Part shown: one piece after another, positions 1-64,000 of the stretch
Layout: the number at the start of each line of letters is the position of its first letter
Position numbering within the stretch: position 1 is the first letter of the stretch
NCBI GenBank assembly: GCA_002049455.2
Contig: KV918775.1
Location: 310,001 to 374,000 of the forward strand
Direction of reading: 5' to 3'
Source of the DNA: Porphyra umbilicalis
Taxonomy: Eukaryota; Rhodophyta; Bangiophyceae; Bangiales; Bangiaceae
DNA length: 64,000 nt
Program-made: the position numbers and the translations under genes
The notes under the pieces: generated by a model
Told to the model about the DNA's origin: nothing
The model's input: only the letters and a program-made list of their open reading frames with translations
The model's database searches: none

Positions 1-122
1 AAACGCCGTCGCGACGCCCGCAAAGTCATTGGCCACCGCCAACGCCACGTCCTCCGCGGCCCCCGCCACGTCCGCGCGGACCGCCGCCAACGACCGCACC
101 GCGGACAGGGGCGGCGCGTCGA

Positions 123-156
<34 letters not shown>

Positions 157-1161
157 GTCGGCGTAGCGCCCCGCGTCGAGGAGGGGCTTGACGACGCGGG
201 CGCGGAGGGCGGCGGCGGCGGCCATGGCGCCCGACGCGCCCGCAAGCGTGCGCGCGTGCCCGCGCGACCGCTCCGTCGCCGCCAGCCGCACGGTGCAGGA
301 GCGGGCAGCGTCGAGCGCGGAGCGCGCGCGCGCGCGCGCGCGCGCCACGTCGGCGGTGGCCGTGGCGAGGCGCGACCGCAAGGCCGTGACGCCCGCCACG
401 GCGCCGTCGAGGGCGTCGGTGCGCGCCGCCACGGCGGTGTAGAGGGCGGCGTGGACGGCGGCCTCGTGGGAGCGCAGTTGGGAGAGCGACGCGGCCACCG
501 CGGGGCGGTTGTCCAGGGGGTCCACCGGCGCCGGGGGGGGGGGGCGCGCCGGCAGCGGCGGCGGCGGCGGCCTTAGTGGCGAGTGCAGCGGCGCCACGCT
601 TGGACTTTTTGAGGGGTGCCCGCGGCGGCGGTGCCGGCGGCGCCGCGCCCGCCGCCGACGCGGCCGCGTCGGCCGGTGACGGCCGTGGCGGCGGCGTGGC
701 AAACGCGCGGAGGACGGCGAGCTCGTCGGCGGCGGTCAAGTCAAAGTCGTCGGCAAAGTACACGGCGGGCACCGACGGGAGGGGCGTGGCCGACACGGAG
801 GAAGGGTGTTGGGCTTCCTCGTCGGCCGCCGCCGCGTCGGCAAAGTCCGCGTACGGCCCGGCGATGGAGCGGGGTAGGGCGCAAAGTCGTTGATGGTGAG
901 CGTGGAGGAAACCGTCGAGTCGACGACGGCCGCCATGGGGCCGCTCGGCGCCCCGCCGCCGCCGCCACTGCTCGCACCGCCACCGGGGGAGGGCGACGAG
1001 ATGCTGGCGGCCGCGACGGCGGCAGCGACAGAGAGATCCAGGTCCGCCAGCCGGGCCGACGGCGGCCGCGGATCCTGCACCACCTCTGTCAGCGTCTGCT
1101 GGTGGGGACGGGAGGCGAGCACCGCCTGGTGGGACTCTGAGAGCGACTCATTGCTCTGCAA
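1..1161 (-). CDS. VPS54-like GARP tethering-complex subunit, N-terminal part (runs off window)
   Basis: Reading the minus strand from about 1161 gives a low-complexity N-terminus, then a DFAPY motif, then a PAVYFADDFDL segment, then a long Ala/Arg-rich helical region beginning VDPLDNRP. The order of short motif, YFxxDF segment and long coiled coil resembles VPS54, which with VPS51-53 tethers endosome-derived vesicles at the trans-Golgi. The three pieces lie in different frames. One base added near 870-876 joins the first two pieces, and a run of ten or more Gs near 533-542 separates the second and third. I see no splice sites at these points, so homopolymer errors are likely. The start is uncertain: ATG at 1161 is the furthest upstream supported. 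The 3' end lies beyond base 1. Another CATCHR-type tether such as VPS50 is the main alternative. Confidence 0.5.
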
Positions 1162-2119
1162 GAGGAGAATGCCGCAGGTGCCAGGGAGAAGCAGAGGAGT
1201 ACGTCGCGTCGAGCCATCGAGAGATGCGCACGAAAGGAGGCTGCGTTAGAAATGAGAGGCCTCCACAACAGAACCACAGCCCCTCTCGCAGGCACATCAA
1301 GCCACGTCACCCCACAAAGGAGTCACCTGGAAACCAGGCAGGAGGCCCACGCTGCCTCCCCTCCCCTCCATGTCCTCCACGCCAGACTCTCTCCTGTCTG
1401 ACGTCCCAAGCCCCCGTCCACGTACCCGCCACACGCCATGTACCACGGGCGGCGGCGCCTCCTCATCCATCGCGCATGTGCGCGCCAGGCGGGCGCGCCT
1501 GCAGCGGCGAGCGGCCCGAGCAAAAACAACCGCTGGCGGCCAGCAGTAGCAGCTGGCCAGAGAAAAACAAAGGAGGCAGATATTTCAAAGAAAAGAGTAG
1601 GTCCACGGGGAAGCGCCGCGACACGAAACGGGCGTGACCGTCGCGCCAGGCCGTGATCGCCGCCGTGGACGCGCACGCGGGCAGCGGTCGGGGTGGATGC
1701 GCAGGTGATGGGGCGAGCGGTGGCGGTCGAGCGTGACACAGCCCAAACCGTCAGACTTACAGGCAGCGACAAGACCGAATTGATCTGCCAAGTGGCAACG
1801 ATTGGGCATTTTGTCAATATTTCGCTACAATATTGCGGAGCCCTGCGTAAGTCGTCTGAGGCCAATGACAGAAAGGGCGCCAGACTTCAGGCATGGATTG
1901 GGGCTTCCACGGTGAAGGGACTCGAGAACCCGCGCTCTTGTGCGTCGCATCCCTCATGCTCCTTCGTCCTCTGAGCTTCGAGCCATCGCCGTCTTGGCGA
2001 ACATGCGCTGCGACTTTCTTCCCGTTTGACCCTCGCGGCCTCCTGACTCCTTCCCCTCCCCCCTTGCACACCCTCTTCCAAGTTTTCCTCTTCCCCAGAG
2101 CGCTTGAACCCCCCGCACG
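1162..2119. promoter_or_regulatory. Intergenic region between divergent VPS54-like and SDR genes
   Basis: This stretch of about 950 bases separates two genes that point away from each other, so it should hold both promoters. Base composition drops around 1790-1960 (for example the AT-rich run near 1805-1835). No gene, repeat or clear TATA element was identified. Confidence 0.35.
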
Positions 2120-3182
2120 ATGGCGGCCGTCCCGCCCCCGCCCCCAACCTTGACCGACGGCGCCATCGCCGTCGCCGCGCTCGCCGCCGCCGCCTGGGCG
2201 GTGCGCCGCCTGTGGACGCTCCTCACCGCCGACTCGGACGTGGCGACGGCGCACACCCCCCCCGCCGGGCCGACCGCCCTATCCGGCACAGTCGTGTGGA
2301 TTACGGGCGCGTCGTCGGGCATTGGGGCGGCGACCGCCGCCGCGGTCGTTGCCGCCGGCGGCCGCGTCGTCCTCACCGCCCGCCGCGCGGCGCTATTGGA
2401 GGCTGCCGTCGAGCGCCTCGGCGGCCCGTCCGTCGCCGTCGCGCTGCCCGGGGATGTGGCCGACACGGGCGCGGCGGCGGGGGCGGTGCGGTCCGCGGTC
2501 GCCGCCTTTGGCCGCGTCGACGCGCTCGTCAACAATGCGGGCGTGTCGACGCGGGAGACGGCCGCGGCGCTCGGCGCCGACGCCGTGGCGGCCGTGACGG
2601 GCGTCAACTATACGGGGCCCGCCGCGCTGTCGCGGGAGTTGATGGCCGCCTGGGCGGCGGGGGCGGCGGCGGGCGCGGCGGCGGGGGGGGGGCTGCGGGG
2701 GGCGGCGGGGGGCCCCCCCCGGGCGGCCTCCCCCCCACGCTCCTCATGGTGTCGTCGGTGGCGGCGGTGTTGCACCTCCCCCTCCGCTCCGCGTATTGTG
2801 CGGCCAAGGCGGCGCTCATCGCGTGGGCCAACGTCGTGCGGTTGGAAAACCCGGCCCTCCGCGTCATCACGGTGCTGCCGGGGAGCACCCGCACGGGCCT
2901 CGGCGTGTCGGCGCTGACCGCGACGGGCACGTACGGGGTGACGGACCGGTGGTTGGCGGCGGGCTTGTCCCCCGAGCGCGTCGCGGAGCGGATGGTGGCG
3001 GTGCTCGCCGACCCGGGGGGGGGGTGACGGAGGTGTGGGTCGCACGCAAGTGGCCGGAACTGGCCATGCTGTACGTGGCCACGTACGCGCCGCCGCTGTG
3101 GCGGGCGGGGGCGCGGCGGCTTGCGGGGCGGTATCAGGCGGGGTTGGCGGCGGACGGGGCGGCCGGTCGGAGGGGGGAGTGA
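2120..3182 (+). CDS. Short-chain dehydrogenase/reductase (DHRS7-like), frame broken at two poly-G runs
   Basis: This is a classical SDR: an N-terminal hydrophobic segment (residues about 10-35), the TGASSGIG cofactor-binding motif, the NNAG motif, the catalytic Ser in the LLMVSSVAAV segment and the YCAAK catalytic Tyr/Lys. The C-terminal extension after the Rossmann fold, with an aromatic hydrophobic segment near the end, fits membrane-attached DHRS7/DHRS7B-type enzymes, which act on sterol, retinoid or acyl substrates. The ATG at 2120 is chosen because it precedes the hydrophobic anchor. The frame is lost in the G/C runs near 2684-2740 and again in a run of ten Gs at about 3015-3024. Conserved motifs continue across both points in the next frame. 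The second copy of the last exon-like segment has eleven Gs and keeps the frame open. The substrate cannot be inferred. Confidence 0.85.
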
Positions 3183-3617
3183 CGGGCGGGAGGGGGGGGG
3201 GGGGGGGGGGGGGGGAGCAGGGAAGGGGGGTGCGCTGTCGAGGCGTGCCGGGGAGCACCCGCACGGGCCTCGGCGTGTCGGCGCTGACCGCGACGGGCAC
3301 GTACGGGGTGACGGACCGGTGGTTGGCGGCGGGCTTGTCCCCCGAGCGCGTCGCGGAGCGGATGGTGGCGGTGCTCGCCGACCCGGGGGGGGGGGTGACG
3401 GAGGTGTGGGTCGCACGCAAGTGGCCGGAACTGGCCATGCTGTACGTGGCCACGTACGCGCCGCCGCTGTGGCGGGCGGGGGCGCGGCGGCTTGCGGGGC
3501 GGTATCAGGCGGGGTTGGCGGCGGACGGGGCGGCCGGTCGGAGGGGGGAGTGACGGGCGGGAGGGGGGGGGGGGGGGGGGGGGGGGGAGCAGGGAAGGGG
3601 GGTGCGCTGTCGAGGCG
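2876..3617 (+). repeat. Tandem duplication (about 370 bp x 2) of the SDR gene 3' end
   Basis: Bases 2876-3245 and 3246-3617 are near-identical direct copies. Each holds the last about 100 codons of the SDR, its stop codon, a long poly-G run and a short tail ending in CGAGGCG. The only differences seen are in the lengths of the poly-G tracts. The junction lies at a TGCCGGGGAGC motif. The second copy lies wholly downstream of the first stop. Confidence 0.93.
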
Positions 3618-4574
3618 GACGCCGCTCGCATGCAGAGCTGGGGGGGGTTCGTGCCGCTTTCGCGCCGAGACGGGTCGCGCCCTCGACGCGGCGGGGCGGG
3701 GTGGCAAAACACCGCACCCTGCCGCTGCGCGCCGAGCATGGGGGCCGTGGCGCACGTGGACGCATGGGCGCGGTGGCGCGCATGGGAGTGGCAGCCCGCT
3801 GCCGTGCCGCGGTCGCCCGCCGCTGTGGCGGCTCGCCGGCGGCGCGGTGCGGGGTTGGGCGCGTGCGCTGCGCGCCGCAGGCAACACAGGAGCCGGCGCG
3901 CCCGTCGGCTGCCGGCGCGCCCGTCTGTCGCCGGCGCGGCGCCGGCGCTGCCGCACGGTGCCGCCCGTCGGTCGACTGTCGGCCGGCGCCGGGCGGCGGG
4001 ATGTGCTGGCGGCGGGTGCCGGTGCGACGACCTCGGCGCCGCGCTCGTCGGGTGGCGGCGTTGTGCGCGTGGCAGTGGGGGAACGAGGCCGACCACCTCC
4101 CGGCCCACCCCGCGGGAGCCTCGGTTCTTTCCCTGCTGCGTGTGCACCCAGACAGGGGGGCAGGCGCCGGCATTGGTCGGGGCCACCGATGGCCCCTCTG
4201 TTGTCGAGGAATGACTGCGGTCCCTGCGGTGCTCTTGTTGCCGCTGCTTGTGACGCTCCGTCTGTGGCTGTGAGCAGTGTCCATCTGCGCGGACACGCCA
4301 ACCTGTTTGATGTGGTCCGTGCGGTGCTGTGCGTGGACTTTGCTGCTCGCTCGTCTGACTTTTGTCTAATGTCCCTCCCGTGCCCTCTCCCCCTGTGCCT
4401 CCGCTGCCAGCGCCGTCGCTGTCGCTGCCACTCAACGACATGGCCATGTGTCGCAGAGGACCGCTGACTCGGGGTCTGTTGAATAGCCTGTTTAAAGGCA
4501 CAATCCTCCCTTAGATAGTTACTTTTTCCTCTCCCTCCGCACGAGCTGCTCAGACATGCTCGTCAACAGCTGCC
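3618..4574. other. GC-rich non-coding stretch
   Basis: Reading frames are long here on both strands, but only because of GC richness. None shows a recognisable motif or amino-acid composition typical of a protein. Composition becomes more balanced from about 4200, as expected for an upstream region of the gene starting near 4575. I see no RNA gene or repeat. Confidence 0.4.
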
Positions 4575-5680
4575 GTGCCGAATTGTGCGGCTGTTCCTCC
4601 GCCATATTCACAGCCGGGCTGCGTCTGGGCCACACACAACCAACCACCGTCTGCTGGGCCGCGCGGGTCTCCGCCCCTGCAGCGGTCCCCCCCCGCCCAT
4701 ATCGGCGGCCCCCCACCCCCCCTCACGCCGGCGGCCCCCCCCATGGAGACCCCCGCCGCCGCGGGGCTGCCACCGCCGCTGCGGCTGCTGACGCCCGCCG
4801 CCATGGGCGCCTTTGCCGAACTCGACACGGCCCGCCTGCCGCCCGCCGCCGCCGCGTGGATGGCCCCGCTGTCGCCGGCGCTGCCCGCCGCCGCCCCCGC
4901 CGCCGCCCCCGCCGCTCTCGTGCCGCCAGCGGCGCTGGCGGGCCTACCACACGCCATTGCCGTCGACCAGGTGGTGCGGTCGGTGGCCGTCGGCCCCGCG
5001 ACGGCGGGCACCCCCGCCGCCGCGGGCGGCGAGGCGGGCGCCTTGCTCGGCGTCACGTCGGCCATCCACCTCCCCGTGTCCGTAGACGGCGGCTTTATTT
5101 GCGGGCTGGTGGCCACGGACGTGGTGCTCGACGCGGCGCAGGTGGTGGCGGAGCACCACCCGCTCGCGCGCACCGTCTATGATGTGCATACGGACACGTT
5201 TTGGATGGCGACCGCCCACCTGGGGGGGGGGCTGCTGGTCGCCGCCCAGTCGACGCCGACGCCCGAGGGCAACGCGATCGATGTGACGACGAGCGTGTTT
5301 TGTCGACCGCAAGCGGCCGGCGGTCTGGTCGGCCTCCTCAGCCGCGACTCGACGCTCGTGCGGGGCGTCGGGCGGCTAGCGCCCGTCGACGGTGCGACGC
5401 CGCTGTCGGTCATGCGGTCGGCGGTCGCGCGCGCGATTGGCGCGTTTGGCAGCGCCTCGGTCGAGGTGCCGCCGCCCGACGGCGGCGGCAGCACCGCTGC
5501 CGGCGTGCCTGCGGATGCAGGGGAGGCCCCGCCAGGCCCGGTCATTGCCACCACCCTGACGACCGAGTATTCGAGCGCGGCGGTCGTCACCCGCCTGTCG
5601 GCCCTCGTGGCGGGCTGGCGGCCCGTCCACCCGGGGGGGCTACGCGTCGGGCCGGCGGCAGCGCCACAGTTTCGCGCGCC
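4575..5680 (+). CDS. Hypothetical Ala/Pro/Gly-rich protein, interrupted at its 3' side
   Basis: An open frame of about 365 codons with strong host-like GC3 runs from 4575 to roughly 5680. The first about 60 codons are Pro-rich and may be spurious; internal ATGs at 4743 and 4803 are alternative starts. The middle part contains a non-repetitive region (around 5060-5320) with alternating hydrophobic strands, ending in a GNAIDVTTSVF segment, which looks like a folded domain, but I do not recognise the family. Near 5680 the composition changes abruptly to AT-richer DNA. The frame stays open until 5897, but those residues look unrelated. A host-like reading frame resumes at about 6538, so the gene may be split by an insertion. 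Confidence 0.45.
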
Positions 5681-6537
5681 TTTGCACTCTGCTTGCAGAG
5701 ATACAGCCCCAAAACCATCGTTCGACGCTACGACGCCCAGGGCCCCCCGCATCTCTGCAAACGCACGCATTGGCCGCACTGTACCCTTCTTCCCCACCTT
5801 GAGAATAATCGTGGAGAGTTTCGTACCCATCCGACACCTTGCGCAAGAGTTATGCTCGTCGCCGTACCCCAAGTCCCAATCTTGCCATTCAGAATAATTT
5901 AACACGGGGTCATGTAGAACGAAATATTCATCACTCTTTCCACGCTCGCCCACAAGTTGAAAACAAACCAAGACTCATTCACTCTCATATACGTCCGTAG
6001 TACTTCAGGCATGCGACACCCGAACTGAATCCTACATCGCTCTCCGGAGATACACCTCCCAACCCAAATATTCGGTTTCAATTCACTTGAGCCGCCCACA
6101 CCTCCCAAACTTTGCTGACTTGGCCCACCTGGCCCATAATGCCGGCATGCCCGTTGGATGTAGATAATATCTGTAGAGTTACATGGACATTGACCGTCTA
6201 GGTCCAGAGATACACCTCCCAACCCAAATATTCGGTTCCAATTCACTTGAGCCGCCCACACCTCCCAAACTTTGCTGACTTGGCCCACCTGGCCCATAAT
6301 GCCGGCATGCCCGTTGGATGTAGATAATATCTGTAGAGTTACATGGACATTGACCGTCTCGGTCCAGAGATACACCGCCCAACCCAAATATTCGGTTTCA
6401 ATTCACTTGAGCCGCCCACACCTCCCAAACTTTGCTGACTTGGCCCACCTGGCCCATACCGCCGGCATGCCCGTTGGATGTAGATAATATCTGTAGAGTT
6501 ACATGGACATTGACCGTCTAGGTCCAGAGATACACCT
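5681..6537. mobile_element. AT-richer insertion block carrying 160-bp tandem repeats
   Basis: The block differs sharply in composition from the flanking GC3-rich reading frame. It contains a GAGATACA motif near its left edge (about 5698) that also opens every 160-bp repeat at its right end. No protein motif is present. Its mobility is inferred from composition and position only. No terminal inverted repeat or target duplication was found. Confidence 0.4.
6045..6535 (+). repeat. Three 160-bp tandem repeats plus a partial fourth
   Basis: Units start at 6045, 6205 and 6365, each opening with GAGATACACC; a truncated fourth begins at 6525. The period is exactly 160 bases and the units differ by only a few substitutions (for example CTCCC versus CGCCC, and CATAAT versus CATACC). 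Because 160 is not a multiple of three, each unit reads in a different frame, so the minus-strand open frames across it are not genuine genes. Confidence 0.97.
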
Positions 6538-6779
6538 GGAGCAGCGGCGGTGAAGTCACCGACGCCGCCGTATCGCGTGGCGCCCCCCTCGGGGGGTTGG
6601 TCGACATTCCGAGCGACCCCCGCCCGCACGGGCGCGCGGAGCACGCGACCAACCTGCTGGTCGTGAAGGGCGAAAACGCCGCCCAGGCGGGCGGCACAGG
6701 CCGACGACTGCCGCCGCAGCGGTGGCGTTGCACCCCCCCGCCCCCCCCCCCACCGCACAGCCCCACCGGGTCTCGATGA
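6538..6779 (+). pseudogene. Possible 3' continuation of the interrupted hypothetical gene
   Basis: About 80 codons with host-like GC3 resume immediately after the tandem repeats and run to a TGA at 6777-6779. They include a GLVDIPSD segment and end in a Pro-rich stretch next to a poly-C run. Continuity with the frame ending near 5680 is inference based on composition. The family is not recognised. Confidence 0.3.
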
Positions 6780-8617
6780 CGTCACGAGCAGCCCGGCGTG
6801 CGGCCCTACGGGAAAAATTCGCCTGCATAGTGCGGCACCCATCACTCAATGATCACCCGACAGCAACTCGTGGATGAGTTTTTCTGACTCAATAGTGATT
6901 CACCAGAGGCTTCAGAAATGAGACAACCCAGGCTTCTGATTGGTCCTCAGTACCAGAGAACCCGCGCCTCTGATTGGTCCTCAGGACCAGGTCAGGACAG
7001 TATTAGAACTGTTCGCGTCTGCTGATTAACCAATGCTAGCATTTGTTTACTTAGTACCACGGAGAGGGCTGCGTAGTGCGGTTCCCCGACAGACATACAC
7101 CACACACACAAGGCAAGCCCCGCCGCCGAGAAGGCCTACCTGCTCACATATGCCGGGGAACAAGCCGGGCGCAACACATGAGAGAGCAGCCCAGTAAAGA
7201 CAAAGCAGAACGAAAGAAGAGAAAAGAAACATCAAAGTAACACGCCAGATACACGAAGAAGGCGACCTGCAGAGCAAGAAGGACACACGCTCATACCGTC
7301 AGGACCTCCTCTAAGATTGACCTCTGCACAGTGCACAGGACAGTGCTCCCCACCCCCATCCACCAAAGAATCATCAGCGAGTGATACGTCCTCCCGACCA
7401 GAAAAACACCCGAGGCACCGAGAGACATGCAACATGCCAACAGAAGGAGGCGATACAGTTTCGGAGACAATAGATGCTCATGTCGCGGAGGCGGGCGGTG
7501 GTGGCGGGGGCGGGGTCGCGACAGGGGGGGGTCGCGGTCGGGGGGGGCGCGCCGTAGGATGTTCGAGGCGGGGGAAGTGGTGATGGGGGGGGAGGACGAC
7601 GGGGACGGGTGATGTCGGGGGGGAGGGGAGGGCGAGAGGAGGACACGGCGGCAGAGGGCGGCGAGGTAGCAGAGGACGGCGCCGGCTGCGTAGCAGGTGA
7701 GTGCGAGAGGCGGCCGACGACAACTGGTTCAAGAGGGCGTGCCCTTCTCACCCCGGCCACGAGGCGTCTCGTCCGCCGAACGCAGCAAAAATTTAAGCGG
7801 AAGGACGCGCCGCGACCGTGTCAGAGTGTCAGTCGGAAGGCCCGGCAGCCCCTGTGGGTGGAAAGATTCCACAGCTGTAAGCCCCCAGGGCTGTGCGTGG
7901 GCGGCTGTGCTGCCCTCGTGGCTGCAGGCTGGATGGTGGAAAGAATCTGACTCATCAGGCAGTTCATTTTGACGCGATAGGCTGCGCATTTCCCGTAGGG
8001 CGGGGTGGCAGCCGCACCGCGGCCGCCGCCTGTCGCCGCCGCGACGATGCCGCAACGCATCGTGGTGTCCCCGCCGTGGGTGGAGGCCCGACCTGCGGCG
8101 GCGTCGCAACTGATAGTGCGGCGGCGGCAGCAACGGCGGCGGCGGCGGCGGCGGCGACGGCGGCGGCGCGGCGGCGCCAGACGCTGGTAGCCACTGCTCC
8201 CCATGGCGGCAGACTTTCGACGCCGAGACCCAGCTGGGTCAGTCACACTGCAGTGAGATTTCATCTGTCCAGCTGCCGTTTGGTGCAGATGACAGCTGTA
8301 CACAGCGATGAGCGCCCCTTGCGAACTGCAGGCTCCCGCCAACGACGGAGCAGGCTGTTCGTGCATTCAAAGCAGAGGCCATGCGAACTTGATGGAGGTG
8401 AGTACGTCTGCCTGCCTGCTGGATTGTGCTTGGAGACGGCGCGGGCAGTGTGATGGTTTTCGGGGAACTGGGCACTGTCTACTCGACTCTGCGTTTGGAG
8501 AGGGGGGCCGCCCGTGCTCGGAGCCACGGTACCTCTCCGAGCGCGCGCTCTCTTTAACACACACATGCATTGCACCGATCGCGGGGGTCCCCTCCCATCA
8601 GCCCGTCATTTGCTGCC
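6780..8617. other. Intergenic region with CCAAT-containing short repeats and CGG-rich tract
   Basis: Near 6938-6990 a 13-base motif GATTGGTCCTCAG occurs twice about 34 bases apart, giving inverted CCAAT boxes. Around 8120-8180 there is an imperfect CGG trinucleotide run. Long frames on either strand here are low complexity and show no motif. The last about 100 bases are the presumed promoter of the transposase gene starting at 8618. The left end of that transposon must lie here or nearby but was not located. Confidence 0.4.
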
Positions 8618-11412
8618 ATGGAATCCCCACCCTCACCCCCTCCCCCACTTCCCCCACATCCACCACCTCCCCCGTCTCCTCCTCGAAGCATGGAGGGCAT
8701 TTTTTGCCACTTCAAGGCCAAGACGCTTGGCGGCCTGAAATGGCACCAAATGCGAAAGCACCAGACCATGCAGCGCGATGCCCAGAAGCAATTGGAGGCG
8801 GACAAGCGCTCGATCGCGCGGCTGCAGAGGACCAACGAGCTGCGCAAGCGGGCGCGCGCGCGAGACGACGAGTTGAGGAAGGGGGGTGGATCGTCAGGTG
8901 CGGATGCCGGTCGATCTGAGGGTGGACCAGACGGGCCCCATCGGCGGGAAGGTACCCAGCCTGCAGGGCGCGACGTGGCGGTGCGCCGGCGGTTGGCGGC
9001 TGGTGGGGCAGGCGGTGGGGGGCCGCACGCAGATGGGTCTTCCTCGACGGGGGGGGACGGACGCGCTACTCCCGTCGCCGACTACCACGAGCGGCTGGAG
9101 GCCGAGGTGGGGGCGCTTTTGGAGTACTCGCGGCTCTCGGTCAGCCACTCGCCCAAGCGTCCGCATGGCAATGGCGAGGCTCCCGTCAACGAAGACGGTG
9201 CGGAGAACGAGTACTCATTCTTCACGCTCAACACGGCCGTCCGGGCGCAGTACGAGCAGCTGCAGGACTTTCAGCGGTCCACCATGATGAAGAAGCCGGC
9301 AACGCGCAGGCACAAGCGTGGCATGAGGAAGAAGCACGGGAAGTTCAGCACGGCCCGCCTCCGCGTGCTCGCGAGCTACCTTCTGTCGGCCAACGGCCCG
9401 GGCATGTCCGACAAGGGCATTGACAACTTTTTCAAGTTCATGCAAGATTGGGAGAAGAAGCCTAAGAAGAGCAAGCGCCGCCGCAAGCGGCTGGCCGAGT
9501 ACTTCAAAAATACCAACGCACTCAAGACGGCCGTGCACGCCGACCTCGACGCGGCGATGGAGGACGCAGGGTGGATGCAGTGTGAGTTTGCTCAGGGTGG
9601 GGTCAACAACGAGGCTTACTTTTTGCCGGTGTTGGACGTCATGATGCAGATGATGGCGGGTGCCCAGGACGTCAAGTACTGGAGCGGCATCGACGGGCCG
9701 GGCGAACTGACCGAGAGGAGGGAGACGCCCATGGACGTTGACCGATTGTTTGAGAAGGACGTCTGCAGCAAGGGGGTGGACAACTTTGTTCTGGGCTTCC
9801 ATGTGTACAGCGACAGCCACTTGCTGTCCGGGTCGTGGGGTAAGTTTTGGTCGGCCCCAATGTTTTTTGAGAGGGAGTGCCGGCGACCACATCACTTGGC
9901 GGCGATCAGAGTGTCCTGGTGATACATGAAACTCACCGATTGCTTCTGTCTCGCTTGATTTCTTTTTTTGATTGTTATGGCTGGCACTCTAAAATTTCCC
10001 CATTTTCCCACAGCACAAAAACTCTATCCAGTCCGCATTTGGGTCATCAATCTTGTGACAGACGAGCCGCAGTGGGTTACCGTGGCCTATGTGCCCATCG
10101 TCAAGAAGCTCACCGAGTCGGCGGCAGACGAGCGCGCAAAGCTACGACGTAGCACGGTCCTGCAGCGGGTTTTGTACATGGCCTTTCGCTCCGTCATGAA
10201 CGCGAGCCACTCGGGGGTGACCCTGCACAACAAGGACGGGAAGCCACTGACCGCCTTCCCCCCGTTGCTCTTGTACATCGCCGACCAGCCCGAGGAGAGG
10301 GCGGTGCTGTGCCTGAAGCAGGGCATGTGCAGGCACCCCTGCTCGCATTGCACCGTCGAACTGGGCGAGTGCGGCACGGAACGGGCGCTCACCGCGGACG
10401 AGCGCGTCGTGCTGCGGACGCTGCGCAACCAGGCCGAGTTGTGAGGCCACCGAAGATACTCGCGACATGCCAAGCGTCGCCTCGAGCTCGAGGCGCCGCA
10501 CAGCATCACGGGCTTCTTGCCGGCAATATCGGGGATGGCGGGGCTCAGTACCTCGCCCAACCTGCTCTTCAGGACGATTGGCTTCGATATGTTGCACGTA
10601 CGTTAATGCTTTTGAGCTTCGCGATATCTCTCCTTTGTAGGGAGCCGTGTGTGTGGGCGACCAGCATCGTATGGCGGGACATTCCTCTGACGCTTCTATT
10701 GTTTGCTCTTCCGCGCAACATGCATGAGATTCCTGGTTGGTGTGTCACAGGTGCTCGAATTGGGGGTGACCAGGGCATTGGTGCACCGGCTGGTCCAGGT
10801 GTTTCCGCACGTTTGTGCGGATTGTACACCGCTGCTGCGCTCCCCGACGGCTGTATACCAAGTCGTCAACAAGCGCATCTGGGAACTGAACCGCAGCAGC
10901 AAAACGTCGAGGGCAGCTGCGGGGTACGTTTTCAGTTCTCTCTGCTGTTGGAACTCTCTGTCTTCCCACTAATTGTCCCCCTACATGTCCGCCCGGACTA
11001 TTTGATTTCGCTTACTCATGTGCACTAATATTCTCCATCTCGTGCATTCTTGTACTTGCTGCCATTTTTCTCATTTTCGCTGCTTTTTAAACAGATACAT
11101 TGTGGGGCCGAAAGAGAAGCAGGCTACCTTTACGGGGAAGGAGCAGCGTCGCGGCGTGCACATCATCCCGTTGGCGATTCCGGGCGTCTGTAAGCTTTTC
11201 TGGCAACCGCCGGCGCCCAACTCGACCTGCGATGGGGAGGGGAGCCCGTACGAGTCGCAGCCGGCGGCCGAGCAGGGCGCCGCGGAGGAGGCGCCAGCTG
11301 ATGCCGACGGATACGAGGCGGACGAGGATGAGGCAGCGGCCCACGTCAAAAGCAGCTTCCAGTTCGATTGGGCGGCCTATCACCGCGCGTTTGGAAACAA
11401 GCCATTCGACGA
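8618..11412 (+). pseudogene. Plavaka/CACTA-like transposase, 5' portion (four exons, in-frame TGA)
   Basis: The encoded protein starts with a Pro-rich leader and a zinc-finger-like segment (FKAKTLGGLKWHQ). It continues with a basic linker (RRHKRGMRKKHGK) and the conserved transposase core (YSDSHLLSGS, then YPVRIWVINL and GFDMLHVLELGVTRALV). These match the Plavaka lineage of CMC-type DDE transposases common in fungi. Three introns with GT/AG ends fit precisely: 9840-10013, 10598-10750 and 10924-11094. Phases are 1, 0 and 2, and joining keeps the frame. A TGA at 10442-10444 interrupts exon 2 in frame. It could have come from CGA and suggests decay. The gene stops making sense at 11412, where an inverted-repeat-bounded segment begins; its 3' part lies at 33837-35088. 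ATG 8618 is preferred over 8570 because it starts the Pro-rich leader found upstream of the finger. Confidence 0.85.
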
Positions 11413-11446
11413 CCCTACAGGAACAAACCCGCAATAAAATCGCGAT
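11413..11446 (+). repeat. Left terminal inverted repeat of the 22.4-kb element
   Basis: It starts CCCTACAGGAAC and contains CGCAATAAAATCGCGAT. A second, subterminal copy of the inner motif (CGCGATAAAACCGC) lies at about 11493-11506. It pairs with 33800-33833. Most of the seven mismatches are A/G or C/T transitions. Confidence 0.85.
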
Positions 11447-13198
11447 CCGTGATGCTCGCGCAGGGACCGTGGGCCGAGGTCCAAACCGCGATAAAACCGC
11501 AATCTGCCGGACTTTGATTGGCCCACAATCGCCCTCAGCTGGAGGTCTGTTGTCGACCATGCTTACAGCCCACAAGTGCGGACTCCTGTTCGTATCGCTG
11601 CCTATTTTTCTGTTCCTTCGTATTAATATTTTATTTTATTTCTGTTCTATTACTCTAGCTGGCGAAGACGATCAAGCTGCTGCTGCGCCAGCTCCTGCTC
11701 CCGCGTCGCCTGTGCCGGAGCGTCGCCGTTGCTGGCCGTCGACGAGGCAGCAGCGTCCGCGGGGAGGGCGGCGGCAGCGGGCGGACCCCGCCGATGTAAA
11801 CCCCCCCCCGCCCAGTGTGTCCAGACAACGGGAACGGGGGGGAAGGCGGGGAGGAAGGCGGGGGGGAAGGGGGGCAGCCGCCCGGAGCGTCGGCAAAGGA
11901 GGAGGCGGAGGGGGAGGGGGGGGGGGCGCCGACGCCGGTGCAGGAGACGCGATCACCGGTGGGGGGGGGGATAGGGGGGGCAGATACTGCCAGCTGTGCG
12001 ACTCAAAGCAGCGGCTACCTGAGAGGCAGCCAGCAGACCACCCACATCTGAGTACGGGACACGGGAAAAAGACGGATGCGACAACTACAACAAAGATGTC
12101 AGCAGCCACGAGCGATGTGAAAAAAGCCACAAAGCCCGCACGGCGACCAAGACCGAGCCGTACCCCCTCATCAAAAGCGCACGACAAGCATCCTCCGGTG
12201 TGCGTACCTGCCCGGCTCGTGAGCGGCCGTCTAAAGGCGCAGAGCGCAGGCGAGAGCTCCGACGTGGTGGCATGGCGGTCGGAATTGAAGGGGGAGGGTG
12301 CAGAGAACGCGGGAAAAGAACGCGTCCGCGTGGGGCAACTCGACGATGAAGGCAGTTGACGGGTGGTCGACGACGCTGGGGACAGCCAGGCGTCAAAGCC
12401 CACACAAAGGAACCCACCCGATCCTCCGACACGGCAGCGTCACCGGCTCTTACGTGCTCCATTGGCCGCCGTTCCAGGCCGTATGCGACTGTCGGCACCG
12501 CACGTCCCGTGCCGATCCCACCTTGCCTGGGCCCCGGCCAATCAGAGAGCGAGATTCCACAATTCCTGGCCACGCTGATGGGGCTTTCCGGGGGTAGGGG
12601 GCCTCTTTTTCCCCGTCCGCTATTACAAATATTTGGCCCCTGGTGGTGAAATTTTCGGGCTGCCAGAGCGCCCTCTGCTGCACACCGACGGAAGGGCACT
12701 TGACGCTGTCAGCGGCCGAACGATTGGATGAGATTGCGCAGTCAGCATATGCCGCACCAATGAGCATCGTTCATGAATTGTGACAGGCGACAGAATATCG
12801 GCCCGGCCCACACCTGCAAGGACCCGGCATCGGTCCACATGGCCCTCGGTTCGAGGGTGCCGGGTGTCAGCGAGCGCGCGCGCGCGCGCGCGGGCACCGC
12901 CTCCACTCCGACGTGACGCCTGCCCACGTCCGCCAGATCGCGGAGCGTCGTCCGCTTCGCCACGCCCGACCCCGACCGACTACCCCGGCGCCTACGCCGA
13001 CTGCCACCCCTACTCGGCATTGTTCAACAAGTACCACGCCCCACCCATGCATGTATTGAACTGTCACGCTTACCCCGCCGCACCATCCCCCCATGTTGTG
13101 CTACCTCTGACACCCCCCATCTCCACCCCCACGGTCTCCCCCACCCCCACCGTCTCTCCCTGCTCTTCTCGTCCGCGTGTGCCCCAACGGGGAACAAC
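11447..13198. other. Left non-coding part of the 22.4-kb element
   Basis: The stretch contains an AT-rich run near 11610-11660 that ends in a pyrimidine-rich TAG and looks like an intron end. It also holds a GC-rich low-complexity tract (11680-11990), the 103-bp inverted-repeat partner at 12400-12503, and a balanced-composition stretch before the ORF at 13199. No convincing gene was seen. A (GC)n run lies at about 12871-12891. Confidence 0.4.
12400..12503 (-). repeat. Dispersed repeat arm A (inverted copy of 23704-23806)
   Basis: This about 103-bp segment is the reverse complement of 23704-23806 with only a few substitutions. It includes the CTCCATTGG motif at one end of the palindromic unit described at 23738-23871. 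Confidence 0.93.
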
Positions 13199-16100
13199 AT
13201 GGAGCGGGACGCACACGGCCAACCGCTCCGGCGCCTCCTCATGTGTGACTTTCTTCAAAGCTTACCCGTCGTTGAGGACGACGCTGAGGACGCGTACCTC
13301 CCGCTAGGAGACTCGTCACACTCGCTGCTTGCCCAGGCGCGGAGCGCCTACACCGACTACGTTGCCAACCACGATGCGGGAGACGCCTCGGTTGGCGCAA
13401 CTCCCGGGGCCACGCACGACGACGGCTACGACGACGATGGCGGAGGGCCGCCTGCCAGTGCGCAAGACGCCAGCCACGCTGCACCGCGAAGTGCGGACGC
13501 CAACGGACCGGGAGCGGCACCGACGCCGGCTGCGCTCTCTAAAGCACAGCGAGCAAGCCGCCGTCGGGGGCTGAAGGCGGCGGCCTCGACTGCCGCTTCG
13601 AGCACCCGCACCAAGAAGCCCCGCCAGCCCACCAAGATGGAGCGGGCTTACTCCATGGAGCAGCTGGTCACGGTCTTCCTCTCGGAGCTCCGCGTGGCCG
13701 TAGGCCTCGTCGCGCGCATGGGCGGCGATGACGAGCTCGAGGGCGGGTGCGTCAACGACGCCAACGTCATTGGCTTTGTCGAGGCCTTCGACCCCATCTG
13801 CGTCTGGACGGCGCTGCTCAAAGGCAATGTCGCCGCCTTTTGCTCCTGCGGCGGCGACATGGGCAGCGGCTCGGCGGCCGCGGTGGACCACGCGCTTGAG
13901 CACGTCGAGATACAGTGGAAGCGCAAGAAGAGCTCCACTTGTCGCCACGCGGCGGCGCTTCTGGCGGCCTACCGCGTGATGTCGGCTGAGTTGGGCCTGC
14001 AAACGCCCGAGGCGCTGATACTCGCGATGCCGTCCTTGCGCGGCCCTGACCTGCCGGCCGACGGCAAGCCCGACGAGACGGTCGTCCACGACGTGGGCAA
14101 GGTCGGCAGGCGGATGAACATCCCGCTGTACGCCATCTGCTACGGCAGCATCTGGTCACCGGCCGTCGTCCGTCCGGGTGGCAACCGGTACAAGTTGGCC
14201 ACGTGGTGCCTCCTGTCCTGCCAAACCCAGCCTTGGGGGTGCCCGCATGCCAAGGCCGTCAACAAGTTCAACCGAGTCGAGGCGTCGGCGGCGTCGGAGG
14301 CGGCGGCGGCTGCTCAAGAGGCGTTGCGATTTGGACCCAGAGGTGTGCTGAACGAGATGGGCGACCCGCCCCCTGCCGAGCCCGCGGCAGCCGCCCCCGC
14401 TACTCCGCAAGTGCCGCCGCCACCTTCGCGCCCCCGTCGTGCACGCAATATGTTCCCGTGCACGAAGGAGGTGGCGTTGTGCGACGTGTACTGCAAGTTT
14501 GTGGACGCGGCGCGGGCGGCCAACAACCTGTACCGGTACGACTCGAGGCTTCATGTGGAGGAGAAGTGCATCGTGTGCCAAGAGCCGCGGGGCGACTCGC
14601 TGTCGTCCCAGAACGTTGCCCTTCTCTTCACCGTGAGGGGACGCATGCAGATCTTGGTCGGACAGTGGGCATGCGTCAATGGCCATGACGTCTTGTACGA
14701 CGGGGCGGGCGACGGCCTGTTTGCTGCAACCCAAGAGATTGTCTACGCGCGCATCTTCTTGGACCTGGTGCTGGAGCTGTGCGTTTTTGCGCGGTCGACT
14801 ATGGCGGCGGCATGCCAGTACCTGACGGGGCTTCTGAGGAACACGGCCGCCTATGGAGAGGGCGAGCCTGGCCAAGCCCGGCAGCTGCTGTCCGACGCGA
14901 CCGGAGAGTTCTCGGAAACGCTGGTTGTGCCGGCCGCGGCGTTCAAGTGCCACCACTGTGGCCGGGAGGAGTCGGCCGGCGGGCCGTTCAAGTGCATTGT
15001 GTGCGACGGTCAAATGCTGTCGGTGCTCCAAGCACACGTCAAGGAGATGGTTCGGCCGAGCGGCAGCGCGCCACGGGTCGACTTCTCCATACTTTTCGCG
15101 TGTGCGATCCGGACGTCATCGATGAGGGGGCTGGTGCGCCGCCGCGTCCGGGCCAAGCCGGAGGAGGGGGTTGACCTGACCATTGCCGAGTCCCGCGTGT
15201 GGCCCCAATTTGTGGCTGCCGCAGACGAGCCACCTCCCGCAGCCCCGCCACTACCCATGGCCGATGGGGTGATGCAGCGTGCGCCGATCGATGACGAGCG
15301 GGCGCTCAGGTGGTCTGCGGCCCAAGTCGTCGAACACTTTTTTGCGGTAGACGGGCGCGGCGATGCTGGAGCGCCAGCTGTGCAAGCAGCACCGGCCGCC
15401 GCGCTCGATCCCCCCCCGCATGCTGCCGCCAACGAGGACGATGCCGCTTCTGGGGACGATTACGATGACGAGGACCTGGTGAGCGGCCAATAGACCAGCG
15501 GCAGCGACGACGACGACAGCGGCACCAGCGACGACGAGATCTACCAAGCCGATGCGGACGCTGGCAGCGGGGATTCGGTCGGCAACGCCACCGACGACGG
15601 CGGCAGTGGGATGGAGCTCGAGGGCGGTGCGGTGCAAGTCGAGGATACCGGTGCGGCGGATATCAGCCCGAGTGTGGCGTTGTTGCCCTCCAACGGAGCC
15701 TCGGCGCTCGACGGCACCCAGCCACCTGCGCCGCGCTCCCTATCGTCGCCGACGTCTGCTGCAGGGTCGGGCTCTTCCTCGTACTCTTTATCACCGCCTC
15801 CAACGAGACGCCGTGGACGTCCGGCAGCTACCGCCCGCGCACGGCGCCCTACCCGAAGGTCAAGGCGTAGGTCAACCACCCGAGTTGGTAGCGAGGCGTG
15901 GCGGCTGGAGGAGGGAGAGATCGAGGAGGTGCCGGTTGGGGGAAACGCCAGCGAGGACTCAGTCGCCGTCGATCGGGCGAATCCGCTGTCCCCACTGACG
16001 TTGCGCGCCATCAAGGCGACTGCTGACGCCATTGTCGGGCCGTCCGATGGCGTCGCTACCGTGCTGGTCAAGATCGGTCCCATCCCGCTGCAGCTAGAGG

Positions 16101-16675
16101 ACTTCCTGCTCACGCTGCCGAACCAGTGGTTTAATGACGAGCTCGTCAACGCGTACGTCGAGTTGCTCCGCGTCCGCCAGATCAAGTTTGCGTCCTCCGT
16201 ACGTCGTAAGCCGCACTATATCTTTTTTAACTCGTTCTTCTTCGACAAGCTCACCGAGAAAGGCAGCTTCAACTACGACGCGGTGCGGCGCTGGACGAGA
16301 AAAGAGGTCGTGCTCAAGGCCCGCAAGATCTTCATCCCTATCAACGTCACAGATGCGCACTGGTTTTTGGCGGTGGTCGTCCCGGCGGCGGGGCGCGTCG
16401 AGCTCTACGACTCCATCGGCCGGGCGCAGGAGCACATGGGCAAGAACCTTGCGCGGTGGGCCAAGAAGGAGGCCTCCTCCCACGGCTTGCCCAAGAAAGA
16501 TTGGAGCGTCGTCACGATGCCTTGCCGCGTACAAGAAAACAATGACGATTGCGGCGTCTTCACATGCCGGCACATGGAGCTCATGTCCAAGGGCGAGGCG
16601 GTCGTCAGTTGGGGCGGGAGCTCGTCGTACCATCGCCGCCGGATAGCAGCCGAGTTGCTGTCCGGTTCCCTATAA
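13199..16675 (+). pseudogene. KDZ-transposon accessory protein: SWIM zinc finger, CxC cysteine clusters and C-terminal Ulp1 protease (one in-frame TAG)
   Basis: A single frame of 1159 codons is interrupted only by TAG at 15491-15493. Residues about 214-250 form a SWIM-type finger (CSCGG followed about 30 residues on by CRH). Further Cys pairs near residues 456-460 (CIVC) and 584-605 (CHHCG and CIVC) match the CxC clusters of proteins that accompany KDZ transposases. After an acidic Asp/Ser/Gly linker comes a Ulp1/SENP (peptidase C48) domain, residues about 970-1155. It has WFNDELVNAY, catalytic His in DAHWFLAVV, Asp in YDSIG, and the Gln plus Cys in VQENNDDCGVF. All catalytic residues are present. 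Ulp1 enzymes remove SUMO-like tags. The TAG lies in the acidic linker, so the two halves may have been one polyprotein or are now two genes. An internal ATG at 15611 could start the protease alone. Confidence 0.85.
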
Positions 16676-19058
16676 AGCTGTTGCATGTTTCCTCTCTTTG
16701 TCATTGTGCCGTTGTCTTATCGTAATGAACACGACTCCACACTCATTTTTTGTTTGTTTCCTACCGCAACGGCCGCCAGCCGGATGAGCGCCATCAAATG
16801 ACCTTCTCGACGGTGGCATCGATCAAGAAGTAGACGAGTGCAACAGTTGGGCACGCAGCAACGAGACAAAAGCAATCTTAGAAGCCTCTCGTCCCGCCAT
16901 CAGCTCGTCGACGTGGTCTCTATCAGCTCGTCGACGTCGTCGCCATCGGCCACCTCCCGTCCGCAGGCGGCAACCGCCCCGTTGGCGGCAATTGGCTTGG
17001 TACGAACAGCGGCGGTGGCGGGAGCCGCCTCTTCCGTCACCACCACCGCCGCCTCTTCCCCACCGCCTCCGCTGTGCCGGCCGACTGGACGCCGGCACGC
17101 GCGGCAGAAGAGACGAGCATGTTGTCGTTGGCCGCCTCCGTCTCTCGGTGGCCACCGTCACATTGGCGCCGGTTGGCTCCGCGCCGACGGCGGCTGTGGT
17201 GGGTGCCGCCTCGTCCGTCGCCACCACCGCCGCCGCGTCGCCACCGCCTCCGCCGCGTCGGAAGATTGCACTTGGGCGGACGCGGCAGAGGCGATCAGCT
17301 TGTTTCCGTCGGACGCCTCCGACGTGCTTGTGCCACCGCTCCATCAGCGTCGGTCGGCTCCGCGCGGACGGCGGCGGTGGCGGGTGCCGCCTGGTCCGTC
17401 GCCACGCTGACCGCTACATCCGCGGCCGTCCCTGCTGCCACGCCCGCCGGCTCCGCGTCGGTCCCTAAAGAAGACGAGACGGGCATGTAGCATCCCGCCC
17501 CGGCGTCCGACTCGACCACCACCGCCGTGGCGGCGCCGGTTGGTGGGACGGCGGTGGCGGCGGCGGCAGCCTCCGCCACGTCCGGCGTCCCTGCACCGCC
17601 ACTTCGGAGAATCGCGCGTCTGTGGTTGCCGCAGACACGAAAAGCCACTGGCCGTTAGTCGCCTAGGCCACCAGCGCGAAAACGGCGGCGAGCATGCCGC
17701 CAACGGCGGGGGCGGCAGGTCACGGCCAGGTCCGCCTCAGCTACGATCCCCGCGTCGGCCGGCGGCACGCCAGAGGTCGCGGCACACGACAGCGGCACGC
17801 TGTGGCCGGCCGCGTCCATCTTGTTGGTGGCCTCCTCCATGTCGACGGCAGTCGAATTGACGCCGATGGCGGCGGCGTTGGCAGCCGCCACATCCATAGC
17901 CGCCACCGCCGTCGCGTCGGCCGACCGCTCGTCGGCGCTCGCGGCAGTCGCGACCAGCATCTCGCTTTTCGCCATCTGCCCCGTGTTGGGCGCCACTCCC
18001 CCGTCGGCGACGGTTGGCCAGCCGCCACTTTTGTCGGTGTCTCCTGCCAGCTCTTTGAGCAGCACTTGCGCAGCCCCTTTCCGGGAGTCGACGTGTCACG
18101 GCATGGGAGCCCATGATCACTCGTCTCTCGCAATGCCCGCCATTTTGCAGAGAAATCGGCGAGTCTCGGTCAGATATGCAGAGTTAGTAGTTGATATTCT
18201 CTGCAGTATTATAAGTCGCTCGCAGACCACTCCAGTTCATCAGAACTCTCGTACTTCTCTGCGGCCACTGAGATCTCCAGGGGAGCTCACATGATTCGTG
18301 CTTTTCGCCGTCGCAACCGCCACCATATGCAAAGGACAGTCGACAGCAGCCATAGCGTGGGGTGGAGAGGACCCCGTTCACAGTCTTCAGACGGGTTGCC
18401 TGTGGACCCTGCTGCGAGGCCGTGTCCTTTGCAGCAACTGGGCTCGTGGTGTCCTTTCGCAACTGCACGCTGCCCAGTGCTTCCAGTGGTCCGATTTGGA
18501 GATCCGTGCCGTGCGACCCCGATCTCACACCAGTGTCGGACAACGGAGCGATCCTGGAGCGTGAAAAATCTTGGGTGGACGCAGCCTGTAAGCGACTGCA
18601 CTCCCATGATGCTTGGATCGTGCAGGCGTGGAGCCCCCGATCAGCCTGCAGACGGTGCGCAGACGCACCTGTCTCGGAGGCTTCTCCCGCGACCACTGCC
18701 ATCACGCTCCCGGCACCTGTCCTGGGCGCTTCACTCCATTCCCCCGCAAAGTCTGCCAAGCGGGGTCCCAGCGGACACCCATATGGGGGCATGGCAACGG
18801 CTCTCTCGCGGACCGGTTTCACTAGAGAGGTACCCTGCTGGTTACTGTGCACCAGTGGCGTGCTCTGGCGTCTCGCTCGTGCCTCTGCCCCCCCCCCCGC
18901 GGCCTCTGCCAGGAGGTCTGGCTGCCCACCCTCTCCGCATAGATGGTGGCGGCCACTGCCGCGACGATGGTCTGGCGTCCCCTGGACGGCCGGCTGCCGT
19001 AGCAGCGCCCTCACCCCTGCCCCCGTGAGCGCCGAGCCGACCTACCCCGACACGGACA
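16676..19058. other. Degenerate Ala/Thr/Pro-rich coding-like repeats, multiple frames
   Basis: The region is built of diverged repeat units rich in Ala, Thr and Ser on one strand or the other, for example around 16950-17480 and 17740-18060. Frames shift often and stops interrupt them. The units resemble the better-preserved 162-bp repeats at 19059-19740, which suggests a decayed long repeat protein. The stretch 18100-18300 is AT-richer without a gene. I see no functional ORF. Confidence 0.4.
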
Positions 19059-19740
19059 AGCAAGTCACCGTCGGGACGAGGGAGGCGGGTGACGGCAGCC
19101 TGCAGCTGGCTGACGCGTCGGCGGCGCTCAAGACGGCCGCAGCGGCGACCGCCAACACCGCCGTCGGCGCCACGTTGACCGACGCCGACGAGGTGGGCGC
19201 CAGAAAGACCGGGAAGGCGGGCGACGGCGGCCTGTCTGTCGCCTCTGCTGCGGTGGTTGACGCGCAGCTGGCCGTCGCGTCGGCGGGGTTAAGTACGGCC
19301 GCTGCGGCGACCTCCACGGCCGCCGTCGGCACCACGTCGACTGACGCCGACGGGGTGGACGCCGGAAAGACCGGGAAGGCGGGCGACGGCGGCCTGTCTG
19401 TCGCCTCTGCTGCGGTGGTTGACGCGCAGCTGGCCGTCGCGTCGGCGGGGTTGAGTACGGCCGCTGCGGCGACCTTCACGGCCGCCTTCGGCACCACGTC
19501 GACCGACGCCGACGAGGTGGACGCCGGAAAGACCGAGGAGGCGGGCCGCGGCAGCGTGTCGGTCTCCTCTGCAGCGGCGGTTGAGTCGCAGCTGGCCGAC
19601 GCGTCGGCGAGGTTGAGCAGGGCCGCTGTGGCGACCGCCACCGCCGCCATCGGCACCACGTCGACCGACGCCGACGAGGTGGACGCCGGCAAGACCTGAG
19701 AGGCGGGCCGCGGCAGCCTGCCGGTCGCCTCTGCCACACA
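19059..19740 (+). repeat. 162-bp (54-residue) tandem coding repeats
   Basis: Units beginning near 19221, 19383, 19545 and 19707 repeat every 162 bases, after a shorter first unit at about 19089. Each encodes a VASAAVVDAQLAVASAG-type segment followed by a TDADEVDAGKT segment. The frame is kept through the units until a TGA at 19697-19699. More diverged units follow to about 20400. The encoded Ala/Asp/Thr-rich repeats are probably extended or disordered. No function is recognised. Confidence 0.9.
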
Positions 19741-20418
19741 GTGCCGGTCGCCTCTGCCACTGCGGTCGACGTGCAGCCGGCCGACGCGTCGTCGGGGTTA
19801 AGGACGGCCGCTGCGGCGACCGCCACCGCCGCCGTCGGCGCCACGCCCACGGACGCCCAAGAGTTTGAACGCGTCAAGACCGGGGAGGAGGGCAGCGGCA
19901 GCCTGCTTGTGGCCTCTCCCTCGCCAGCCGACTCGCAGCCGGTCGACGTGCTGCCGACCTGCGCGGCGGTAGGGTGGGTGACGCACGTGGCTTCGGCCTC
20001 GGCCCCCACTGACGGTGCCGAGCCGACCGCCGCCGACGAGACGGTGGCCGCCAACAAAGGCTAGGCGGCCAACGGCAACCTGCCGATCTCGTAGGCCGCG
20101 CCGGCCGTCGTGCAGCCAGCCGAATTGGTGGTGGGGGTTGGGATGGATGTGGCGGCGACCACCGTTGCCGCCGTCTTGGCCGAGCCATCCGCCGCGGAGC
20201 AGGCGGTGGCCACCAACCAAGAGACGGCGGGCGGTACCCAAGTGCTGGTCCCGCGCGCCGCGCCCGCCGACGTGGAGCCGGCCGACGCTACAGGTGTGTT
20301 AGCGACGGAAGAGGCGGCAACTGCCGACGCCGCTATCGTCGCCAAGCGGACGGACGCCTATTTGGCGGTGGACGCCATCGACCGACAGGCGGCGTCGGGG
20401 AAGCTTCCAGTATTTTGA
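19741..20418 (+). pseudogene. Diverged continuation of the repeat ORF with in-frame stops
   Basis: Ala/Asp/Thr-rich repeat coding continues with stops at 20062 (TAG), about 20092 (TAG) and 20416 (TGA). Comparison between units suggests that the TAG at 20062 sits where other copies have Glu. A 19-base segment (TGCCGGTCGCCTCTGCCAC) is duplicated at about 19719 and 19741. No function is recognised. Confidence 0.5.
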
Positions 20419-20528
20419 GGCACCCCCGGCAACGCGCAGCCGGTCAACGCGTTGCTGTGGGCGGGAAGTGACGACCCCCGCGTCACCTTTGGCCCCAAGC
20501 TGACCGTCACCGACGAGCCGCAGGGGTT

Positions 20529-21356
20529 GTGCTTGTCGGGCGAGTCATGGCGGAGCCCGTGCCCCTCGATGGTACGGGTGGCGATGATGGCGCGGCGCCG
20601 GCATCGAGCGGCTTTACTTTCTCTACCATAGCGTCGGTCTTTCCGCCCACAGACGATGCTGACCTGCAGCTTGACCGGTGGCGCAAGGTTCGCGTCTTCG
20701 TGTCGGCATTCTTGGCGGAGCCGGCTCTCAATGTGTTCAACGGTTGCGACATGCTTGACGTGGAGGTCTTGGCGCGGGCCCTCATCGCTGGGGTACCCAG
20801 TGAGTTTTGGCTCGACTACCTGGATTGTGTCCAGGGCGTCGTCTTCGTGTGGCAGTTCCTGTTGCTGATGAGCGACCAAATGGACGCGTCGCCGGCGCTG
20901 AGCCGCGCTGTTGGCGAGCTCCTGTTCTTTGCATGCCACACGGACGCGTAGGCGCTGGTACTTTGGGAGGCCAAGGCAGGCGAGGATGCCAAGGCGTTCA
21001 AGCAGGAGTGGGCGGAAGCGTCCGTCGAGAAGCACGAGGCGTGACTGATGAGCCAGGGCGTCCGCGACGCGGACACGCACGTTGTCGCCGTCGGGCCGAG
21101 CACCGTCCGCATCATCGAGCAATCCAACGAGCTGCGCTCCGGTCAGGTCTGGCCTGGCCGCAAGGCGGTTCGCGTCTTCCTAGAGGACTACACCGCCGAG
21201 CGGCAACGGAAGAAGGCGGCTGACAAGCGGGTGGCTGACCAGGCAGGCGGCAAGAAGGGCGGCAAGAGGGGCGGCAAGGGCGGGGACAAGGCCGGCAAGA
21301 AGAAGGAGCGCAAGGCGTGGGATGAGGATGACCAGGGCCTGAGGTGGATAAAGTAG
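20529..21356 (+). pseudogene. Unknown KDZ-element ORF with Lys/Gly-rich basic tail (two in-frame stops)
   Basis: One frame with host-like codon use runs from 20529 to 21356, interrupted by TAG at 20949-20951 and TGA at 21042-21044. The first about 140 residues look globular and amphipathic (WRKVRVFVSAFLAEPALNVF and nearby). The last about 45 residues are a KGGKRGGKGGDKAGKKK-type basic tail likely to bind nucleic acid. The family is not recognised. Composition says it is a formerly coding gene of the element. It could be an N-terminal module of the transposase whose C-terminus is at 22083, but nothing shows that directly. Confidence 0.5.
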
Positions 21357-22082
21357 AGCCAGACATATCCGCACATTTTACTCGAAATAATCCATAATCC
21401 ATGCCGCAGCCGCGTATCCATATCGTACTCTATTCATTTACCGCCGGATAAAGTGAGCCTGAATGACTCTCCAAATGCCGGATATAATATAATCTGAATC
21501 GAATTTCCACCTCGCCTGATCCGGCTCACATATTCTGCGCCGCAGTGCTGCCGCGTGGGGATGCCTCCCCACCCTGTTCAACCGCCATCATCTGGCAGTG
21601 CCAAGCGGCGATCTTGGCGGAAAATTCCCGAACGGTTCTGTCCCGTGTCTGAAACCGCCTGCCTTGTTGTCACCGGCCCGCGCGAGAATCCGAACGGGCA
21701 CCCCCGGGTGAGCACACGAGAGTTCCAACGATCACTACTGACGAGGACCGCTGCACCACCCAAATCAATTCCAACAACCAAATGATACTTGACGGCGGTT
21801 CATCGCAACAAACGCTTGTGAAGAGACACGCGTATTCAAAGCACATGTAAGACTGTACCTGGAGAGATGTCTCCTCTCATTTCATTTCGTTTCAATTTGA
21901 GTCTTCTTCCAGATCCATCATCCAAGAAAATATATTCAATCTGTCTATCCTAACTATATCCAAAATCGTACTAATTGAATATCCGACTATAATATTGATC
22001 CTGACTCTGTCCGCCCTAGCAAGATCTGATTTTGGATATTTGACCTCGTCAAATACTCAATCCAGAGTGCATGTGAGGGTAT
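21357..22082. other. AT-rich non-coding block
   Basis: Composition drops abruptly after the stop at 21354-21356. A GGATAAAGT motif followed by GAGCC occurs at about 21347 and 21449. The rest is AT-rich without a frame or clear repeat. It may be a secondary insertion that removed the catalytic part of the KDZ transposase found downstream. Confidence 0.4.
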
Positions 22083-22796
22083 GTGGAATATATCCTAATG
22101 CAACCAAAAGTGCCTGATTCCAAAGCCCCTGAGGATGACTGCCGTCACCACTTCCCTGATAACGTCTTGCGGGCGCCCGGGGTTCTCACGTTTATGTGCG
22201 GATGTGGATACATTGTCGGCTTCGAGCTACTGCGGGAGACCGAGAGCCCAGCTCACGTCGTGTCATCGTTGGCGCAACGGTTTGTAAAGCTCCCTCGATT
22301 CGTTTATTTTGACACCGCTTGTCAAGCACAGCGCAACGCGCTTCGCCGTGTGCCGTGGCTTCTCCACCAGTCCCTGACGGCCTGGTTTGTCGACCGTTTT
22401 CACCGCGACGGCCACAACTGCTCGCCGGTGTTCAACGCCGACCAGTACCCGGTGCTCTCTCAGGGGCACGACACGTCGGGTGCCGAGAGGCAACACTCCA
22501 TCAAGAAGAAGTATAAGAACGCCCTCACATACATGACGCAGCGGCGTTTCATCGTTCGCTCACGTTATATCGCGGCCCACAACAACATCCGCTTGTCGCA
22601 GAGGCGGCAAGCCCGCAAGCTGAACGCCGCCGGCCGTCTCCCGGGCGAGGCCAAGACGTCCAAGGAGATCCAACATCACCCAGTCGAAACGTATTTCCAC
22701 TGGAATATCGTGGAGCACTGTGAGCGTGAAGGGTGCAACTGCCGTGCGGGCGAGATAGGGCAGGGTGAGGCGTTTGGGCTCGAAACTAAGTTGTAG
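22083..22796 (+). pseudogene. KDZ transposase, C-terminal fragment
   Basis: The frame encodes the diagnostic C-terminal part of Kyakuja-Dileera-Zisupton transposases. It has FVYFDTACQAQRNALRRVPW (an invariant Asp/Ala/Cys segment), AWFVDRFHRDGHNCSP (the VDRFH..H..C motif), a GAERQH segment in place of the usual (N/S)xEQxN, and an ALTYMTQ segment. The upstream catalytic two-thirds are missing, replaced by AT-rich DNA, so this copy should not be active. A Cys-rich motif (CEREGCNCR) sits near the end. The ATG at 22083 is simply the first in frame. Its placement inside the TIR-bounded segment assigns that element to the KDZ group. Confidence 0.85.
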
Positions 22797-25200
22797 CAAC
22801 AGAGTGTTTTCCCCGGGTGCTCAAAGTACTCTCACCTCCATGAAGAAACACCCGCACGTAGTAGAAGGACTCTAGCGGGGTGCCGAAGGAAGGTGGGAGG
22901 TGCATCAGGCCGTGCTGACGGCAAGCTCGCCGAACGGAAATGCCGACCACTCCCTTTCGGGGTGATGCACTTCACACCGCCCCACCCTTTTGGGGCAGGC
23001 ACCGACCACTGCACCCTGCTGGGATCGCCGACAGGAGGGACAAGCATGACGGCGCGAGCTCAGGGCAGCGGTATCCGGCACGCCGTCGGCGAAGGCGCTC
23101 AACTAGGCCCCGCCTGCTGCTGTTTAAAGTTGTTCTAAACAGAAAGGCAGCGGACAGCTCATGCTCTCTTTCTACGGATGTAGCCTGAATGTTGGCCTGG
23201 CCGTGAATGAGAGAACACGTTGTCCTTTTGTTGTCTATCCCCGTGGCTCCCTCTGCCCCCTTCGTTCCTTTCCTTGCATCTGCAGACTTCCGCAGGCTAC
23301 CCCCTCCAACAGCACGCCTGAGCAGACGTCCGCACGCTCCTGTCTCCATCAGCACGTCTGGCACACACTCCCCCCGGCCCGCGCGGGCGCCTCCGCGCGG
23401 CGACAACATCTCACACAGCGCCTGCCCGCACGCGAGTCTCCTGCGTCCACCGCGTCCCTCCATTCGTCGCGGAGCGGTCGCGACGGCTCGCGTGCGTCGC
23501 CTTGCGCCGCGACGTCCCCCGGCGGGCGGGTGCCTCCCTTCCGGGGGAGCAGTCTCGAACATTCTCCCGGGCCATCACGCGCCCCCGCGCAGCGCACGGG
23601 CCGGTGCACGCCGTGCCGACGCAACGGGCGCCTTCACGCGAGCAGCCGCGTGCCCGTGTCCGCGCTGTGGCGCCAAAAGTATCACAGTGACCGAGCAGGG
23701 GATGTGCGGTGCCGACAGTCGCATACGGCCTGGAACGGCGGCCAATGGAGCACGTAAGAGCTGGTGACGCTGCCGTGCCGAAGGATCGGGTGGGTTCCTT
23801 TGTGGGCGTAGGAATACCTACGATCCGCCGGCACGGCGCCGTCATCTGGGTATACGGGCTCCATTGGCTGAGCCTGCCAATGCGGGACTCCTGGCCATGC
23901 AGAAAGTTTCTGGTTGGGGTCATGCCGCAGAGAGACGCAAGAACACAAGGAAAACGGCGCATGAGTATTCGCCAGCAGCCCAGGAGGCACCATGCCACTG
24001 GCAGGTGGATATACAATGGGGGACTGCAGCCGTAACCATGTGGGAAGGGGACGCACTCCTGGATGATAGTGGAGAAAAACGGCAGTGGGACGCTGCAAGA
24101 TTCTCCTCGCAACGCTGTCCTGCCGTCTCACGTGACCCCGCCTCAGCTTGTTGGATCAGCCGGTTGCAAGGATCGTCGATGATCACAGCGATGACCGCAA
24201 AACAATGCTCTTAAGGCAACAACTTCTGACAGTAACTCTAGATCTCCATCCGGCAGTTTTTATATCTCACAAGATTAGATCCTGGCGTCGTCTTGAGTGC
24301 GGGCCTGATTGGCGGAAGAGGCTCGTGGCAGAATCAGTATCTAACACACCATTGCTGAAATGCGATCACAACAAGGGACTTGCCGCCGAAGCATGCCTGC
24401 CGACACCTGTTCAATTCCAGGTCAGCCGGGCTTCCACCGCCGGTTTGCTGCCGCTCAAGTGCCTGTTCTCATTAGATCAGAGTGTGGGGTGGAGGTGGCC
24501 ACAATCTCGGCACCCCGTTCACGACACACACGCTGTTTTGCGCCACGCGTACGCGCGCCAGAATGGCCTGGCAGATCGCCACTGTGGCAGCGTTTACAAT
24601 TTGTGTGGTCCCCCATTTACAGATTCGATGTCTTCATGCTGTCCCAAGAGTGCGCGCTTTTCTTGTAATGTCCTCACGCAAAGCCACTGGGCGGCTCCAA
24701 GCGGCAGTTGGGGGGCTCCAAGCGGCAGTCTGGGGGCCCCCAGCGGCTTCTTTTGGCGGGCCCGTCGAGGACCCTCGTTGGGCCCTGCCCTGGTGCGCCT
24801 CGGCGCCACACTCGTGGCCTCGGCAGCGGCCAGCCCGCTCCCCCGCATCACCGGGTTGCGACCTCCCGGCAGGTGCTCCGCGGTGCCGTGCCGCCGTCAT
24901 GACGGCGCGGATCGGACCTCTTCCGTTTGTGGAGGTCGAACGTCTCACGGCAGCTGGCGCTGCCCACTAGGGTCTCCCGTCAGCCCTGCCGACACTGTGG
25001 CGTCCCCGAACGGCGTTTTCACCATCCCAGGTAATCCCACCGGGACTGCCGCAATCATGCACATTTACTCTACATTCTTCCCCCACCCCTCCACCTGGAT
25101 ACCCGACCCCGCCCGCCTGTCTACCCCCCCACCCCCCCGCTTCATACTCCCGTGCCCCGTCTTCTTGGTTCCACGGCGCCCCCGGACTTGCCACTCCCTC
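22797..25200. other. Patchwork non-coding region with dispersed repeats
   Basis: The stretch holds a palindromic repeat unit at 23738-23871 (listed separately). Three imperfect about 21-bp direct repeats (GGCTCCAAGCGGCAG core) lie at about 24690-24750. A Pro-rich low-complexity tract lies near 25080-25150. Long frames exist but carry no motif or consistent codon bias. Confidence 0.4.
23738..23871 (+). repeat. Imperfect palindrome of two diverged arms (MITE-like)
   Basis: The unit opens with CCAATGGAGCACGTA and closes with CTCCATTGG. The two arms, 23741-23803 and 23806-23868, are inverted copies of each other at roughly 75 percent identity. Single arms occur elsewhere: arm A at 12400-12503 (near-identical to 23704-23806, inverted) and arm B at 33433-33498 (identical to 23805-23870, inverted, apart from the outermost bases). 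Confidence 0.88.
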
Positions 25201-26900
25201 TCGCAAGGCCCACTCGCGAGGCGCCGCGTCGTAGCCGCTGCAGGTGAGCGAGCGTACGTGGCGGCGGTCGAAGCGAACGCGACCGCCGCGGAGATCATGG
25301 GCGGCTACCTCGTCGCCGCAGACACGGCGATGGTCACCACCATCCGAGAAGCGGCCCACGGCAGCCTGCCCGTCCCGGGAACGGCCCCTGGTGACCTGCG
25401 GCCTGACACCTCGGCGGCGGTGGAGGAGATGGCCGTAGCCGCGCCTGCCGCCTCCCACTTTCTTGCCAAGCGGACCGCCGCCGAAGAGGCGGTGGCCACC
25501 ATCAAGGGAGAGGCGGCCGACGGTGATGAGCCTATCCCGCCGGCCGCGCCCGCCGACTTGTTGCGGGCTGACACGGCGGCAGTGGTGGGGACGAGCATGG
25601 CGCCGACCGACGCCCCCGCAGTCGGCGCCTATCCAACCGCCACCGAAGAGGTTGCGGCCTACAAGACGTTGGAGGTGGCCAACGGCAACCTGCCCGTGTG
25701 GTCGGCTACTCCCGTCTACGCGCAGCGTGCTGACGTCGTGGGTGCCCGTCTGGTCGGTCACGCCCGCCCTCCGACGTGTTACCAGCCGACGCGGCGGCAG
25801 CGGTGAGGACGGACGTGGCCGCGACCGCCGCCGCCCCAGACGTTGCCAAGCCGACCGGCGCCGACGAGGCGGTGGCCACCAAAAAGTGGGACGCTGCCGA
25901 CGACAACCAGGTCATCCCGCCGCCGCCACCGTCGGCCCCTGACCGGCCGCCCCCGGCGAGGCTGTCGCCATCAAGACGGTGAACGCGGCCGACAGAAACC
26001 GGCCCGTCCCGTCCACCTTTAATACCAACATGCTGGCCGCCGACGCGGCGGTGGCGGCTGGCACGAAGGTTGCAACGACCGTCGCAGCCGTCGCTGGCGC
26101 TACGGAAGCCGCCGTCGACTGGTTGGAGGTCTTTGAGCACAGGGACGCGGCCGCAGGCTACCTCCCAGTCACGTCTGCCGTGCACGAAGACTAACTACCC
26201 GCGGACGCAGTGGTGGGGTGGGGGAGGGCGTGGCGGCGCCAGCTGCCGCCGCCGTCGGCGCCGACCCGCCGGCCGAAGACAAGCTGCCGGCCGCGTCAGC
26301 TGCTCCTGTGCACACGCTGCCAGCCGATGCGTCGGTGTGGGTGGGAACGGGCGTGGCCGGGACCGCCGCCGATCCGGTTGTCACACAGCCGACCGATGAC
26401 AACCAGGTGTTGGCCATCACCACGGGGGAGGCGGCCAACGGAAACCAGTCGTCGCTTCCACAACGCCCGCCGACGTGTCGCCGGCTCACACTCCAGTGGT
26501 GGTGGAGTAGGCTGATGCGCTCACCGCCGCCGCCGTCATCGGCGGGAAGGCAGTCGGTGACGACAAGGTGGTGGCCTGCAACATGGGCGAAGTGGCTGAT
26601 GGCGCGCTGATGTTGGTGTCTGCGGTGCCTGCCAACGCGCCGGCGCGCCGGCCGGCGCGCACCCTGCTGAGGTGTCGCCGTTGGCCGACAGACGAGTCAC
26701 GCTGCTGCAGCCGTCGTCGGGGCCAATGACGCGCCAAGCCGACGGCATCCGACAAGGCGGTGGCCGTCTAGACGGAGGACGCGGCCGGCGGCAGTGTGCC
26801 GGTTGCGACTGCCGCGCACCCTGTCGTGCAGCGGGCGCACGTGCGCCGACTGGCGGCTGTGGTGGGGGCGGATGTCGTTGTGACCGTCGATATTGTCCGC
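25201..26900 (+). pseudogene. Second block of degenerate Ala/Asp/Thr-rich repeat coding sequence
   Basis: Units encode patterns such as KGEAADGDEPIPPAAPADLL followed by a TAADEAVA-type segment, clearly related to the repeats at 19059-20418. The frame is best preserved from about 25240 to 25800 and from 25776 to 26190 in different frames, then breaks repeatedly. Unit length is roughly 150-160 bases. This suggests that a long repeat-protein gene was duplicated or split within the element. No function is recognised. Confidence 0.5.
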
Positions 26901-27145
26901 CATAGCCGTCAGCGTGGCGGTGTTGGATGGCGAGCGGCTGCAGCTGTGCTACGCGAGTGGGATGCCGGACATAAAGTTGCTTCTCGTCGTCGCGAGCATG
27001 CGCTGCCGGTTGGGGGAGGACGGTGGGGAGTGGTAACGAGCGCCCGACTCATGATATAGCATGTATCCCCTGGGGCTCTCGAATGCAGCCAACATTAATG
27101 AGGTAGTGGACAAAGAAAATATGGACATATGTAACCAGACTCGTG

Positions 27146-27601
27146 CTACTCAAAGCAGGCGTGTGACTGCGGACGCACGTCGTCGTCCGCCCCCGCCGCA
27201 CCTCCATGCTCCTTGCACGCACTGTCAGCGCGGTACATCAAGTCCCAGACACTACCCGCAAACTCAGCGACAACCCCGCGGAGGAGCCTACGATACTCGG
27301 TGTCTGATTCGCCCACCGGTACAAAATGCAGTTCACAGATCGTAATACAAAACACAGGACGCGAAAAGCACCCCTCCCGCACGGTCCGCAACAAACGCTG
27401 CGCCTTGAACATGTTCGCTTGGTTGGGTGGCGGCACCAGCTTGACGACGTGTGTTGCCACCATGCGCAAAACTTCGTGAGCGATGAAGGCGGTGACGGCT
27501 GGGTGCGCCTCCCCGCGCTTGACCGCCGCCAGGTACATCGGGTACTTCAAGGGCGCGGTGCGGTCAGTGTGGAGGCAGACCGGAATGTGGGAGGCGTCCA
27601 T
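27146..27601 (-). CDS. Unknown 151-residue protein of the 22.4-kb element
   Basis: The ATG at 27601 follows a pyrimidine-rich leader and opens a compact, non-repetitive frame starting MDASHIPVCLHTD. Mixed hydrophobic and charged residues with balanced helices (for example AVTAFIAHEVLRMVATHVVKL and ITICELHFVPVGE) suggest a folded domain. A C-terminal acidic/Cys tail follows. Unlike its surroundings the frame carries no stop. It reads toward the element's left end, opposite to the KDZ genes. The family is not recognised. It may be an accessory transposon protein. Confidence 0.55.
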   Translation of the reverse strand: MDASHIPVCLHTDRTAPLKYPMYLAAVKRGEAHPAVTAFIAHEVLRMVATHVVKLVPPPNQANMFKAQRLLRTVREGCFSRPVFCITICELHFVPVGESDTEYRRLLRGVVAEFAGSVWDLMYRADSACKEHGGAAGADDDVRPQSHACFE

Positions 27602-28344
27602 GGTCAGGGAGAGTGAAGTAAGAGGGAGGATGGGAAAGGCGGGGAATGAGGAAGCGAAGTGAAGTGCAGGAAACGGGGATGAGGGAGGGGGGGCCGAAAG
27701 AGAAGCGCACACATGAGCGGGGCAGATGGCGAGGGGCAAGGTGAGGATGCTGGGGACGAGCGAGGCCAGCCGGTGGCATGATATACTGCCCGATGGAGGC
27801 GGGTGCCTGCGACTACCGCGAGCGCCTCGAGGAACACCCGAGCAGCCCCCGCACCCGCCCCCTGGAACTCATGCTCTGGGGCAGCTCCCAAAAAGGCGGT
27901 AAACCGCTTCTTGCGTCCACCGCACTTTGGGGTCAGGCCTGCTTGATCATGTGAAGTGCTTGCCTGTGTATTTATATGCGACTGCTGCACTTCGACGAGT
28001 ACGGAAACTAACTCCAGGAGAAAATACAAACCGCATCATCGTTGAACTCGTCTTCTTCCTGGAGCTGACTTGCGTTGTGTGTGAGTCCCACCTAGGAACC
28101 GTACGTTTGGCAGCCGAGCGCGGCGAGGCATGTTTTTCTGTCATTGAGCTGTCCATTGCTTGATTAAGAGCCTTCCATTGCCTACACACTCAATGCACAA
28201 AGCAGTCCAAAAGGTCAAGCGGAGAGGAACATGATGAACGCCAACAAAAACACAGCATGAACACGCCAGTCCGCATTTTCAACGCCCTTGACCTCCGCGC
28301 CCCGTCTTGCGGGGCGACCGTCGCAACGGCTTGGTCGCTGGCTC
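27602..28344. other. Intergenic stretch between two minus-strand ORFs
   Basis: Moderate GC, pyrimidine-rich on the minus strand just upstream of the ATG at 27601. No frame with motif or codon bias and no obvious repeat. The last part (about 28160-28260) is AT-rich and may be the 3' untranslated region of the gene ending at 28345. Confidence 0.35.
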
Positions 28345-31300
28345 TTATGGCGCGGACTTGGCGGCCGACGCTCTGCGCAAAGACTTGGGGGCCGGTTCTT
28401 CCGCGTTGGCCACAGTGTCGCCAGGGCTGGCTCGTGGTCGCTTGGAAGCGCGACGACGGGCCGGCTGGTCCCCACCCCGTCCTGCTTTCGGGCTTGCGGA
28501 AGCCTCGCCGTCCTCCCCCGCCGACGTACCGCCGGTCGCTAGCCGTGGCGACGGGGTCATCGCCGTATTCATGGCAGCCGCTGCCGCCGCAATGCCGGAG
28601 AGTGAGGGACTTGGGGGGGACGCCGACGTGGCATTCGGCGCGCGGCTTCCACGCGCAACGGACGTCGGTGTAGTCGCGGTGTTTCGCTCTTGGGGCGCCG
28701 CCGCCGACGCTTTTGTGGTCCTTCGCGTCGCCATTGCGGGCGTCCCTTTTCGCAGGGTTGCCTTCATTGCGGCACGGGTTGTCCGCACGGCCGCTGCCGT
28801 TGCCCGCCTTGACTCCGTCGCCGTCGATGACCCGGCGGCCACCCGCATCGCCTTGGCGTGCGCACCCCTTGTTGATGGCGCGGCATTTGCCTTGCGCGGC
28901 AACGGCGCCTTGGTCGGCAGCGGCGGCTTCGATGCCACTCGCACCTTGCGCGCCACTGGCGGCTCGTCCGACGGCGGCTTGGGAACCGATGACAGCTTGG
29001 CCGGCGGCGGCGGCTTGGCCGCTGGCGGCGGCTGGATCGCCTGTGTGTGGGCCAAGGGCGGCTTGGGGACCGCTGGCGGCTTGGCCGGCAGCGGCGGCTT
29101 GGCCGCTGGCGGCCGTCTGAGGGCTGGCTGCGGTTTGGGTTCGCCAGCCGCAGCGGCTGCTGCCAGCTGCCTCGCTGCCATCGACCTGACGTAAGGGGCG
29201 GCAATTCTCGCCGACGTCCTTTCTGTCGCCCTTAGCCGCCGTGGTGTAGCTGTGGGCCGCTTTGGTGGCGGGGCAGGTGCACCCGCCAGATGTGCCGCGC
29301 CGCCCCTCTTGGCGGCCTCAGGCGGCTGCTCTTCGAGACGCTGCTCGTTGGGCGGCAGCTCGTCGTGCGGCAGCTCTTCGTGTGCTGGTAAATCGGCGAG
29401 AGGACTGCCGGGCTCCGGTGAGTTGGGCGTCGGGGAGACGGTAGACAGGGTGTCGGGGGGCGGCGCTTGGGGCTGTAGTTGCAGGGGAGCACCAAAAGCG
29501 CGCTCGGCAGCAGAGGCGGGAGCGCCTGCGTCTTTCGAGGTCGGCGACAGAGATGCGGAGGGCGGCCGCGCATGGACGCCAATGACGGCGGGCACCACCG
29601 GCAACACCGACAACGCCGTAGACGCAATCGGGGGTGGCTGGTGAGACGACGTTGCCGTCGTTGCCGACGGCGCCGCAGTTGACACGCTTGACTGCCCGTT
29701 CCTGCTCTCAGTTGAAGTAAAGGATGGCATCGCCCTCGCAGCGGCCGCCGATCCGACGGCACAAGAAGATCTTGGCAGCAGCGCGCGCGCCCACGGCAAA
29801 TTTGCTGCCTGGATCTCTTGCGCCGTAGGGGGCAACCGTGCCCACGTGGAGTTTGGCACATTCGGCGTCGGCAGCGGAGGTGGCTGAGGAAGCTTTGTCG
29901 ACGCCGGTGGTGCCGCCGTCGGAGGCCGCTGAGTACGCGACTGCGCAGCAGGCGACGGTTTCGTCGGCACCACCCCAGCCGCAGCGGCAACCGCAATGGT
30001 CGACGCCGGAGCCCCACGCACCCTTGGCGACCCCATCATGTGCGTCCCTGCCGCCCCCGCCCCTGCTACAGCTGCCCCTTCCACCGCAGAGCTTTCCGCC
30101 GACGACCTTGCCGCCGACAGCGTTGCCCCCGCCGTCCGCTCCGCCGTCGCCCTTGCCGCCGCCGTCGGTGCCACCGCCTCCCCTGGAGCCGCCGTCGATG
30201 CCGGTGCCGACGCACAGGTGCCACCACCGTCGGTTCCGCCGCCATCGGTGCCGCCACCGTGCCTGAGAACGCCGTACTAGCAGGAGGCGGCCTTGCCGCC
30301 GCCGTTGGTGCCGCCGCCGTCCGTAACCCGGCCGTGCTTGCAGACGCTTTCTTTGCCGCTAATGGCCGTGCCGCTGCCATGGGTGATGCCGCCGTTGGCG
30401 GCGCCGCCGTGCTTTTGAACGACGACCCTGCAGCAGGCGGTATTGCCGCCACAGCTGGTAGCGCCGTCGGCGTTGCTGCCGCCGTAATTTTCAACGCCGT
30501 CGTTGCCGCCGGCGGCCTTGCCGCCGCCGTTGGTGCCGCCGGCGTCCTTGCCGCAGGTGGCTTTGCCGCCGTCGCTAATTCCGTCGCCGTCCTTACCACA
30601 GGCGGTCTTTCCGCCACCGTTGGTGCCGCCGCAGTCCTTGCGGCAGGCGGCCTTGCCGTCGCCGTTGGTGCCGCCGCCGTCTTTGCCGCAGGCGGTCCTG
30701 CCGCCGTCGGTGGTGCTGCCGCCGTCTTTGCCACAGGCGGCCTTGCCGCCGCCGTTGGTGCCGCTGCTGTCCTAGCCGCAGGCGGCCTTGCCGCCGCCGT
30801 TGGTGCCGCCGCCGTTGGTGCCATCGCCGTCTTTGCCTCAGGCGTCCTTGCCGCCGTCACTGGTGCCGCCGCCGTCCTTGCCACAGGCAGCCTTGCCGCC
30901 ACCGTTGGTGCCGCCGACGTCCTTGCCGCAGGCGGCCTTGCCGCCGTCGCTGGTTCCGCCGCCGTCCTTGCCACAGGCGGCCGTGCCGCCACCGTTGGCG
31001 GCGCAGCTGCCCTAGCCGCAGGTGGCCTTGTCGCCGCCGTTGGTGCCACCGCCGTCCTTGCCGCGGGCGGCCTCGTCGCCGCCGTTGGTGCCGCCGCCGT
31101 CGATGCCCAAGACGTCCTTGCCGCCGCCGTTGGTGCCGCCGCCGGCCGTGCCGCCGCCGTGCTGCTGAAAGCGGTTCTCAGCGCAGACTGCCTTGCCACT
31201 GCAGTCCCTGTCGCCGCCGTCCCGGCCGCGGCGCCTTCTTCAATCGCGGCCTTGGCGGCCGCAAGCGCCTCGCGCACACGCGTCTGGTCGAACGCTGGTG

Positions 31301-32660
31301 CCACAGCACGTGGTACTTGCGGCAGCCCAGAATCATGGGGCTCATATCTGGAGCCAGGTGCACTTCCTTGTGCTCTCTCGCTCGCCGCTGCAGCCGCGGC
31401 AAGCGATAGGCGGGCGCCCTTGGGACGCGAGACGGCAGCAAGTCCGGGTGCCGTGGGATGACCTTGTCCAGTGGGCGCTGAGGGCTGGCTGTGGCCGGCT
31501 GGCGCAGCGGGCTGGCCTTGGCCGGCAGGTTCTTCAGACGCAATGGCGATGCCTGTCATCGGCGCGATAGTCACTGTGCGTCGTAGCTGCGTGCGCTTCA
31601 GCCGGAGGTTGAACTTGATGAGCGTCGCCTTGGCATTGGGCTCCCTCTCGACCATCAGCAGCATGTCGGCCACCCTCTCGGTGGCGGGCGCCGAGCGCGT
31701 GGCCAGCATTCTCCTCAGGTGCACCAGCGTCTCTCCGTCGGTCGGGCCTTTGGTCTTGTCCGCCGCGCGCAGCATCTTGTTGTCCACCTCAACAGTTTGC
31801 TCCCACAACTCGCCCTTGTCCGTCCTAGGCCACCAGCGGCGGCTGACCCGTATCTTTGCGACGGAGGCCCCGCTGCACACACTCTTGACCATTGCAGGCA
31901 CCAGGGTCCTCATCAGCGTCAGCGGCTTGCTTGACCCCCTCAGAAACTCCATCACCACGTTCTTGGTGGACTGACTCGGGATCACCAGCAGCGGCGCGGT
32001 GGCGGTCTCGGGGCAGGTCTTCGCCGACGGCCGGTTGCGGCCGCCCGTCGGAGCCGCCCTCGAATGGATTTCATCATCCATGTCGGTGGCCGAGTTGTCG
32101 CTGCCCGCATCATCGTCGGTTGCTGCGTCGTCGCTGCCCGTACGGTTGCCGACCGCGCCGTCTGGGTCGTCCGACAAAGTAGATGCGGGGGGTGCGTCGG
32201 GAGGTGCTCCTCCAGTCGAGGGAGCCCCCGTAGCTGGCGGTGTGCTGACAGCGGTGAGGTTGGATGCCGAAGGCGGAAGCCCACGCGGGCGCGACTTCTT
32301 GAAAGACCGGTTCTTGACCCGTGCAAGCCAGGGTTTTGCCTCCAGCAACGTTGTGGAGCCGGCAAGCATGCTGTCCGCGCTCTCGATGTAGCGGTAGACC
32401 ATGTTGAGCACGCGCTTGGCAGGGCTGTCAAGGACGACCTGATCCTCGAAGATGGGCACCCAAAACACCTTGCCGTCGAGGTCGTAGCCAGACATGTGCA
32501 AGTGGAAGTTGATCGTCGGGTTGTCAATGGCAAAATGCTCCACCACGTCGAGCAAGACCTCGATCTTTGCCACGGACGCCGGCGTCATACGGCTTCCGAC
32601 CAAACGGTTGATATTCTTTTCCAGCTTGGCGTGCGTCTCACGCACCGCCTTGGAGACCAT
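28345..32660 (-). CDS. Large low-complexity protein with unique N-terminal domain and H1-like basic tail (one frameshift)
   Basis: From ATG 32660 (MVSKAVRETHAKLEKNINRL) the first about 150 residues are non-repetitive. A disordered Ser/Asp/Pro linker and a second ordered block follow (about 31540-31980). Next comes a long tandem array of AAAPTAAARPPAART units, then Pro/Gln-rich and KPPxxAKPP-type stretches. It ends in a Lys/Arg/Ala/Pro-rich tail resembling linker-histone C-termini. The frame changes once near 30170-30230; composition and style are continuous across it. A longer start at 33110 is possible but less likely because the added residues are Pro-rich and frame-neutral. The family is not recognised. 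Basic Ala/Pro-rich tails commonly bind DNA, so a DNA-compacting or targeting role is only a guess. Confidence 0.6.
30430..31160 (-). repeat. Tandem 45-bp coding repeats (AAAPTAAARPPAART type)
   Basis: Roughly fifteen copies of a 45-base unit read on the minus strand as 15-residue Ala/Pro/Arg/Thr repeats. Occasional units are shortened by one third, for example near 30770-30820. On the plus strand the unit opens GCCGCAGGCGGCCTTGCC. Variation between units is mostly substitutions, and the frame is kept throughout. Confidence 0.9.
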
Positions 32661-33799
32661 GTCGACCACCAGAGCGGGCACCAGCACCAACGGTGGTGTG
32701 GTGCCACCCAGCCGCCGCTGGCTGGGCGGTGACAGGCGAACAGGAGGCCGTGTGGGGGCCGGTCGAGAGCAGGTAGAGGAGTGTGGCGGAAGGAGATGGG
32801 GGAGTGCCTGGGGGTGGTGGATTGAAAGCGTGGGGGAAGAGTAGGCAGGCCAATGGCGCAAGGGGAGGGGTACAGCCGAAGAGAGCGTCGTCGGGGGGAG
32901 CCGGGTGCGGAGAGGCCAGGTGGATGCAACGGTGTAGGCGGAGATTGTGTTCTCACCCCCCGACGTCCGGGGGTGATGGGGCAAGGGTGCGGCGTGCGAC
33001 CATGTGGCAGCGTGCCGCCGGGGCGAGGCGGGAAGAGGACGGTCGGCGAGCTGGCCGGGCCCCAGGAAGTGGGAGCACAACCAACGTTGTAGGGCGGGCA
33101 CCCAGACCACCGCGCGCGCGCAGTCGGAGAGCGAGCCCGCGCGGCCGCCCGAGGGGGACCCAACTGAAGGGGCGCTGGGCAGGTGGTCGGTGGTCCGCGG
33201 TCCACCTGATTTATGTAAGGAGGAAGGGTCTCAATAGATCGCATAATGTGATGCTGAGATTTGTGGGGAGCAGGAAATTGTGGAGAGCCCGGACAATTTT
33301 CGAGGCTGTGGAGGGCGTCCCCAAGGGGCCTGGAACGGGGGTCATGCAGGCACATGATTGGCCGTGGCAGTGGCACGGGCGTCAATCGGCAATGGACGCG
33401 GCGTGCCGGCAGGCCCTCAGGGCGCGGAGAGGCAGCCAATGGAGCCCGTATACCCAGATGACGGCGCCGTGCCGGCGGATCGTAGGTATTCCTACGCCAA
33501 GCCCAAGGCTTGTCGCTGCGCTGCAATGAGGTCTTGGTAATGGAGCCACACGGCCGAACGCTCATCATGAAAGGGTGCATGACTCCTTATTGGATGGCAC
33601 TAGATGTTTAAGGAGGCTTCCGGAACATGATTGGATGCTTCAAGTCGCTTCGAGAAGCCATCAGAACAGGAGCTGCGAACTTTGTGGAAAGCCAATCAGA
33701 ACTCATGAAGGCATCCGAGAAGCCATCTTGCACTGTCAGGACCCAGCGATCCGACCAAGACTCGTCCAGACCCCTGTTGGCCCGTGGGAAAACCGCGAT
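32661..33799. other. Right non-coding part of the 22.4-kb element
   Basis: Contains the presumed promoter of the minus-strand gene starting at 32660, repeat arm B (33433-33498) and, next to the right end, a perfect 22-bp palindrome AAAACCGCGATATCGCGGTT plus TT at 33789-33810. AT-rich sequence at about 33540-33740 holds no frame of note. Confidence 0.45.
33433..33498 (+). repeat. Dispersed repeat arm B
   Basis: The 66-bp segment from CAGCCAATGGAGCCCGTA to TTCCTACGCC is an inverted, essentially identical copy of 23805-23870. Confidence 0.94.
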
Positions 33800-33833
33800 A
33801 TCGCGGTTTTATCGCGCATCCGTTCCCGTAGGG
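33800..33833 (-). repeat. Right terminal inverted repeat of the 22.4-kb element
   Basis: Read on the minus strand it starts CCCTACGGGAAC and contains CGCGATAAAACCGCGAT. It pairs with 11413-11446. The next three bases (CGA) duplicate 11410-11412. Confidence 0.85.
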
Positions 33834-33836
33834 CGA

Positions 33837-35088
33837 GGCCGTGACAGCAATGTTTGTTGAGTATGCGGCTCTCTACCAGCGCATGGCGGGGTATGCCGGC
33901 GCGTCGTTCCCTCAGCCGATGACGCTCAGAGAGGCACACGCCATCCAGAAGCAGGCCACCGCCTTCATCAACTCCTTTGTCACCCCCCTGCTCGGCCCCA
34001 TCAACAGCACCAAGGTTCATCGTCTCCTCTGCCACGTGTTTGAGGCCATCCGCGACCACGGCAGCCTCCTCAACATGAACACTGCGGTCAACGAGTGCCA
34101 TCACAAGGAGGACAAGGCCCATTACGTTCACACCAACCGGGACCCCAAGGGGTACACGCGGCAGCTCGTTCGCCATGCTCAGGGCACGCGCCTGGTCAAA
34201 GCCCGACTCGACCGGGATGCGGTGGCAGCTCGGGTCGCCCGTAAAGCAGCGCGTGCCACCGCTGCTCTCGGTGAAGACGACCGCACAAGCACCCCCTCCG
34301 ATGATGATGCGGCCGACACAACTACGCCAAGTGACGGCAGCGGCTCCCGGAACAGCAGCGCGGACCGCAGCAGCGACGAGAGTGGATACTACAGCTCCTC
34401 GACGGCCTCGTCGACTGACAGCGACGATTGCTCCACCGACCCGGACGCCGAGTGCTCGGGGGACGTGGGCGCCGTCGCGGAGGGGGGGCAGCTGGTAGAG
34501 ACTAAGCGGGCCTACCATCTCAATGAGACGACGGTGGGGTTACTTGCGGAGCGGCCGGGCTTGGGGCGTGCCGCGCGGTTGCTCAATCTGCCCTCCAACC
34601 ACGTCGTGTGGGTGAGAATGTCGAAGAACATCGAGGCCCGGTTTGACTGCGGCACCACCCGAAAGCATACTGTGCGGGGTACGTCCGACTACCGCGGATC
34701 CGAGTGGTACGATGCTGTCTTGTTCCATGCCAGCAACAAGGCCAAACGAGTGCGAGTAGGGAAGGTGGGTGCGCTGGTGCGCAAGCCCGAGGGGGACGTC
34801 GCGCTTGTCCTCGAGATGGTGCCGGTGGACGCCGTGCCTCACTGCCCGCTCTCCTTGCATGGGTGCTTGCGGTTGCGATGGCACTTTCGGGACGGGGACA
34901 CGGAATGTGTCGCAAGGCAGGTGCCAGTCGACCGCATCCGTCGACTGATCCACGTCGTGCCAGACTTTGCCGACCTAGCCGAGCGCCGTGGCTATGAGGC
35001 GCCGCCCGCCTCGCCGTACGGGTCGCTGCAGGACCGGAGGGACATGCGGTACTACTTGAATGCACTTTATCCGTGGGATGCATCATGA
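33837..35088 (+). pseudogene. Plavaka/CACTA-like transposase, 3' portion
   Basis: The frame opens directly after the CGA duplication and runs to the TGA at 35086-35088. Early residues (FVEYAALYQRM, then KVHRLLCHVFEAIRDHGSLL, NTAVNECHHKEDKAHY) match the C-terminal region of Plavaka-type transposases, where a helix with KxHRLxxH precedes an N.xEx.HK motif. An acidic Ser/Asp linker and a C-terminal globular region (about 34500-35080) follow. There is no start codon of its own at the breakpoint. The first two bases of its first codon come from 11411-11412 if the intervening element is removed. It has host-like GC3 and no internal stop. Confidence 0.85.
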
Positions 35089-36346
35089 TATATGTGTGCT
35101 TTCCTTCTCGTCGTTGCCTGCATCTTTCTGTTCGTCGCCGTCGTGCCGCGCTAACATAAAAATGAAAAGCCAAACTAATTATGGGCGGCTCGGCTGCCGT
35201 GCAAGAAAGGAAACACCGCACGGACAAGGAGACAGAAGAAGAGAGCGCCTCTGTTACTTCCAATCAAAAGCAATGCAATGCATGACGTTTGGCAGTTACC
35301 AGGAAGCCGGGTCCTGTCAGGCCTGAGTCACACTCGAAATTGCTTGCCGGGGAAGCGGCGGTTCTCGCATGGGTCTCGGTGTCGGATCACCGAGGAGCCT
35401 CATCCAATATATGACTGCCGCGTACATCGCCGCCCGTTACCTCGCACGACCCACATGAACTGGGAAGCTCGAGAATCGGTCGCGACCCCATCCGCCTTTG
35501 TGTTTTTTTCCCATCCGTTGATGGCGGGGATGGAATTTTCGATGGGCTGGAATCGCCCATCGGCCTCCCATCCAAATGCCGTTTAGATGGGGGATGGGCC
35601 CGGATGGGGGTAGGATGGCAATTTTGTCCTTGGCGACGATGGACGAGGGGGCGGGAGTGGCGTGGCGTTTGCCCCAGGGGGCGGGTGGATTGCGCGGTAG
35701 CGGCGGCGGAGGCGGACGTGGGTGTGAGGCCGGTGGGCTGGGGGGGGTGAGGCTGTCGGCGAGCCGTGCGTGGCTTGGGACTGTCGCAAGCACGGCGTCG
35801 CCTGGGTGCACCCAGGCGACGCCTGGCGCCGGCCCCCATGGGGGGCCGGCGCGCTCCGAGGCGGACGGCTCTGGCGCGCGCGCCTGCCCGTGGACGCCCG
35901 CAATGACATAAAAATAAAAACCAATGCAGTGCATGAAAAATATAACCACGTGCCAAGTGAAGCGCGATGCGGCATGCTTCAAGTCTAAATAATGCTCCAG
36001 AACTTACTCAAATAGATTGTCTTCGATCACAGCACAACTCCAGGCCAGTGTGTTTTCGCGTACGCGCTTTCAGTAACTGAATAATGCCTGCTCGGGGGCC
36101 GAAGAATCCTCTGTGCTGCGTCTTGACGATCAGCGCGGAAGGCAGCGCCCATGGGTGCTTGTCGTAAAGTAGTTCCCCTAGTGCGCGCTGTTTGCGGGCT
36201 GAGTGCGGCTGTCGCGCACTATGATCCCCACGTCGGTTCGCGGCGTCCCGAAGCGCTTCTCTTTCCGCCCTTCGCGCCCCCCCGGTGCTCCGGATGCCCC
36301 CCCCCCTTGACCCCCCCCGCTCCCCCCTTCATGCGCGCCACGGGTC
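35089..36346. other. Downstream flank of the transposon locus with strong hairpins
   Basis: Composition is mixed. Long frames at 35387-35982 are low complexity and not convincing. Two GC-rich palindromes at 35794-35852 are listed separately. A GATGCCCCCCCCCC-TTGACCCC motif occurs twice near 36294-36372 just before the next gene. The right end of the outer transposon was not located. Confidence 0.4.
35794..35852. repeat. Two adjacent GC-rich palindromes
   Basis: A perfect 30-bp palindrome (35794-35823, centre GGGTGCACCC) is followed two bases later by a nearly perfect 27-bp one (35826-35852, centre CCCCCATGGGGGG). Both could form stable hairpins in RNA or cruciforms in DNA. Confidence 0.93.
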
Positions 36347-37229
36347 ATGCCCCCCCCCCTTGACCCCCCCCCCCGGCTGGATGAGACGACCGCGTGGTCG
36401 GCGCTCGTTGCCGCCGCGCACGTGGCGCCGCGCGCCATCCTCACCGCCGTCCTCGCCGTTGCCGCGCACGCTGCCGGTGGGGTCGTGCCGCCCGCCCCGG
36501 TCGGGTGGCCGACGGGCGGCGCCTCCTGGTTTGGGCGCGGCCCCGCGGGCCCCCGCGCGCCGGCCGTTGGGGCGGCGTGGACGCCGCCCCCCGACCCGTT
36601 CCGCCCCCTCGGGCGCGTCGTCGCGGACGTGGCCGCGCAGCTGGACGCGGCCAACGTGACGCACTGGCTGCTGCCGGGCGCGGCGTTGCGGCCGCCCGGT
36701 GCGGTCTCGTCGGCGACGGCCGGCCGGTCCGACGGTGGCGGCGACAGCAGCGACAGCGGCGCGGACCCCCCCCTCGTCGGCCACCTCGGGCGGCACCAGG
36801 AGGTGCTCGACCTTGCCATCCCCGCCACGCACCTCCCGCGGCTCCTCTCCCGCGCGCCCGACTTTGCCGCCAGCGGGTATGAGCTCCTCGAAACGCACTA
36901 TGGGTGGACGGTGTGTACGCCCGCGGCGGCGGGGGGCACCGTCGACGCGCGGCACGCGTGTGGGAGCCCCTCGGTCGGCCTCTTCCCCCTGTCCGTCGAC
37001 GCCGCGGGGCGGTGGGTGAATGGCTGCTGCGACTGCGCGCCGACGGTGCTGTCGTCGTGCACCAAAACGCTCTGCGCGTGCGCCGTGTGCGTGTGGGACG
37101 AGGCGGCCGTGCGGCCGCTGCGCCGCGTGGCCGTGGGGGGGTGGGGGGGGGTTGTGGGTCCCGGCGGGGGGAGGGGTGCTCGCGGGGGAGGGCGACGGCT
37201 GGGCGGGCTGGGACGCGTCCAGCGTTTGA
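36347..37229 (+). CDS. LicD/fukutin-type nucleotidyltransferase-like protein (frame broken at poly-G)
   Basis: After a Pro-rich, possibly membrane-anchoring N-terminus (hydrophobic Ala-rich stretch about residues 25-50) comes a THWLLPGAALRPPG segment corresponding to the WLxxGTLLG motif of LicD proteins. A GRHQEVLDLAI segment sits where the family has W(D/N)xDxDLG(I/V), and SVGLFPLSVD follows. After a long poly-G run (37133-37150) the neighbouring frame gives LWVPAGGGVLAGEGDGWAGW. This corresponds to the VxVPxxxxxxLxxxYGxxW ending of the family, and it stops at 37227-37229. Acidic metal ligands are partly replaced (Gln/Glu for Asp). LicD enzymes transfer phosphocholine or ribitol-phosphate to glycans. 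The precise start is uncertain because of poly-C runs upstream. Confidence 0.45.
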
Positions 37230-37638
37230 GGGGGGCGGGGGGGGGGGGGGGGCGGGGAGGGGGGGGGGCTGCGGCCGTGGCGGCCATTGCGGCGCGTGGT
37301 CTGAATGGCAATGGTCGGTGTTGGACGCACCGATGGGTAGATGACCCGCTCGCCAAGTAGCCTCGACGTCTGGAGCGAGGCGGAGACATGAAAACAAAGC
37401 ACGAGACGCAAGCCAGGAGCCATGCTCGACGAGCGCATCGCTGACGTTGGCAACCGCTCTTCTGCGGGCCCCCGAGTAGTCCAACTGCTACACACCACAC
37501 GCCTTCCCCCAAGTGGAGCACGTCTCGCGCCCTCCTCCTCCGCTCCCCGTCTAGCACCGCCATCGCCATAACGGCCCGACGGTGTGGCCGATACCCAGGG
37601 GTGCAGGTCATCAGGGCCGCGCGCCCGCAGCGGCCCGT
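37230..37638. other. Convergent intergenic region
   Basis: This separates the LicD-like gene from the HAD phosphatase gene, which converge here. It starts with a poly-G-rich tract (37218-37270) and turns to balanced composition. No gene or repeat recognised. It presumably holds both 3' untranslated regions. Confidence 0.35.
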
Positions 37639-38685
37639 TTACTGTTCCCTAGCGCTTTCAATCGGCACCGGCACGGCAGTGGCCGCCGCCGGTGGCACGT
37701 CCTCCCCCTCGGCGTCGCCCTCCCCCCCCCGAGGTTCCCTCTCGTCCCCCACCGGCGGCTCCTCCACCGCATCCCCCGCCGCCACCAGCCGCATGACCGC
37801 CGCGAGCGCCTCCTCCGTCCCGAGCACCCCCCGGCTGTTGGTCATTTCCCAATTGTCGTGCCGGTGCAGCGCGTCGAGGACGCTGTCGTGGGTGGCGCCC
37901 GGCAGGAAGGAGCGGGACGCCAGCTCCCCCAGCTCCAAATCATTGTCGTCGTCAAACATGGTGACGGCGTGCGCCGGGCGCAGGCCGTGGCGGCGGAGCA
38001 CCTCCCGCGCGGCGGCGGCCTTGCCGCTGCCCGCGGGGTAAATGTCGGCCTTGCCGAGGTTGAAGCTGCACGAGAAGCCCCGTAGGTCCCACGCCGCAAA
38101 CGCCGCCGCGTTGAGGCCGGCGGCCGTCGTGCCCGCCACGTCGACGCGGAAGCTCGTGTAGTAGTCGCGGGCGTCGACCTTCCACCCGGCCTCCTTCATC
38201 TCCCGGTACAGGTCCCACAGCTTGCCGCTGCGGGTGGCGGGCGCGGGCGCCGCGTCTCCTTCGGGCACAACCGACGCGTCGACGGGGCCAACGTCCGCCT
38301 CAAACGTGGCGGTCCACTCGGGGACGAGCTCCCCCGACGCGAGCATCCGGCCGCCATTCTCGAAAAACTCATAGTCGGCCGCCGGCAGCGCCGCCCGCCG
38401 ACGCGCGTACGTCGACGAGCGGGCGCCAGTTATGATGACAAAGAGGACGCCTGCGGCACGGAGCGTCTGCACGAGCCGCGTCGTCTCGTGGCTCATGTAG
38501 GCCGTGGAGGAGGAGAGGGAGCCGAGCACCGCACACTCCCGCTGCACGCCCAGCTGGTTGTACTCAATGGTGACGGAGCCGTCCTTGGCGGGCTCCCCAA
38601 CAATGGTCGCGTACTCCTTCATGTCCTTCTCATAGTGCGCGAGCGTGCCATCGAGATCGGAGAAGAGCACCCGCACCGGCGCCAT
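37639..38685 (-). CDS. HAD-superfamily phosphatase (Cof/SPP-like)
   Basis: From ATG 38685 the protein has 348 residues. The HAD nucleophile motif FSDLDGTL lies at residues 8-15, followed by the motif-II segment LFVIITGARSS (about 80-90) and a cap region with FENGGRML. Late motif III/IV residues lie in FNLGKADIYPAGSGKAAA (conserved Lys) and MFDDDNDLELGELA (acidic pair binding Mg2+). This order matches Cof-type and sucrose-phosphate-phosphatase-like hydrolases that remove phosphate from sugar phosphates or related small molecules. The C-terminal about 60 residues are Ala/Pro/Glu-rich and probably disordered. A longer start at 38802 would add a Pro-rich leader, possibly an organelle-targeting peptide. 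The substrate cannot be assigned. The gene converges on the LicD-like gene. Confidence 0.9.
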   Translation of the reverse strand: MAPVRVLFSDLDGTLAHYEKDMKEYATIVGEPAKDGSVTIEYNQLGVQRECAVLGSLSSSTAYMSHETTRLVQTLRAAGVLFVIITGARSSTYARRRAALPAADYEFFENGGRMLASGELVPEWTATFEADVGPVDASVVPEGDAAPAPATRSGKLWDLYREMKEAGWKVDARDYYTSFRVDVAGTTAAGLNAAAFAAWDLRGFSCSFNLGKADIYPAGSGKAAAAREVLRRHGLRPAHAVTMFDDDNDLELGELASRSFLPGATHDSVLDALHRHDNWEMTNSRGVLGTEEALAAVMRLVAAGDAVEEPPVGDEREPRGGEGDAEGEDVPPAAATAVPVPIESAREQ

Positions 38686-39750
38686 CGCGGCGGCGAGTGT
38701 ATGGCAACGCGATAGGCGGGGGGGAGAGGGCGGCGGGGGGGAGCGGCCGGCCGCAGGCGGATGTGTAGAGGCGGAAGGCTTCGCGACGTCGTCGACAGAC
38801 ACAGTCGCAGCGCCCAGGAAACAAACAAGGGCACCTCACCTCGGGCGACGCCGCGGGTGGCAATCCAGAGCGGCTGGAAGAGCGTGCCAACCGCGCACAC
38901 CGCGTCACCCCGTCGCCGACGTCGTGACAGGGGAGGCGGAGCGAGGGCCACCGCCTGCAAGGCACCCACCCCGGCGGCAACACTCGTGCGGAGCTGGCGT
39001 CGCAGCGTGGCGGGTGCAGCCCCGTCGCCGATGACGCACGAAAGCGCTCTGTTGTGGTGTGCGGGGTGGGGGGGCGACGCGGCCGAACAATCGCCCCGAA
39101 ACAATCGCCCATCGGCGTACGGACGTTGGTGCAGCTCCCGGTCACGGCCCCGACGTCTCAAGTAGCCCGCGAAGTATGTCCCGTTTGAGGAGCACAAATG
39201 CTGGTTGGTGGGCGAAACATTGTGACTGTGGGCGATGTCCACGTTGAAAGGTGCTAGTCATCGTGCGGCACTCGAAGTGGTGGAGCATCGGTGGCCGTCC
39301 GCCCGGGAGATGCACGCCTGGAGACCAAAGACGTGGCAGGTGGCCCGCATTCTTCCGACTGTGATTGGTGAAGCGACTTGCCCAAAGAAGGCACGAGGTT
39401 CGAGATTGCGACAGGTGACTACCATGGCAGACTCTTGCAGTCGTTGCGTTGTTCAGGTCGACGATAGATTCGGTCTACGTGCAAAAACCATCAAACATAA
39501 CAATATGTGTGTGAGGCTGCGATCCTGGTGTAATTACAAGAGTTTGTTCGGTAGTAAGTTGCCTTACTTTCTCTGCCTGGGCCGACCGACACCGTGCTCG
39601 GTCGCCCCCTTCGACAGTGGTTCCGCCGCGCCTCAGAGAACCCGCGTCTCCCCGGGCGCCCGCCGTCGCCGTTCCCCACCGCGGTCCACGTCCGCCCTGC
39701 TTTTTCTCCTCCCCGTCCGCCCCCCACCCCACCGTGTCAAACGATGCGTG
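38686..39750. promoter_or_regulatory. Divergent intergenic region (HAD phosphatase / golgin-like gene)
   Basis: About 1.06 kb separates two genes pointing apart, so both promoters lie here. An AT-richer stretch at 39440-39560 and a pyrimidine-rich leader (39640-39740) precede the ATG at 39751. No repeat or RNA gene was seen. Confidence 0.4.
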
Positions 39751-40845
39751 ATGCAATCCCTAAGTGACCTCGACGCGCCTGTGCGCGCCCGCATGGACGC
39801 TGCCGCCGGCCGTGGGGCGGGCGCCCCCGCGGCCGGCCGCGGCCGCGGCCGGGGGGGACCGCCGAGCCGCGGCCGGGGGACACCCCACGCCGGCGGGCCG
39901 ACATCGCTGCTGGCTCCAGGCGCGGGGCGTGGCGGTGGCGGTCGGGGCCGGGGTGCGGCTGCGGCTGGCGCCGACGGCGGCGTGGCTGCGGCGGCCCCGC
40001 CGCCTGCGGCTGGCGGCGCAGAAAGCACGGCGGAACCCCCTGCTGCGGCCGGCACCAAGGCGCTCGTAGAGGTTGCGGCGTCTCCCAGGGCCGGCTCCTC
40101 CTCGCTGGCAGAGGCGGCGGCGCTGGTGCGGGCGGAGAATGCGTCGCGGCGGGCGACGGAAGCGGCCGCCGCCGCAGCGTCGGCGGCGCCCGCCGTGCCG
40201 CTCGCCCTCGAATCCGTCTCGGCGACGCGGCTGCACGCACGGGGCGGTGGCGGCGGCGGCGGCGGTGGTGGCGCCGGCAACGGCGGCAATGGCGGCGGCG
40301 GCGACGCTGACAATGACGATGACGCGCTCGGCGAGCGCACGCGGGAGGTGCGCGCCCGCCTGGAGCGCAAAGCCACCGAAGTCGCCGCGACGGCCGCCCG
40401 CCTGACCGAGCTCCGCGAGTCCCTGCGGCAGCTGGAGGAGCCGCTCAAGGCCGAGATTTTTGGCCTCCGCGTGCGGCTGGAAGCCGCCAACAAGGCCGAA
40501 GCCGCCGCCGTGGACGTGGTCAACCGCCTGCGCGCGGAGCTGCGCGACGCCGAGGCGGGCTTGGCGAAAAGCCGGTCCGCCAAGGGCACCCTGTGCGACC
40601 AGCTCATTGAGGTGATGGCCGAGTACGAGCAGCGCAAGGGCGAGCGCCTCGACGAAATCAACGCGATTATTGGGGGGGGGGAGGTGCCGCCGGCAGCGGC
40701 GGCGGCGCCGCCAGCGGCGGCGCCAGCGACGGGCGCGGCGGCGCCAGGACGGCCAAAGGGGGGCATGGGCGGGGCGGCGAGGAAGGCTGGGGGGGGCGGG
40801 GCGGCGTCACACAAGCCGCAAGCCTCGGGCTTTGGTGGCTTTTGA
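39751..40845 (+). CDS. RAB6-interacting golgin (GORAB)-like coiled-coil protein
   Basis: The protein has 364 residues. The first about 190 are Gly/Ala/Arg-rich and disordered, with RGRGRG-type repeats. A long coiled coil follows (residues about 190-300), containing LRQLEEPLKAEIFGLRVRLE and ending LIEVMAEYEQRKGERLDEI. The spacing of the heptads and the final EYEQRKGERL segment resemble the GORAB (SCYL1BP1) domain, which binds RAB6 and helps coat-dependent retrieval at the Golgi. The tail is Gly/Ala-rich and ends in GFGGF. ATG 39751 is chosen because it follows a pyrimidine-rich leader and begins consistent GC3. Other golgin-like coiled coils cannot be excluded. Confidence 0.6.
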   Translation: MQSLSDLDAPVRARMDAAAGRGAGAPAAGRGRGRGGPPSRGRGTPHAGGPTSLLAPGAGRGGGGRGRGAAAAGADGGVAAAAPPPAAGGAESTAEPPAAAGTKALVEVAASPRAGSSSLAEAAALVRAENASRRATEAAAAAASAAPAVPLALESVSATRLHARGGGGGGGGGGAGNGGNGGGGDADNDDDALGERTREVRARLERKATEVAATAARLTELRESLRQLEEPLKAEIFGLRVRLEAANKAEAAAVDVVNRLRAELRDAEAGLAKSRSAKGTLCDQLIEVMAEYEQRKGERLDEINAIIGGGEVPPAAAAAPPAAAPATGAAAPGRPKGGMGGAARKAGGGGAASHKPQASGFGGF

Positions 40846-41214
40846 TGCGTCTGCCGCAACGGCTGCGGGGGCATGGCAGAGCACGAGGGGTGGTGGGATT
40901 CCGGGGGAGGCGAGGGACTGCAGGCGATGCTCCTTGCGTTGGTGTGGCTGGTCAGCGCGTCTGATGGCGGTCAGCCGGCAGCGGCAGCCACAGTTGCGTC
41001 AGTTTGACTGGGGCTGGCCGTACGACGGCCTCGTTCATACTCCCGGGCACCATGCGGCAAAGCCTCCTACTTCTTTTGTTTTGGGCTTCGGCGGCCACTG
41101 TCGCATCACACGTTCCGACCATAGCGGAGAGGCCTGCGGTGGGCCATCGCCACCAGTCCCAGTCCCCCCAGGCCGCACTACGCCCGACGGCGCACCCACC
41201 TCCCAACATGCGGC
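40846..41214. other. Convergent intergenic region
   Basis: This lies between the stop of the golgin-like gene and the stop of the minus-strand DUF5522 gene. No frame with a motif. Presumed to be 3' untranslated sequence of both genes. Confidence 0.35.
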
Positions 41215-42849
<1,635 letters not shown>

Positions 42850-43910
42850 ATGGCTTCGGAAGCTGCCCCAGGAGCGGATGGTGCGTGCTGGATGCCACTG
42901 CGACCGACGTTTGGTGCACGGTGTGGCCAGGCGCGGCTGGCGAGTGATTGCCTTCGGTTCCCTCGCGACACACTCGGGGGCAAGTGATGTGTGCATTGGT
43001 GCCTTTTGACCGCCCGCTACTTGGTTGCTCTCGTTTCCTCCCTTCTGCTAACTCATTCATGGATGCTCGTGCGCGCCCTCTGTGTAGTCACTGGGTTGCA
43101 CCGACCTTCCTGTTGTCCCCTTCGCAACGTTTGTCTCCCCTGTCCCCCAGGATCACTCGACGACCTCGTCCAGTACGTGGTCGTGCGGGCAGACCTGGCG
43201 GCCCCCCCCCACGAGTGGCCGGCCGGCGCGCTCATGGCGCAGGCCGTCCACGCGGCACTGGCGGCGGCGGTGGCCTACGCCAGCCACCCGGCCACGGCGG
43301 CCTACACCGCCCAGCCTGGCGGCGCGTACCGGCCGGGCGCGCTGACGGCCGCCGCAGCAACCGCGGCGGGGCAGCCTGCGGACGCTCCGCAAATGCATAC
43401 GGTCGTCTTGTCGGCCAAGAGCGAGACGGTGTTGGAGAATTTGGCGGCGAAGCTCGCCGCCGTGCCCCTCGACTTTGTGTTGTGGCGGGAGCAGCCAGAG
43501 GGGGTGGCCACGGCGCTGGCGACGCGGGTACGTTGGGGGCGCCTTGGGTGTGTCGACGGGACGAGCGGCTGTGGTGGGCGCCGCCGTGGGTGCACCCGCT
43601 GGGGGAGCCGCAGGCGCCGGCGCGAAAACGACCGGGGTTGTTGCCTGCTCCCGTGCCTGGACTGCGTGTCTGACGGTCCTGAGAGGCATTTGTAGTTGCT
43701 CTGTCTTGATTGTTGGTGCTTTCACCTAGCATTGCCCTTGCCTGTGGTATTCTCGGACTCGCTGCGCGGCGGTGCGGTTCTCGCTGTTGGTCCGTGATGC
43801 GACAGCCGTATCCCCGAGCAAACGTGCGGCAGCATTTTCGGAAGCTGCGCCTCTTTTCGACATCACCGCCGGCACCGGTCGAGACGCCAGAGGCAGTGCG
43901 AAAGACATAG
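42850..43910 (+). CDS. PTRHD1: PTRHD1-type peptidyl-tRNA hydrolase domain protein (three exons)
   Basis: Exons 42850-42880, 43151-43527 and 43806-43910 join into 171 codons. Donors are GTGCGT (42881) and GTACGT (43528), acceptors CCCCAG (43150) and GACAG (43805), with phases 1 and 0. The product contains LVQYVVVRADL, WPAGALMAQAVHAAL, HPATAAY, a VVLSAKSETVLENLA helix, LWREQPEGVATALATR and PYPRANVRQHFRKLRLF. These follow human PTRHD1 block by block, and length (170 versus about 140) is similar. PTRHD1 has the PTH2 fold; its physiological role is still debated (peptidyl-tRNA hydrolysis or ubiquitin-related). An upstream in-frame ATG at 42631 would add about 73 residues, including a hydrophobic segment. 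Confidence 0.92.
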
Positions 43911-44071
43911 GCAGCTGGGAGCTCAGTGTGCTCAGCGTGAAACCAGGTTGAACTTCGTTTTTTCTCCTCGTTGTCAGCTCCTTCCCGCCGCCTTTCCCAA
44001 GCAGCAGCTGTCCTCATCCCATCCACGCACTCCCTTGTGTCGCCAAAGTCACCTCCGGCGTGGCCCGTCGG

Positions 44072-47000
44072 TCACGTCACGGCCGGCTCCGGCACGTCCA
44101 ACACGAGTGCTTGCTGTTCCACGTCATCGCCAGTGGTGCTGGCCAGCCCAGACCAGGACGACGCCCCCGACTGGTTGCTCGCCGACCGCACTATCGCCGT
44201 CGGCATGCCGCTCAAGACGGCGTTGTTGGGTGGGCTACTCCCGCCCGCCCCGCTGCTGCTGCTACATTCGTGGGTGCGGCCGCCAAAACCCTTGGCCGAC
44301 GCTGCTGCCGCCGCGTGTGGGTTGAGCTGCCCAGACGCCTCTTCACACTCGGAGCAAGACCCAACAGTCGTGTGGGGGTGGTTGTAGAGGGCCGGCGCAG
44401 TCGACATGGTGTCTGGTGAAGTGGCGCGGCTGCCGTGGCGCCAGTGGGTGATTTTAGCCCACGTGGCCGCACCAATGATGCACAGCATAGGGTACGCGTC
44501 CGTCCACACCGCGCAGAGGATGACCAACCCCATCGTCACAAAGCCGAGCACGACCAGCGTCAAGTTGAGCTGCTCCGCCAGTGGGTCCGCGGAAAAGATG
44601 GACGCAAACTCCATCATGATCATGAGCAGCTCCAAGACGGTGACCAGGGTAAAGAACACCCCCTCAATCTTGTCCGTAAACGGAGACAGGAAGAGGAAGA
44701 GTGCAAAGAGCCCCGCGTGGACGCCGAGCATGAGCGACAGCACCAGCACCTCGTTCTCGATGGTCGCCACGAAGATGCAGTCGCTCAGGATGACGATCAG
44801 CTCGAGGGCCGCGAGCCACACGAGCGGCCCGCGGAGAAAGTCGTAGTAGCAGGCAAATAGCTCGTGGAAGGCGTGCAGCCGGCGGGAGCGGCGGCCACGG
44901 GTGGTGCCAGTTGAGGCCACAGAGCCGAGCGGCGCGTTGTCAAGGCCCAGCACAATATCGTCAGCGCCTCCAGCGACGGGCAGCTCCCCGTCCGCCTCAT
45001 ACACGCCAGAGATGAAGCGGTCCTGCCGCACCAGGGGGTCGGGCGCGTCCTCTCGCTTGACCCACCGCACCCGCTTCAACCGCTGCTGGTGAATGGCGTA
45101 CGCAATGATGAAGATGAAGAAGAGGGTGTAACCAATGCCAATGACGCTCAGCTGCAAGCCGGCCACCACGTACAGTACAGGGTGCCCTGTCCCGGCCGGC
45201 ACATTGGTCAACAGGTATTGTAAGCTGTTGAGCACCGCAGCGGGAAAGATGTAGGTCAGCGCTAGCGCGAGCAGGTACACCATCCACTTGTGCGAGTTCA
45301 ACTGTACCTCCATCGGCTTGCGCCAAGTGAATACCGCCACCAGTCCGTGAATAAGCAGGGCGACACCGACGATGATGGTCGCATAGAAGGCGCATCCGAC
45401 AAAGAGGTCATGCGCAATTGTGTTACGCTCGGGCGCCTGGTTGGCAGCGTCAGCACTCTGCCGAACGGTTCTTGACAGGTAGTCCCCAGCGAGGCGGATC
45501 ACATACCGCGCAGAAGATGACTGACCTCCCTTGTCCCACGGAGCCCTTTTGTCCCGGAGGAGGAAGCCGTCAAAGGAGCTCGAAAACGCCTCAAACGCGT
45601 CTGAGTGGAAGGTGTTGACCTGCCGCAGCTGGGCAATGAACGCAGCCGCGGTCACGGTGTGTATGACACCCTGACCCGGGCCAACTGATACGGACCCGCC
45701 CGCAACCCCAATCGCGGCACCGCCAAGCGCCAGCATCGCACTCGCGCCCGTGAAGACCAACGCCCCACCGGACGCCAAGTTGCCCATCACCTGGCTAAAC
45801 GCCACCGACTTTTCGGAGCTCGCAATGGCGCGGCCGCGCCGGTGAGCGGGGATGTCGAGCACGCTGCCGCCCACCGCACTGCCACCAGAAGCAGTGACGG
45901 TCGCCAGCGCCGTGATCGCTGCCGACGGCAGCGGGCGTACCGTAAACCAGTAGTTGTTGGAGGCGTAGCAGCCCGGCTTGGCCATCGCCGCGCTCTGCAA
46001 AACGGCCAGGAAGATGCCGTGGCCTTCGGGGTCCAGCCGTGACGCCCACGCCGCACTCGTTCGAGAGGCGTTGTAGCGGCCGAGAAGGTACGCGCCGATT
46101 TGGTAGGACCGAGACTCGCCGGGGCCAAACGGGCTCGGGTACGAGGTGTTTTGTACCCACTTCACGTCGTAAGCCGACAGCAGGAAGGAGCCATTCTCCT
46201 CCCACACGTCCACCGACCCGTTCTGGTACGTCCGCTGGTCGCCGGCGGCGCCCATGACCGCCCAGTCCCTGCTGGCGGTGCTGCCGCTGAGCATGTTCAT
46301 GTGCTGGAACTTCTCCAACCCAAAGCCGTCAATCGACACATGCACTTTGGCCCAGCTGACAGGCAGCTGCGCCAGCGGGAGACCCAATGACACCGTCGCA
46401 TCGTCCACATGGCCGTGGCTGACCCGCCCACTGCCCTCCGTTGGGTGGCGGCCTTGTGGCGGCTTGCCGCTGCTCGACGCCGAGCACACGCCGGAGCCCC
46501 GGCCGTCACTGTTCCAAGAGAAGAGGCGGTTGGCAAAGAAGGAGCCCGTGAAGTTGTTGCTTGAGTAGGTGAAGGGGGTGCTGGAGTCGGAGAACATCCA
46601 GTGCTCGGCGTCGTAGATGTCGGGGCCAACCTCCACGTCTTGCAACACCAGCGTCAGGTTGGTGCGCTCGCCCCTAACGCCGAGCACCTTGCCCGCCGCC
46701 TTGCGCTCCACCGGCGCGACGTCATCATCGCCCCGAAAGCGCGTCGCCTGAGACGACATCAGGGAGCGCCGCGGGCCGTCGAGCACGGCGGCACCATGAC
46801 GCGACTTTGGGTCCAGCATCTCGGCCACCTCCTGCATCACCGCTGCAGGGAGCACCAGGTCGCCATCGAGCGCCCGCGTCGGCGTGTGCACAACGACGAC
46901 GTCCGACGGACGGCCACCAATGGCATCTCCGGTCGGACTCACGCTGCGAGCCGCCACCACGTGCGGCAGCTGCGCCGCGCCCAGTGCCGCCACGAGGAGC

Positions 47001-47077
47001 GACGCGCCACAGAACGCAGCGGGCAGGACGTTGAATGGGCGCCACCTCCGCCAAAGGCGATCCGCCATCGGGTTCAT
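44072..47077 (-). CDS. TRP-like polycystic membrane protein (Flc/PKD2-like family)
   Basis: From ATG 47077 the protein has 1001 residues. An N-terminal hydrophobic signal (PAAFCGASLLVAALGAAQL) leads into a long extracellular or lumenal region with many N-glycosylation sequons (for example NLT, NFT, NGS, NTS). The C-terminal half has about nine membrane segments (between residues about 440 and 890), including LIHGLVAVF, MVYLLALALTYIFP, LSVIGIGYTLFFIFIIAYAI and LELIVILSDCIFVATIENEVLVLSL. The arrangement fits the TRP-like (ML-domain plus TRP) family of fungal Flc and Pkd2 proteins and their protist relatives, which act in calcium or flavin transport. The cytosolic tail is Ser/Gly-rich. A longer start at 47209 would place extra residues before the signal and is less likely. 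The gene converges on PTRHD1 with 160 bases between. Confidence 0.8.
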   Translation of the reverse strand: MNPMADRLWRRWRPFNVLPAAFCGASLLVAALGAAQLPHVVAARSVSPTGDAIGGRPSDVVVVHTPTRALDGDLVLPAAVMQEVAEMLDPKSRHGAAVLDGPRRSLMSSQATRFRGDDDVAPVERKAAGKVLGVRGERTNLTLVLQDVEVGPDIYDAEHWMFSDSSTPFTYSSNNFTGSFFANRLFSWNSDGRGSGVCSASSSGKPPQGRHPTEGSGRVSHGHVDDATVSLGLPLAQLPVSWAKVHVSIDGFGLEKFQHMNMLSGSTASRDWAVMGAAGDQRTYQNGSVDVWEENGSFLLSAYDVKWVQNTSYPSPFGPGESRSYQIGAYLLGRYNASRTSAAWASRLDPEGHGIFLAVLQSAAMAKPGCYASNNYWFTVRPLPSAAITALATVTASGGSAVGGSVLDIPAHRRGRAIASSEKSVAFSQVMGNLASGGALVFTGASAMLALGGAAIGVAGGSVSVGPGQGVIHTVTAAAFIAQLRQVNTFHSDAFEAFSSSFDGFLLRDKRAPWDKGGQSSSARYVIRLAGDYLSRTVRQSADAANQAPERNTIAHDLFVGCAFYATIIVGVALLIHGLVAVFTWRKPMEVQLNSHKWMVYLLALALTYIFPAAVLNSLQYLLTNVPAGTGHPVLYVVAGLQLSVIGIGYTLFFIFIIAYAIHQQRLKRVRWVKREDAPDPLVRQDRFISGVYEADGELPVAGGADDIVLGLDNAPLGSVASTGTTRGRRSRRLHAFHELFACYYDFLRGPLVWLAALELIVILSDCIFVATIENEVLVLSLMLGVHAGLFALFLFLSPFTDKIEGVFFTLVTVLELLMIMMEFASIFSADPLAEQLNLTLVVLGFVTMGLVILCAVWTDAYPMLCIIGAATWAKITHWRHGSRATSPDTMSTAPALYNHPHTTVGSCSECEEASGQLNPHAAAAASAKGFGGRTHECSSSSGAGGSSPPNNAVLSGMPTAIVRSASNQSGASSWSGLASTTGDDVEQQALVLDVPEPAVT

Positions 47078-47996
47078 CACAGAGTCCGTGCCGGGGCACG
47101 GGACGGTGGCGACGCTGGGGCACGGACAGCCGCCGTGCTGCCCGTCCGGCGCGACGCAGGCGTCGCGTTGCTGGTCTGCAGAACACCGCGAACACGCACG
47201 CGCAACCACTCAAAGCCCACCCCAAACACCTCGGGTCACGCCGGCAGCGGATACGCCGCCGGCCCCAGAACGCCGGCGCGGGAGAAGCACCCACCTCCAA
47301 GCAACCCAACGTCAGAGGCATACTCACGACCCATCCAACCCCCCACCACAACGTGAAAGGGCTTCATGACGCCAAGGCGTGCGGCCGAGCCCCTCGCGAA
47401 CTACCTCAATCAGGAAACCGGCACGCCTCTCCCGCCAGACCAGCTGCCAGCAAACCCAGAAGAGGCAGTTTGCGAGGCCCTAGCGGCTGCTGCTACAAGG
47501 CCTGCAGATGCACCAGCCCGCGACGCACCAAGGGGAGGTCCCCTGAGTGCCTCCTAGACCTAGACCACCATGAGCAGCATGGACGAGGTCGGTGGTGGCG
47601 GGGGGATAGAGAGCCACGACAGCCACACTCTCCACAAAGTGACGTGCCGCGAGGGCCTGCCCAGCAACAGCAATCGAAATTCGGTCGAATTAGATCATGT
47701 ACGATGTGAGCTAAATTAGACCTTCTGCACAGGAATTGATCCGCCTATTTCTTTCATAGACTTGTGATCAACCGCAGTTTTTTTTCACCCGATTGTTGAA
47801 ATAGACTCTCGAGTGGCCATTGTCAGACCAACTCAGTTTCTTGGTTTCTTCACAATGGCAGCTTGTGGATAACCCGAGTCGTACGTACTCTTCTCCGTGC
47901 CACGCACTGAGATGGCAACCGGCCGCCAAAGTGTTATTGCTCGCTGGGTTCCTGTACAAAGAGCAGTCCGTGAACGTCCCTCCAGTCGGCGCCCTG
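47078..47996. other. Intergenic region upstream of the TRP-like gene
   Basis: It contains the TRP-like gene promoter and the 3' flank of the C2H2 gene. Sequence turns AT-rich from about 47670 to 47830. No gene recognised. Confidence 0.35.
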
Positions 47997-49634
47997 TCAG
48001 TGGGTAAAAAAGTCAAAGGCGGCGTCAAAGTCACCATGGAAGGTGTCTTCCTGGCACAAGTGTTCGCCCCACGCGGTGCGCTTGGCACCAGGAGGCGAGG
48101 ACAATGCGTACGCCCCGCGCGCGTCGCCAAACGCGGTGGCCAAGTCGCCAACCGCCGCCGACTCTGGCGAGGACGCGTCACCGACGCCACCGCCGTCGCC
48201 GTCACCGCCCCCCCCGCAGTCGACCGCGCCAATGCCACTGACGTGGCGCCCGCGGTCACCACTGCAGCTGCCTTGGCCCTTGTCCCTGTCGACGCCGCCC
48301 GGCGCGGTCCCCCTCCCGCGGCAGCCGCTGTTCTCGTCGAGCAGCGCCGAGGCGGTGATGCGAAGCCCGCCCAGAGCGGTCGTCCCCGACACGGGGGAGA
48401 AACACGGGCCATCTACGCCCGTGTGGCCCATGGCGGTGGCCGACGCCCCCGACGCAGCGGCTGCCGCGGTCACCGCAGCTCTGGCGGCCGCGGCGGCGGC
48501 AGATGCGGCCGCCCCGACGCCGGGCGGGTGCACCTGCCCGACCAGCGCCGGCGCGTTGACCGGCTGGTCGGTGAGGAGGGAGACCATGGTCGGCCCGCAT
48601 GACGGGGCCCCACTGAGGCGCCTGCCGGAAGACACTTCGTGGTCGGTCGCCGCCGCCGGCAGGTGCGTTGGCGCGTGAAGGTCATCAAAGCGGGTTTGGG
48701 GGCCAGTAGTAAAGGCAGAGAAGTTGAGCAGGGGCATTGACAGGCCCCCATGGTTACCACCCCCATCCCTACCGCTGCCTCCGTCACCGACGCCGCTGCC
48801 GCTGGTCGCAGCGGAGGTAGCAGCCACCGCGTCGAACAAGTGGACGCCCCCACCGGCCACGGCCGACGAGGTGAATTGGCATGGGGACATGTACGACGCC
48901 GCCGGCGTGGCATGGCGCCCTCCGCCAGACACTGATAGTGGCTGTAGGGCGGGCGACGCAGACAGCTCAGCATCACCGGTGCGAGAGCCGCCGAGCAATG
49001 CATGCAGCGGATCATAGCCGGCGACGTCCACCAGTCCGCCCATACGCACAGAGCCACCAACGGGCTCGTGGTCGCCCGTTGGAGCGCCACCACCGCCAAG
49101 CCCGCCGAGGACGTCGATGCCGTGGAGGTCCGCAAAGAGGTTTGCGGCGGCGGCCCTGTCCGCTGCCCCCGACGAAGCCGCCCCACGCTCGTGGCGGCCG
49201 TCGCTAAAAATCGGCGTGGCCAGTGGTGACAACGCCGGCGCGCCCAGTTGCCGCCCCGCACCCAGCCCGGAAAGCGGCACGCCGCCTGCCCTGCCGAGCG
49301 TCGGCAACTGCGGGAGCGTGCGAGAGAGCAAGTCGTCCCCCGCCGCGCCCGCCGTCGCCACCCCCCCCGCTCCCGCCTGCAGTCCGTCCTTGGGCCGCCC
49401 CTTGGTCCGCTTCTCATGCGACCGCTGGTGGCGCAGGAAGGACGAGTGCCACATGAACCGCTTGCCACACGTGAGGAGGCCGCACGCAAAGGGGAGCTCC
49501 CCCGTGTGGCGGCGGACGTGGATCTTGAGGTTGTACTTCTTGGCAAACTTTTTGGAGCAGCCGTCAAAGGGGCACCGGTGGATCATGTCTGGGGAGAGGT
49601 CGCCGACACGGGCGCGGACTTGTTTCTTTTTGGG

Positions 49635-49689
<55 letters not shown>

Positions 49690-50915
49690 ACACCAGCCGC
49701 CGTGGCGGTGCTCGCGCTGGCCTCCCCGGCGCCGGCCGCCAACGACGCGAGCGTGCGAGAGGACGTTGACTCCTCCCCACCCGCGTCACCGTCGTCAACG
49801 CACACGCCGCTCATCTCCTCATCGTTCGCGTCCTCCTCCCCGTCGCAGTCGGCCGCCGCGTCGACGCCGCGGGACACGCCGTCCGAGGCAAAGGTCGTCG
49901 GGACGGCGTCACGGCCGCCGCCTCCCCGGCCGCCGAGCGGGGCCCTCGAGGCGCCTGCCAGCGGTGGCACGTGCCGCGACGCAGAGCCCGTCGCTACACC
50001 CAGCTGCGCTTCCATCGGCGACGACAACACGGTCGCATCCCTGCGTGCGAGCGACAATCCAGGCGTGGCCGTCCGCAACATGGCCAGGCTGTCACCAACC
50101 TCCGGTCCGCCTCTGCCGGAACCGCCGCCGGCGCCGGCGTCGCCCGCACCGGTCAGTCGCCCACAGCGAACCGCCTTGGCGCGAAGCGTCTTGGAGGCGG
50201 CCGCCCCAACGCCTCCCCCTTCGAGTGGCGCCCCCCACCCGCTCAGCACGCTGCCCGACGACGACGCTGCCGTCAAGGTGCCCGCGCTGCTCCGCCACCG
50301 TCGCCGTCCAGCGGTGGCGGCGGCGCCCGCGGCGCCCGCGGTACCCACCGCCGCTGCCGACGCCGAGGACAAGCGCAGTGCGAGCGGCTCATCCATATCA
50401 TCGTCATCGTCGCTGTCGGCGACGGCGAGCACCGCCAGGTGGGCGCCCCGCCCGCCGCCGCCACCGCCGCCGCCGCCAACGGCGCCGCTCCCAACGGCGG
50501 CGCCGTGTGGCTGTGCGCCCGCGGCCGTCGCGCGGTAGATGCCCGCCGTCCAGTCGCCGCCGTCGATCCCGAGGACGCCAGCCGCCGCCGCTGCTGACGC
50601 GGCCGATGCCGATGCTGGTCGACTGCCGACGCCCCCACCGTGGGGCGCGAGCGCCGCCGCGTCGAGCTGATACCGATACACGTCCGCCGCCGCATCGTCG
50701 GCAAGCATCCCGGGCGGGGGGGGTGGTCTCTGCTCCACCGACGTGCCGGCGCTCGCGCCGGCGGCGCCGCCCCTTCCCACCCCCTCGCCGTCGCCTCCGC
50801 GGCCAGCTGGGGCGCTGCCGAGCGTCGGGAAGTCGGTCAACCCGAGCGCCGCCGCCAGCGACGCGGTCGTCTCGTCCCCCTCCGCCGCCTCGTAGCCATT
50901 GTAAGGCGTGGACAT
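47997..50915 (-). CDS. C2H2 zinc-finger protein with two fingers (probable transcription factor)
   Basis: From ATG 50915 (MSTPYNGYEAAEGDE) the frame gives 972 residues, mostly Ala/Gly/Ser-rich and disordered. Two tandem C2H2 fingers at residues about 445-492 are the only folded part. The first has CPFDGCSKKFAKKYNLKIHVRRH spacing (C-x4-C-x12-H-x3-H), then the TGELPFAC linker, then CGLLTCGKRFMWHSSFLRHQRSH-type spacing. A basic stretch KKKQ before the fingers and EKRTKGRPK after them could be nuclear signals. An uninterrupted poly-Gly tract of about 17 residues precedes the fingers. Two fingers are enough for sequence-specific DNA binding. Targets are unknown. A longer start at 51239 is possible but lacks support. 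Confidence 0.85.
49637..49688. repeat. GCC trinucleotide repeat (poly-Gly tract)
   Basis: About seventeen uninterrupted GCC units within the C2H2 gene, read as Gly on the minus strand. A likely length-variable microsatellite. Confidence 0.95.
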
Positions 50916-52784
50916 AGCGTGCGCGCTCGTCACGGCCAGCTGCAGAGGCTGACGCGTCCCCCCCGCACCCCCAACCGCAGATGCCAGCGGGCAGAGCGGC
51001 TCGCGCCGCCGCTGCCGTCGCCTCCACCAGCCGCAGCGCCCCGCGTGCTTGTATGCCACTGCCCCAATCCACCAGCGGGGCGGCGTGGGCGGCCGCCCCG
51101 CCCCGCGTCGGCTGCCCCCCCACCTCGGCGCTGGCGGTACACAGTCACGAGGGCCACCTGGCAGGCACGCAGCGCACGTGTACAACGAGCGGGCGGAGCT
51201 GCCGTCCACACCGCAGCCAGGCCTGTTCAATTCGGCCACACCCGCCGCTCACCCGTTAAGACAGCAGCCACGGGGTATCCGGCTACGAGTACCCCCCCAA
51301 CGGCAGCGATGCGCATTGGCGGCCTGGCAACGCCCTCCACTGCCGCGGTGGAAGCAAGAGCCAGCCCCACCACCGCTTGAGCACCACAACTGCGGTTTGC
51401 TAGGCGACGGAATGCGACGCCGTCCCGGCTCGTACCGTTGCCGAGCACGAGCCACGGATCGCGGCTTCGGACAAAGAAGACCCGAGCTGACGGCGTGACG
51501 CAACCTCCCCAGGCGGCACACACGAGACAAAAGGAAGGCGGGGAGGTGCCTGGTCAACCCCCCTGCGATCGCACGTCTCCGCCCGCAGCACAGGTGACGT
51601 CTCCACCGCCACGAGATAGCCAGTAGACAACACGCGCACCTCAATGAGCGCATCCCCACCCCGGGACAGCCAGGAGAGAGGTCAGGCAAGCAACCACCTC
51701 AACGCGAGCGAACACTGGGTTGGTGCGTGGCAAGCAGCCCACCCGCCCCCGGTCGCCCCCGGCCCGATGGCCGCGGACGGCACCCCCCGGGGCGTCCCAA
51801 CACCCGTGGCGCCGCCGCACGCCACCGAGCCGTGCCAACTGGCCGCGAACGCGGCGTGGCGGCCTGCGGTCCGCTTCCACGGCGCCAACGCCAGCTGTGC
51901 CTGCAGGCGCCCACCCTCCATTCCCCGTCCATCCCCCCCCCCCCCCCCCAGACTTGGTGCGTGCGCGGGGCGGATGCGTGCCGCCAGACGGCGGCGCGCG
52001 TGGTCCCCGTCGACGCGCGCAGGTGCTCGGTCCGCCACGCACGCAATCGCACGGCGGCGGCACCGCAGACACTCGCGCCGCTCGCGGGCGGGGCCGTGCG
52101 CCACAGGCGGCGGTCAGCGACACACGCCAGGGGGGAGGGGAGGGGACAGCGCCGGCAGCTCCACGGCCGCCACCGCCGCCTTGGCCGCCTGCAGGAGATC
52201 AACAGCCACCGTGGCCGCTGATCACGGGGCCGGCCTGGCGGGGCATGATGGCGTTTGTCATCCGCCCCACCCCGCCGTGCCTGGGGAGGTGGCGGAGTGG
52301 AAAATAATCGGCGCCAGCAGCGGCGTGCGCCCCGCGCACGCCACCGCGCCGGTCGTCAAGGCGTCTGGCGCTGCGACGCTACACGCCTCAACGGTCGGGG
52401 TGGGATACGGCCGGGGACGGCAACGATCATCGTGGGAAGGGTGGAGGTTGGTAGTTGGTGCCGCCGGCGACACGGTGGTGGTGGCAGCAGGTGCCGCGTC
52501 CGCCGCTTCCGAGAGAAACCTCTGGTAGCGGTGTGGTTGCCGCGGTGAGGGGCGGCTGGCAAACATCTAACTGACACAACCGCACCTCGTGGTCGCATGA
52601 TCAGTCAGTGCGAGTGCTCACGTGTCACTATTATTTGCCGAAATCCTCAATACTGATGATACTTAGATCATGACGCATGTTGTGGGGTTGGCCCGTGGAA
52701 GCAGTGATCCATGCGATGCTGGACCACTGGCCTTGGTTACGACCTCCACCATGGTAGAGGTGGTTTTCCGGCCATCCCCGTCGC
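50916..52784. promoter_or_regulatory. Divergent intergenic region (C2H2 gene / FemAB-like gene)
   Basis: About 1.87 kb with long but low-complexity frames on both strands, none with motif or steady codon bias. A run of Cs lies near 51930-51948. Both promoters should lie here. A small gene cannot be excluded. Confidence 0.4.
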
Positions 52785-54278
52785 GTGTGTACCACTGGGG
52801 TGGCGACCATGATTTCTTTTGTTTCCCCCCCCTCTTCTGCCGTCTTCTGCCGACGATCCGGGGCGTTGTGGCGGCCGGGTGCACAGGTGCGGCGGTGCCG
52901 ACGGACCACGCCGCCGGTCGCCCGCTTCTCCATTGAGGTGCTTCCGTCCATTGACGACATTTCCGCCGACGAATGGCACTCGGTGCTGACGCCGGCGGAC
53001 TCCCCCTTCCTGCACCATGACTTTTTGTCAATGTTGGAGCAAACTGGCTGCACGACGCGGGCCACGGGGTGGAAGCCTCGCCACGTACTGCTTCGAGACG
53101 TTGGCGACAGGGACGTCGGTGGCGGGGGCAACGGGGAGCCTCCCTCACCGCCGGTAGGGGAACTGGTCGGCGCGGCGGTGGCGTTTGAAAAGATGCACTC
53201 TATGGGCGAGTTCACCTTTGACCAGGGGTGGGCCGAGGCCTCTGAGTCGGCGGGCATCCGCTACTACCCCAAACTGCTCGTCGCCGCCCCCTTCTCCCCC
53301 GTCCCTGGCAGGCGGCTGCTGGTGCGTCCCGACCACCCCCGCGCGGACGCGCTGCGGGCCACCCTGGCGGCGGCGCTCGTCCAGGTGGCTCAGGCGTTGT
53401 CGTTGAGCTCCGTCCACGTTCTCTACATCGACCCCGCCGAGATGCCCGCCCTCGAGGCGCTCGGGTTCCTTCACCGCCTCGGCACCCGCCTCGAGTGGAC
53501 CAACGCGGTACAGACGCCGGGACCGCGGATTGGGCAGCCGTACACAAGTTACACCGACTTCCTGGGTGAGTTTCGGAGCAAGAAGCGGAGCAAGATGCTG
53601 CGTGAGCGCCGCGCCGTGACGGACGGTGCGGGCCTAGACGTGCGCGTATTGGAGGGCAATGCCATTCCCGACCAAGCTCTCGACGCCATGTTCAAGCTCT
53701 ACGTCGCGACGCTGCACAAGAAGTGGCCGTACGGCCGGCAGTACCTGACATGGTCATTTTTCAACGCGCTCAAGAGCAGCCCGTGGAAGCGGCACCTGGT
53801 GTTGGCGCTGGCCTACCGTCGCAACAAGGACGGTGCTGCCCCCGCGGACGATGACGAGGGCGCCATCGTGGCCGGCACGCTGAGCGTCGTCAACCACGAG
53901 TCTGGGGTGTTGTCGGGCCGCTACTGGGGCGCGTTGGAGGACATCTCCCACGCGCACTTTGAGCTCTGCTACGCCGCCCCCGTCGAGTGGGCCATTGAGC
54001 GGGGTCTGCGAGTCATGGAGGCCGGGGCGGGCGGGGAGGAGACCAAGTCCGAGCGGGGCTTTGAGGCCGTCCCGTGCTCATCAGGTCATTGGGTGGCTCA
54101 CCGCGGCCTCCGCGAGGCGGTGAGGGAGTTTTTGGTCGGCGAGCGCGAGGCGGTGGGGGAGGTGGTAGCGGTCATGGAGGCGACCTCGAAGCTACGAGAG
54201 AAGGGTCGGGTCGCGGCGGCAGAGGCAGAGGCCGCTGCTTTGCGGGGCGTCGCCGAAACGGCGGAGCCACGGGGGTAG
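52785..54278 (+). CDS. FemAB-like GNAT-fold protein of the COG3146 (DUF482) family, probably plastid-targeted
   Basis: The 497-residue protein begins with an Arg/Pro-rich leader of about 45 residues that looks like a transit peptide. It then follows the COG3146 family closely: SPFLHHDFLSMLE, then FEKMHSMGEFTFDQGWAEA with GIRYYPKLLVAAPFSPVPGRR, then VHVLYIDPAEMPALEALGF, SYTDFLGEFRSKKRSKMLRE and FELCYAAPVEWAIERGLRVM followed by EAGAGGEETKSERGFEAVP. Bacterial members are annotated as peptidoglycan biosynthesis/recognition proteins with a double acyltransferase fold. Plants and algae carry a cyanobacterial or proteobacterial-type copy of unknown substrate. The C-terminal about 60 residues form a charged helix. 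ATG 52785 or 52809 could be the start; the mature domain is unaffected. Confidence 0.92.
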   Translation: MCTTGVATMISFVSPPSSAVFCRRSGALWRPGAQVRRCRRTTPPVARFSIEVLPSIDDISADEWHSVLTPADSPFLHHDFLSMLEQTGCTTRATGWKPRHVLLRDVGDRDVGGGGNGEPPSPPVGELVGAAVAFEKMHSMGEFTFDQGWAEASESAGIRYYPKLLVAAPFSPVPGRRLLVRPDHPRADALRATLAAALVQVAQALSLSSVHVLYIDPAEMPALEALGFLHRLGTRLEWTNAVQTPGPRIGQPYTSYTDFLGEFRSKKRSKMLRERRAVTDGAGLDVRVLEGNAIPDQALDAMFKLYVATLHKKWPYGRQYLTWSFFNALKSSPWKRHLVLALAYRRNKDGAAPADDDEGAIVAGTLSVVNHESGVLSGRYWGALEDISHAHFELCYAAPVEWAIERGLRVMEAGAGGEETKSERGFEAVPCSSGHWVAHRGLREAVREFLVGEREAVGEVVAVMEATSKLREKGRVAAAEAEAAALRGVAETAEPRG

Positions 54279-55535
54279 GGTCTTGTCTCGGGATGGGATG
54301 GGGGCTGGTGTGGAGGGTGAAGCTGCATCTTGACCCAGTGCCCATGTACAAAACAGTGCCACACTCGGCGCTCGTGGTTCTGGTGTGTTGGCCGTGATCT
54401 CTCCGTCTATCCACAGCATCAGGTACAGTTAACTGTGGCGCGTTATGTACGATAGGTTCCTCATTCTGTACGAAAATGTGATTTTGGAGTTCGGCACACC
54501 ATTCGACTCAGTTCACCGAGATCTGCCCAATGAAGTTACCTCCACTTCAATCTGAACAAACATCCAGAACTTATCGTCGAGTGCATTCTTGCACATTTAT
54601 CCTCGATCTCAAGAATCGTGCTTGACAGCCCGCTACACAGCGCGTTGCTCGCTCTTCCTTATTTAATCCTCGTGTCCAACGCGAAGTTTCCTGAGGAAAA
54701 TTCTGGGGATCGTTTTTCGACTGCAGCCACATCGATCCTAGTGGTCGCGATAACCGATTTCTGAGATCATCCAGTAACGATCTCAGGACCGAAGCAGAAT
54801 AGTCTTCCGGTTCTTTCGTGGATCTATCTTGATATGGTCCTTTAACTAGAATGGGATGAGACAAAGAACCTTTCAGTCAGAATGACCTGGGAACTATTTT
54901 TGCGCTTCAGTACCCGTGTTCTTCAGAACTGTTCCGCGGATCATATCAGGATCGGACCTGGACCGCTCGGTGGATAGTTCGCGAGAACAAACGAAAGACC
55001 GAGCACCGAACTGACCGTCGGATCATCTCGCGGATGATCTGACTTCTTTTTTGCCATCCGATCAGCCTCGCGGAAGGAAGATGGTCTTTGACAAAAGCTC
55101 TGAACCTGTCGCATGGATAGACATGAGGATAGTCACCAGACTAAGGGAGATCTCCGATGAGGCCAGTGCAGCGGCCCGTATCCGGACCTGGACTGCGGGC
55201 ACGAGCGAAACTGATCTTGCGTGCATCGACGTCCTGCATTTTGTCAAGCGCGCATGTTGCTCTCTTACTACCTTTCGACCGATAGACTTGGCTTCGTCGT
55301 GCGTGGTCCCCTTGACTCGTCCTGTCCTGTTGCAATCCTGACGGCCTCGTCGCCCGGCTGCCCACTTCTTGTTACCGCCGAGCTGTGTCACTCGTACCGC
55401 AAGAGCTCGATTCGATTCCACTTGTGCCCTTTTGCGGCCCCTCGTACCGTCCTTGCCCACGATACCTGCTTTCGTCGACACTCTTCTATCACTTACTATC
55501 GCCTCGCAGCCGGCTCTCGCTGGGGGCTCGAATAA
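54279..55535. other. Composition boundary and AT-richer 5' region of the second transposon block
   Basis: GC3-rich host sequence ends near 54400. From about 54430 onward base composition is balanced through to the transposase at 55536. A perfect 12-bp palindrome ACAGTTAACTGT lies at 54425-54436. Related short motifs recur (CGGACCTGGACCG near 54953 and CCGGACCTGGACTG near 55182), and an inverted GATCATC/GATGATC pair lies at about 55022-55041. These could be subterminal sites of the element. No terminal repeat could be confirmed because the right end is beyond the window. Confidence 0.45.
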
Positions 55536-58523
55536 ATGAAGCGTCGCAGGCGTGGCCCGCGAGGGGCGGCCTTCTTCAATTTTTTCGATAGTAACTTGAT
55601 GCATATGGAAGCCCAGAGTGCTACCGCCCCTGTTGACGTTGACACGACCGGCGTGGAGGAACCCAGAAGCGACGTCACGGGGCGTGTTGAGACTCTTGGC
55701 GAAACAAACATGCCCTCCGCGGCTTCAACGGATGGCTATGCAGAGGTTGCATTGTCGACGGACTCTGAGCGGCAAGGATGCCCCTCTGAAGACACAGAGT
55801 TTTCAAGTGACGAGGACAGTTCTGCTGGCGAGTTCACTTCTCGCAGAGAGTTCCTATGCTTCGGATACCTCTTTGGCCGAGCTCGTGTCACCTTCAGGCA
55901 GTACGACGTCATGCGGGAGGCCGAGAACTCTTTTAACCCGAAGGAGAAGTGGCCATCGAGGTGGCGCCTGCAAAGGCTGCGCAAGCTGCTGCTGAAGCTA
56001 GCTGTGCCTCTTCGACGGGAGGTGACGACCCGACAGCTACCCGTTGGCAAAGGGAAAGCATTGCGCAAACTCCCCGATGTGACGGTTTCATATATTCCGT
56101 TCTCTGAACACATCAAGCGTGACTTTGGAGATCCTGTCACGGCAGCGCTGTTCCACAACAAAGGGGGCTCCGGGGCAGGGACCGTTGAGCGGCCCGCAGA
56201 GTTCTTTCAAACCGTAGCCGCCAGAGATCCTGCTCGGTTTAGCTTCAAGAATGCCTTCTTCCGTGCTGGGTACAGGTATGACATCGGCTGTGTTGTCCAA
56301 ATCTCCTTTGACAGCACTACGTCGCTTCAGGCCCGCTTGGAGAGCACCGCCATTGCCCCCGATGGAGATGTTACAATCTCAGCATCAACGTACGCTCGTC
56401 AGAGTACGCTAAGAGTTGGAGACATGATAGCGCTATTTGAAGTTCTTCCAGGCGTCGAGCCCCCTAAGCGCTGGGCTTCGTGCTTCACAACCGATCGCAG
56501 GCTAACGCTGAGGTTCAACCGGTCCGGAGGAGTGTTCGTCATTGATGTGTGGGGCTCAGACGAGCGTGAGAAGGACTCCTGGTCGGCTTTGACAGCGCCG
56601 CAGCCTCTAGAGCTGTCCCAGGTGGCTGAACAAACGAACGATGCGCTCCCAGAGAAGGATCCATACACTCTATATGTATCTCTGTACGGGGATGAATTCA
56701 ACGTGTACAAGAGGCGTCGAGGGAGCTTGGAGGGGTACTATGGGGGCTATACATCTTTATCATTGGAAGATCGTGCATTCTCCGTTCGACCACTCTTCTA
56801 CCTGCCACCAGGGGCAAACTCCGATACTCTGATCAGGCGTGTCGTGGATGATGCTCTGCAAATGAGCAGCGAGGGTGTCGCCGTTTATGACGCGTTCAAG
56901 CGCAAGAATGCTGTTGTAAGAGTGTACTTGTGCCTCGGTGTGTTCGACTTCCCCATGGCTGCCACGTTCTCAAACTCCGTTGGCCCTAGAGGTACTGAGC
57001 ACTGCACAAGCTGCGACATTGTGCATCCAAAGACGACATCAGAGAGGAGGGAGCGCGCGATGAGCAGCACAGTGTCTGTCGACGTCCAGGACGCTCGTTA
57101 CTGTCGAGTGCAGGAACGCACGGCTGTCATCATGTCCACTGTGAAGGGCTCGCCCGACCTCTCGGCCGATGCTTTGAAGGAAGCTCTATTGCTGAACGGC
57201 ATCACAGACAAGAGTGGTACGTTGCTGATGCGCCTGGAGCAGGCCCGTGGTGAAGGGAGCTTTGATATACATTCCCATGTTATTGTCGCTCCCTCGCACC
57301 TGCTGTACTATAACATCGGCGCTAATCTCTTGATGGAAGCGTATGAGGCACTGTCCGTTGAACAGCGCGACAGGTTCATGCGGGAAATGCGTCGCAGCAC
57401 TAAGCATATCCCAACTCACACCGTCCTGTCGTCTCTTGAGCCAGAGAAGATGGGTGGCACAACTCTGTCAATGTCTGACTATGCAGTCCTGCTGACGGTG
57501 GGCCCCACGGTGCTATAGTACCTTGTACACACCGATGCCACGACACCACACGCCCTTGCGGCGCTTAGTGCTCTCAAGGCTCTGCGCATGTTTTCCATAT
57601 CTTTTTTCTATCTACCAACCCTTGCCTCTGATGGAGAACAAGCAATGAGAGGACGCCCGACTGTAGCCGCGCTCCAGGTTCTGGGTGAGCAGTTGATGAT
57701 GGAGCTACGTCGACTGGTACCTTTTGAAGGAAGTTGGGAGCGCCCGGCAGTTCACAGATTACTGGAGCTTCTGTACCGCACGCTACCCCTCGTGCAGCTC
57801 GGACCAGCAGTGTGCGAGCTGATCTTTGAAAAGTTTCACCAACTGGCAAAGCAGGAGGTAAGCCAGAGCAACAGCCGGAACCCCGCTGAGTACTCCATGC
57901 AGAGATGGAGGGACACCGAGCACTTCTCGAGACTGCTGTCAATGTCAGATGAGTATGGAATTCCTGCGTCGTGGCTGCTTGGGAGGAGTGGCCAGCCCCT
58001 GAAGGCGGTCCAGTTCCACAGACTAGCTCCGCACGGGCGACCCTCGTCCGCTGTAGACGTGAACTGGCGCCCAAAGAAAGCCCTGCACACTGTCCGATCT
58101 TCCACCGAGGAGTTGTGGAGACGCCAGGACCCTAATGCTGTCCTCGCGTTCTACGGGAAGGCAACGCACGCAAACAGATCATTCGTGATCCGAGAAGGGT
58201 CGACGCTCTCTGTTTCTGAGGAGACGGAGGGCTCCTTAGAAGAACTAAGCTCCGAAGCGACGGATTCTGATGCGCAGCTCTTCGTTCGTGTGCATTCCAT
58301 TGGAACGATTGACGGAGAGCTACACGTCGCTGTGGAGAAGTGGAAATTACCACCGATGGCGCTCTCTATCCTCGGACAGCCCGTGCTGGTAGCAATCGAC
58401 GTAGCAGCTGGCGTCACGATTACCCGAGCTCACCATGTGCGGCAGATAGCCTTCGTGCTGCCTTGTGGTCAGCACGACGTCCTGTTCTCCAAGAGGTCGG
58501 GATTTCATTTCAAGAGTGGCTAG
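55536..58523 (+). pseudogene. TNP2-like (CACTA/EnSpm-type) DDE transposase with one in-frame TAG
   Basis: One frame of 996 codons runs from ATG 55536 to TAG 58521-58523, interrupted only by TAG at 57516-57518. An acidic N-terminal region is followed by HIKRDFGDPVTAALF-type sequence. The DDE-like core has VSLYGDEFNVYKRRRGS with GGYTSLSLEDR (residues about 380-410), then VYLCLGVFDFPMAATFSNSVG and the zinc-knuckle-like HCTSCD (about 465-495). A LSADALKEALLLNGI segment (about 548-562) resembles a SAP-like helix pair. SHLLYYNIGANLLMEAY follows and the C-terminal third lies after the TAG. This matches TNP2-type transposases of CACTA elements. Codon use is close to 50 percent GC, unlike host genes in the window, which suggests a younger arrival. 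The TAG replaces a codon between L and Y in an otherwise intact frame. Confidence 0.8.
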
Positions 58524-58601
58524 TCGGTGGCATAGCGTTCCACTGCTTTGTTTCTGTTTCGTCCGTCGCTTGTGAGATCTGTCGGAAACGAAGAACGTGT
58601 C

Positions 58602-58659
58602 TTAAATTGCCATGAGAAAGGATGAGAAATCTTAATCTTAAATTGCCATGAGAAAGGAA
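58602..58659 (+). repeat. Direct repeat between convergent genes
   Basis: A 22-base segment (CTTAAATTGCCATGAGAAAG plus GA) occurs twice, 35 bases apart, in the 254-base gap between the converging transposase and JmjC ORFs. It lies upstream of an AATAAA at 58742, which could serve as poly(A) signal for the transposase transcript. Confidence 0.9.
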
Positions 58660-58777
58660 CGCAGACAACATGTTGCGCTCTAGAGGGCATATGAATGGCC
58701 CTCCGCCCACTGCGAAGAAGATTCAAGGTCCCAAAAAAAGACAATAAACAACAGCAGAAAAAAAAACTTCGGCCACA

Positions 58778-61700
58778 TCACGACCTCCCTTCTTCTCCAT
58801 CAACCGATACCATGTTCTTCAGGTGCTCCACAATCAAGGACACGCGGCCATTGGCCAGTCGCTGTACCACCAGAGGGACGTGAGCATCCACGGGTTGGGT
58901 CCCTGGTAGAGGAGTCTTGCGGAGTCGATCGTGCTCGCCATCGTACACATTTGGCGCGCACTCCAAGCAGCAAAAAGGCGCAAACTTAGCCGCTTCGTCT
59001 CCCAGCTCCTCAATGCACGTCTGGCAGACAACAACGGAAAGCCAAGCCACTTTTCCGCAGTGGGGACATGACGCGCCGTCTACCGAGTAGTCCGTCACCT
59101 TCGCAGCTTCCTCATGTGGAATCACGAGGGGGTCCCCTTTCGTGTCGACAGCATTGTCAGCAACGAATACCTGCACAAGCTGTGGGGCGCGGTCGAGACC
59201 CACGACTGTTGGCGTCTTGCCGAAGCAAGTACGGTGCGCATCCATTTTCATGTAAGCCAGGACGCGCTCGAGATACTTGTCAAGATAGGCCACCATCACG
59301 AGGAGGTCCCGTCGGAACTCGGCTGGGTCGCAAGCTTCATATGTCTTCGCGTTGCCGACCCACCATTCTCCATCAACAAGCTTCATAGCGGCCAGCACTA
59401 ACAGCTTCTCAAATGGGATCAGGATTGCGAGCTTTCCGTGCCACTGCGCCGCGTGCTCCATTGCATATGAAAGCCAGCCAGTGCATGCAAGGTTCACGGC
59501 CGACGCCACGCTCTTACCTCCGTTAAAGCCACTGTGGGGAACCCCGTACCCAGTCACGACGTAGTCCCCGACCTCCATCGCGTGGAAACCAACTCTGATT
59601 CCGTGTGCAAGGAAAAACGTAGCTGGCCACAAAACGGCCTTCTCCGCTAGAACCGTCCACACATCCCCCCCAGCAGCTTGTAGTACGTCTGGGTCCATGT
59701 GTTCTTCCAGGACGCGTACCATCAGGGGGAGCTCGGATCTGGGCACAAAGAACCAATATTTACTCGCCCCGGTCTGCAAGTACGAGACGGACAGGAGCAG
59801 GCTGTCCTCCACGTGCCAGCTGAAGAAAGATCCCATGGTTCCCATGTAGAGCAAGTTGGTATTGACGCCTTCACATGTTGACCCCGCTCCGAGCATACTG
59901 TGATGTTTAAGGGTACGCGGGTTCTGCAGTCGGTCGGTGGGGAACGACTGGTCCACTGCGGCCTTGCACGCAGGATCTCCCAGACTCCTGCTGCACCCGT
60001 CCTCATTGTCAGGCGAAAAGTCCGACACATAGTACACATCAATTGGGTGAGGCTTCCCAGGACCCAGTACCGCTTTCTCGTGGCCAGCAGCAGTCACCTC
60101 TCGGACCCAGGTCACATTGGCGTCGTTCACGTTCCTGAGGAAGCTCGAAACAGTGAGGTCCTTGTACCGGGATATCATGGCGTTGGTACTCTCCTCGATC
60201 CTGGCACTCAGCCGGCTTGCTGACATCCACTTCTGGCCTTCAGCTGGCAGCTGGTTCTGTAGCTTTCTGCTCTTCCCGCTGCGGTCCATAGCACGGCGAC
60301 CACAGAACGTGTCGCTGACAATTGTCGGGAACTGTGGGAAGCTTTGAATGCGCACCCTGACGTTGTCCCCGACAAGTCGCTTTGGAGCCTTGCTAGGAAC
60401 CGGGCGCACCGCGGGTGCAACCACTCGGAACACGTGCGCACCGGAAGTCCTCATCGATGCCAACTTGGATCGAATCAGACCATGCAGTCCAAGCTCCGGA
60501 ACGGTACTTATCCGAGTAATTGGAATTCTGTGAAAGTCCATCGGACGCCGCTGTAAAGTACCCGTCTCCACATTTGGCCGTACTTCGCGTAGACGCGATG
60601 CCTCAAATGAGCCACAGGCATCTCTGTCGGCGCGGGCAGGTGCTCTAGGTAGCGTTGCTTCCCTCTCACCGCTAACGTCGCCAGCGGGGTCGCCTGCAGT
60701 GGTTCCCGGGCGTGGCACAGCACGAATGGCTGAGACACCAGCTGCGCCCGGTTCTGCGTCGCCGTCAACCACAGCTCCAGGGCAACGAACGTTCGTGCGC
60801 GCCTGCGCTGAGGCATGGCCGCGATCCTCTGCAGCATTGCATCTAGAACGAGGTGGCACAGGAGCAACGCCGGCGAGGACGTTGAGGTCCGCAGAGTCCA
60901 AGCTATTCAACGCGTCACCACGACGTGACAAGCGACCCAAACTCACGAAGTCAAGTCCAAAGCCAGCCATATCCAACCGCTCTTCCAACCGGTCTTCCAA
61001 CCGGTCCACGGCTCCCACGACGCCCGTTGTAGACCAGGCTGCGCCAGGCCCCGCCTCGGGCGTGGGCGCACGCGGAGGCCCCGCGCCGCCATCATTACCA
61101 CCCTTACGATCGCCATCTGGTGGGCCGCCGCCTCCCCGACCGTCAGCGTCGCCGGACACACGACCACTCCGACCACCGCTACCTTGGTGCTTCCAACCTC
61201 CGGGGCCGTCACCACCTCCATGCCCAGCTCCTGGCGACCCAGCACCGCCCTCAACGCGGGCACCTTCAGGGCCACCACACCGAGCAGCATCATACTCTTG
61301 AGCACAACCAACGACTCGGGCATCGGGCACTCGTTGGTCACGTGCAAAGCATTGGCGGTGGGCGTCGCGTCCATCTTCAACTAGATGCCCTTGATCAGCT
61401 CCGAATCGAGCAGCACCGCGATCACCAGGGGCGCGCCTGCTGTTAGCGGCGTTTCCGTCTTGGGCGTCGTCACTTCCGCGACAGCCGCCTTCATTGCCGG
61501 CACCTCCAACAACGTGACCACGTCGCTGCTGACCGCGTCCTCGACCATCGCCACCTCCACGTGCACCACATCGTTCGTCGTCTGCACCTCCTTGATCACA
61601 ATCTTCCACTCGGCGGCCCTCCGCACCGCCGACGGATACAGCACATGCACCATCAGCGTCGCCGCGACGAGCAGCGACATCATCTCGATCATCATCACGA

Positions 61701-63976
61701 AATCGGGCATCGGGCACTCGTTGCTCACGTGCAACGCGTTGGCGGCGGGCGTCGCGTACACCTCCATCTTGATGCCCTTGATCAGCACCGAGTCCTGCAG
61801 CACCACGAAAACCACGAGCGAGCCGGTCATCAGCGCCGTCGGCTCGACGGGCGTCGACACGTCCTCGTCCATAGTCGCCTCGGTTGTCGCCTCCTCCACC
61901 AGCATAACCACGTCGTTGCTCACCGCGTCCACGACCATCACCACCTCCACGCGCACCACATCGTTCCTCATCTCCAAGTCCATGATCGTAACCTGCCACT
62001 CGGTAAGTGCGTGCTCCATGCACACGGCCGACGGATGCATCACATCCAACGTCAGTGGTACCACGATGAGCAGCAGCATCATCTCGATCATCTTCACCAA
62101 CCAGGGCACCAGGCACTCGTTGGTCACGAGCAACGCGTTGGTGGCGGGCGTCTCGTACGCCTCCATCCAGATGCCCTTGATCAGCACCAAGTCCTGCAGC
62201 ACCACGAACACCACGAGCGCGCCGGTCATCAGCGCCATCGGTTCCTCGGCCGTCGAAATAACCTCCACCATCGCCTCCATTGTCGCCACCTCCACCGCCA
62301 TGACCACGACGTTGTTCACCGCGTCCTAGACCATCACCACCTCCGCGGGCAACCCCTCCTCCGCTGTCACCGGGCCCGCTGTCATCGTAGGCGTCGTCCG
62401 AGTCTCGCATGACTCCAGCGTCTGCTTGCTCGTCGTCAGACACGTCACGACCGTTGAGTAATTCCTCTGCAGGTTCATCCTCAGAGTCCCTGAGGCCACC
62501 TGGTTGATGGGCGTCGATTATGCGGCGGACAAGGCTACGCAAGCGCCTTGGGGCGTGGGCCTTCTCCCGTTGGCTCGTGCCGTGACCTCGGAGAAGGCGG
62601 GCTGCTTGTCGCGGCTGAGCCGACAGCAACATCGCCACAAACGCAATCAGGTTGTCCGCTGTCGTCTCTCGCCCTCCCGCCCGTGTCTTTAGCACCGAAA
62701 TGGGAACCAAGGCTCGCAAGCCATCCTCAACAAGCTTTGTCTTCCGCGAATCGTCGCAGGTGCGCAGGTAGGTTGTGCATATGGCCACCGTCAACGCGCG
62801 GAAGAGGCCTGTCACAACGTGCTCGTCCCATCCTCCCTCACCTCTCTCAACAGAAGAGGTGTCAATCACAGCCAGCGCCGCCTCTGGTACGGACTCATCC
62901 GAGAGCGCCGTGCCTGAGCGCACAGCGCCGACCACCCGCACGACGGTCTCCCGCAGACCGGTCACAACGATGGCCCACCAGGTACCACCCGTGCACACGG
63001 GAACAACCGTCGTGCCGGCGCTGAACACCATCCGTTCCACGATCGCGTCACGGACTCGGCCAACAAGGCGATAATTGCGGGCCACTGAGGCTGCCATGTC
63101 ATCAGCGGTTAGAGAGGTCAGCACACGGAGACCGCCGTAGCCGCCGTCGCGGCCGAACTTCGTCAGGAACCAAAGGAAGAAACCATCCACCACGCGCCGA
63201 GAGAGCGCATTGCCCTCTGCAAGAGAAATTCTGTCAACCGGGAACAGCTCCACACGCCGAGGGGCCAGGGAGGGAAACAGGAACGGTGGATCATGGTGAA
63301 CCCTCGGCGGGGGGGGGCGCTGCAGGCATGCGCCCACCTCTGCGGCAGTACAATGCCATTGACGTCGACGTCGATGCCGTCGCGCGCTCTCCGTGGCAAC
63401 CGTCATGTCATCGTCGTCGACGCCGTCTGCGTGACCGCGCTGCTGTGCGGAAAAGCGCGGGCGACCCTCTCTGACAACCTCCCCAGAGCCATTGGGGGCA
63501 ACTAGCCGAGCTGGCCCTGGGGCAAACGGGTCAGCCAGTCGTGGAACATCGAGCGGCCGATGACTAGGTGCAGGCAGGCCCCTCGCGAGGCACGGAGAAC
63601 CCCGCAGGGGTGTCCGGCGTGAATTGGTGTGCGATGGAGCGTCATGGGCGGCTGGCGCGGGAGCGGTGTGGTCGAGCAGCGGCCGAGCGGGACTGTCGGC
63701 AGGCGGCAGCTCGCTCCGTCCGGCGTGGGCCTCGGCAGTCGCGTTGAAGGGGCGCGGCCGTGGCGGGCGCATCGTGCCCGCTTGCAACCCAGTTGCACAA
63801 CCGCCATTGCACGCGTGCCACTGCAAGGCACGCTGCACAAATACAGAGGAAGTGTCGGCGGCATCGGGTGCGGAGCGGCTGACGTCATCTTCCAAAGCCC
63901 TTACAGCCGACGACAATAGCGAATCCAGGGCGGCGGCGTCGCCGCAACCACCGGAGCAGTTGGGCATGGTCCGCAA
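58778..63976 (-). CDS. Transposon-linked protein with N-terminal Ulp1-like region and C-terminal JmjC dioxygenase
   Basis: An uninterrupted frame of 1732 residues. Residues about 240-460 resemble a Ulp1/C48 fold: LAEGNALSRRVVDGFFLWFL, then GTWWAIVVTG in place of HWxxxVI, and LAVIDTSS in place of the YDS segment. The catalytic His is replaced by Trp and no Q..DCG motif is seen, so it is probably inactive. Residues about 590-1010 come from tandem repeats read in an unusual Gly/Arg/Asp-rich frame. Residues about 1370-1510 form a JmjC domain closest to KDM4/KDM5: FFSWHVEDSLLLSVSYL gives the Fe(II) His and Glu, and VPHSGFNGGKSVASAVNL gives the second His and a 2-oxoglutarate-binding region. A C-terminal Cys cluster (CPHC, CQTC, CCLEC; about 1634-1677) parallels the C5HC2 finger of those enzymes. 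Predicted histone lysine demethylase. It converges on the TNP2-like transposase. The true start may be beyond 64000. Confidence 0.75.
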   Translation of the reverse strand: MRTMPNCSGGCGDAAALDSLLSSAVRALEDDVSRSAPDAADTSSVFVQRALQWHACNGGCATGLQAGTMRPPRPRPFNATAEAHAGRSELPPADSPARPLLDHTAPAPAAHDAPSHTNSRRTPLRGSPCLARGLPAPSHRPLDVPRLADPFAPGPARLVAPNGSGEVVREGRPRFSAQQRGHADGVDDDDMTVATESARRHRRRRQWHCTAAEVGACLQRPPPPRVHHDPPFLFPSLAPRRVELFPVDRISLAEGNALSRRVVDGFFLWFLTKFGRDGGYGGLRVLTSLTADDMAASVARNYRLVGRVRDAIVERMVFSAGTTVVPVCTGGTWWAIVVTGLRETVVRVVGAVRSGTALSDESVPEAALAVIDTSSVERGEGGWDEHVVTGLFRALTVAICTTYLRTCDDSRKTKLVEDGLRALVPISVLKTRAGGRETTADNLIAFVAMLLSAQPRQAARLLRGHGTSQREKAHAPRRLRSLVRRIIDAHQPGGLRDSEDEPAEELLNGRDVSDDEQADAGVMRDSDDAYDDSGPGDSGGGVARGGGDGLGRGEQRRGHGGGGGDNGGDGGGYFDGRGTDGADDRRARGVRGAAGLGADQGHLDGGVRDARHQRVARDQRVPGALVGEDDRDDAAAHRGTTDVGCDASVGRVHGARTYRVAGYDHGLGDEERCGARGGGDGRGRGEQRRGYAGGGGDNRGDYGRGRVDARRADGADDRLARGFRGAAGLGADQGHQDGGVRDARRQRVAREQRVPDARFRDDDRDDVAARRGDADGACAVSVGGAEGRRVEDCDQGGADDERCGARGGGDGRGRGQQRRGHVVGGAGNEGGCRGSDDAQDGNAANSRRAPGDRGAARFGADQGHLVEDGRDAHRQCFARDQRVPDARVVGCAQEYDAARCGGPEGARVEGGAGSPGAGHGGGDGPGGWKHQGSGGRSGRVSGDADGRGGGGPPDGDRKGGNDGGAGPPRAPTPEAGPGAAWSTTGVVGAVDRLEDRLEERLDMAGFGLDFVSLGRLSRRGDALNSLDSADLNVLAGVAPVPPRSRCNAAEDRGHASAQARTNVRCPGAVVDGDAEPGAAGVSAIRAVPRPGTTAGDPAGDVSGEREATLPRAPARADRDACGSFEASRLREVRPNVETGTLQRRPMDFHRIPITRISTVPELGLHGLIRSKLASMRTSGAHVFRVVAPAVRPVPSKAPKRLVGDNVRVRIQSFPQFPTIVSDTFCGRRAMDRSGKSRKLQNQLPAEGQKWMSASRLSARIEESTNAMISRYKDLTVSSFLRNVNDANVTWVREVTAAGHEKAVLGPGKPHPIDVYYVSDFSPDNEDGCSRSLGDPACKAAVDQSFPTDRLQNPRTLKHHSMLGAGSTCEGVNTNLLYMGTMGSFFSWHVEDSLLLSVSYLQTGASKYWFFVPRSELPLMVRVLEEHMDPDVLQAAGGDVWTVLAEKAVLWPATFFLAHGIRVGFHAMEVGDYVVTGYGVPHSGFNGGKSVASAVNLACTGWLSYAMEHAAQWHGKLAILIPFEKLLVLAAMKLVDGEWWVGNAKTYEACDPAEFRRDLLVMVAYLDKYLERVLAYMKMDAHRTCFGKTPTVVGLDRAPQLVQVFVADNAVDTKGDPLVIPHEEAAKVTDYSVDGASCPHCGKVAWLSVVVCQTCIEELGDEAAKFAPFCCLECAPNVYDGEHDRLRKTPLPGTQPVDAHVPLVVQRLANGRVSLIVEHLKNMVSVDGEEGRS
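60950..62420 (-). repeat. Tandem about 387-399-bp repeats inside the JmjC ORF
   Basis: Matching points (an AACGCGTTGG-type motif) lie at about 61345, 61732 and 62131, giving periods of 387 and 399 bases, both multiples of three. Nearly three units are present. Codons ending in G or C (about 95 percent) mark a frame different from that of the JmjC ORF, encoding a hydrophobic segment such as LVVFVVLQDSVLIKGIKMEV in each unit. That frame is closed by TAG at 61381-61383 and 62326-62328. Confidence 0.9.
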
Positions 63977-64000
63977 TTGATCTGCGCTGGGAACAAATTG

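Follow-up and report, generated by a model that had tools for sequence, protein, structure and literature searches.

DNA transposons are thought to require just their two outer ends. Herpes simplex-type genomes carry two unique segments between inverted repeats, with an inverted end joint inside. According to an excerpt of PMC3266345, DIRS1-like elements contain an internal region with two adjacent parts, one complementary to the beginning of the left end and the other to the last part of the right end, and part of the curation guide PMC8969392 applies the term "internal complementary region" to DIRS. The KDZ literature, as excerpted, gives target duplications of 7 bp for Kyakuja (PMC12730594) and of 8 or 4-8 bp for Cryptococcus KDZ1-3 (PMC12810828); the same excerpt of PMC12730594 places Plavaka outside KDZ. 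A literature search, conducted mostly at the level of titles, did not find an internal joined-end layout reported in a DNA transposon, nor a paper combining KDZ, transposase and Ulp1.

Here, we analyzed a stretch of 64,000 nucleotides of Porphyra umbilicalis DNA (the window, to which all coordinates refer), in which a Plavaka-like gene was entered by a CCCTAC element of ~1.33 kb (3-bp duplication), this element by a 21-kb KDZ-related element (7-bp duplication), and the latter by a 798-bp insertion (9-bp duplication). We regard this nested anatomy as practically certain. The exons of the host gene lie on the plus strand at 8618-9839, 10014-10597, 10751-10923 and 11095-11412, with the last exon at 33837-35088; GT/AG borders delimit all proposed introns, and the five exons add up to 3549 bases, the length given in the earlier note. 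The placement of the nest within a Plavaka-like gene was borne out by the exon-2 frame, which matches Pfam Plavaka (PF18759; 4.1e-12, 46.4 bits against a cut-off of 26.3) and was the sole match, the other four host frames showing no Plavaka domain in the Pfam scan. Homology across the junction, which the earlier note had proposed as a check, was also found: the alignment with a paralogue on contig C230 continues unbroken across it (75% over 298 bp), and two weaker matches, on C163 and C64, likewise span the join. The excision footprint described as frame-restoring stood only in part. Joining does restore the reading frame, but the joined frame holds an in-frame TGA at 10442-10444, so that the frame is restored but the gene is not open. 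No excised allele came to light.

The outer CCCTAC element is non-autonomous and lies on the plus strand in two pieces, at 11413-12402 (its final 7 bases being the AAGCCCA duplication, 12396-12402) and at 33499-33833 (opening with AAGCCCA, 33499-33505). Its inverted ends, CCCTACAGGAAC.../CCCTACGGGAAC..., match at 27 of 34 positions, and CGA is present at both flanks of the 22.4-kb segment, at 11410-11412 and 33834-33836, in both respects as originally noticed. That such a duplication is unlikely to arise by chance was also upheld, since 8 of the 13 CCCTAC copies (counting the present one) have exact 3-bp duplications, whereas re-pairing gave 1.16 and none of 100000 shuffles did as well. The reading of the whole segment as a single 22.4-kb KDZ transposon did not survive, as the family that has CCCTAC ends and 3-bp duplications is short and non-autonomous. 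The search for other copies returned the same ends, but around elements of ~1.33 kb and not 22.4 kb (1329-1344 bp in the 12 other copies measured), and the terminal 990 and 335 bases of the segment align to this short element, which elsewhere occurs without the remainder of the segment. The empty site CAAAGCCCAAGG is intact in 10 of the 11 CCCTAC copies read; the eleventh has a short deletion there and no insert. Compared with Plavaka, for which 2-3 bp target duplications and CATCA or TGT ends are expected, the family has duplications of 3 bp, exact in 8 of its 13 copies, but its ends are CCCTAC, and no autonomous partner was identified.

The inner element (12403-33498, plus strand; 21,096 bp) splits the outer one at AAGCCCA, which forms its 7-bp duplication, and it is to this element, and not to the 22.4-kb segment with CCCTAC ends, that the designation KDZ-type applies. 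Its termini, CACAAAGG... and ...TACGCC, are distinct from the CCCTAC ends. The left end, L (CACAAAGGAACCC...), occupies 12403-12512 and recurs at the centre over ~100-110 bp, and the right end, R (...GGTATTCCTACGCC), occupies 33433-33498, both on the plus strand and ~71% alike. Members of the family measure 19-21 kb; collinear copies were found on C49, C335, C33 and C18, partial ones on C363, C422 and C457, and a deleted one on C275. In the six copies with both ends read, the 7-bp duplication is exact in four and agrees at 6 of 7 bases in two. Since one such duplication bounds the entire 21 kb, the element inserts as a single unit. The 798-bp insertion (21333-22130) sits inside gene 2 between two copies of GAGGATGAC, at 21324-21332 and 22131-22139, and was absent in all eight other copies compared.

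At its centre, the element carries its own ends a second time. An inverted L copy, L' (23695-23804, minus strand; 95% over 110 bp), adjoins an inverted R copy, R' (23805-23870, minus strand; 66 of 66), with 0 bp between them, and the central joint (23695-23870) is an inverted, zero-gap junction of the element's R and L ends. The layout reads L, segment A (11.2 kb), L' R', segment B (9.6 kb), R. Repeat units of the 162-bp type are common to both segments, as tandem units at 19069-20401 (plus strand; 19.1-20.4 kb) in A and as related units at 25303-26800 (25.3-26.8 kb) in B. We could read the joint at 11 places, and because the flanks in C457 and C33 are identical at 60 of 60 bases, these represent at most 10 independent insertions. 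A 26-base joint pattern with at most 1 mismatch recovered 10 of the 11 joints, the reversed control none; the remaining joint (C33) has a 1-nt deletion. A lone L-A-L' or R'-B-R was not found among 25 L-type and 25 R-type ends, using patterns with up to 1 and up to 3 mismatches. Gene 2 copies without the joint occur on C275, on C67 (both copies) and on C412, those on C67 and C412 being judged by a pattern that a decayed joint could escape. In C275 a deletion runs through the joint position, yet this copy has its own near-exact 7-bp duplication, and it may either have transposed without a joint or have lost the joint afterwards. A ~71% relative on C140, whose ends were not located, showed no comparable joint in the 1.8 kb beyond gene 2. 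The layout with inverted ends at the centre, met in some ten separate copies, recalls unrelated mobile elements and viruses.

Several comparisons bear on whether the joint decays. The 1 kb surrounding it shows 55-90% identity between lineages, and the identity of the end repeats falls within 100-120 bp of the terminus for L (6 copies) and within 60-80 bp for R (5 copies). In five representative copies, 22 changes in L are common to an end and its own centre against 14 unshared, and none of the other pairings among the 120 is equally good, although 13 of the 22 come from C18 alone. For R, 10 changes are shared against 15 unshared, and 6 of 720 pairings equal this result. Over 110 bp, a copy's own centre was the closest to its L in three of eight copies, tied in two and was beaten in three; for R it was the closest in two of six. 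The co-variation of end and centre is clear for L in some lineages and weak for R. We call the joint maintained because it survives where the flanking DNA has diverged almost beyond alignment and because changes in its L half are common to the end and centre of one copy. It is therefore strongly indicated that the joint is being kept up and is not decaying, and active maintenance is quite probable, even though shared changes would also result if a repeat without function underwent gene conversion.

The element contains three gene frames. Gene 1 (12917-16675, plus strand) encodes an N-terminal half of KDZ type, in which CDGQ holds what is presumed to be the first catalytic Asp, and a C-terminal Ulp1/C48 protease, and is interrupted in this copy by a stop at 15491-15493. 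Gene 2 (20547-22796, plus strand) encodes a KDZ-type second half (FDTACQ ... GAERQH) and here has in-frame stops at 20949-20951 and 21042-21044 besides the 798-bp insertion; one homologue of gene 2 bears the name Pyropia yezoensis. Genes 1 and 2 are separate conserved frames 3.9 kb apart, with third-position bias in both (p = 1.7e-80 and 2.8e-26 for gene 1; 6.9e-31 and 2.8e-69 for gene 2) and none of significance directly upstream of the gene 2 ATG (p = 0.08); the spacers diverge by 21-27%. When aligned by hhalign to the single-frame KDZ-type protein L003 of the same genome, gene 1 covers residues 1-218 (99.5%) and gene 2 residues 276-684 (99.9%). Both families align with the single-frame proteins L003, L005 and L007, whose loci are Pfam KDZ matches above the cut-off, and a genome search with gene 2 reaches Pfam KDZ loci (e.g., C342:66187, 6.4e-27). 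PF18758 (Pfam KDZ) itself matched neither the gene 2 pieces of the window (E 5) nor 20 homologues (E 0.5), so the KDZ link runs through relatives. The catalytic residues are those we presume from the KDZ pattern: the Asp of DGQ is invariant in 27 of 27 aligned sequences, and D330 and E388 are conserved at ≥90% (32 aligned). Among 20 gene 1 family members, Ulp1 occurs in 17 and the KDZ-associated CxC4 domain (PF18717; E 0.01) in 5, the latter not being found in the copies of the window and C49. The predicted structure of gene 2 (pLDDT 44) was too poor for use. Taken together, the alignments strongly indicate a split transposase, with the presumed first catalytic Asp and Ulp1 in gene 1 and the putative second Asp and Glu in gene 2, and we hold the split KDZ assignment to be highly probable; the two genes could instead be joined by splicing. 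Gene 3 (30066-33230, minus strand), with no assigned function, shows codon-type conservation at ~31300-32800 and has at least two homologues but no Pfam family match. A GNAT-like match at 19585-20061 was rejected, being below the cut-off and within a stretch without codon signal.

How might such a joint have come about, and what might it do? The explanation that we favor on balance combines nested insertions, a split KDZ transposase and a maintained joint that helps the outer ends to meet. Two gene products, or alternatively spliced ones, would assemble a KDZ transposase recognizing the four end copies; the abutted inner ends would be bound, and at times cut, as an end pair, and could help the far-apart outer ends to meet, while breaks at the joint, repaired from the terminal copies, would keep the short repeats in step. 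This particular role for the joint we propose only tentatively. The joint might instead be functionless, a remnant of two tandem elements that met at an R|L joint, which an inversion then turned and gene conversion from the ends has kept similar. Such an origin is possible, if rather unlikely; it would fit the related 162-bp units of A and B, the C275 copy with its 7-bp near-duplication and no joint, and the size of the Cryptococcus KDZ elements, ~9-11 kb in an excerpt of PMC12810828, half that of the inner element. It accords poorly with a joint that, in 10 of 11 places, departs from the 26-base pattern by no more than 1 mismatch where the surrounding 1 kb falls to 55-65% identity. Moreover, repeats of 66-100 bp lying ~10 kb apart are poor substrates for gene conversion.

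A splint of the DIRS kind is less probable still. Here, the 5' end of a single-stranded form would pair with L' and the 3' end with R', so that the termini meet without a gap for ligation into a circle, and the zero-gap joint, the changes that preserve complementarity between left end and centre, and a geometry like that of the DIRS internal complementary regions (PMC3266345, in excerpt) all agree with it. The 7-bp target duplications and the DDE-type transposase do not, and no reverse transcriptase or tyrosine recombinase was found among the scanned frames of the element, a set that leaves out 33 of the 63 further frames with at least 130 aa. We also know of no single-stranded stage for KDZ. 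That A and B are independent neighbors by chance is very improbable: L and L' bound A and R and R' bound B, as two separate elements would have it, but the identical gapless join recurs in 11 places, neither half was found alone within the mismatch limits, and a single 7-bp duplication surrounds both, so that this is refuted for the present-day unit. An assembly artefact can be set aside almost entirely. The contigs C363, C422 and C457 do stop at one element position, showing that the repeat troubled assembly, but the joint lies inside contigs, in lineages whose sequence next to it diverges by up to 45%. Equally negligible is the original single-element reading, which the outer inverted ends and the CGA duplication had suggested; it is refuted by the ~1.33-kb elements that the same ends bound elsewhere and by the inner insertion's own ends, duplication and empty site. 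Free flip-flop isomers were rejected, A having the same orientation in all eight copies compared and B in the parts reaching it (C19, C13 and C252 lie outside this comparison). A viral origin was unsupported, with no gene 1 relative confirmed in viral contigs (a set that may omit this genome) and no virus gene in the frames scanned.

The preferred reading, with a maintained joint in a KDZ-related element, bears on several questions. A second, joined and inverted end pair with changes shared between end and centre would amount to a natural experiment on how the distant ends of a giant transposon meet, and the family would offer, among DDE elements, a counterpart of the internal complementary region of DIRS. 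If true, the division of a catalytic domain over two genes would give a split transposase of a kind rare in nature. A risk is illustrated by the nest as well, as long inverted ends read at first sight may fuse three insertions into one. A bolder version, which we consider doubtful, is a DDE transposon with independently evolved, DIRS- or herpes-like internal joined ends that are required for movement, as a splint or an internal synapsis site, and an RNase H core that two gene products build jointly, with a SUMO-type protease tethered to one of the two.

Compared with known systems, the host gene resembles Plavaka (CMCT/CACTA clade) through its exon 2. The inner element resembles KDZ in its transposase core, in the CxC4 cysteine cluster of some homologues, in its multi-kb size, in a 7-bp duplication within the 7-8 bp expected of the group, and in inverted ends roughly comparable in length to those of KDZ1-3 (139-241 bp). 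It differs in that its transposase apparently lies on two genes, with the Ulp1 protease on the first, where one gene is expected; in measuring 19-21 kb against 9-11 kb; in ends that are ~71% alike and not CA..TG, whereas Kyakuja has CA..TG and no inverted ends; and in the inverted end joint inside. With DIRS1-like elements it shares a joint that equals an internal complementary region of joined ends. However, DIRS elements encode reverse transcriptase and tyrosine recombinase, lack target duplications, overlap by 3 bp at the circular junction and carry the complementary region near the 3' end. The inner element instead has a DDE-type transposase and 7-bp duplications, and its joint, which is free of overlap, lies near the middle. 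With herpes simplex-type genomes it shares two segments and an internal inverted joint of the ends; those, however, are viruses with large repeats and free isomerization, whereas the inner element keeps A in a fixed orientation (8 copies) and has no virus gene in the scanned frames.

The insert in the Plavaka-like host gene, which the earlier note had taken for a single 22.4-kb transposon, is a nest of elements. As described there, its outer inverted ends match at 27 of 34 positions, with CGA present on either flank; such ends bound a CCCTAC element of 1329 to 1344 bp in the 12 other copies whose locus as read covers both ends. In the window, homology to this outer, non-autonomous element breaks off at 12402 and restarts at 33499, the two pieces overlapping by 7 bp (AAGCCCA), and the empty site CAAAGCCCAAGG is uninterrupted in 10 of the 11 CCCTAC copies read. 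The 11th has a short deletion at this site, without an insert. Among the best-scored candidates, the insert's left 400 bases gave at least 45 matches in the 83.8-Mb genome and its right 400 bases at least 42, 13 of which are the inner element's right end, since that end falls in the query. Exact 3-bp duplications flank 8 of 13 CCCTAC copies (window copy counted), compared with 1.16 on re-pairing. Another CCCTAC...GTAGGG element, 1197 bp long and flanked by a CGG duplication, lies at 6804-8000, some 600 bp ahead of the host gene.

The proposed exon joining was confirmed, with a sum of 3549 bases and proper splice sites. Homology also runs uninterrupted over the junction, as the C230 paralogue is continuous (75% in 298 bp) and weaker matches on contigs C163 and C64 span the join. 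Therefore, the host gene once existed without the insert. The claim of a frame-restoring footprint stands only in part: the reading frame is restored, but the joined frame has a TGA at 10442-10444. No allele with the insert excised was observed.

The inner element occupies 12403-33498 (21,096 bp), starting with CACAAAGGAACCC and finishing with GGTATTCCTACGCC. Collinear copies were found on C49 (20,768 bp), C335 (19,408 bp), C33 (20,115 bp) and C18 (18,819 bp), partial copies extending past the contig ends on C363, C422 and C457, and a deletion derivative of 8,472 bp on C275. Among six copies with both ends read, the 7-bp duplication is exact in four and matches at 6 of 7 bases in two. The flanks at C457:32015 and C33:406036 are identical (60/60 bases), suggesting that these two copies are probably one insertion, a single locus assembled twice. 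Repeat arrays were observed at 19069-20401, 25303-26800 and 30036-31193, with 162-bp units in both halves of the element and 15-bp units in the right half.

Three frames of the inner element carry a coding signal, seen as third-position substitution bias: gene 1 (12917..16675, plus strand; two parts, with p = 1.7e-80 and 2.8e-26), gene 2 (20547..22796, plus strand; p = 6.9e-31 and 2.8e-69) and gene 3 (30066..33230, minus strand; p = 5.4e-18). The three spacers compared gave no significant bias (p = 0.13 to 0.81), nor did the stretch directly before the gene 2 ATG (p = 0.08); at 27100-28600 the bias was intermediate (p = 6.6e-05), a weak codon signal. Within that stretch, 27103-27702 is conserved at 92-97% identity in three close copies (C49, C335 and C33).

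By profile alignment, genes 1 and 2 correspond to residues 1-218 and 276-684, respectively, of a KDZ-type protein (731 residues, single frame) from the same genome. Gene 2 has no direct Pfam KDZ match; a genome search with it also reached Pfam KDZ loci (e.g., on C342, C24 and C172) at 32-35% identity, and a homologue in Pyropia yezoensis (P0073) shows 62% over 69% of the query. All 27 gene 1 homologues aligned retain the presumed first catalytic Asp (DGQ); across 32 aligned gene 2 homologues, conservation of the second Asp and of the Glu is 90% or higher. The C-terminal end of gene 1 is a Ulp1/C48 protease (E = 4.3e-23). In an alignment of 20 members of the gene 1 family (19 of the 33 homologues found, plus C49), 17 have Ulp1 and five the KDZ-associated CxC4 cluster. 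Gene 2 relatives below 50% identity in the same genome often lie in frames of more than 1000 aa, whereas frames of 260-860 aa predominate among relatives with at least 60% identity; the split therefore looks derived. Both genes are broken in the window copy. Gene 2 also contains a 798-bp insertion (21333-22130) with the 9-bp duplication GAGGATGAC, which is absent from eight other copies compared. Duplications of 9 bp are typical of Mutator-like elements; by eye, the insertion's ends are not obviously inverted repeats.

At its centre, the inner element harbors a joint (23695-23870) composed of an inverted copy of its left end (L) followed, with zero bases between, by an inverted copy of its right end (R), which is the sequence expected from joining the two termini and then inverting them. 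The joint was read in 11 places (the window, C49, C335, C363, C457, C422, C33, C18, C19, C13 and C252). A 26-base pattern found 10 of them at up to one mismatch, with none in the reversed control, and the 11th, on C33, has one base missing. Since the C457 and C33 copies are probably the same insertion, at most 10 joints are independent. Across the 1-kb region that contains the joint, identity reaches 99-100% within the group of C363, C422, C457 and C33, against 55-90% between lineages. Unrelated G+C-rich DNA aligns at near 55-60% identity, so lineages at this level are very far apart; GC content here is 66%. As single-stranded DNA the joint forms a long hairpin (z = -6.4), which is due to the resemblance between L and R.

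Lone halves of the element were sought through their ends. Joints account for 11 of the 25 L-type ends in the genome (16 bases, up to one mismatch) and outer left ends for another 11; the remaining three, a number also given by the reversed control, include one on C2 that is 72% like L over 113 bp. The 25 R-type ends (22 bases, up to three mismatches) comprise 11 in joints, seven outer right ends and seven without a joint (C90, C236, C247, C47, C189, C252:81558 and C412), which are perhaps truncated copies or relatives with different left ends. More diverged ends escape both searches. None of these seven pairs with another R end at a distance like that of the 9.6-kb right half, and neither half was seen on its own among the ends found at those mismatch limits. 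At up to three mismatches, no joint was found for gene 2-carrying copies including C275, two on C67 and C412. Past gene 2 in a related family (locus L073, C140:19700-21500), a 50-bp inverted repeat around a 62-bp loop occupies positions 1435-1596 and may be a small element in its own right.

Counted in 20-base blocks from the terminus, identity between end and centre drops within 100-120 bp at L (six copies) and 60-80 bp at R (five copies). In five copies (C363, C422 and C457 being left out as near-identical to C33), the first 100 bp of L and its own centre share a mean identity of 97.2%, unmatched by any other of 120 pairings; 22 changes are common to both and 14 are not, with 13 of the 22 coming from C18 alone. 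For R, 10 changes are common and 15 are not, and 6 of 720 pairings were equally good (six copies). When all copies are compared, the own centre is closest to L (110 bp) in three of eight (the window copy, C49 and C18), tied in two and beaten in three, and closest to R (66 bp) in two of six (the window copy and C19). Co-change of end and centre is thus clear at L for the window copy and C18, and weak at R. Non-coding spacers diverge by 21-27%, far above the divergence of end from centre.

We tentatively favor a reading in which the joint would serve as a functional internal end pair to which the transposase binds; the bound pair would help the outer ends meet, and repair from the terminal copies would keep the repeats alike. 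Its main rival, which we consider only slightly less probable, takes the joint as the fossil of a dimer whose likeness to the ends is preserved by gene conversion. Ranked next, and still less probable, is a splint like that of DIRS elements; as described in PMC3266345, their internal complementary regions match both termini, and a role in building a circular intermediate has been proposed for them. The anatomy holds whichever mechanism is right.

Judged from its transposase sequence and duplication length, the inner element is KDZ-like. In the literature searched, no precedent was found among DNA transposons for its three departures from this group, namely the joint, the split transposase and the Ulp1 fusion. 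Cryptococcus KDZ elements, according to PMC12810828, are about 9-11 kb long, with inverted ends of 139-241 bp and duplications of 8 or 4-8 bp. Kyakuja, as portrayed in PMC12730594, shares the 7-bp duplication with the inner element, but its termini are CA..TG, without inverted ends.
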